29,361 bases of DNA, taken from the IMG/VR virus record IMGVR_UViG_3300039106_000085, positions 1-29,361 of that record. One strand, given 5' to 3'. Of this stretch, positions 1 through 29,361 are shown one piece after another; positions within the stretch are counted from its first letter, which is position 1; each line of letters begins with the position of its first letter. This DNA comes from a virus. The position numbers and the translations under genes are program-made. The notes below the pieces were generated by a model. The model made no database searches. It was not told the DNA's origin and was given only the letters and a program-made list of their open reading frames with translations.

Positions 1-62
1 AAAGAAAGGGTCCCCCCACCAAAATTCACCACCCAAAAAAGACATGATGAGGAAACCGCAAC

Positions 63-407
63 ATGACCACGACACCACCCCTAGGTCCATGGCACTGCCC
101 AGACTGCAAGACATCCCCCATTGAGGCCCACAAGCCCGGCTGCATGTTTGCGCCCAGCTTCGAGAAGATCGAAGTCCCCAGGCTGAGTGACGCGCTCAAT
201 GACCACGACCCCGTCAACCACCCCTCGCATTACACCGAGCACCCCTCGGGCGTCGAATGCATCCAGATCACGGAGCACATGAACTTCTGCCTGGGCAACG
301 CGGTGAAGTACATCTGGCGAGCCGGCCTCAAGAACGACAACGCGATCGAGGACCTGAAAAAAGCCCGCTGGTACGTTGACCGCGAGCTCGAGAGGCTCAC
401 CAAGTGA
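63..407 (+). CDS. DUF3310 domain protein (small phage protein)
   Basis: 114 residues. The C-terminal two thirds show the DUF3310 pattern: a DPVNHPSHY segment near residue 50, then ECIQITEHMNFCLGNAVKY and IWRAGLKN, then a helix ending in WYVDREL. DUF3310 proteins are widespread in phages and sometimes labelled nucleotide kinase-like, but no defined function is established. The N-terminus carries a CPDC pair and a further Cys near residue 27, which may bind a metal. A GAGGA ribosome site lies about 9 nt before the ATG. The stop overlaps the terminase start (GTGA), so the two are probably translated together. It sits where a small terminase is often found, but nothing in it resembles one. Confidence 0.85.
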   Translation: MTTTPPLGPWHCPDCKTSPIEAHKPGCMFAPSFEKIEVPRLSDALNDHDPVNHPSHYTEHPSGVECIQITEHMNFCLGNAVKYIWRAGLKNDNAIEDLKKARWYVDRELERLTK

Positions 408-1747
408 ACCTCAACGAGTACGTCCCCCGCAGCGTCTTCACGCCGCTGCACAACCGCGACAAGCGCTGGGTCTGTGTGGTGGCGCATCGGCGCTGCGGCA
501 AGACGGTGGCGATGTGCGCTGACCTGGTGATCGGGGCGCTCGAGACGGCGCTACCCAAACCCCAGTTCGCGTACATGGCCCCGCAGCGTGACCAGGCCAA
601 GCGTGTGGCGTGGACTTACCTCAAGGACCTGACGCGTCCGATGTGGAGCAAGCCGCCCAACGAGAGCGAGCTCAAGATCACGATCAACAACGGCCACGGC
701 GGTGAGTCCACGATCTACGTCGCGGGAGCCGATAACTACGATGCGCTCCGAGGAATGTATTTTGACGGCGTAGTTTTGGACGAGGTCGGTCAGATCAGGC
801 CGAGTGCCTGGTACAAGGTTTTGCGTCCAGCCCTGTCAGACCGCCGCGGCTGGGCGATCTTTGCCGGCACGCCCGCTGGCAAGAACATGTTCTGGAACCT
901 GCGCGAAGAAGCGCGGATGAATCCCCAGACGCACATGCTGCTCGAGCTCCCCGCGTCCAAGACCGGGATCATCCACCCCGATGAATTGCGCGACGCCAAA
1001 GCCCAGATGACCGAGGAGGCGTTCCTGGTCGAGTACGAGTGCAGCTTTGATGCCGCCGTGCCTGGCGCCTACTTCGCCAAGCAGATCGGTGAGGCCTACG
1101 CCGAGGGCCGCATCGGCAAGCACGCGGTTGATCCCGCGTTCCCTGTGAACCTGGTCGCTGACCTTGGCTACACCGACAGCTGCTCCTGGTGGGGCTGGCA
1201 GGAAACGCGTGACGGTATTCGGATTGTTGACTTCATGGAGGACGACAACCAGCCGATCCAGTTCTACATCGACTGGGTCAAGAGCCGGCCCTACCTGGTC
1301 AACCCAAAGGGCATCTTCCTGCCACACGACGCACGCGCTAAGTCGCTGCAGACCGGCAAGTCGATCATCGAGCAGTTCCTGGCCAACGGCATCCGGCCCA
1401 ACCTGGTGCCCGAGATGTCATTGCAGGACGGCATCGAGGCGGCCAGGATGGTGATCCCTCAGTGCTACTTCGATGAGGAGAAGACCTACGAGGGCCTCGA
1501 GCACCTGCGTGCGTACATGCGCGAGTGGGACGAGAAGACGCAGACCTACCGCAACAGGCCCAAGCACGACCAGCACTCGCACGCCTCGGACTCGTTTCGC
1601 TACCTGGCCCTTGCTGCGCGTCCGACGTCGAGGAAATCGAGCCGTGTTACTACAATCTCATCACTGCCCAAAGGTGGCGCGAGCTACGCCTTTGCACTTA
1701 ATGACATTTGGGACTGCCAAGCGGTGCAGTCTGGAAGGGTTGGATGA
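404..1747 (+). CDS. terL: Terminase large subunit
   Basis: 447 residues, the usual size for a packaging ATPase-nuclease that pumps DNA into the prohead through the portal. A Walker A variant (HRRCGKT, residues 28-34) is followed by a Walker B strand ending VVLDE (D126, E127). The C-terminal RNase H-like nuclease is suggested by LVADLGYTDS near residue 250, with the likely first catalytic Asp, and by a late HASDSFRY segment near residue 393, a common ending of the nuclease core. The start is GTG, overlapping the previous stop, with GAGAGG upstream. The stop overlaps the portal start. The family call is firm; the packaging strategy (pac or cos) cannot be read here. Confidence 0.95.
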   Translation: MNLNEYVPRSVFTPLHNRDKRWVCVVAHRRCGKTVAMCADLVIGALETALPKPQFAYMAPQRDQAKRVAWTYLKDLTRPMWSKPPNESELKITINNGHGGESTIYVAGADNYDALRGMYFDGVVLDEVGQIRPSAWYKVLRPALSDRRGWAIFAGTPAGKNMFWNLREEARMNPQTHMLLELPASKTGIIHPDELRDAKAQMTEEAFLVEYECSFDAAVPGAYFAKQIGEAYAEGRIGKHAVDPAFPVNLVADLGYTDSCSWWGWQETRDGIRIVDFMEDDNQPIQFYIDWVKSRPYLVNPKGIFLPHDARAKSLQTGKSIIEQFLANGIRPNLVPEMSLQDGIEAARMVIPQCYFDEEKTYEGLEHLRAYMREWDEKTQTYRNRPKHDQHSHASDSFRYLALAARPTSRKSSRVTTISSLPKGGASYAFALNDIWDCQAVQSGRVG

Positions 1748-3705
1748 TGAGTACAAGCGCATCGATTACAAGCGAAAGCGACTTCGCAAACACACCAGTC
1801 GGTCTGGCCCAGAAGTGGCAGACCGAGATTCAATCTTCACAGCAGGAGCTGCTGAAGTTTCACCAGGACGCGAACCGCATCACGCAGCGCTACCTGGACA
1901 AGCGCGACGCGTATGCGAAAGACGAGAGCAAGGTCAACCTGTTCTGGTCAACGATGCAGGTCTTGCTGTCCATGCTCTACGCACGGCCACCGAAGGCCGA
2001 TGTGGCGCGTTCCTTCCAGGACTATGACGACGACGTCGCCCGCGTATCCGGGACGATGCTTCAGCGTCTGCTTAACCGCGCCTTTGACGACAACGTCTCG
2101 GCCTGGGACTCGGCAGTGCGCCAGGGCATTGAGGACTGGCTGGTGGTCGGCTGTGGCCAGATCTGGCTGCGTTACGAGGTCGAGACCGAGCCCTACGAGA
2201 TCCCCGCGGTGTTTGACGAGTACGGCCAAGAGCTGAGCCCCGCCCAAGAGGCCGAGCGCATCGTCAACGAAGACGCCCCCTGCGACTACATCTACTGGGA
2301 GGACTTTTTCTACTCCCCCGCCCGCACCTGGCACGAAGTGCGCTGGGTTGCGCGTCGTGTGTTCATGACCAAAGACCAGCTGGTTGCGCGTTTTGGCGAA
2401 AAGATCGCTGCGCAAGTGCCCCTGGGCAACTACAGCAAGAAGGACCAGGTCAACGACCAGTCACCCAAGCATGACCCCTGGAGCAAGGCCGAGGTCTTCG
2501 AGATCTGGTGCAAGGAAAAGCGCAAGGTCTACTGGTACGCCAAGAGCTGCGACACCATCCTGGACGTCAAAGACGACCCACTGGGTCTCGATGGCTTCTT
2601 CCCCTGCCCGAAACCTTTGGTGGCCAACGTCACCTCGAGCAATTTCATGCCTCGGGCCGACTACATCTTTGCTCAGGACCAGTTCAACGAGCTGGACGAG
2701 ATCAACACCCGCATCACCTGGCTCACTCGAGCCGCCAAAGTGGTCGGTGTGTACGACAAGAGCGCCGAGGGCATCCAGCGCGTGTTCAACCAGGGCTCTG
2801 AAAACCAGATGATCCCCGTTGACAACTGGGCGATGTTCGCTGAGAAGGGCGGCATCAAGGGCCAAGTGGACTGGATTCCGATCGACCAAGTGGTCAATGC
2901 AATTGACCACTTACGCCAGTACCGCCAGGACAAGGTCACGCAGATCTACGAGGTGCTGGGCATCTCCGACATCATGCGCGGCAGCTCCAAGGCCTCTGAG
3001 ACCGCGGCTGCACAGCAGATCAAGGCTCAGTTTGGCTCGACGCGTATCCAGCTCAAGCAGTTCTACATCGCTGACTGGATCACGCAGGCCCTGCGCATCA
3101 AGGCTGAGATCATCTGCAAGCACTACCAGCCTGAAACCATCATCAAGCGCAGCAACATCGAGCGCACGCCCGATGCAGCGCTGGCCATGCAGGCCGTTCA
3201 GCTCCTCAAAGACGAGGAAATGAACGAGTACCGCATCAACATCGAAGCCGACTCGATGGCCGCGTTGGATTGGGCAGCAGAACGTGACGCAGCCGTGCAG
3301 TTCATGCAGGGCCTGGGCGCGTTCATCTCCCAGGTGTCGCCAATGGCCCAGGCCGTACCGGCTGCAGCCCCTGTGCTGATGTCTTTGCTCCAGTGGAGCG
3401 TCTCCAAGTTTCGCGTTTCGACGCAGATCGAGAGCGTTTTGGACCAGGCCATCTCCTCCCTCAAGCAGCAGGGCATGCCCCAGCCAAAACCGGACCCCAT
3501 GCAGGACGCCGAGGTGGCCGAGAAGCAGGCCGGTGCGGCAGAGCGTATGGCCAAGGCCAAAAACACCAACATGGAGGCCACGGCCAAGGAGGCCCAGCTG
3601 CGTGCGATGGGAATCCTGCAGCCTCAGCCCCAGCTGCCACCCGCGCAGCCACAGATGCCGGCCCCAGTGCCACAGATGCCGCAAGCCGGCGGACCAATGC
3701 AGTAA
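1744..3705 (+). CDS. Portal protein
   Basis: 653 residues from the ATG at 1744, which overlaps the terminase stop (ATGA) and follows GGAAGG; an in-frame ATG at 1747 is equally possible. An upstream in-frame start at 1708 lies inside terL and is less likely. It follows the large terminase directly and has portal-like features: a long helical N-terminus, a WEDFFYSPARTWHEVRWVARR segment, and a segment near 400 (RQDKVTQIYEVLGISDIMRG) typical of portals of podovirus-like phages. The last 60 residues are a charged helix followed by a Pro/Gln/Met-rich tail. It would form the dodecameric ring at the packaging vertex. The call rests on position, size and sequence character. Confidence 0.9.
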   Translation: MMSTSASITSESDFANTPVGLAQKWQTEIQSSQQELLKFHQDANRITQRYLDKRDAYAKDESKVNLFWSTMQVLLSMLYARPPKADVARSFQDYDDDVARVSGTMLQRLLNRAFDDNVSAWDSAVRQGIEDWLVVGCGQIWLRYEVETEPYEIPAVFDEYGQELSPAQEAERIVNEDAPCDYIYWEDFFYSPARTWHEVRWVARRVFMTKDQLVARFGEKIAAQVPLGNYSKKDQVNDQSPKHDPWSKAEVFEIWCKEKRKVYWYAKSCDTILDVKDDPLGLDGFFPCPKPLVANVTSSNFMPRADYIFAQDQFNELDEINTRITWLTRAAKVVGVYDKSAEGIQRVFNQGSENQMIPVDNWAMFAEKGGIKGQVDWIPIDQVVNAIDHLRQYRQDKVTQIYEVLGISDIMRGSSKASETAAAQQIKAQFGSTRIQLKQFYIADWITQALRIKAEIICKHYQPETIIKRSNIERTPDAALAMQAVQLLKDEEMNEYRINIEADSMAALDWAAERDAAVQFMQGLGAFISQVSPMAQAVPAAAPVLMSLLQWSVSKFRVSTQIESVLDQAISSLKQQGMPQPKPDPMQDAEVAEKQAGAAERMAKAKNTNMEATAKEAQLRAMGILQPQPQLPPAQPQMPAPVPQMPQAGGPMQ

Positions 3706-3717
3706 GGAGCTTGAAAG

Positions 3718-4083
3718 ATGACAGTCGCAGACGATTTTGTGAGCTTATTGCTCAAGGCCCGCTCGATGGGCCATGTGGCTCACTGGGCCACCGACAGCTT
3801 CTCCAAGCACATGGCGCTGGGCGAGTTTTACGACGGCATCGGTGACCTGGTTGACGGCTTTGTCGAGCAGTACCAGGGCTACTACGAGAAGCGCATGGCG
3901 CCCAAGGTAGAGGCCGCAGAGACCGACAAGGACATCGCGGGCGAGCTCGAGATGCAGGTTGAGTGGATTGAGCGCAAGCGCTACGAGGTCTGCGACAAAG
4001 ACGAGACCTCTTTGCAGAACACGATCGATGAGATCGTGAAGCTGTACCAGACGACTTTGTACAAACTTCGCATGCTCAAGTGA
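3718..4083 (+). CDS. Dps/ferritin-like protein (DUF5856-type)
   Basis: 121 residues, nearly all helix. The N-terminal half reads HVAHWATDSFSKHMALGEFYDGIGDLVDGFVE. The arrangement H22-W23, H31, D46 and E50 resembles the Dps ferroxidase pattern: the spacing from H31 to D46 (15) and D46 to E50 (4) matches Dps, while the first His interval is shorter (9 rather than 12). I recall similar phage proteins as DUF5856. Dps relatives bind iron and DNA, but whether this one does either is unknown. A TAAGGAG site precedes the ATG. It lies between portal and the next head gene, so it could be a virion or DNA-associated protein. The fold is likely; the role is inferred. Confidence 0.7.
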   Translation: MTVADDFVSLLLKARSMGHVAHWATDSFSKHMALGEFYDGIGDLVDGFVEQYQGYYEKRMAPKVEAAETDKDIAGELEMQVEWIERKRYEVCDKDETSLQNTIDEIVKLYQTTLYKLRMLK

Positions 4084-4091
4084 GGTGAGAG

Positions 4092-5495
4092 ATGGACGCA
4101 CAGGCAATCATCAACGAGCTGCGCAACCGCGCACGCAAATTTGTTTCCCTAGACAGCCCCCAGGACGGTGACCTGGCCGACACGGCCATCGACATCGCCT
4201 CGGGCTTTGTGCCGGTGGTCGGCACGGCCACATCAGGCCGCGATTTTGAGCGTGCCAGGCGCGAAGACGACAAGCTGGGCATGGCGCTTTCAAGCCTGGG
4301 AATGATCCCAGTCGTGGGCGGCGTGACCAAGGGCGTCAACAAACTGCGCAAGGGCGCCAAGGCAGCCGAGGAGGCGACGCCATCGATTCGCCAGGCCCTC
4401 GAGGCCGCGGCAAGCAAGGCCGACGACGTTGGCTATGACAGAGCCAAGATCGCCCAGCAATATCCAGACACAGCGCCTGCCGTGCTGGCCAAAGACAAGA
4501 AGACAGGCAAAGAGTTTTTGCAGAAAGAAAATTCTGCCGAGGCGCTGGCCGTTGAGAAGGTTCGCAAGGCCGCTCAGAAGGAAATCGACAAGGGCAACTA
4601 CACGCCCTACTTTGACGTCGATAAGCGCTTCTATGCCGATTCCAGCAAGTACCCATTGCAGGGCGCGACTGTCACCGATGCGCTGCCAAAAAAGCAGGCC
4701 ACGATTGACAAGTGGAAGCAGGAATTTGACACGCCAGAGATTCGCGAGAACCTCAAGGCCGCGTTTCTCCGCGGCAACAAGGACCCGCTGACGAAGGACT
4801 GGTACGCCACCGGCCAGCTTGAGAAGGAATTTATCAAAGAGTACGGCCCCAAAGTGGGACGTTCTGAGTACAAGGAGGCATTCCCTGTCGCGATGGCGGC
4901 CACCACTGGTGGAGCCGATCCCACGGCCAACTTGCTGATGTCCTACTACGGCAACTTCTTGCGCAAGGGTGGCAAGGAAATGCCAAAGGCTGCGCATGAA
5001 ATGCCGTATCCGATCGGTGGCCGCTACGCGAGCGGAAACATGGCCATGTACGACAAGGTAATCAACCAGGGCGCCGGCTTAACGACCGACACGCCCAAGC
5101 GATTCAACTTTGCGTCCAACTTTATGGGCCACCTCGATCGCCCAACGATCGACGAGCAAATGAGCGGTTTGTACAAGCCCGGCATGGTTGTGCCGCCTGG
5201 TGATTCCTACGGCGTGATGGAGCAGGTTTTGAACGACGTGGCCAAGACCCAGGGCGTCAAGCCTGTCAACTTCCAGGACGTGGCCTGGGCAGGCGCAAAG
5301 GGCAGCAGTGGCAAGCCAATGATCCAGCACGTCAACGAGGCGATCGAGCGCACAGCTCGAGTTACTGGCAAGACGCCTGAAGAAGTCGTGCGCGACAGCC
5401 TGGTGCGTCGCACGCACCCACTGTACGGCGTGGGCGCTGCAGGCCTGGTCGGCGCAGGCGCTGCGTCAATGAACGGTCAGGAAGACTTGCAGTGA
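4092..5495 (+). CDS. Pretoxin-like N-terminus, conserved phage C-terminus; function unknown
   Basis: 467 residues after a GAGGTGAGA site. Residues 25-90 are hydrophobic and glycine-rich (DIASGFVPVVGTATSGRDFE and a second GMIPVVGGVTKGVNK stretch). This resembles linkers found before toxin domains in polymorphic toxins and in phage-ejected proteins. The middle is charged and helical. The C-terminal 100 residues contain NFQDVAWAGAKGSSGKPM and HVNEAIERTARVTGK, a pattern I associate with a conserved phage family (DUF7178, moderate recall). The final residues form a hydrophobic Gly/Ala helix. It could be a minor head protein delivered with DNA or an accessory effector. No catalytic motif is recognised. 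Its 3' end overlaps the reverse-strand gene by 19 nt. Confidence 0.8.
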   Translation: MDAQAIINELRNRARKFVSLDSPQDGDLADTAIDIASGFVPVVGTATSGRDFERARREDDKLGMALSSLGMIPVVGGVTKGVNKLRKGAKAAEEATPSIRQALEAAASKADDVGYDRAKIAQQYPDTAPAVLAKDKKTGKEFLQKENSAEALAVEKVRKAAQKEIDKGNYTPYFDVDKRFYADSSKYPLQGATVTDALPKKQATIDKWKQEFDTPEIRENLKAAFLRGNKDPLTKDWYATGQLEKEFIKEYGPKVGRSEYKEAFPVAMAATTGGADPTANLLMSYYGNFLRKGGKEMPKAAHEMPYPIGGRYASGNMAMYDKVINQGAGLTTDTPKRFNFASNFMGHLDRPTIDEQMSGLYKPGMVVPPGDSYGVMEQVLNDVAKTQGVKPVNFQDVAWAGAKGSSGKPMIQHVNEAIERTARVTGKTPEEVVRDSLVRRTHPLYGVGAAGLVGAGAASMNGQEDLQ

Positions 5496-5680
5496 TCGTC
5501 CAGCTCGCCTTTCATGGCCTTGACGTCGTCAAGGACCTTCTTGCCGAGCTGCTTTTGCAGGTGAGGGTACATGTCGCCGGTGTCAACGATCAGAGAGGCA
5601 GCCTGCAAGAAGGCTTCCCAGGTCTTGTGAGGGACCCGCAGCACGCGGTCTCCGGTCACGATCACAACTTGATTTTTCAT
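5477..5680 (-). CDS. Reverse-strand small protein within the head operon (moron candidate)
   Basis: 67 residues starting at an ATG with GGAG about 6 nt upstream. A longer in-frame extension to 5893 would run antisense through the next head gene and lacks that site, so the short form is preferred. The protein begins MKNQVVIVTGDRVLRVP and continues as an amphipathic helix (KTWEAFLQAASLIVDTGD). No family is recognised. It is the only leftward gene between 63 and 23444. It overlaps the 3' end of the upstream gene tail-to-tail. A TGTGATAAA extended -10 on this strand (5715-5723) lies about 35 nt before the start, so it may be expressed independently, for example in a lysogen. Confidence 0.75.
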   Translation of the reverse strand: MKNQVVIVTGDRVLRVPHKTWEAFLQAASLIVDTGDMYPHLQKQLGKKVLDDVKAMKGELDDHCKSS

Positions 5681-5707
5681 AATTGCTCCATTGGGCCATT
5701 CAATCAC

Positions 5708-5722
5708 TGATGAGTTTATCAC
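5708..5722 (+). promoter_or_regulatory. 15-bp dispersed motif, copy 1 (overlapping divergent -10s)
   Basis: TGATGAGTTTATCAC. The plus strand can be read as an extended -10 (TGA-GTTTAT) with TTGGGC 17 bp before it, and the minus strand as TGT-GATAAA for the reverse gene. The ATG at 5726 begins four bases after it. 13 of 15 bases match the copy at 21266. Confidence 0.6.
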
Positions 5723-5725
5723 AAC

Positions 5726-6049
5726 ATGACTAGAAGACGCTGGATTCAAGACCGAAAAACGGGTGAGCTGATCGAGATCACCGACGACTACCAACCTGAG
5801 CTGCGCACCGACTCTGGCGCCCTGTGGGGCGACAGCAGCTACGCGGGCATGAAGGCGCCAGACGGCACTGACATCTCCTCGCGCACAAAGCATCGTGAGT
5901 ACATGAAGGCCAAGGGCCTCACAACGATGGACGATTTCACAGGATCTTGGGCGAAAGCCAAAGAAAGCCGCGAGCGGTACATGACCGAGGGCGGTTCATT
6001 TAAGCGTGCCGACATAGAGCGCGCAATTCATAAACTTCAAAACAGGTAA
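5726..6049 (+). CDS. Conserved phage head-region hypothetical protein
   Basis: 107 residues, basic and hydrophilic. The segments RTDSGALWGD, DGTDISSRTKHREYMK and GLTTMDDF are a pattern I know from uncharacterised proteins located between portal and scaffold in podovirus-like genomes. There is no clear ribosome binding site. The ATG lies 6 nt downstream of a possible -10 (GTTTAT, with TGA before it), which would put the transcript start at or next to the start codon, so leaderless translation is possible. A TTGGGC at 5691-5696 sits 17 nt before that -10. Function unknown. Confidence 0.8.
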   Translation: MTRRRWIQDRKTGELIEITDDYQPELRTDSGALWGDSSYAGMKAPDGTDISSRTKHREYMKAKGLTTMDDFTGSWAKAKESRERYMTEGGSFKRADIERAIHKLQNR

Positions 6050-6055
6050 TTCCCC

Positions 6056-7192
6056 ATGTCAGAACCCACGACAACCATGCGCGATGCCCTTGAGGCCGCG
6101 TTCGAAAAAGCAGACGAGCCGCTGAAAACAGTGCCAGCACCCGAGGCTGTATCGGCCCCGGACCTGGTCGAATCCAGCGAGCCCGTTGCAGCCTCCTCTG
6201 AGCCAGCAGCAGATCCCGCCGCATCGCAGGATTTGAATGCACTTTCCGAGGACAAGCCCGTTGATAGCGAGCTTGTTCAACAACCGGAAAGAGACGAGCA
6301 AGGAAAATTTAAGAAACCCGAGGGTGTGCAGGCTGGGCCTAAGTCCCAGCCGCGTCAGCCAGGTGAAAGGGCCCCCGCGTCCTGGCGCCCTGACATCCGC
6401 GAGCATTGGGGCACATTGCCCGAGCCTGTCCGCGCTGAAATCCAACGCCGCGAGACCGAGGTCGCACGCACGCTCCAGGAAACAGCCGAGGCTCGCAAGA
6501 CTGCCGAGGCCGTGATGAAGACCATCGAGCCTTACCAGGCATTCATCAAGGCCGAGAACAGCAACCCGCTGCAGGCGATCGACAACCTGATGGGCACGGC
6601 GGCGCGTTTGCGCACCGGCACGGCGCCCGAGCTCGCGCAGCTGGTGGCCGGCATCGTCAATCAGTTTGGCACTGGCCGCTTTGGCAATGGCTTCATCGAC
6701 ATGCTCGACAGCGCCCTGGCTGGCCAGACACCGCGCCAGGACCCGCAGCAGGTCGCGATGGAACAGGTGCTCAACCAGCGCCTGGCGCCGATGCAGAACA
6801 TGCTCACGCAGTTCCAGCAGGCCCAGTTTGCGCAGCAGCAGCAAGCCTCGCAGGCTGCTCAGACCGAGGTATCCACGTTCCTGGAACGTGCCGAGTTTGG
6901 CAACGACGTGCGCGAAGACATGGCCGACATCATCGAAGCAGCTCAACGACGTGGCCAGAACATGTCCTTGCAGGACGCTTACAAGAAGGCCTGCCTGATG
7001 AACGACAACGTGCGCTCTGTGATCTCCCAACGCGCCAAGGCCAGGGGCGCACAGCAAACAACCAGCGCAGCGCAGAAGGCCAGGTCGGTTGCCGTGCAGG
7101 TTTCTGGCTCCGCGCCAATGGGCGCCTTGAGGCAAGAAAGCACCGACGTGCGCTCTGCGATCGAGGCTGCCATCACGATGACCTCACGCTGA
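6056..7192 (+). CDS. Scaffold-like head assembly protein
   Basis: 378 residues, directly before the major capsid gene. The N-terminal 110 residues are acidic and Ala/Pro/Ser-rich (low complexity), followed by ASWRPDIREHWGTLPEPVRAEIQRRE, which is common in phage scaffold-like proteins, then long helices rich in Gln (QFQQAQFAQQQQASQAAQ). Scaffolds are typically elongated coiled proteins that guide capsid assembly and leave before maturation. The ribosome site is weak (CAGGT). The stop codon at 7190-7192 forms the left end of one of the four 15-bp motif copies. The scaffold role is inferred from position and composition. Confidence 0.75.
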   Translation: MSEPTTTMRDALEAAFEKADEPLKTVPAPEAVSAPDLVESSEPVAASSEPAADPAASQDLNALSEDKPVDSELVQQPERDEQGKFKKPEGVQAGPKSQPRQPGERAPASWRPDIREHWGTLPEPVRAEIQRRETEVARTLQETAEARKTAEAVMKTIEPYQAFIKAENSNPLQAIDNLMGTAARLRTGTAPELAQLVAGIVNQFGTGRFGNGFIDMLDSALAGQTPRQDPQQVAMEQVLNQRLAPMQNMLTQFQQAQFAQQQQASQAAQTEVSTFLERAEFGNDVREDMADIIEAAQRRGQNMSLQDAYKKACLMNDNVRSVISQRAKARGAQQTTSAAQKARSVAVQVSGSAPMGALRQESTDVRSAIEAAITMTSR

Positions 7193-7204
7193 TGCCATAA
7201 TCAC
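7190..7204 (+). promoter_or_regulatory. 15-bp dispersed motif, copy 2 (capsid upstream promoter)
   Basis: TGATGCCATAATCAC, beginning with the stop codon of the scaffold-like gene. It contains TGC-CATAAT, a good extended -10; no clear -35 is seen. It would drive the capsid transcript with a leader of about 170 nt. Confidence 0.6.
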
Positions 7205-7376
7205 ACCATGTCGAGAGCAATCTTGACTGGTGTGCCCAAGCACCCCAGCCACCGCATGATCCTAGGAGACGCCCTCGGTGTCCCACCTACGACGAAGTCG
7301 GACTGTGAAAGGTTCGCGTAGGCGCATCTGAAAAAGGTGAGCGCAAGCTCGTTTTAACTCAGATGAAGGAGTCATC
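7205..7376 (+). promoter_or_regulatory. Long 5' leader region of the capsid gene
   Basis: 172 nt without an assigned gene apart from a doubtful 37-codon ORF (7208-7321). It is GC-rich with short complementary stretches but no family of RNA that I recognise. A GAAGGAG ribosome site lies at its end. It may affect stability or translation of capsid mRNA. Confidence 0.4.
7208..7321 (+). CDS. Possible leaderless 37-residue ORF upstream of the capsid gene
   Basis: ATG at 7208 lies 6 nt after a CATAAT -10 (with TGC before it), so a transcript would start at or beside the start codon. The reading gives MSRAILTGVPKHPSHRMILG, continuing to a TAG at 7319-7321. There is no ribosome binding site and no recognised family. 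It could be a real short peptide, or simply part of a roughly 170-nt 5' leader of the capsid mRNA. Evidence is weak: the similar placement of the ATG after the same motif at 5726 is the only support. Confidence 0.3.
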   Translation: MSRAILTGVPKHPSHRMILGDALGVPPTTKSDCERFA

Positions 7377-8348
7377 ATGTCTTTTCCAAATGTAAGTGAC
7401 ATCGTCGCAACGACGATCCAGTCACGCACACGTCAGATCGCTGACAACGTTACTAAAAACAACGCCCTGTTGTCCCGTTTGAACACACGCGGCAACGTCA
7501 AAACCATCTCTGGTGGTAACACAATCTTTGAAGAACTTTCATTCGCTGAAAACGCGAACGGCGGTTTCTACTCAGGTTACGACTTGCTGCCCGTGGCTGC
7601 TCAAGACGTCATCTCTGCTGCTGAATTCCAAATCAAGCAGTACGCAGTGCCCGTCGTGATGTCTGGCCTCGAGATGTTGCAAAACAGCGGCAAAGAGCAA
7701 TTCATCGACTTGCTCGAAGCTCGCTTGAACGTGGCTGAATCCACGATGGTGAACCAGCTTGCTCAGTCCATCTACTCAGACGGCACTGGCTCTGGCGGTA
7801 AGGAAGTCACTGGCTTGAACGCCGCTGTGCCTGCCGATCCGACAACTGGCACTTACGGTGGCATCAACCGCGCAACTTGGACCTTCTGGCGCTCCAAGCT
7901 GTACGACTTCAGCGCTCAAAGCGTGACGCCCAGCGCGTCCACTATGCAGGCCGCGTTGAACTCTTTGTGGTCTTCTTTGGTTCGCGGTACTGATCGTCCT
8001 GACTTGATCGTCTTGGACAACAACTACTGGACTTACTACATGAGCAGCTTGCAGGCTCAGCAGCGTTTCACGTCTCCTGAGACTGGCAATTTGGGCTTCC
8101 CCACATTGAAGTTCATGGATGCTGACGTTGTTCTGGACGGCGGTATCGGCGGCTATTGCCCTGCCAACACCGGCTTCATGCTCAACAGCAAGTACATCAA
8201 GTGGCGCCCTCACAAGGACCGCAACATGGTTCCTTTGAGCCCCAACCGTCGCTATGCCATCAACCAGGACGCTGAAGTTCAGATCTTGGCTTGGGCCGGC
8301 AACCTGACCACCTCTGGTGCTCAGTTCCAAGGTCGTATCCAAAACTAA
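7377..8348 (+). CDS. Major capsid protein (HK97-fold type)
   Basis: 323 residues. It starts MSFPNVSDIVATTIQSRTRQ and contains NGGFYSGYDLLPVAAQDVISAAEFQIKQ-type sequence and a later GGIGGYCPANTGFMLNSKYIKW segment. This pattern is typical of major capsid proteins in podovirus-like and metagenomic phages, though no catalytic motif exists to confirm it. GAAGGAG sits at good spacing before the ATG. Codon use differs visibly from neighbours: leucine is often TTG and codons look tuned, which fits very high expression. It has its own promoter-like element at 7193-7201 and a strong terminator after it, so it can be made as an abundant separate transcript. The shell would assemble around the scaffold-like protein. 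Confidence 0.9.
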   Translation: MSFPNVSDIVATTIQSRTRQIADNVTKNNALLSRLNTRGNVKTISGGNTIFEELSFAENANGGFYSGYDLLPVAAQDVISAAEFQIKQYAVPVVMSGLEMLQNSGKEQFIDLLEARLNVAESTMVNQLAQSIYSDGTGSGGKEVTGLNAAVPADPTTGTYGGINRATWTFWRSKLYDFSAQSVTPSASTMQAALNSLWSSLVRGTDRPDLIVLDNNYWTYYMSSLQAQQRFTSPETGNLGFPTLKFMDADVVLDGGIGGYCPANTGFMLNSKYIKWRPHKDRNMVPLSPNRRYAINQDAEVQILAWAGNLTTSGAQFQGRIQN

Positions 8349-8362
8349 TTTGGTGGGCCGTC

Positions 8363-8416
8363 GTGGGTCTCCCTTTCCCGAGGGACTGGGGAGACCCACA
8401 ACCCCTCGGGTTTTTT
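8363..8416 (+). terminator. Terminator with alternative hairpins after the capsid gene
   Basis: Arm GTGGGTCTCCC (8363-8373) pairs perfectly with GGGAGACCCAC (8389-8399). The loop contains CCCGAGGG (8377-8384), which is perfectly complementary to CCCTCGGG (8403-8410), followed at once by TTTTTT (8411-8416). The second pairing is the classical intrinsic terminator. The first hairpin forms earlier and either competes with it or combines with it as a pseudoknot. This could set the fraction of transcription that continues into the tail genes. Confidence 0.85.
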
Positions 8417-8433
8417 AACTAAAGGAAAAAATC

Positions 8434-8622
8434 ATGGCAGCAACTTATGGTGCAGCAGTATCTGCAGCAGCTCCCGCGGTCGTTGACACGGCAGCGTCCC
8501 AAGACACCGGCGCAGTGTGTGAAGGCATCGGCCTCACAGGCGTTGACGGTGCATCCATCGGCGGTTCACGCATCGGTGGTTCCCCTGGTACCGATCTAAA
8601 GATCGAGACCAACGTTTCATAA
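8434..8622 (+). CDS. Small head-region protein, unknown function
   Basis: 62 residues, preceded by AAAGGAAAA. The sequence is Ala/Gly/Ser-rich with no strong helix: an AAVSAAAPAVVDTAASQDTG N-terminus, then GGSRIGGSPGTDLK near the end. It lies between the capsid terminator and the next head gene. Small proteins in this position are sometimes capsid decoration proteins, but nothing in the sequence proves it. The clean start, stop and spacing favour a real gene. Confidence 0.7.
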   Translation: MAATYGAAVSAAAPAVVDTAASQDTGAVCEGIGLTGVDGASIGGSRIGGSPGTDLKIETNVS

Positions 8623-8637
8623 AAAAAAGGTAAAGAG

Positions 8638-9252
8638 ATGCAACCCACGACACCAACCATCTTCGACGAGCCTAGCGACTTTTCCAAACCGGACGAGACT
8701 CGCTTTGCCGCCGATAACAAGCTCTACGTCGAGTTTTTCCGCAAACCTGTCATGCAACCTGGCAAAAGCCGGGAAGCTGGCCGCGCTGTGTACGAAGAAG
8801 TCGATTACGTCCGCATTCATGTGCCGGGCGACAAGTCCTCAGTGATTGAGCGTCCTCTGAGTCAGCAGGACGTTTTTCGCTTTCAGGAGCGATACAACAA
8901 GTGGAAAGCCGGCCAGGAAGAAGCTGTCACCGGCACTCCCTTGAGCGCCTTGCCTGGCATGAACGCGTCCAAAGTTGAGGAATACAAGTTCTTCAAGATC
9001 ATCACCGTCGAGCAGCTCGCTGACGCGAATGACAACCTGGGCGGCAAGTTCATGTCCTTCCAGCAAGACAAGCAACGCGCCAAGGCATTCATGGAGGTCG
9101 CGGCCAACAACGCCCCGATCGAGAAGATGAACGCCGAGCTGCAAAAGCGCGACGCGGAGATCGAGAACCTGCGCACGATGGTCGAGGCACTGCAAGCCAG
9201 TGCCAAGCCCGCCAAGCGCAACGTAGCGCCAGCAACAGCTGACGTCGAGTAA
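8638..9252 (+). CDS. Conserved head-tail region protein with C-terminal coiled coil
   Basis: 204 residues after an AAAGGTAAAGAG site. The N-terminal half is mixed (DNKLYVEFFRKPVMQPGK, then YVRIHVPGDKSSVIERPLSQQDVFRFQERYNKWKAG-like sequence), the middle contains the short LSALPGMNASKVEEYKFF motif, and residues 160-190 form a clear coiled coil (MNAELQKRDAEIENLRTMVEAL). Proteins of this type are frequent between capsid and tail genes of uncultured phages. Function is unknown; head completion or assembly are possibilities. It is followed 13 nt later by the tail adaptor. Confidence 0.8.
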   Translation: MQPTTPTIFDEPSDFSKPDETRFAADNKLYVEFFRKPVMQPGKSREAGRAVYEEVDYVRIHVPGDKSSVIERPLSQQDVFRFQERYNKWKAGQEEAVTGTPLSALPGMNASKVEEYKFFKIITVEQLADANDNLGGKFMSFQQDKQRAKAFMEVAANNAPIEKMNAELQKRDAEIENLRTMVEALQASAKPAKRNVAPATADVE

Positions 9253-9265
9253 TTAGGAGTAGGGG

Positions 9266-10015
9266 ATGGCCTTTCAAATCGTTAACGAATCGACCCTCTC
9301 GGCCATCGTGCAGAACGTGGCCTCGATGGTGGCCTTCCCCGTCCCCAACGATCCCGCGGGTGATGCTGATCCCACGGTGCAGCAGTTCGTGCAGGCCGCC
9401 AACATGGCCGGCATTGAACTCCTGACCATGTACGACTGGCAGGAGCTCATCAAGAATTACCAGATCCCAATCACTGCAGACACCAACAACCAGAAGGAAA
9501 AGGCTTTTCCTCTGCCCGAGGACTTCTTTGATTGGATCGACCAGACCAACTGGAACGCGACAACGCAGTTCCCGTCCCTCGGCCCTGTGTCGCCACAGAT
9601 GTGGCAGCAGCTGCTGATCCGCACAACGCTGCCCACGCTGTCGTTCTACTGGCAGGTGCGCGACAACATGATCTACGTTTTGGCCCCGCCAAATTCGCCT
9701 CAGATCATGAACGTGTTCTACATGTCCCAGGCATGGGTGCGCGACCAGGATGATCCGACGCTGTACAAGAACCGCATCACCAAAAACGGTGACGTGGCTT
9801 TGCTCGATGCCACGCTGATCACGCTGTACACCCGCGTGAAGTGGCTTGAGATGAAGGGCCTGGACTCGAGCGCAGCGATGCGTGACTTCCAGCTCTCATT
9901 CGAAAACCGCAAGGGGGCAGCCAAAGGTGCGCCGGTCCTTTCAATGACCCGCGATTTCAGATTCCCCTACATCCAACCTCTGACGAACACGCCAGACACT
10001 GGATATGGAGTCTGA
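9266..10015 (+). CDS. Head-to-tail adaptor / connector-like protein
   Basis: 249 residues; TTAGGAG lies just upstream. The sequence is helical at the N-terminus (NMAGIELLTMYDWQELIK), then has PLPEDFFDWIDQTNWN, and a second helical region (RVKWLEMKGLDSSAAMRDFQLSFE). This layout resembles the adaptor ring proteins (T7 gp11 or P22 gp4-like roles) that join the portal to the tail in short-tailed phages. Neighbours support it: head genes to the left and the propeller-like tail protein immediately downstream (10018). The exact family is not proven by a diagnostic motif. Confidence 0.7.
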   Translation: MAFQIVNESTLSAIVQNVASMVAFPVPNDPAGDADPTVQQFVQAANMAGIELLTMYDWQELIKNYQIPITADTNNQKEKAFPLPEDFFDWIDQTNWNATTQFPSLGPVSPQMWQQLLIRTTLPTLSFYWQVRDNMIYVLAPPNSPQIMNVFYMSQAWVRDQDDPTLYKNRITKNGDVALLDATLITLYTRVKWLEMKGLDSSAAMRDFQLSFENRKGAAKGAPVLSMTRDFRFPYIQPLTNTPDTGYGV

Positions 10016-10017
10016 TC

Positions 10018-11613
10018 ATGCCATTGGTGCCTCTCAAGCCTTTCAAGACACCTAGAAGGGCGGCTGCCTCACAAGTTGCGCAGCTGCAAGTCATTCCCGC
10101 GCCAACTGGTGGCCTGAATTTCCGCGACCCGATCGCGGCCATGTCACCGATAGACGCGCTGGCGCTGACCAACTTCATTCCACGCCAGCAAGGCGTGGAG
10201 CTGCGCAAGGGCTGGTTCTCTTACACCGATTCCCTAGAAGTCCCGATTGAGTCGGTTTTTGGCTACAAGGCGCCCGTCAACGCTGACGACAAGCGCTTCA
10301 TTGCGGCCAACGGCAACATCTATGACGTAACTGACCCAGGTGCTCCTGTAGAGGTCGTGACGGGCACTGGAAGCGATGCAGACGAGTGGTGGACCACTCA
10401 GTTCTCCACGCCCGCGGACACGTTCCTGCTGGCCGTATCGCCTGGCGCTGGGTACTGGACTTACAGCACCGGCACAGGATGGGTTGACCGCACAGCGACA
10501 ACCACCGGCTTGCCCACAAACGTGCGCACCGTGGCTGTCTGGAAGCAGCGCGTCTGGTTCACCGCAGAAGGTGATTCGAACGTCTACTACCTAGACAACG
10601 TGGACGTCGTCACAGGCGGCTGCACATCCTTTGCGATGGGCTCAACCCTGCGCAATGGCGGCTACTGCTCCGCGCTAATCAATTGGACGATGGACGCCGG
10701 CTTCTCGATTGACGACTACCTAATCGTGGTCGGCACTGAGGGCGACATCGGCGTGTGGCAGGGCACAGACCCCACCAGCCCCGATACGTTCAGCCTGAAG
10801 GGCGTCTGGTACGTCGGCCCCGTGCCCAAGCACGGCACATTCTTCACCCCCTTTGGTGGTGACGTGATGATCGTCAGCGAGCTGGGCCTGGTTCCTATGT
10901 CCAAGCTGGTCAATGGCCAGTACACCGAAGACCAGCAGATCGGCCCCGCGTCCAAGATCCAGTCGGTCTTTGCGCCCCTGGTGCGCAAGCTGATTAACGA
11001 AAAGTATTTCGACGTTTTTGTCGTCCCGTCTTCCGACGTGATGGTGATCAAGCTGCCGGCTGACGGTGGAACGTATCGCCAGTTCGCGATGAACGTGATC
11101 ACAGGCGCCTGGTGTCAGTTTGTTGGCATTCCAATGCGTTGCGCCGGAATTATTGGTGGCCGCCTGTTGTTTGGAACGATTGACGGCTATGTCTGCGAAG
11201 GCCTGACTGGCGACAAGGATGGCGCTGACGGCAACGGCGACGGCGGCAACTATGTCGAGGGCGACGTGCAGACGTCCTTCCAGGCGTTTAACACGCCCGC
11301 GCAGCTCAAGAAGTTCGGCATGGTGCGGCCATCGTTCATCGCATTGGCAGCGCCGGCCATCAAGCTGCAGATCAACACGCAGTTCCAAGTAAGCAATGTT
11401 GGTGGCTCTCCGTTCTTTACGAGAGACAGCGGCGCCGTGTGGGATGAGGGTGTCTGGAACACATCCAGCTGGGTGGGAACGAACACCTACCAGGCGTGGG
11501 CCGGCACGACTGGTCTTGGGTATTACGGCTCGCTGCGCATGAAGGTGCGCGGCCTGCCACAAACTGTCTTCACTTCATGCAATGTGATGACTGAACTTGG
11601 TGGAGTGATGTGA
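10018..11613 (+). CDS. Beta-propeller-like tail (nozzle/hub) protein
   Basis: 531 residues, starting 2 nt after the previous stop with GGAG upstream. Residues 30-330 are beta-rich repeats, each ending in patterns such as RFIAANGNIYDVTDPG, KQRVWFTAEGDSNVYYLDNVD, DYLIVVGTEGDIGVWQGTDP and DVMIVSELGLVPMSK. This is the character of the propeller proteins that form the tubular tail below the adaptor in podoviruses (T7 gp12-like). The C-terminal 170 residues are a separate beta domain. The adaptor-then-propeller order is the expected tail order. The fold and role are inferred; no enzyme motif is seen. Confidence 0.75.
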   Translation: MPLVPLKPFKTPRRAAASQVAQLQVIPAPTGGLNFRDPIAAMSPIDALALTNFIPRQQGVELRKGWFSYTDSLEVPIESVFGYKAPVNADDKRFIAANGNIYDVTDPGAPVEVVTGTGSDADEWWTTQFSTPADTFLLAVSPGAGYWTYSTGTGWVDRTATTTGLPTNVRTVAVWKQRVWFTAEGDSNVYYLDNVDVVTGGCTSFAMGSTLRNGGYCSALINWTMDAGFSIDDYLIVVGTEGDIGVWQGTDPTSPDTFSLKGVWYVGPVPKHGTFFTPFGGDVMIVSELGLVPMSKLVNGQYTEDQQIGPASKIQSVFAPLVRKLINEKYFDVFVVPSSDVMVIKLPADGGTYRQFAMNVITGAWCQFVGIPMRCAGIIGGRLLFGTIDGYVCEGLTGDKDGADGNGDGGNYVEGDVQTSFQAFNTPAQLKKFGMVRPSFIALAAPAIKLQINTQFQVSNVGGSPFFTRDSGAVWDEGVWNTSSWVGTNTYQAWAGTTGLGYYGSLRMKVRGLPQTVFTSCNVMTELGGVM

Positions 11614-12755
11614 TGGCTTTAAAAGACAACTACGGGTTGCCCGATTCAACTTTGCAGCTAATTGGCAGCTCGCCCGATCTCAACTTTGGTGCGGCACGAA
11701 ATGACCTTGGCTTGACTAGCTTGATCAGCGCCCTGCGCGGTGAGCGCTCGAGCAACAACCCTGGCGTCCGACTGTTGGCCAACCGTGCGAACGGCGCTGG
11801 CATCACGTTCAATCGCAAGCCAACAGCAGGCTCAAATCGCTTTCCGATTTTGACAATGCCAAAAGGATCTCGCTCTGAAGTGACGTTGCCGGGAGCTGAG
11901 ACAACGCCGCCATATGTTCCCCCGTATGTCCCGCCGTATGTTCCTCCGTTTTTCCCGCCGGTCGTCGATGACGACGTTGTGGATGATGATGTGATTGACG
12001 ACGACGTGGTTGATGACGACGTGGTTGATGACGACGTTATCGATGACGATGTCGTTGATGACGATGTCGTTGATGACGACGTTATCGATGACGATGTCGT
12101 TGATGACGATGTCGTTGATGACGTTATCGATGACGATGTCGTTGATGACGATGTCGTTGATGACGTTATCGATGACACCGTTGTTGACGACGATACAGAG
12201 GACACCGATGACACGGTCGACGACGACTTCAACCTAGACCTTGACACTGATCTGCTCGACCAGCTTGTCTATCCAGACGACAAAGAAAAAACGGGAACAG
12301 TGGACATCGAGGTTGTCGATCCCAATGAGGAATCTCCTCAAGACGATGGCACTACAGGCGACATCTTGGATTTGATCAATTCTGGCCTACCTGGTGATCA
12401 AGATGATTTTATGCAGGACGACGGCACGACAGACGGCATTCAAGACATCATCGACAGCATGAGCGGCGGTTCAGGCGGCTCCGATGGTGGAGACGACTAC
12501 GCAGACTCCGACTTTGGATATGACTTTGGCGGCGGCACAAATGGCGGCGGCAAATACTTTGATGACCAAAGCGCTGCAACGATGGCATTTGCCAAAGGCG
12601 GCAAGGTCACGCCAGATCGCCTGGCAGGGCCCAACCCTGTTGGACCTGATGACGGCTACGCAGCTCTCAAGAACGGCGAATTCGTTTTGAATAAAGACGC
12701 AGCAAAGGCAATCGGATACGAATTGCTGCAACGGCTTAACAGGATTCGGCCTTGA
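11613..12755 (+). CDS. Virion-associated protein with Pro-Tyr and Val-Asp repeats
   Basis: 380 residues from the ATG at 11613; a GTG at 11610 is an alternative, and both overlap the previous stop. An N-terminal 90 residues is followed by three PPYV repeats, then a very acidic stretch of VVDDD/VIDDD repeats (about residues 120-200), another acidic region, a Gly-rich segment, and a C-terminal domain with DDGYAALKNGEFVLNKDAAK. This last motif (Gly-Asp-Asp, ALxxGEFVLN) recurs at the ends of many phage structural proteins. The acidic array may bind cations or act as a flexible spacer. The array is also a DNA-level tandem repeat and may vary in copy number. Function unknown. Confidence 0.8.
   Translation: MALKDNYGLPDSTLQLIGSSPDLNFGAARNDLGLTSLISALRGERSSNNPGVRLLANRANGAGITFNRKPTAGSNRFPILTMPKGSRSEVTLPGAETTPPYVPPYVPPYVPPFFPPVVDDDVVDDDVIDDDVVDDDVVDDDVIDDDVVDDDVVDDDVIDDDVVDDDVVDDVIDDDVVDDDVVDDVIDDTVVDDDTEDTDDTVDDDFNLDLDTDLLDQLVYPDDKEKTGTVDIEVVDPNEESPQDDGTTGDILDLINSGLPGDQDDFMQDDGTTDGIQDIIDSMSGGSGGSDGGDDYADSDFGYDFGGGTNGGGKYFDDQSAATMAFAKGGKVTPDRLAGPNPVGPDDGYAALKNGEFVLNKDAAKAIGYELLQRLNRIRP
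12036..12170 (+). repeat. In-frame tandem repeat, 45/42/42 bp units
   Basis: Units begin GTTATCGATGACGATGTCG at 12036, 12081, 12123 and (partial) 12165. The first unit is 45 bp; the next two are 42 bp and differ by the loss of one GAC codon. All changes keep the reading frame, giving VIDDDVVDDDVVDD units. Less regular copies extend upstream to about 11965. Confidence 0.9.
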
Positions 12756-13192
12756 AAATCGTTACTGATCAGCCCGATCAGTATCCGGTCATCTGGCAAT
12801 GGATGAACCGGAATACAAATTTGCCGTGGAGCAGCGATCTCAGAACGATCGCTGCCATGCGCGATGACGGCACAATCGCATCAGCGGTTGCATTCAACGC
12901 GTGGACAGAAAATGCTTGCTGGATGCACGTTGCGTTTGACGGCAAGCATGGTTTGACTCGAGCACTTTGGCGTGCGGCTTTTGAGTATCCGTTCCTGCAC
13001 TGCGGGAAGGATGCGGTCTACGGCCTTACACCAAAGCACTTGACTGAGGCTTTGAGCATGAACCGGAAACTGGGATTTAGACAGATCGCGGAAACGGTTG
13101 ACTGTGTGATGTTTGAAATGCGGCGTGATGAATGTCGCTGGATAAAGGAGAAAGAACATGGGCGGGAAATCATCAGCACCAGCAGCGCCTGA
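12752..13192 (+). CDS. GNAT-like acetyltransferase family protein
   Basis: 146 residues from a TTG at 12752 that overlaps the previous stop (TTGA) and follows AACAGGA. The layout is GNAT-like: a strand of TIASAVAFNAWTENACWMHVAFDGKHG, a helix (LTRALWRAAFEYPF), then GLTPKHLTEALSMNRKLGFRQIAETVDCVMFEM. The last part is the usual GNAT ending, where NRKLGF precedes the final strands. The acetyl-CoA loop is not clearly canonical. Similar short GNAT-like proteins occur among podovirus tail genes, and their substrate is unknown. It overlaps the next gene by 35 nt in another frame, which suggests tight coupling. Confidence 0.7.
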   Translation: MKIVTDQPDQYPVIWQWMNRNTNLPWSSDLRTIAAMRDDGTIASAVAFNAWTENACWMHVAFDGKHGLTRALWRAAFEYPFLHCGKDAVYGLTPKHLTEALSMNRKLGFRQIAETVDCVMFEMRRDECRWIKEKEHGREIISTSSA

Positions 13193-14450
13193 TTACCTCG
13201 GCGCGGCAACCGCACAAGCGGCGGCATCCGAGAAGGCTACAACGGCGCAGAACTTTGCGAACCGTCCCACGATCAACACGCCGTGGGGAACGCAGAGCTG
13301 GGGAACGGATTCGTCCGTTGATCCAGCGACTGGCCAGAACGTCACGACGTGGACTCAGAACACATCGCTGGCGCCTGGCCTGCAGTCGGCTCTCGATTCG
13401 CAGATCGGTCTACAGAACGACCGCAGCCAGCTGGCTGGCGGATTCATGGATCGCGTGGCCGATGAGTACAGCAAGCCATTCGACTACGCCAATCTGCCTC
13501 AGATGGCACAGGTGAATGCACCTGGCAGTCTTCAGACTTCGACCAACGATTACTCCAAAGGCTTGGCGACTGGCTTCAACTTTGGCTCTCCTTTGCCCCA
13601 GTTTGATTCGTCCTACCGCGACACGGTGGCCAATCAGCTCATGCAGAAGATGCAGCCCGCGCATGACTACCAGCAGCGCCAGCTCGAAACAAAGCTTTCC
13701 AATATGGGTTTCCGCCCAGGCACAGAAGGCTACGACCGCGAGCTGAACAACATGGCTCAGCGTCAGTCTGCAGAGCGCTACAACGCTTTGGACACAGCTG
13801 GAAACGAAGCTCAGCGCCTGTACAACATGCAGATGGGCACTGCGCAGCAGGGCTACCAGCAGAACCTGGGCGCGGCTCAATTCCAGAACCAAGCACTGGG
13901 CCAGGCCAACGCGTTGGATCTTGCAAACATGGGCGCGTCAAACAACGCGATGTCTCAGCAGTTTGGTTTGAACACGCAGTACGCCAACGCACAGAACCAA
14001 CTGCGCCAGCAAGCGATTGCAGAGGAAATGCAGCGCCGCGGTATGTCTCTGAACGAGATGAACGCGTTGCTGTCTGGCCAGCAAGTGAACATGCCAAACA
14101 TGCCTTCATTCAACACGGCCACCAAGTCAGAGACGCCCAACATCCTGGGCGCGACTCAGATGGGCTACGACGCACAGCTGGGTGCAACCAACGCGCAAAA
14201 CGCTGCCTTTGGCAACTTGCTTGGCGCTGGCGCACAGCTTGGATCTGCCGCGTTCATGTTCTCCGATCGTCGCTTGAAGTCAAATATCAAGCGCGTCGGC
14301 ACTCACGCGATTGGCGTGGGAATTTATGACTACACAATGATGGGAATGCCGCAACGCGGTGTGATTGCCCAAGAAGTTGAAGCGGTGCGACCTGACCTCG
14401 TCAAGCGTCACGCCAGTGGCTACCTGATGGTGAATTACGGAGGTTTGTGA
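13158..14450 (+). CDS. Tail-associated protein with C-terminal S74-type chaperone motif
   Basis: 430 residues after AAAGGAGA, starting inside the previous gene. The body is Gln/Asn/Ala-rich and helical (many QRLYNMQMG, NALGQANALD-type stretches). The last 62 residues begin S369-DRRLKSNIKRVG and end GVIAQEVEAVRPDLV...YLMVNYGGL. This is the signature of the peptidase S74 / intramolecular chaperone domain, where self-cleavage occurs just before the Ser of SDxRLK after trimer assembly. The domain is shorter than the usual 100 or more residues, so cleavage may be lost. The helical body looks more like an internal or needle-type protein than a fibre. Role uncertain. Confidence 0.75.
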   Translation: MGGKSSAPAAPDYLGAATAQAAASEKATTAQNFANRPTINTPWGTQSWGTDSSVDPATGQNVTTWTQNTSLAPGLQSALDSQIGLQNDRSQLAGGFMDRVADEYSKPFDYANLPQMAQVNAPGSLQTSTNDYSKGLATGFNFGSPLPQFDSSYRDTVANQLMQKMQPAHDYQQRQLETKLSNMGFRPGTEGYDRELNNMAQRQSAERYNALDTAGNEAQRLYNMQMGTAQQGYQQNLGAAQFQNQALGQANALDLANMGASNNAMSQQFGLNTQYANAQNQLRQQAIAEEMQRRGMSLNEMNALLSGQQVNMPNMPSFNTATKSETPNILGATQMGYDAQLGATNAQNAAFGNLLGAGAQLGSAAFMFSDRRLKSNIKRVGTHAIGVGIYDYTMMGMPQRGVIAQEVEAVRPDLVKRHASGYLMVNYGGL

Positions 14451-14827
14451 TGAATGACGATTTGATGTTTGAGTACCTGGTCCAGATGGGCCAAATGCGC
14501 CCTGAAGAAGCCGAGCTGAAGAAAAAGCAGGCGATGGTTGACGCTTTGCGCGGCAACTCCCTCAAGTCAATGGAAGGCCAGATGGTCGGCAAGCACTACG
14601 TTGCGCCAGGCATCGGCCAGGCCATTGCACAGCTTGGCCAGGGTTACTTGGCCTCACAAGCACAAGGCGGCGTTGATCAGCAAATGCGCGGCATGAACGA
14701 TCGCCAACGCATGGCTCTTGAGCAGCTGCGCAAGCGCAGGATGCCAGGAGCAATGCCAGCCGCTGGCGGCATGAGCACAATGAACACCGAAGACTATGGC
14801 TTTGATATGCCTGGTGCTGGGTACTAA
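14450..14827 (+). CDS. Small virion-region protein, unknown
   Basis: 125 residues from the ATG at 14450, which overlaps the previous stop (TGATG) and follows GGAGG; a GTG at 14447 is in frame. The protein is helical and Met/Gln/Gly-rich (FEYLVQMGQMRPEEAELKKK; later QRMALEQLRKRRMPGAMP). No known domain. It sits between the S74-type protein and two large ejection candidates, and its composition matches theirs, so an internal virion role is plausible. Confidence 0.7.
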   Translation: MNDDLMFEYLVQMGQMRPEEAELKKKQAMVDALRGNSLKSMEGQMVGKHYVAPGIGQAIAQLGQGYLASQAQGGVDQQMRGMNDRQRMALEQLRKRRMPGAMPAAGGMSTMNTEDYGFDMPGAGY

Positions 14828-14829
14828 TC

Positions 14830-16035
14830 ATGTCCGATTACACCCTGTTCAACAACGAGGAGGAGCAACCGAGCTACGGCCTCCTAAAAAAGTCGAGGGC
14901 GATGATTCAGTCGCCCGGCGGCGTTCTGTCAAACACAGTGCGGCCTGGTCAAGGCGGCATGCTCCCCAACTCGATTGAAGCGCTGCGCGGCAAAGCCGCT
15001 CAGCTGTATCAACAAGGCTCTGATCTGTACGACCAGGAGCCAGACATGAGCCAGCTGCAGGCGTTTGCCAAGCAGCGCGGTGAGCAGGGCGATCGCTCGA
15101 TGCTGACCGCGTTGGCTGCGCAGTATGCCGGCGAAAGTTTTGCACCCGTGCAAGAGCAGCTCCTGAAGAAGGCAGCCGCAGCTCGCGACCCAATGAAGTT
15201 GGGCAGCGGCATGATCACGGCAGATGGTCAGTACATCAAAGACCCAGAGGTGTCTCAGAACAAGAAGGCTGAGTTCCTTATGCAGCAGGCCCGCGCTTAC
15301 GAGCAGATGGCCGCGACTGCGCAGACAGCGCAAGAGAGGGCTCGCGCTGAGGCGGCTCAAAACGCGATCATGAACGAGATTCGCTTCATGAATGCGAACA
15401 CTTCTCGCATGGTTGCAGCTGGTGGCCCTGGCGGCCTTGGCGCTGGCCAAGCTGCGCAAGTGGGCTCCGGTCCCAACAACGAGCCAATCTTCAGACAGAA
15501 GAACGGCCAGCTGTTTACCTATGACCAGAGCGGCCAGCCAATGGCCTATCAAGGCCAGGTGCTGCCGCGTGCCAGCAGCTCACAACCTTCAGAGGATGAG
15601 CGCAAGGCAGCGGGCTGGTTTTTCCAGGCCGACAACGCACGCCGAAACATGGAAGCGGTGGTCAAGAAGAACCCCCAGGCCGCGTACTCAACTATTGGCG
15701 AGCGGGCTGCTGGATTTATTCCAGGCGTTGGCGAGGACTTTGCCAACCAGCTTCGACCCGAGGACCGTCAAAAGTTTGTTCAAGCAGGTAGCTCAATGGC
15801 CGAGGCTTTGCTGCGTGCCGCTACTGGCGCCGGCATGAATGAGTACGAAGCAAAACAAAAGGTGCGCGAGCTTGTGCCTCAGTTGGGTGATAAGCCTGGC
15901 CTGGTTGCACAGAAGACGGCCAGCTACGACGTCTACATGAAGTCGTTGCAATCACGCGCTGGACGCGCTTTGCCGCAAAACTCACCTGGCGGAGCGCCTG
16001 CTGCTGACAATGATCCTTTGGGTCTGCGGAGGTAA
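14830..16035 (+). CDS. Putative internal virion / DNA ejection protein
   Basis: 401 residues, starting 2 nt after the previous stop; the ribosome site is poor, so translation may be coupled. The sequence is predominantly helical and Ala/Gln-rich, with a long helix at 130-185 (FLMQQARAYEQMAATAQTA, then ERARAEAAQNAIMNEI). The C-terminal half contains a compact helical region (PEDRQKFVQAGSSMAEALLRAATGAG) that resembles parts of ejection proteins in P22-like and other podophages. It lies next to a 620-residue protein of similar style. Both are candidates for the proteins injected ahead of the DNA. No enzymatic motif is seen. Confidence 0.65.
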   Translation: MSDYTLFNNEEEQPSYGLLKKSRAMIQSPGGVLSNTVRPGQGGMLPNSIEALRGKAAQLYQQGSDLYDQEPDMSQLQAFAKQRGEQGDRSMLTALAAQYAGESFAPVQEQLLKKAAAARDPMKLGSGMITADGQYIKDPEVSQNKKAEFLMQQARAYEQMAATAQTAQERARAEAAQNAIMNEIRFMNANTSRMVAAGGPGGLGAGQAAQVGSGPNNEPIFRQKNGQLFTYDQSGQPMAYQGQVLPRASSSQPSEDERKAAGWFFQADNARRNMEAVVKKNPQAAYSTIGERAAGFIPGVGEDFANQLRPEDRQKFVQAGSSMAEALLRAATGAGMNEYEAKQKVRELVPQLGDKPGLVAQKTASYDVYMKSLQSRAGRALPQNSPGGAPAADNDPLGLRR

Positions 16036-16037
16036 TC

Positions 16038-17900
16038 GTGGACAAAATCAAAGTCTCCGAAGTGCGCGAGAAGTTTCCCATGTATGGGGACTTGAACGAT
16101 GACCAGCTGCTGATTGCGATCCGCAAAAAGTATTACCCCGACATTCCTGCCAACCGTTTCTACGGCAACATTGACTACGACACTGAGCGCGATCGCCTGA
16201 ACAAAGAGCTTGTGGGCTCAATGTCCACCACCGACAAGTTGCTTGCAGGTGCAGGCAAGTCGTTTGTTGACCTTGGCCGCTCAGCCAAACGCGTGGCCAA
16301 CATGGTTGGCATCGGTGACTATGACGAGGCAGCAGCTAAGGCCGACGAGGCTTTGGACAAGCCTTTGATGGACACCAGCGCGGGCTCATGGGGCAAAGGC
16401 CTTACTGACGCGGCGCTGACGTTTGTGCCTGGTCTGAAGGGCGCTCAAGCCATCACCAAGGGTGTGCAAGCGGGAGCTCGCGTGCTTCCTCGAGCTGCCG
16501 GCGCTTTCAAGGCCGCTGCACCGTATGCGGGTGCAGCAGGGTCCGGTGCAGTCATTGGTGCAGCAACAACCCCAGAAGACATGTCAGGCGGCGCCACAAC
16601 GGGCGCCCTGGCGGGCACTGCGGGCGAGGTAGGGGGTAGGGTGCTGTCTGCTGCTTACAGCGGCGGCAAGGCCGCATTGGAGCCCCTGTGGCAGTCTGGC
16701 CGCGAGCGCATCTTGAAGCGCACGCTGGACCGCTTTGCTACCGATCCCGCAAAGGTTCGTGCAGCTGCAGCCAATCCTGTCGAATACGTTCCTGGCGTGA
16801 CCCCAACATTGGCCGAGGCCACGATGGACCCTGGCATCGCCCAGCTGCAACGCGGTGCGGCCTCCGGTTCGCCTGATGTGGCTAGCGCGTTGGCGCAGTC
16901 TCGAGGTCAACAGGTCGCGGGCTACCGCAGCACCTTGGACGACCTGGCAGGCAACGACGGCAAGCGCGAGTTTTACGACACGATGCGCAACCAGGCCGCG
17001 GATGACTTGTATGGCCAGGCCCGCGCAGGCGGCCTGAACATGACGACCACGCTTGAGAAGCAAGTCGGTGAGCTCATGCAGCGCCCATCGATTCAGGCTG
17101 CGATGGTCAATGCTCAGCGCCTCGCACGCGAGAAGGGCATAAACCTGGACGCCCCTGGCGGCAGCGTCGAAGGCCTGCACTACGTCAAGAAGTCTTTGGA
17201 CGACATGATCAGCGCAGCCAAGCGTGCCGGCAACAACAACGAGGCCTCGGCCTTAATGGAGACACAGGGCAACCTGGTGGACTTCCTGCGCCAGGCATCG
17301 CCAAAGTACGGCGAAGGCCTGGACACATTCAAAGCAATGTCTCGCCCGATTAACCAGATGGACATTGGCCAGACCTTGCGCGACAAAGCCCTGCCAGCCT
17401 TGACCGACCTCGGTGACGGCAGCCTGGCCCGCGTCAACGCAAACAGTTACGCCAACGCCTTACGCAATGCTGACGCAACAGCACGCAAGTCCACCGGCAT
17501 GACAGGCGCGAAGATGGAGAGCGTCATGGACCCTGCGCAAATGGACCAGATCACTGGCATCGGCAAGGACATGGCTCGCTACGCAGGCGCTCAAGAGCTG
17601 GCCCGCGTGCCAGGTTCACCGACAGCTCAGTACCTCGGCGCTCAGAACGTCGTGCGCCAGTTCCTTGGCCCCTTGGGAATCCCGCAATCCGCGGCTGATT
17701 CGATGGTGGGCCGTATTGCTTCTGGCCTGATGGGCTTGCCCTTCGCGATGACGCAAAGCAAGACAGAGCAGCTTCTGGCTCGAGCTCTGACAGACCCCAA
17801 GACGGCTGCAAAGATAATGGCAGCCAAGGACCCGAAAACGATCGCTGAGATCTTGCGTCCCTACGCGGCGCAGACAGCGATTCAAATGGACACTCAGTAA
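16038..17900 (+). CDS. Putative large internal virion / ejection protein
   Basis: 620 residues from a GTG with GGAGG upstream. Residues 1-45 (VSEVREKFPMYGDLNDDQLL and KYYPDIPANRF) form a short module seen at the N-termini of phage internal virion proteins. A Gly/Ala-rich hydrophobic region near 120-215 could insert into or cross the cell envelope. The remainder is long helices. The order (small protein, 401 aa, 620 aa, then fibre) matches the ejection protein cluster of short-tailed phages. No lytic transglycosylase motif is recognised. The call is by architecture and context. Confidence 0.65.
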   Translation: MDKIKVSEVREKFPMYGDLNDDQLLIAIRKKYYPDIPANRFYGNIDYDTERDRLNKELVGSMSTTDKLLAGAGKSFVDLGRSAKRVANMVGIGDYDEAAAKADEALDKPLMDTSAGSWGKGLTDAALTFVPGLKGAQAITKGVQAGARVLPRAAGAFKAAAPYAGAAGSGAVIGAATTPEDMSGGATTGALAGTAGEVGGRVLSAAYSGGKAALEPLWQSGRERILKRTLDRFATDPAKVRAAAANPVEYVPGVTPTLAEATMDPGIAQLQRGAASGSPDVASALAQSRGQQVAGYRSTLDDLAGNDGKREFYDTMRNQAADDLYGQARAGGLNMTTTLEKQVGELMQRPSIQAAMVNAQRLAREKGINLDAPGGSVEGLHYVKKSLDDMISAAKRAGNNNEASALMETQGNLVDFLRQASPKYGEGLDTFKAMSRPINQMDIGQTLRDKALPALTDLGDGSLARVNANSYANALRNADATARKSTGMTGAKMESVMDPAQMDQITGIGKDMARYAGAQELARVPGSPTAQYLGAQNVVRQFLGPLGIPQSAADSMVGRIASGLMGLPFAMTQSKTEQLLARALTDPKTAAKIMAAKDPKTIAEILRPYAAQTAIQMDTQ

Positions 17901-17912
17901 TAGGAGAGGCAC

Positions 17913-20900
17913 ATGCCACGCAATAGTTCAGGCGTTTACACGCTACCCGGAGGAAACCCCGTCACCCCTGGTGACGTGATCGAGGCCGAATGGGCCAACA
18001 CGACCCTGGAGGACGTGGCAAACGAGCTGACGAACTCCCTCTCTCGCACGGGCGCTGGCGGCATGCTGGCGCCTTTCCGTATTGCTGACGGCTCTGTTAG
18101 CGGCCCTGGCCTGTCCTACTTAAACGAGACCAACACCGGCCTCTATCGCTCTGGCTCTGGCTCTACCTGGATGTCTGTCCTAGGCGTCAACACGGCCCAA
18201 TTCTCAACTGTCGGCCTGACCATTCCTTTCGGTAAGGCCCTCACTGCGGTGGGCAACGCCTCAGTCGGCGGCACGTTTGCCGTTGGTGGTGCGACTACCC
18301 TGGCCTCAACTTTGGCCGTGACTGGTGCTCTTACCGCAACGGGTGGCGTTTCTGGCAACGTCACAGGCAACGTGACGGCTGGCTCTGGCACATCGACGTT
18401 CAACGACGTCGTGATTACCGGAGCGCTGGACATGACTGCCGGCAGCTCCGCGACCATCACTGGTCTCAGCACCCCAACAAACGCAAGCGACGCAGCCAAC
18501 AAGGGCTACGTTGACGCGCAGGACGCGCTTCGCCTGGCTCTGACAGGCGGCACGATGTCTGGCGCCATTGCAATGGGCTCTAGCAAGATCACAGGCCTGG
18601 CCACTCCAACGGCTGACCAGGACGCGGCCACAAAGGCCTACGTTGACAGCGTTGCCCAGGGCCTCGATGTCAAGGGCTCCTGCCGCGCTGCGACGGTTGC
18701 AAACATCACCCTGTCAGGCGCTCAGACGATTGACGGCGTGGCCGTGATCGCAGGCGATCGCGTGCTGGTCAAGGATCAATCGACAGCAGCCAACAACGGC
18801 ATCTACGTTGTGGCTGCAGGCAGCTGGACGCGTTCAACTGACGCTGACACATGGGCTGAGCTGGTCGGCGCGTTTACGTTTGTCGAAGACGGCACAGTCA
18901 ACGACAACACCGGCTGGGTCTGCACATCTGCACCAGGTGGGACATTGGGCGTCACAGCTGTGACGTTTGAGCAGTTCTCTGGCGCTGGCCAAGTGATTGC
19001 CGGCACGGGCATGAGCAAAACCGGCAACACGCTCAACGTGAACACCGCCTCAAGCTCGCGCATCGTCGTCGGCTCAGACGAGATCGACCTGGCCACTACC
19101 GGCGTGACTGCATCGACTTACAAGTCGGTCACTGTTGACCAGTGGGGCCGCGTGACTGCCGGCACAAACCCAACGACCTTGGCCGGCTTTGGCATCACTG
19201 ACGCCTACACACAGGCCCAAGTTGACGCTGCTTTGGCGCTCAAGCTGAACTTGACCGGCGGCACGATGTCGGGCGCCATCGCAATGGGCACAAACAAGAT
19301 CACCGGCCTCGGTGATCCTACGCTGGCCCAGGACGCTGCGACCAAGAACTACATCGACACGATCTTTGGATCGACGACGACAGCTGCTGCGTCTGCAGCT
19401 GCTGCGGCGTCCTCTGCGTCAGCTGCTGCAACATCTGCGACAAATGCGGCGTCGAGCGCTACGGCTGCTGCTGGCTCTGCCACTTCTGCCGCGAGCTCAT
19501 ACACCACGTTCAACAACCAGTACCTGGGCAGCAAGGCTTCTGATCCTTCTACCAACAACACTGGGGGCGCGTTGGTGGCCGGCAACCTGTACTGGAACAG
19601 CACCGCGTCCGAGATGCGCGTCTACACAGGTTCTGCCTGGTTGACTGCATACCTGCCTGCGACGGGTTACCTTGCTCTGTCTGGTGGAACGATGACCGGC
19701 GCCATCGCGATGGGCACCAACAAGATCACTGGTCTTGGAACGCCATCGGCAAGCACCGACGCGGCCACAAAGGGCTACATCGACACCGCGCTGGGCTCAT
19801 ACCTGACAAGCGCAACGGCTGCTGCAACATATCAAACCATCTCTGGCATGTCGTCTTATGCCGCGCTGGCCTCTGCCAACACGTTCACAACCAACCAGAT
19901 CATCAGCGCCAACACCTCGAGCGCGGCTCTGAGCATCACTCAGGCAGGCTCTGGCAATGCGCTGTACATCGAGGACGTGGCAGCCGACGCAACGCCGTTT
20001 GTGGTGTCTTCGACTGGTGCTGTCGGCATCGGAACGACCACACCTGACAACGTGACGTCAGCCGGTATCGCGTTGGTCTCCAATGACGGTTACTACCCAC
20101 AGATTGTTAACCGCAACAAGACCAACGACCCCAACGCGTCTTATGTCGTGTTTGATAAGGACCGCGCTGGGGCAATCGTTCAAAGCGGCGACGCCCTTGG
20201 GGCCATCGTTTGGCGCTCGTTTGACGGCACAAGCTATTTGCAGTCCTCCGGGATCATCGGTTACTCGGACGGCACTCCAGGCACAAACGATGTGCCAGGT
20301 CGCTTGTCGTTCCTAACTACTGCTGACGGCGCTGCTGCACCGACTGAGCGCCTTCGCATTTCAAACACCGGCGCGTTTGGTTTGAGCGGCGCGAACTACG
20401 GTACATCCGGTCAAGTCCTGACATCTGGTGGCTCAGGTGCTGCGCCATCTTGGTCTACGCCTTCTAGTGGCGCCATGGTTTTGCTTAGTACTACTACTGC
20501 AAGCGGTGCGGCCTCTGCTTCTATACCAATAGGTTCTTACAGCGGTACGTATAGCCAATACAGAATTGTTTGTAATAATTTTTACACTAGTACGTCTAAT
20601 ATTATTCCAGCAATACGAGTTGCAACACCAACAACCCCAATAACTAGCGGGTATAACTCGGGTGGTTATGCACCAAACACTTCAAATCAATATGTAAATA
20701 GGCTAAATACTAGTTATTTCTATTTAACAACAGACGTAGTTGGCTCTGTTCTTACTGGTTCTTTAATTATTGATATTACACAACCACCAGCTGGGCAATA
20801 TGGTGTGGGAATTTTTGCCAGCGCAACATTTGATTATGGCTCTGATGGAGTGAACATGACGACGGCAAATTATGCTGGTGGTATTGGTGTGAACGGATCA

Positions 20901-20993
20901 TCCAACTTGTCTATACTTATTGTAGATCGAGGCGGTACTGGTGCATCAACTTGGTTGAACGGAACATTTAAACTTTACGGCATAAAAGCATAA
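17913..20993 (+). CDS. Tail fibre protein
   Basis: 1026 residues after AGGAGAGG. An N-terminal anchor-like segment (GVYTLPGGNPVTPGDVIEAE) is followed by beta-rich repeats, including three 36-residue units of the form LTGGTMSGAIAMG..KITGL..PT...DAATK.Y.D (at 18540, 19251, 19677) and a partial unit before them. A low-complexity Ala/Ser stretch near 490-535 may be a flexible joint. From about 20480 the DNA becomes AT-rich and the protein changes to a Ser/Thr/Asn/Tyr-rich tip ending in WLNGTFKLYGIKA, typical of phage receptor-binding tips. It would bind the host surface. The tip has probably been replaced by recombination. Confidence 0.9.
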   Translation: MPRNSSGVYTLPGGNPVTPGDVIEAEWANTTLEDVANELTNSLSRTGAGGMLAPFRIADGSVSGPGLSYLNETNTGLYRSGSGSTWMSVLGVNTAQFSTVGLTIPFGKALTAVGNASVGGTFAVGGATTLASTLAVTGALTATGGVSGNVTGNVTAGSGTSTFNDVVITGALDMTAGSSATITGLSTPTNASDAANKGYVDAQDALRLALTGGTMSGAIAMGSSKITGLATPTADQDAATKAYVDSVAQGLDVKGSCRAATVANITLSGAQTIDGVAVIAGDRVLVKDQSTAANNGIYVVAAGSWTRSTDADTWAELVGAFTFVEDGTVNDNTGWVCTSAPGGTLGVTAVTFEQFSGAGQVIAGTGMSKTGNTLNVNTASSSRIVVGSDEIDLATTGVTASTYKSVTVDQWGRVTAGTNPTTLAGFGITDAYTQAQVDAALALKLNLTGGTMSGAIAMGTNKITGLGDPTLAQDAATKNYIDTIFGSTTTAAASAAAAASSASAAATSATNAASSATAAAGSATSAASSYTTFNNQYLGSKASDPSTNNTGGALVAGNLYWNSTASEMRVYTGSAWLTAYLPATGYLALSGGTMTGAIAMGTNKITGLGTPSASTDAATKGYIDTALGSYLTSATAAATYQTISGMSSYAALASANTFTTNQIISANTSSAALSITQAGSGNALYIEDVAADATPFVVSSTGAVGIGTTTPDNVTSAGIALVSNDGYYPQIVNRNKTNDPNASYVVFDKDRAGAIVQSGDALGAIVWRSFDGTSYLQSSGIIGYSDGTPGTNDVPGRLSFLTTADGAAAPTERLRISNTGAFGLSGANYGTSGQVLTSGGSGAAPSWSTPSSGAMVLLSTTTASGAASASIPIGSYSGTYSQYRIVCNNFYTSTSNIIPAIRVATPTTPITSGYNSGGYAPNTSNQYVNRLNTSYFYLTTDVVGSVLTGSLIIDITQPPAGQYGVGIFASATFDYGSDGVNMTTANYAGGIGVNGSSNLSILIVDRGGTGASTWLNGTFKLYGIKA
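18540..18647 (+). repeat. 108-bp coding repeat, copy 1 of tail fibre
   Basis: Encodes the first full 36-residue LTGGTMSGAIAMG unit. A partial unit (TGLSTPTNASDAANKGYVDA) precedes it at about 18462. Confidence 0.8.
19251..19358 (+). repeat. 108-bp coding repeat, copy 2 of tail fibre
   Basis: Second 36-residue unit, same frame and length as the copies at 18540 and 19677. Nucleotide identity is high in the first half (GGCACGATGTC, GGCGCCAT). Confidence 0.8.
19677..19784 (+). repeat. 108-bp coding repeat, copy 3 of tail fibre
   Basis: Third unit; closest to copy 2 (shares ATGGGCAC.AACAAGATCAC). Such repeats could recombine and change fibre length. Confidence 0.8.
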
Positions 20994-21130
20994 GGAGTTT
21001 TATGACAATTTTATATAAAGCTACACCTGAAGGCCAAGTTCCTTATACAGAAGAAGAGATGGCTGCTTGGAAAACTACTTTATTTGATGAAGCTGAACAG
21101 TTAAAAGAGTTAGCTAAAAGGCAGTATCAA
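20480..21130. other. AT-rich island across the fibre tip and chaperone start
   Basis: From about 20480 the sequence shifts from GC-rich codons to AT-rich ones (AATAATTTTTACACTAG, TTAATTATTGATATTACAC). It stays so through the end of the fibre gene and the first 120 nt of the next gene, then returns sharply to GC-rich coding near 21130. Both edges lie inside genes. This is the signature of a receptor-binding tip exchanged together with part of its chaperone. Confidence 0.8.
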
Positions 21131-21268
21131 TATGACCGCGCAGCGGAATACCCACCCATCACCGACTACATTGACGGCTTGGTAAAGGGCGACCAAGCAC
21201 AGGTGCAGGCATACATCGATGCGTGCCTTGCGGTGAAAGCTAAGTACCCAAAGCCGTCGCAAACGTGA
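21002..21268 (+). CDS. Putative tail fibre assembly chaperone
   Basis: 88 residues after ATAAGGAG, 8 nt behind the fibre gene. The N-terminal half (ATPEGQVPYTEEEMAAWKT) is AT-rich in its DNA. The C-terminal half (RAAEYPPITDYIDGLVKGDQAQVQAYIDACLAVKAKYP) is GC-rich and contains the YPPITDYIDGLVKGD pattern common to small proteins after phage fibre genes (XkdW-like or Tfa-like in role). The gene looks like a hybrid produced at a recombination joint near 21130. Its stop codon begins one copy of the 15-bp motif. Confidence 0.65.
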   Translation: MTILYKATPEGQVPYTEEEMAAWKTTLFDEAEQLKELAKRQYQYDRAAEYPPITDYIDGLVKGDQAQVQAYIDACLAVKAKYPKPSQT

Positions 21269-21280
21269 TGAGATAATCAC
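21266..21280 (+). promoter_or_regulatory. 15-bp dispersed motif, copy 3 (lysis cassette promoter)
   Basis: TGATGAGATAATCAC, starting at the stop codon of the fibre chaperone gene and, with the preceding G, giving the palindrome ends GTGAT-N6-ATCAC. TGA-GATAAT is an extended -10; no good -35. The lysis genes begin 48 nt downstream. Confidence 0.6.
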
Positions 21281-21327
21281 GCCGCGATACTAAAAAAGTA
21301 ACCCACGACAACCACTGAAAGAATCAA

Positions 21328-21504
21328 ATGGAAATTTCAATTCAACTCGAGCTGAACGAAGTCAACGCGGTACTGGACGCGATCGGGGCATTACCGACTA
21401 GCACCAACACATGGCCCATTGCGGCCAAGATCCGCGCACAGGCAGAGGTCCAGCTCCCAAGGAATGAAGAAGGGGCGGGCGATGAAGGAAGTACCACTGA
21501 CTGA
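21328..21504 (+). CDS. Small conserved phage protein (58 aa)
   Basis: ATG at 21328-21330; no strong ribosome site (GAAAGAATCAA upstream). The protein starts MEISIQLELNEVNAVLDAIG, then has ALPTSTNTWPIAAKIRAQAE and a polar tail. The NEVNAVLDAIGALPT...A.KI..QAE pattern is one I recognise from many small phage proteins of unknown function, usually near lysis or fibre genes. It is the first gene after the promoter-like motif at 21266-21280 and overlaps the next gene by 23 nt. Confidence 0.7.
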   Translation: MEISIQLELNEVNAVLDAIGALPTSTNTWPIAAKIRAQAEVQLPRNEEGAGDEGSTTD

Positions 21505-21667
21505 TGACCAGATCGAGGCGATTGCGGAGCGTGCTGCCGAGGTCGCCTTAAACAAGGTCTACACAGAAGTCGGCAAATCAGTTTTAAAGAAGCTCGCCTG
21601 GCTCACAGGCGCGGCAGTGATCGGCCTCTTTATGTGGCTTGCCGGTCACAACTCCCTCCCTAAGTGA
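21482..21667 (+). CDS. Small membrane protein, holin-like
   Basis: 61 residues starting at ATG 21482 after GAAGGGGCGGG; an earlier in-frame ATG at 21464 has its AGGA too close. The N-terminal 38 residues are a charged helix (LTDDQIEAIAERAAEVALNK), followed by one membrane span (LAWLTGAAVIGLFMWLAGH). The N-terminus should remain in the cytoplasm. Small one-span proteins of this form occur in phage lysis regions. Holin, antiholin or accessory roles cannot be separated by sequence. Confidence 0.7.
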   Translation: MKEVPLTDDQIEAIAERAAEVALNKVYTEVGKSVLKKLAWLTGAAVIGLFMWLAGHNSLPK

Positions 21668-21672
21668 TCAGC

Positions 21673-21774
21673 ATGAAGGACTGGCTGCTTGCCTTCATCT
21701 CGGCAGCCGGCCTGTGCGGCCTGGTGCTGTGGTCGGTCTACGTCATGGTCTTCATGTGGAGGCTGCCATCGTGA
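21673..21774 (+). CDS. 33-residue single-span membrane peptide
   Basis: ATG at 21673; almost the whole product is a membrane span (DWLLAFISAAGLCGLVLWSV, then YVMVFMWRLPS). The stop overlaps the GTG of the next gene (GTGA), which supports its reality. The upstream AAGTGATCAGC gives only a weak ribosome site. Function unknown; it belongs to the lysis cluster by position. Confidence 0.6.
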   Translation: MKDWLLAFISAAGLCGLVLWSVYVMVFMWRLPS

Positions 21775-22268
21775 TTGATCCGATCAGCGCCCTGGAGGGG
21801 CTACAAAAAGCCATTGGCATGGTCAAGAAGGCCAGCAAGGTCGCCAATGACCTGGCTGGCTTGGCGCCGATGATCGGCAAGATGTTTGACGCCAAGAGCG
21901 TGGCCACCAAAGCCATGATCGAGGCAAAGAGATCCGGCAACAAATCCAACCTTGGCACAGCCCTTCAGATCGAGATGGCCTTGGACGAGGCCAAGCGATT
22001 TGAAGCAGAGCTGATGCTGTTGTTTCAAGCAACGGGCCGCGCCGACGTCTGGGCAAAGATCAAGCAGCGCCAGGCGCAAATGGACGCAGACGACGCGCAT
22101 GAGGCACGCAAGCTCAAGGCCGAAGAAAAGAAACGCAAAGAAAAAGAGCAGGAGCAGCTCGAGATGGGGCTGCTGATCGGCGGCATTTTTCTGGTCTTGT
22201 TTCTCGTGTTTGTCGGCGTCAATGAGCTGATGGACTTCTGCGCAACCACTCACCGCTGCGGGCGATGA
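21771..22268 (+). CDS. Coiled-coil protein with C-terminal membrane span
   Basis: 165 residues from a GTG at 21771 with GGAGG upstream. A longer in-frame reading back to 21639 would run through two other genes and is rejected. The sequence is helical throughout: IDPISALEGLQKAIGMVKKA at the N-terminus, a charged coiled coil (about 105-135, ARKLKAEEKKRKEKEQEQ), then a membrane span (GLLIGGIFLVLFLVFVGV) and a short tail with two Cys. Topology is tail-anchored. Similar proteins occur near lysis genes of podovirus-like phages, with no known function. A spanin role seems unlikely because inner-membrane spanins carry their anchor at the N-terminus. Confidence 0.75.
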   Translation: MIDPISALEGLQKAIGMVKKASKVANDLAGLAPMIGKMFDAKSVATKAMIEAKRSGNKSNLGTALQIEMALDEAKRFEAELMLLFQATGRADVWAKIKQRQAQMDADDAHEARKLKAEEKKRKEKEQEQLEMGLLIGGIFLVLFLVFVGVNELMDFCATTHRCGR

Positions 22269-22414
22269 ATGAGTACCAAAAGCAATTCAACCTGTTCTGC
22301 AAAATCATTTGCTACGGCTGGGCTGCCTGGTGGTTCTTAGGTTTCTTGAGGTTCCTGCCTGACGACCTGTCAAACAGGATTGTGAATTTGCTACTTGGAA
22401 AGATTGGACTTTAA
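22265..22414 (+). CDS. 49-residue membrane-associated protein
   Basis: ATG at 22265 overlaps the previous stop (ATGA). The product (MNEYQKQFNLFCKIICYGWA, continuing AWWFLGFLRFLPDDLSNR) has one aromatic-rich hydrophobic span and a basic, amphipathic end. No family is recognised. Translational coupling and its place between a membrane protein and the holin support a real gene in the lysis cassette. Confidence 0.6.
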   Translation: MNEYQKQFNLFCKIICYGWAAWWFLGFLRFLPDDLSNRIVNLLLGKIGL

Positions 22415-22416
22415 AA

Positions 22417-22920
22417 ATGCTGTCTCTGTTTTCAACCCTCGGTGGCCTGCTGATCTCAGGCCTTCCCAAGCTCCTGGACTTCTTCCAAAACAAAGCGGAC
22501 CAGAAGCATGAGCTGGCGCTAGCCAGGGTACAGACAGAGCGCGAGCTCGAGCTGGCGGCCAAGGGCTTTGCAGCGCAGCAGAAGGTCGAGGAGATCCGCA
22601 CCGATCAGATCGCCATGCAGACCGACGCGCAGATGACAGTGGCCGCGTATGACCACGACAAGAAGGTCCTGGAGCGAGCCAGCACCTGGGTCGTCAATTT
22701 TGTGGGCACTGTGCGGCCTGTCGTGACCTACATCTTCGTGCTCGAGCTCTGCGCGATCAACGCCTGGATCGCGTTCTACATCTACGAGCACCCAAACCTG
22801 ATCGGCAGCATTGACGACCTGATCCGCGCCTCGGACATCATCTTCAGCAGCGATGAGATGGCCATGCTGGGCGGGATCATCGGCTTCTGGTTCGGCTCAC
22901 GCAGCTGGAGCAAGAAGTGA
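22417..22920 (+). CDS. Holin, 3-TM gene-transfer-agent type
   Basis: 167 residues. A hydrophobic N-terminus (LFSTLGGLLISGLPKLLDFF) precedes a charged coiled coil (residues 28-85), then a span (VRPVVTYIFVLELCAINAWI), and a final hydrophobic segment ending GGIIGFWFGSRSWSKK. The RPVVTY and IIGFWFGSR motifs match the holin family described for gene transfer agents (GTA_holin_3TM). It would form membrane lesions that release the lysozyme to the cell wall. Its stop overlaps the lysozyme start (GTGA), as expected for a holin-endolysin pair. Confidence 0.85.
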   Translation: MLSLFSTLGGLLISGLPKLLDFFQNKADQKHELALARVQTERELELAAKGFAAQQKVEEIRTDQIAMQTDAQMTVAAYDHDKKVLERASTWVVNFVGTVRPVVTYIFVLELCAINAWIAFYIYEHPNLIGSIDDLIRASDIIFSSDEMAMLGGIIGFWFGSRSWSKK

Positions 22921-23444
22921 AGTTGAGCAAGGCCGGTGCAGATCTCATGCACCAGTACGAGGGCTGCAGAAACCGGCCCTACCTATGCCCCGCGCACATC
23001 TGGACGATCGGCTGGGGGCATGTGCTCTACCAGGAGCAGATCAGGCTGCCAATGGTGCGCGTGAAGGAAATTCACAGCCCAATGATCCGCAAGGAATACC
23101 CACTGAGACCGGAGGACAGTCGTGTTTGGAGTCAGCAAGAGATCGATGCGCTATTCGCAAGCGACATCGCTAGTTTTGAGCGCGGTGTTCTACGACTTGC
23201 TCCCAATCTGGATGGCAACCAAGGCGCTTTCGACGCGTGTACCAGCTTTGCGTTCAATGCCGGGCTGGGAAACTTTCAGCGTTCCACTATTCGGATGAAG
23301 ATCGGGCGCCAGGACTGGGAGGGCGCCGCGGAGGCCTTCATGCAGTGGACCAGGGGAGGCGGCAAAGAATTGCCGGGCCTGGTCAAACGGCGCAAGGCAG
23401 AGAAGGCTTTGTTCCTCAGCGCGCTGGAAACTGAGGACAAATGA
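22917..23444 (+). CDS. Endolysin, GH24 lysozyme (T4 lysozyme-like)
   Basis: 175 residues from a GTG with GGAG upstream. It cleaves the glycan chains of peptidoglycan at the end of infection. The catalytic segment is YEGCRNRPYLCPAHIWTIGW: E15 is the catalytic Glu, T30 matches T26 of T4 lysozyme, and the position of T4 Asp20 is Cys24. T4 lysozyme with Cys at that place is known to stay active, so this is likely a working variant. Later motifs (DACTSFAFNAGLGNF, WTRGGGKELPGLVKRR) are typical of the family. No signal peptide or SAR segment is visible, so export should depend on the holin. Confidence 0.93.
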   Translation: MKLSKAGADLMHQYEGCRNRPYLCPAHIWTIGWGHVLYQEQIRLPMVRVKEIHSPMIRKEYPLRPEDSRVWSQQEIDALFASDIASFERGVLRLAPNLDGNQGAFDACTSFAFNAGLGNFQRSTIRMKIGRQDWEGAAEAFMQWTRGGGKELPGLVKRRKAEKALFLSALETEDK

Positions 23445-23445
23445 C

Positions 23446-23455
23446 TGTGCCAAAA
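23446..23455 (+). repeat. Candidate integrase arm site, left copy
   Basis: TGTGCCAAAA, repeated exactly at 23628-23637 on the other side of the attP core. Shorter TGTGCC copies lie at 23457, 23470 and 23497. Direct repeats flanking a core are typical of arm-type integrase binding sites. Assignment is by pattern only. Confidence 0.5.
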
Positions 23456-23497
23456 TTGTGCCGCGGACTTGTGCCGTAGACAGTTGCCATTACCTCT

Positions 23498-23526
23498 GTG
23501 CCCTGAGAAATCAGGGCACTTTTTTG
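23498..23526 (+). terminator. Intrinsic terminator after the lysis cassette
   Basis: GTGCCCTGA (23498-23506), GAAA tetraloop, TCAGGGCAC (23511-23519), then TTTTTTG. The 9-bp stem is perfect and the tetraloop is of the stable GNRA class. It would end the rightward late transcript before attP. Confidence 0.93.
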
Positions 23527-23535
23527 TCCGGTCGC

Positions 23536-23580
23536 ACTGCAAATCCGCGTACGCCGGTTCGATTCCGACCCCCGCCTCCA
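23536..23580 (+). other. attP: attP core, copy of the tRNA-Cys(GCA) 3' half
   Basis: The 45 bp runs from the anticodon loop (CTGCAAA, anticodon GCA at 23539-23541) through the 3' anticodon stem, the T loop TTCGATT, a 3' acceptor strand CCCCGCC, discriminator T and CCA. No matching 5' half is present: the bases before it do not pair with TCCGC. This is the classical attP core that rebuilds the tRNA on integration. The T stem reads GCCGG/CCGAC with one C-A mismatch. It lies 66 bp from the integrase stop. Phage genes on both sides indicate the unintegrated form. Confidence 0.88.
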
Positions 23581-23627
23581 AAGAAATCAAAGAGATACAG
23601 AGCTTCCCGCCCCGCTCGAAATCAGAA

Positions 23628-23637
23628 TGTGCCAAAA
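23628..23637 (+). repeat. Candidate integrase arm site, right copy
   Basis: Exact second copy of TGTGCCAAAA, between the attP core and the integrase 3' end, 182 bp from the left copy and in the same orientation. Confidence 0.5.
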
Positions 23638-23645
23638 ACGTGACA

Positions 23646-24602
23646 TTAGAAGGTCACCTTTTCGGCAGCCGCGGCCAGGTGCTCAGGCGACAGGTGCGCG
23701 TACTTGCGGACCATCTCAGCGGAGTGCCAGCCGCCCAGTTCCTGGAGCACTGACATCGGCGTGCCGGCCATCGCGTGCCAGCTGGCCCAGGTGTGGCGCA
23801 GGTCATGGAAGCGACACCAGGGCACGCCAGCGCGTTTTGTAGCGTTCGCCCAGGTAGTGGGGGAGATCCGCACAGGGCATTGAAATACAAGGCCTTCACG
23901 GGGCTCTGGGAAGGCCGCCAGGAGCTCACGCGCCTGCTTGTTAAGCGGGACCAGGATGCGCTCGCCGGCCTTCGCCTCGTCCGCATGCACGATCACCATG
24001 CCCGTCTCCAGGTTCACGTTCTCCCAGCGCAGGCCAAAGACATTGGCTTTTCTCAACCCGGTGAGCAAAGCGAAACGGACCGGACACCGGTACTTTACCG
24101 GGAGGTTTGCGATCACGGCCTCAGCCTGTTCGCGTGTCAAATATGCGACGCGACGGGTAGGCTCCTCCTCCTTGCGAAAGCCTGGGATGGTGTCGATCCA
24201 CTGCCAGTCGATCTGGGCAGCGCGGAAAATGGCGCGGATCAGGGCGCGGTAGCGGTTCCTGGTGGCCGGCTTGACGCCCTCGGGCATGGCCTCCTCGATC
24301 AGGTCGCGATCGATCTCGGTGAGCAGCTTGCTGCCCAGCTTTGGCTTGAGAAAGAGGATCTTGTCCTCGTCGTCAGAGATGGAGCGCTTGCCGGCCTTCT
24401 CGATCTTCCACTTGTCGGTGGCGTCGTTCCAGGTCTTCTTGGGCTTCTCCTTGAGGGCGCCTGACCGCCAGAGCTCGGCACGACGGATGTCGTGGAGCTC
24501 CTGGGCCTGCTTCTTGTCGGACGTCTTGAGCGACTCGCGCACGCGCTTGCCGTTGATCATGACGTCGATCCAGTAGGTGTCGCCGCGTAGTTTGATTGCC
24601 AT
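23646..24602 (-). CDS. int: Tyrosine recombinase integrase
   Basis: 318 residues from the ATG at 24602, which has GAGG 6 nt upstream; an in-frame TTG at 24671 lies within the -35 of its own promoter and is rejected. An N-terminal arm-binding type domain (MAIKLRGDTYWIDVMINGKR) is followed by a SAM-like core-binding region and the catalytic domain. The active-site set is complete: R184 (TGLRKANVFGLRW), a Lys in the ADEAKAGERI hairpin, H266 and R269 (HDLRH), H293 (GWHSAE) and Y301 (KYAHL). It catalyses integration at the adjacent attP, by context into tRNA-Cys. No excisionase is recognised in the window. Confidence 0.96.
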   Translation of the reverse strand: MAIKLRGDTYWIDVMINGKRVRESLKTSDKKQAQELHDIRRAELWRSGALKEKPKKTWNDATDKWKIEKAGKRSISDDEDKILFLKPKLGSKLLTEIDRDLIEEAMPEGVKPATRNRYRALIRAIFRAAQIDWQWIDTIPGFRKEEEPTRRVAYLTREQAEAVIANLPVKYRCPVRFALLTGLRKANVFGLRWENVNLETGMVIVHADEAKAGERILVPLNKQARELLAAFPEPREGLVFQCPVRISPTTWANATKRAGVPWCRFHDLRHTWASWHAMAGTPMSVLQELGGWHSAEMVRKYAHLSPEHLAAAAEKVTF

Positions 24603-24635
24603 GTGTTGCCTCGTTCCTAGTTCGTGTTTCGTGGT

Positions 24636-24650
24636 TGGTGAGATTATCGC
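24636..24650 (+). promoter_or_regulatory. 15-bp dispersed motif, copy 4 (over Pint)
   Basis: TGGTGAGATTATCGC, 12 of 15 matches to copy 3, in plus orientation although int is read on the minus strand. It covers the -10 of Pint. The six bases after it (AACATC) also resemble those after copy 1 (AACATG). Confidence 0.6.
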
Positions 24651-24671
24651 AACATCAAACAACAAAAGCAA
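24643..24671 (-). promoter_or_regulatory. Integrase promoter (Pint)
   Basis: On the minus strand TTGCTT (24671-24666) and GATAAT (24648-24643) are separated by exactly 17 bp, with TG one base before the -10. This is a strong sigma70-type match, 41 bp upstream of the int start. The -10 lies within one copy of the 15-bp motif, so a protein bound there should block int transcription. Confidence 0.75.
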
Positions 24672-24679
24672 TACCCGGA

Positions 24680-25162
24680 TTAAATTGGCACACTCCTCCC
24701 CCAGTAGGCGATCAGGGCAGCCTCGGCCTTGCCGTCGTCTTTCACGCGTTTGAACTCACCAGCTGACGCCGGCCAGATCTGGGCAGCCTTAGCGCGGCTC
24801 CCATCCTTGCCAGAATTGAGCTGGAGCGCTTTTTTCCACTTGCCAGGGGTAACGGTAGTCGTGGGGATCTTCAGGCCCGCCAGGACGCCTTTGGCCAGCC
24901 CAAAGGACTCACCGAAGGCAAACATTGAGGTGACGCCCTGGCCAGGCATGGCGCCCACCTGCTCGATGACGGCCTTGGCGCCCTGGTAGGCGTACAGCTC
25001 GAGCTCGGCTGCCAGCATCTCGGGCGAGACGCGGCGCTTGGCCTTGCCGCCCACGACGACCTCGACAGCGGGCATCTCAAAGACATGCACCAGCTTGCCG
25101 GTGTCCTCGATGATGGCGATTGCGCCCGAGGCGCCTGGGTCTATTCCAATGATGAAGCTCAC
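24680..25162 (-). CDS. RuvC-like Holliday junction resolvase
   Basis: 160 residues from a GTG with AGGAGGG upstream, overlapping the previous stop. The RNase H-like core is visible: first strand IIGIDPGASGAIAII with D8, second acidic residue E67 in AVIEQVG, and a C-terminal DDGKAEAALIAYWG segment with D142/D143 and E147 in place of the usual HxxAD pattern. Phages use such enzymes to resolve branched DNA before packaging or after recombination. The neighbours (nuclease, Sak4-like ATPase) agree. Activity is likely, though the last acidic residues are atypical. Confidence 0.88.
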   Translation of the reverse strand: MSFIIGIDPGASGAIAIIEDTGKLVHVFEMPAVEVVVGGKAKRRVSPEMLAAELELYAYQGAKAVIEQVGAMPGQGVTSMFAFGESFGLAKGVLAGLKIPTTTVTPGKWKKALQLNSGKDGSRAKAAQIWPASAGEFKRVKDDGKAEAALIAYWGRSVPI

Positions 25163-25662
25163 TTGTTGAGCCCTCCTATGAGTTGAATGAATGGGTTGAA
25201 GTAGTCGCGCCAGGTCTTGCCGCGCTTGATCACGCTGACCGTGGCTTGGGTGATGCCGTAACGCGCAGCGATCGCTCTCTGCGTGCCCTCGGCGTCTCGG
25301 ATCTCCGCGGCCAGCTCGGCGTTGAGCTTGCTGTGCTGTCTGGCCTTGTCGGCCAGCTTCTTCATGCGGACGGGGTTGCTGGTGTAGTTGCGTTCCTTCG
25401 AGACCATCTCCTGGAGGCGCTTGCGCGTCACCACCAGGAGGTGATCAGGATTCACACACAGCTCGTTGCGGCACTTGCAGGTGACCAGCTTGCCTTTGAT
25501 GGCTTTGCCTTGGGCCTCTGCAAGAAAGCGGCGCACCGATCCGACGCGCCCCTTGTAGTTCATCGTCGGCGTGGGGGCGTTGGACTGCATCGCGCCAGTC
25601 CACTCCCAGCAGTCACCGATCTCCTCGATGTGGCCGCGCACGCGTTCAATCAGTTCCTTCAT
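25159..25662 (-). CDS. HNH-like protein with C-terminal helix-turn-helix
   Basis: 167 residues, ATG with GCGAGG upstream. The N-terminal part has CWEWTGAM and a later TCKCRNELCVNPDHLLVVT, which follows the HNH pattern of phage and homing endonucleases (C62, C64, C69, N71, H74). The first His usually seen before the Cys-Asp-Asn group is absent, replaced by a Thr-Cys. Residues 112-150 form a helix-turn-helix (AELAAEIRDAEGTQRAIAAR then YGITQATVSVIKRGKTW), as in many free-standing HNH genes. It could be a selfish nuclease gene or a DNA-binding derivative that has lost cleavage. Confidence 0.8.
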   Translation of the reverse strand: MKELIERVRGHIEEIGDCWEWTGAMQSNAPTPTMNYKGRVGSVRRFLAEAQGKAIKGKLVTCKCRNELCVNPDHLLVVTRKRLQEMVSKERNYTSNPVRMKKLADKARQHSKLNAELAAEIRDAEGTQRAIAARYGITQATVSVIKRGKTWRDYFNPFIQLIGGLNK

Positions 25663-25756
25663 CGTGGCCTCGCGACATCACACACAAGGCCATCGTGAGA
25701 AAACCTACGAACGCGCCGGCCATCAGCGCGGGAATTAGCCAAAGCCAATGGATCAT
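25646..25756 (-). CDS. DUF3789-like 36-residue membrane peptide
   Basis: ATG at 25756 overlaps the stop of the nuclease gene (ATGA) and follows GGAGG about 10 nt upstream. The product (MIHWLWLIPALMAGAFVGFL, then TMALCVMSRGHDEGTD) has one membrane span and the GxFVGFLTMALC pattern that I associate with DUF3789, a family of very small phage proteins. Its end overlaps the HNH gene start by 17 nt. Role unknown. Confidence 0.65.
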   Translation of the reverse strand: MIHWLWLIPALMAGAFVGFLTMALCVMSRGHDEGTD

Positions 25757-26934
25757 TTTTTGAGTGCCTCCATCACCTTGACCGCGCTCTTGATCTTCTT
25801 GGCAGCCTCGCGCTTGGTCGGGTTGTCTGGCTTGACTGGGATGTCGTCGGGGTGAGTGGCCAGGTCGTCCCAGATGGACTTAACGTCACCTGACTCGACG
25901 GTGCTCACAGGAAACTCGTTCTTGTGCGCGATCACCTCGGCCATCAGTGAGCCTGGGCAGTTGTGCAGCTCCTTGCTGCTGAACGTCGCGCCGTACTCTT
26001 TGATGCCCTCGGGGCCGTTGACAAAGTGCAGGCCGTTCTCTTTGTGCTTGTAGGCGATCCAGTTCTCGCCGCCGTCCTGGGCGTCCGCGTAGGGGACCAG
26101 GTCAGGGATCATCAGGTGGATGTTGCAGCCCTTGATCTGGTCTTCGTTTGACAGCTGCTTGTTGTGAGGCTTGCAATGCCATGCCGCATTCTCAACGGGT
26201 GAGGAATGGCAGCAGGTGCGGCAGTTCGCCTCGGCAGCCAGGCCGCCGTGGCAGTGCTTCCACATCGAGCAGTATTTGCATTCGAAGTTGTTCGCGTCGG
26301 TGCTGATTCGCCAGGGCGGCGCTGGCATCTCGATCAGTCGCTTGGCGCGATCGATCAGCTGGTCGAAACGGACCTTGTCGAAGTGGACCCACTCGGTGTA
26401 GACCGCTGAGTCGTTCTTGTTCTCGGCCATGTACAGGGCGCGATCGAGATCCATCAGGCCCATGTAGACGATCATTTGATCGTAGTGCTGCGGCTTTGCG
26501 CCCTTCACGCCCTTGGAGAGCAGCGTCTTAAATGACTTGTCGTTGTGGGTTTTACATTCCACAACAGCTGCAGTTTTTGGAGCCTCTGGCAATCCCTTTG
26601 CGACCGCGTCCAGTGATCCACTGAAGTGGCCATCGCAGGCATGCACGCGCCACTGATCACCGCTCTCGGGGTCCACGTCCCAGACCTGGACGCCGGCGCC
26701 TCGCAGCTCCTCAAAGAACCGCGCCTCGGCAGCCTGGCCAACGCCAAACAGTCTGAGCATGCGGCCTTCGAATTCAGGCTTGAGCGCCCAGCGCCAGGTC
26801 AGCCAGATGTAGCGGTCGCAACTATGGCCGATCAGGGACGCGCCCATGTGAGGGCGGTGCTCCTGCGGCTTTGATTCGTACCAGCGAATGATTGCCGCGC
26901 TGGTCGTGTGTTGGGACTCAGGAATCTGTGCCAT
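25753..26934 (-). CDS. PD-(D/E)XK nuclease, Cas4/RecB-like exonuclease
   Basis: 393 residues from ATG 26934 (GAGG 9 nt upstream); an ATG at 26949 is the alternative. Core motifs are in order: E70 in VGQAAEARFFEEL, D109 in FSGSLDAV, E126-C-K128 in VVECKT, and Q153-MIV-Y157. C39 near the N-terminus and a dense C-terminal Cys group (FECKYCSMWKHC, ANCRTCC) suggest a metal or Fe-S cluster as in Cas4 and AddB-type nucleases. In phages such proteins supply the exonuclease for recombination. The lack of any CRISPR array or cas genes nearby makes a recombination role more likely. Confidence 0.88.
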   Translation of the reverse strand: MAQIPESQHTTSAAIIRWYESKPQEHRPHMGASLIGHSCDRYIWLTWRWALKPEFEGRMLRLFGVGQAAEARFFEELRGAGVQVWDVDPESGDQWRVHACDGHFSGSLDAVAKGLPEAPKTAAVVECKTHNDKSFKTLLSKGVKGAKPQHYDQMIVYMGLMDLDRALYMAENKNDSAVYTEWVHFDKVRFDQLIDRAKRLIEMPAPPWRISTDANNFECKYCSMWKHCHGGLAAEANCRTCCHSSPVENAAWHCKPHNKQLSNEDQIKGCNIHLMIPDLVPYADAQDGGENWIAYKHKENGLHFVNGPEGIKEYGATFSSKELHNCPGSLMAEVIAHKNEFPVSTVESGDVKSIWDDLATHPDDIPVKPDNPTKREAAKKIKSAVKVMEALKK

Positions 26935-27154
26935 CTTGTTTGCCCTCATGGTGTGCGGCTTTCCATTCTTCCCACTTGGTAATGAATCTCAACGCCTGCG
27001 TTTTGTAGTTCTTGTTGGTGAAACCCCAGTAAGGCGAATTGAAAAAATCTTCCATGCCGCGCTTGACTGAAATTTGGTATTCGTATTGCGAAGCCGCCAT
27101 CTCTGTTTCGAAGATGCGACCGTCCGATGTTTGAAATGCTTGAATGGTTTTCAT
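26918..27154 (-). CDS. Hypothetical early protein (78 aa)
   Basis: 78 residues starting MKTIQAFQTSDGRIFETEMA with GAGAGA upstream. The first third, with RIFETEMAASQYE, is like small phage proteins that begin with a short beta hairpin and a helix. The rest is aromatic and charged (DFFNSPYWGFTNKNYK). No function is known. Its end overlaps the nuclease start by 17 nt. A long hairpin lies in its 5' leader. Confidence 0.75.
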   Translation of the reverse strand: MKTIQAFQTSDGRIFETEMAASQYEYQISVKRGMEDFFNSPYWGFTNKNYKTQALRFITKWEEWKAAHHEGKQDGTDS

Positions 27155-27175
27155 GGTTCTCTCGTTCTTAAAGGT

Positions 27176-27222
27176 GGGGCCGCTGTTCCGGTCCTCCGGG
27201 AACCCCCAGAGGCAGCGGCCCC
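27176..27222 (-). promoter_or_regulatory. Large hairpin between DUF669 and the 78-aa gene
   Basis: GGGGCCGCTG (27176-27185) pairs perfectly with CAGCGGCCCC (27213-27222), enclosing a smaller hairpin (TTCCGG...CCGGGAA). There is no T run on either side, so it is not a standard terminator. It may protect the mRNA 3' end of DUF669 or reduce transcription of the downstream genes. Confidence 0.7.
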
Positions 27223-27227
27223 GTTGT

Positions 27228-27707
27228 TTAACCCCAGGGCTTTGCAGCCTTTGCAGGTGCAGCTGATGCAGCCGGCGCCGCGGGAGCCTTAGGCTTGGCG
27301 TTGTTGATGTGGCCGCCGATGCCTTGGTAGCCCCAAATTACGTTGCGCGTCTCGTCCTTCTTGTCGATGCCGATCTCAGCCACGAAGGGCTGGTCGTGCA
27401 GCTGCTCGCTGTCTTCGACGTCATCGATGCCGATGGCCATGCAGAGCTTGGCCAGTGACTCCTGGGCGATCTTCACGGCCTGGTGATTGGGGTTGTCCAG
27501 GTTCAAGCGCTCCCAGTGACGGCGGCCAGAGTGCTGGCCAGAGATGACGTGCATCTCGAGCTCGAGGTAGTGGCCGGTGTTGGCTTTGGTTGGTTTCGTT
27601 TCCGACTTCACGATCATCATTTCGTACTCGCCTGCGGGCAGGGGGCCGAATGAGTTGGAGCGTTCTTCGATCTGGATTGCAGATGCTTTGAAGTTAATGA
27701 GTGCCAT
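27228..27707 (-). CDS. DUF669 protein (recombination-associated, ssDNA-binding-like)
   Basis: 159 residues, ATG with AGGAAC upstream. The DUF669 pattern is clear: GPLPAGEYEMMIVKSETKPT near residue 22, GHYLELEMHVISGQHSGRRH, then LNLDNPNHQAVKIAQESLAK, and GYQGIGGH late. The last 20 residues are an Ala/Pro/Lys tail. DUF669 genes usually sit beside Sak4- or Erf-type recombination genes and are thought to bind or support ssDNA. Here it directly follows the Sak4-like ATPase (19 nt). Confidence 0.88.
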   Translation of the reverse strand: MALINFKASAIQIEERSNSFGPLPAGEYEMMIVKSETKPTKANTGHYLELEMHVISGQHSGRRHWERLNLDNPNHQAVKIAQESLAKLCMAIGIDDVEDSEQLHDQPFVAEIGIDKKDETRNVIWGYQGIGGHINNAKPKAPAAPAASAAPAKAAKPWG

Positions 27708-27726
27708 GTTTGAAAAGTTCCTAGTT

Positions 27727-28473
27727 TCAGTTTTGTGACGCGGTCAAAGCCGCAGCGAAATCAGCCCAGTCGAGCTTCATGTTCTTCAGGCCAAACCTGT
27801 TGCCGCCCATGTGAGCGGGGTGAGGTTCGACATGGAGAATTCGATCGCCCGTTGAGCGGGCCTTTGTTTCTTTGTTGCCGTAGCCGGCGTCTGACTGCGT
27901 GGTCACGATGCGGTAGTTGGCCCAGCCGATGACGTCCGCCCATTCCTGGACAAGAGCTGCAGCGCGGTCGTGCAGCTTCAAGACGTACTGGTCATAACCG
28001 TCGTGCAGTGGTGACTCGAAGTGCTTGATCTTGTCGTGCGCGATCAAGATCACGGCCATGTTGCGCGTCTGGCGCAAAGCCTCGAGGCCGTTGAGCAGCG
28101 TGCGCCACTCATCGGCTGCAGCGATGTAGCCCTTGCCATAACCTGCAGCCTCGATGCTGGCCCACTTGTTCTGGGCGCAGACGTGCGCGTGGATCAGCGG
28201 CTCGAGCCAGTCAAGCGAGTCAACGAAGACCGTCTGGTATTCGTGCTCCTCGTTGAGCAGGGTGGTGATGGCCTCATAGACCTGAGCCAGGGTGGTGGCC
28301 AGCGGGAAGGCAGACGCATCGACTGCGTCGGCGCCGTCCTCGGTCAAGATGCCGATCGCGTTGGGCGCCATAGATGCGAACGTCGTCTTGCCGATCTTGC
28401 CGGGGCCGGCGATGACGATCTTGGGGGCACGCATGCGCTTTGTGCGCGATATGGAGGAGAGATCAAAAGCCAT
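27727..28473 (-). CDS. Sak4-like RecA-fold ATPase (single-strand annealing type)
   Basis: 248 residues, AAGGAAAT before the ATG. Walker A is GPGKIGKT (residues 23-30), Walker B TVFVDSLDWLE near residue 83, and a later VILIAHDK. This is the AAA_24 / Sak4 pattern, a short RecA-like ATPase that phages use for homologous recombination. The neighbouring DUF669, exonuclease and RuvC-like genes make a complete recombination set. A role in replication initiation as a DnaB-like loader is less likely given the length and motifs. Confidence 0.85.
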   Translation of the reverse strand: MAFDLSSISRTKRMRAPKIVIAGPGKIGKTTFASMAPNAIGILTEDGADAVDASAFPLATTLAQVYEAITTLLNEEHEYQTVFVDSLDWLEPLIHAHVCAQNKWASIEAAGYGKGYIAAADEWRTLLNGLEALRQTRNMAVILIAHDKIKHFESPLHDGYDQYVLKLHDRAAALVQEWADVIGWANYRIVTTQSDAGYGNKETKARSTGDRILHVEPHPAHMGGNRFGLKNMKLDWADFAAALTASQN

Positions 28474-28521
28474 TTTTATTTCCTTAAAAGTTGAGGCCGT
28501 CGTGGGATTGTGAAATTCGCA

Positions 28522-28713
28522 TCAGTCTTCGTAAGACTTGATTGGCCGATCGCGGTCAAGGCGTCGGAATACCTGGTGGTATGTGTCGGGCCTGCTGCCC
28601 ATGAATCGTCTGAGCCATTCAGCACCACCAAGCTTTTTGAATTTTTCGTACTCGGTGTCGCTCATGCGGATGTAGCGGGGCTTGAGTTCTTCTGGCGGGG
28701 CAGGGCGTGGCAT
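28522..28713 (-). CDS. Small conserved phage protein (63 aa)
   Basis: 63 residues. RYIRMSDTEYEKFKKLGGAEWLRRFM is a pattern common to small proteins in proteobacterial phages and mobile elements; it resembles short ribbon-helix-helix-like or antitoxin-like proteins but has no proven role. The start ATG overlaps the stop of the preceding gene (TAATG). The 48 nt after it (to 28474) hold only the ribosome site of the Sak4-like gene. Confidence 0.75.
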   Translation of the reverse strand: MPRPAPPEELKPRYIRMSDTEYEKFKKLGGAEWLRRFMGSRPDTYHQVFRRLDRDRPIKSYED

Positions 28714-28970
28714 TACGCTGCACCCCCAGTCGCTTTGGCGATGGCGGCACGGGCTGTGTCTTGCAGTTTCTCGATCATGTATGCGTAGGAGCCGTACATC
28801 GACATGCCTTGGCCTGCGATAAATTCCAACGCCTCCAGCATCTCCGGCGCGGCGGCGATCAAGCGAGCGTCTTCCCTGTTGCCGCCAAAGACTTCGCAGA
28901 TAGTTTGGTCTTTGGTTTCAACATACCTGCGGTTTGCAAGCCACGGCCCTGGTGTGTGCTGCGCGGTCAT
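28713..28970 (-). CDS. Conserved early phage protein (HTPGPW family)
   Basis: 85 residues from the ATG at 28970, which has GGTGGAG about 9 nt upstream; an in-frame extension to 28988 lies inside the previous gene. The protein begins MTAQHTPGPW and contains EDARLIAAAPEMLEALE, a very common signature of small early proteins in many phages with unknown function. Its stop overlaps the next start. Confidence 0.85.
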   Translation of the reverse strand: MTAQHTPGPWLANRRYVETKDQTICEVFGGNREDARLIAAAPEMLEALEFIAGQGMSMYGSYAYMIEKLQDTARAAIAKATGGAA

Positions 28971-28972
28971 GT

Positions 28973-29146
28973 TCAGCTGCTCCACCACGCAACGAGCAAG
29001 CAGGCCATGCCGACACCGATCGCGACGGCCAGGATGTAGCCGCCAACGGTTTCGAACATGGGCTCGCCGCCGCGAGCTTCAGGGTGGCCGACTTCGAATG
29101 TGCAGTCAGCGAGAGTGCGTGGGGTTTGGTAGTGCGAGAGTTTCAT
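28973..29146 (-). CDS. 57-residue membrane protein
   Basis: ATG at 29146 overlaps the stop of the upstream gene (ATGA). The product starts MKLSHYQTPRTLADCTFEVG and ends in one membrane span (GGYILAVAIGVGMACLLVAW). The PRTL..C.F pattern with a C-terminal span is familiar from small proteins in betaproteobacterial phages; no function is known. Its stop lies 2 nt before the next gene. Confidence 0.7.
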   Translation of the reverse strand: MKLSHYQTPRTLADCTFEVGHPEARGGEPMFETVGGYILAVAIGVGMACLLVAWWSS

Positions 29147-29352
29147 TTTGATGTTTCCGTTTTTGTGATTGCTGTGTATTGCTTAGGTGCGTACTCGTTC
29201 CAGATCTTGCCGTCTGCGTCGAGCTGCTTGCGAGCTGTGCGAAGGGCTTCTCGCTCATCGCGGCCACGACACCAGGCGGTGTAGTCGTCGCTGTAGTCGT
29301 AGTACCAGTCGTGCGCCTTGAGAGCTGCGCGGTATTCCTGTTCTGTGTTCAT
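29143..29352 (-). CDS. Hypothetical early protein (69 aa)
   Basis: 69 residues starting MNTEQEYRAALKAHDWYYDY, followed by SDDYTAWCRGRDEREALRTA. It is acidic to neutral and helical, with the HDWYYDYSDD segment seen in various small phage proteins of unknown role. The start lies 9 nt from the window edge, so the upstream promoter and ribosome site cannot be judged, and a longer start is not excluded. It is the first gene visible in the leftward operon. Confidence 0.7.
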   Translation of the reverse strand: MNTEQEYRAALKAHDWYYDYSDDYTAWCRGRDEREALRTARKQLDADGKIWNEYAPKQYTAITKTETSK

Positions 29353-29361
29353 AGTTTGTGT

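Follow-up and report, generated by a model that had tools for sequence, protein, structure and literature searches.

The window, that is, the whole 29,361-nt stretch of uncultured virus DNA analyzed here, includes a small accessory gene, the major capsid gene, a lysis region, a tyrosine integrase gene, and a Sak4-like gene (Table 1). The record is an incomplete 29-kb phage fragment, its relatives being about 36 kb long, and the repressor gene lies outside the window. A megablast search of the window against cultured phages produced no match. Relatives were collected by IMG/VR scans, with the capsid protein yielding 80 loci and the integrase another 80, and the upstream DNA of orthologous genes was compared across them.

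Table 1. Dyad sites, promoter elements, and associated genes in the window (bits, score of the dyad matrix)
Feature	Position	Strand	Bits	Remarks
Dyad TGATGAGGAAACCGCAACA	45..63		20.6	Ends on start codon of DUF3310 gene 63-407
Small accessory gene, 67 aa (MKNQVVIV...), moron-like	5477..5680	-		tblastn homologues in 11 relatives
Site 1, dyad TGATGAGTTTATCACAACA	5708..5726		22.8	Putative promoter/operator of gene 5477-5680
Site 2, dyad TGATGCCATAATCACACCA	7190..7208	+	17.9	Over extended -10 of capsid promoter
Site 2 extended -10, TG-c-CATAAT	hexamer 7196-7201	+
Structured leader RNA of capsid transcript	7208..7376	+		Covariation; start at 7208 predicted
Major capsid gene	7377..8348	+		phrog_9953 major head protein, E 2.6e-115
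Intragenic dyad TGATGGGAATGCCGCAACG	14338..14356		17.0	Inside gene 13158-14450
Intragenic dyad TGGTGCTCTTACCGCAACG	18323..18341		15.9	Inside tail gene 17913-20993
Site 3, dyad TGATGAGATAATCACGCCG	21266..21284	+	16.1	Before lysis region
Site 3 extended -10, TG-a-GATAAT	hexamer 21272-21277	+
Lysis region after site 3	58-aa gene 21328, ..., lysozyme 22917
Tyrosine integrase gene (int)	23646..24602	-		Phage_integrase PF00589, E 1.2e-23
Weak intragenic dyad in int, possible site	24059..24077		14.3
Site 4, dyad (minus strand) TGTTGCGATAATCTCACCA	24636..24654	-	25.3	Over int promoter
int promoter, TTGCTT-17-GATAAT	-10 GATAAT 24648-24643; -35 TTGCTT 24671-24666	-
Sak4-like gene	27727-28473	-
Dyad GATTGTGAAATTCGCATCA	28506..28524		17.6	33 bp before Sak4-like gene

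A dispersed family of 19-bp dyads

The original prediction described four copies of a near-palindromic 15-bp motif at gene boundaries. All four 15-mers are present in the window at the predicted positions, and a search with TGATGAGATAATCAC allowing at most three mismatches yields five matches, compared with 0.51 ± 0.70 in shuffled sequences, none of 100 of which reaches five. The five matches are the four sites plus site 4 read on the minus strand. The unit, previously taken as 15 bp, has to be extended. Similarity among the four sites runs on to position 19, and the downstream resemblance that had been noticed beyond the 15-mer is real and represents the second half-site of a dyad, TGnTG-N9-CAnCA (approximately YGNTGCGAtwaTCGCANCR). 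The GTGAT-N6-ATCAC ends proposed earlier occur in this literal form only at site 3. A CRP site (TGTGA-N6-TCACA) was set aside because its spacing is wrong.

The symmetry of the unit is visible well beyond the window. In 25 full records, the pattern TGnTGnnnnAATnnCAnCA with one mismatch allowed has about 148 matches, compared with about 10 for the reversed pattern, and an iterated matrix became self-symmetric without being forced to. A looser pattern, YGNTGNGNNWNNCNCANCR, gives much background, and our conclusions do not rest on it. Circular reasoning was avoided by training a matrix from which the window and every homologue of its sites had been left out; the scores of sites 1 to 4 in Table 1 were obtained with it. 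In the window, this matrix finds seven sites above 16 bits versus 0.06 in shuffled sequences, while the reversed matrix finds none above 16 bits and none above 12 bits either. The copy number of four was therefore an underestimate, with further copies at positions 45, 14338, 18323, and 28506 (all above 15 bits) and a weaker one at 24059.

Across 26 genomes, 254 sites score above 14 bits, compared with 7.4 in shuffled sequences. Non-coding DNA, 5.5% of the total, holds 115 of them, a 14-fold higher density than in coding DNA, yet more than half of all sites are intragenic. Every one of the 25 related records contains 7-13 sites at this threshold, with the exception of one 71-kb record with 21. 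The four near-palindromes are thus confirmed as part of a dispersed set of 19-bp sites, about ten in each genome, in a large group of uncultured temperate phages. Intragenic sites number 156 versus 23 in synonymous-codon shuffles, an approximately 7-fold excess that is no more than suggestive, since orthologous copies are not independent. The dyad at 14338 recurs in most relatives, where its conservation may partly be protein-driven, and relatives also have sites in the tail gene.

Dyads overlapping predicted promoters

An extended -10 element (TGnTATAAT-like) is conserved at the four sites in the sequences of relatives, and TG-n-hexamer is found in each of the four, in agreement with the earlier reading. 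A simple promoter scan of 1-20 kb gave fewer matches than shuffled sequences and was uninformative. In many relatives int is preceded by TTGACA, a spacer of 16-17 bp, and then TGTTGnGAnAATCTCAnCA; in one of them (L100), a perfect dyad TGTTGCGACAATCGCAACA stands before int. Site 3 orthologues have the form TGATGCGATAATCGCnnCA before a homologous lysis-region gene in at least 13 relatives. At site 2, both the TG-N9-CA dyad core and the -10 are conserved in 39 aligned relatives. The DNA upstream of the capsid gene in relatives reads TGATGnnATAATCACACCA and variants. The dyad before the Sak4-like gene recurs at the same place in three relatives (G005, G006, and G009).

Site 1 had been assigned to both of its neighbors, the 107-aa head gene and the reverse gene, and only the latter assignment is retained. 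In relatives that carry the small minus-strand gene, the dyad lies between this gene and the 107-aa gene, whereas relatives lacking it mostly have no dyad ahead of the 107-aa gene. In the minus orientation, the site 1 orthologues read TGTTGCTATAATCTCAACAGGAGG..ATG, and one example, TGTTGCTATAATCTCAACAGGAGGCAGACATG, shows a classic extended -10 with a Shine-Dalgarno sequence after it. A role of site 1 as promoter of the 107-aa gene, with a leaderless start at ATG, was rejected on these two grounds, that is, the usual absence of the dyad without the minus-strand gene and the location of the best extended -10 and Shine-Dalgarno sequence on the minus strand. A 72-aa plus-strand frame at 5492-5710, which ends at site 1, appears spurious because it overlaps the minus-strand gene. 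Read across the orthologues, therefore, minus-strand genes would be served by sites 1 and 4, and plus-strand genes by sites 2 and 3. The placement of site 2 at the capsid promoter, of site 3 before the lysis region, and of site 4 before int all stand, the last with the orientation now specified.

A natural question is whether the similarity of these sites is simply that of host sigma-70 promoters of the extended -10 type (TGnTATAAT), which commonly coincide with the stop codon of the preceding gene, with an accidental palindrome. All four sites do contain TG-n-[GATAAT-like], -35 elements are present at int, and the first bases of sites 2 and 3 belong to the TGA stop codon of the gene before them. 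In relatives, the stop codon at site 2 varies among TGA, TAA, and TAG, while the extended -10 keeps its TG. However, conservation extends to the first TG and the CAnCA half, which lie outside the sigma-70 consensus, and the matrix converged to a symmetric form. Moreover, many sites lack any -10, such as those at 45 and 14338, and only 45 of the 156 intragenic sites match a -10 at four or more of six positions. Unrelated phages have promoters as well, yet lack the dyad. A pure promoter family is thus a very unlikely explanation. The two possibilities offered by the original prediction, a phage-wide operator and a promoter family, are both supported, the extended -10 being overlaid by what appears to be a symmetric operator.

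The repressor and the immunity region of relatives

A lambda-like immunity region is found in a relative, G005, where a 193-aa repressor (phrog_4, 3.8e-8; HTH_3 at the gathering score) is divergent from an 80-aa Cro-like HTH gene, and two dyads 31 bp apart lie between the two genes. The repressor consists of an HTH domain and a lambda-CI-like C-terminal domain; its AlphaFold2 model has a pLDDT of 88.8, and the best PDB folds are those of lambda repressor (3bdn, 7jvt, 2ho0). A homologue is present in 24 of the 25 relatives, and a search of plasmids found none that carries it. A dyad above 13 bits lies shortly upstream of 21 of 25 cI copies, the baseline being 8.7% of all genes with a dyad within 100 bp. 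In two CI-bearing relatives outside the training set, G026 and G041, a dyad is found 43-64 bp before cI. The recognition-helix region DPAAVSLMLRG is nearly invariant among CI homologues, which would fit a conserved operator.

With a probability of about 85%, we regard the dyads as operators for a lambda-CI-type repressor that the phage itself encodes, perhaps shared with the divergent Cro-like protein. The dimeric repressor envisaged in the original prediction is supported by the dyads at cI and by the co-occurrence of the sites with the CI-like protein; conservation in related phages, density in non-coding DNA, and the matrix scan against shuffled sequence, which had been proposed as checks, all gave the expected outcome. 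Several observations count against CI operators. Site 3 orthologues have an imperfect 3' half, site 2 does not reach the strength of sites 1 and 4, and simple blocking of promoters does not apply to the majority of sites, which are intragenic. One clade (G003, G004, G007, and G019) has no good dyad just upstream of cI, although in G004 one lies just downstream, and G013 contains eight dyads and a Cro-like gene but no recognizable CI homologue.

The last case bears on the possibility that the Cro-like protein, acting in lytic growth, is the main binder of the dyads rather than CI. An 80-aa Cro-like HTH protein is encoded beside cI in nearly all relatives and, as noted, remains recognizable in G013 where CI does not. 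However, its HTH match is weak, and it is the conserved recognition helix of CI that parallels the conserved operator, making Cro highly improbable as the main binder. Moreover, a phage's CI and Cro generally recognize common operators, and binding by Cro would not exclude binding by CI.

The dyads might instead belong to a host regulator, such as a global HTH protein, whose operators the phages have recruited. This would also account for a regulator encoded outside the window, and a shared environment could mean related hosts. On the other hand, most genomes have sites in the cI-cro region, Burkholderia and Erwinia phages with distant CI proteins keep dyads with a shifted consensus, and no site above 14 bits is present in BUCT555 or Mx8, capsid relatives in Stenotrophomonas and Myxococcus whose immunity is of another type. 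A host regulator is accordingly highly improbable.

Related dyads in cultured phages

The closest cultured repressors belong to Bcep22-like Burkholderia phages and to Erwinia, Serratia, and other phages. CI proteins of the Burkholderia phages JC1 and BcepMigl (Lessievirus) are 36-38% identical to the repressor, and their genomes contain related dyads of the form TGGTTCGATWATCGAACCA at 8 and 12 per 50 kb, respectively, compared with fewer than one in shuffled sequences. As in the uncultured phages, dyads occupy the cI-cro gap and the DNA ahead of the major capsid gene (at 28584 in JC1; at 30258, and weaker, in BcepMigl). Others precede the small terminase gene in BcepMigl and a DarB-like gene in both. 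The differences are a shifted half-site and the almost exclusively intergenic location (19 of the 20 dyads). JC1 and BcepMigl would thus represent a second, largely independent case of the dispersed-operator arrangement. Operators are mentioned in neither the JC1 nor the CSP3 paper; we make no claim of priority. With this arrangement also present in cultured Burkholderia phages, control of the capsid and other late genes directly by CI is immediately testable.

A predicted leader RNA of the capsid transcript

The dyad at site 2 led to an undescribed structured RNA before the capsid gene. A leader of about 170 nt is conserved within one clade of capsid relatives. In an alignment of 39 sequences, 92.3% of cells pair, and covariation is 0.297 versus 0.128 ± 0.009 in shuffled and 0.06-0.11 in slid alignments. 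An Rfam search of the window and relatives gave no match at the leader up to E = 1; matches to miRNA models at 12.0-12.2 kb are false and reflect low complexity. Among the sequences searched, a covariance model located the leader only before the capsid gene of this clade.

In the first hairpin, pairs from 7208 onwards show two-sided changes, while pairs 5' of 7208 show such a change in a single cell. Since the latter scarcely change on both sides and the later pairs do, we infer that site 2 starts the capsid transcript near 7208. The CACACC half of site 2 was rejected as a part of the RNA hairpin, having almost no two-sided pair changes, and is read as an operator half.

Discussion

We infer that CI binds the dyads and represses from them, and it may also act as a road-block. 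An HTH dimer would grip the 19-bp dyad across two successive major grooves, and, since promoter dyads are centred on the extended -10, the repressor and RNA polymerase would be mutually exclusive. In a lysogen, a single CI would directly silence the cI/cro switch, int, the Sak4 operon, the accessory gene, the capsid transcript, and the lysis region, whereas intragenic sites might block elongation; induction would release all repressed genes together. More tentatively, a lambda-CI-type dimer may serve as a genome-wide silencer in which about ten single symmetric operators, at late and lysogenic promoters as well as within genes, block both initiation and elongation. With drifting half-sites, this arrangement would be common to uncultured and Bcep22-like phages, and a capsid promoter with a new class of leader RNA would be repressed directly. 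This broad picture is possible rather than probable. From sequence alone, the dyads also define a regulon that can be tested across many uncultured temperate phages of one large group.

The system resembles lambda OL/OR in that its repressor joins an HTH to a lambda-CI-like C-terminal domain, cI diverges from a Cro-like gene, and symmetric operators lie between the two genes and overlap promoters. Lambda operators are 17-bp units, as compared with 19 bp here, and are confined to two early clusters, and lambda late genes are silenced indirectly. Here, in contrast, single sites are located genome-wide, some within genes and others at the promoters of int, the capsid gene, the lysis region, and the accessory gene, and direct repressor control of int, Sak4, the accessory gene, capsid, and lysis would be unlike lambda. 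A lambda-type repressor appears to be combined with a dispersed-operator strategy for which P1 and actinophages are the best-known examples. The conserved inverted repeats of phiC31 are likewise dispersed and symmetric, but belong to an actinophage repressor.

Other systems share the dispersion rather than the symmetry. Stoperators of the Cluster A mycobacteriophage L5 are 13-bp asymmetric sequences, bound by a monomer, oriented with transcription, and present in 20-30 copies per genome (PMC9283540, PMC6550527). Both systems have many repressor sites throughout the genome, in promoters and elsewhere; the sites described here are symmetric dyads, 7-13 per genome, of an unrelated repressor architecture, and they do not show the asymmetric, transcription-oriented form of stoperators. 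In phage P1, 22 dispersed operators, which are 17-bp and asymmetric, are recognized by one repressor, C1 (PMC8546580); the dispersion is alike, but the repressor here is lambda-CI-like and its sites are symmetric. The two systems suggest alternative roles for the intragenic dyads. They could stop elongation, as proposed for L5 stoperators (PMC9283540), or titrate the repressor, an effect that additional C1 sites had in P1 (PMC8546580). As a sign of elongation stopping, the intragenic excess is only suggestive.

Leader RNA and other elements near the capsid gene

The capsid promoter of the window is followed by a structured leader RNA, which is conserved and displays strong covariation. In a comparison with Rfam, this leader matched no family; the false Rfam hits arise from a low-complexity repeat inside a gene. 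It is possible that the leader RNA constitutes a new RNA class that controls capsid expression.

In the related locus L007, the leader-RNA model gives a match of only 26 bits, and most of the leader has apparently been replaced by an HNH endonuclease gene. Genes of this kind occupy the equivalent position, before the capsid gene, in L007, L055, and L063. In other capsid clades, the 200 bp upstream of the capsid gene contain a different leader with variable hairpins (L034, L035, L040, L042, L053, L056, L062, L065, L073, and L075), part of which is similar to the 3' end of the HNH endonuclease gene.

Locations of the described features
Feature	Record	Position	Context
Structured leader RNA, ~170 nt	Window	7208-7376	Between capsid promoter and capsid gene
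HNH homing-type endonuclease gene	L007	9369-10001	Between capsid promoter and capsid gene
Promoter TTGACA-17-TAGAAT (consensus)	L314, Stenotrophomonas phage BUCT555	30900-31160	5' of capsid gene
Low-complexity repeat	Window	11940-12210	Within gene 11610-12755; codes for DDVVDDD-type stretches
Word AACCCACGAC	Window	6065, 8644, 21302 (+), 28506 (-)	

The BUCT555 capsid promoter has a different inverted repeat of its own in the spacer, ACACGGCC..GGCCGTGT.

A Cro-like gene is present in genome G013 (loci L285 and L286) along with the dyads; no recognizable CI homolog was found there.

The second enriched word of the window, AACCCACGAC, is located at or near gene starts. Across 26 genomes, ACCCACGAC occurs 121 times, compared with 7 in shuffled sequences.
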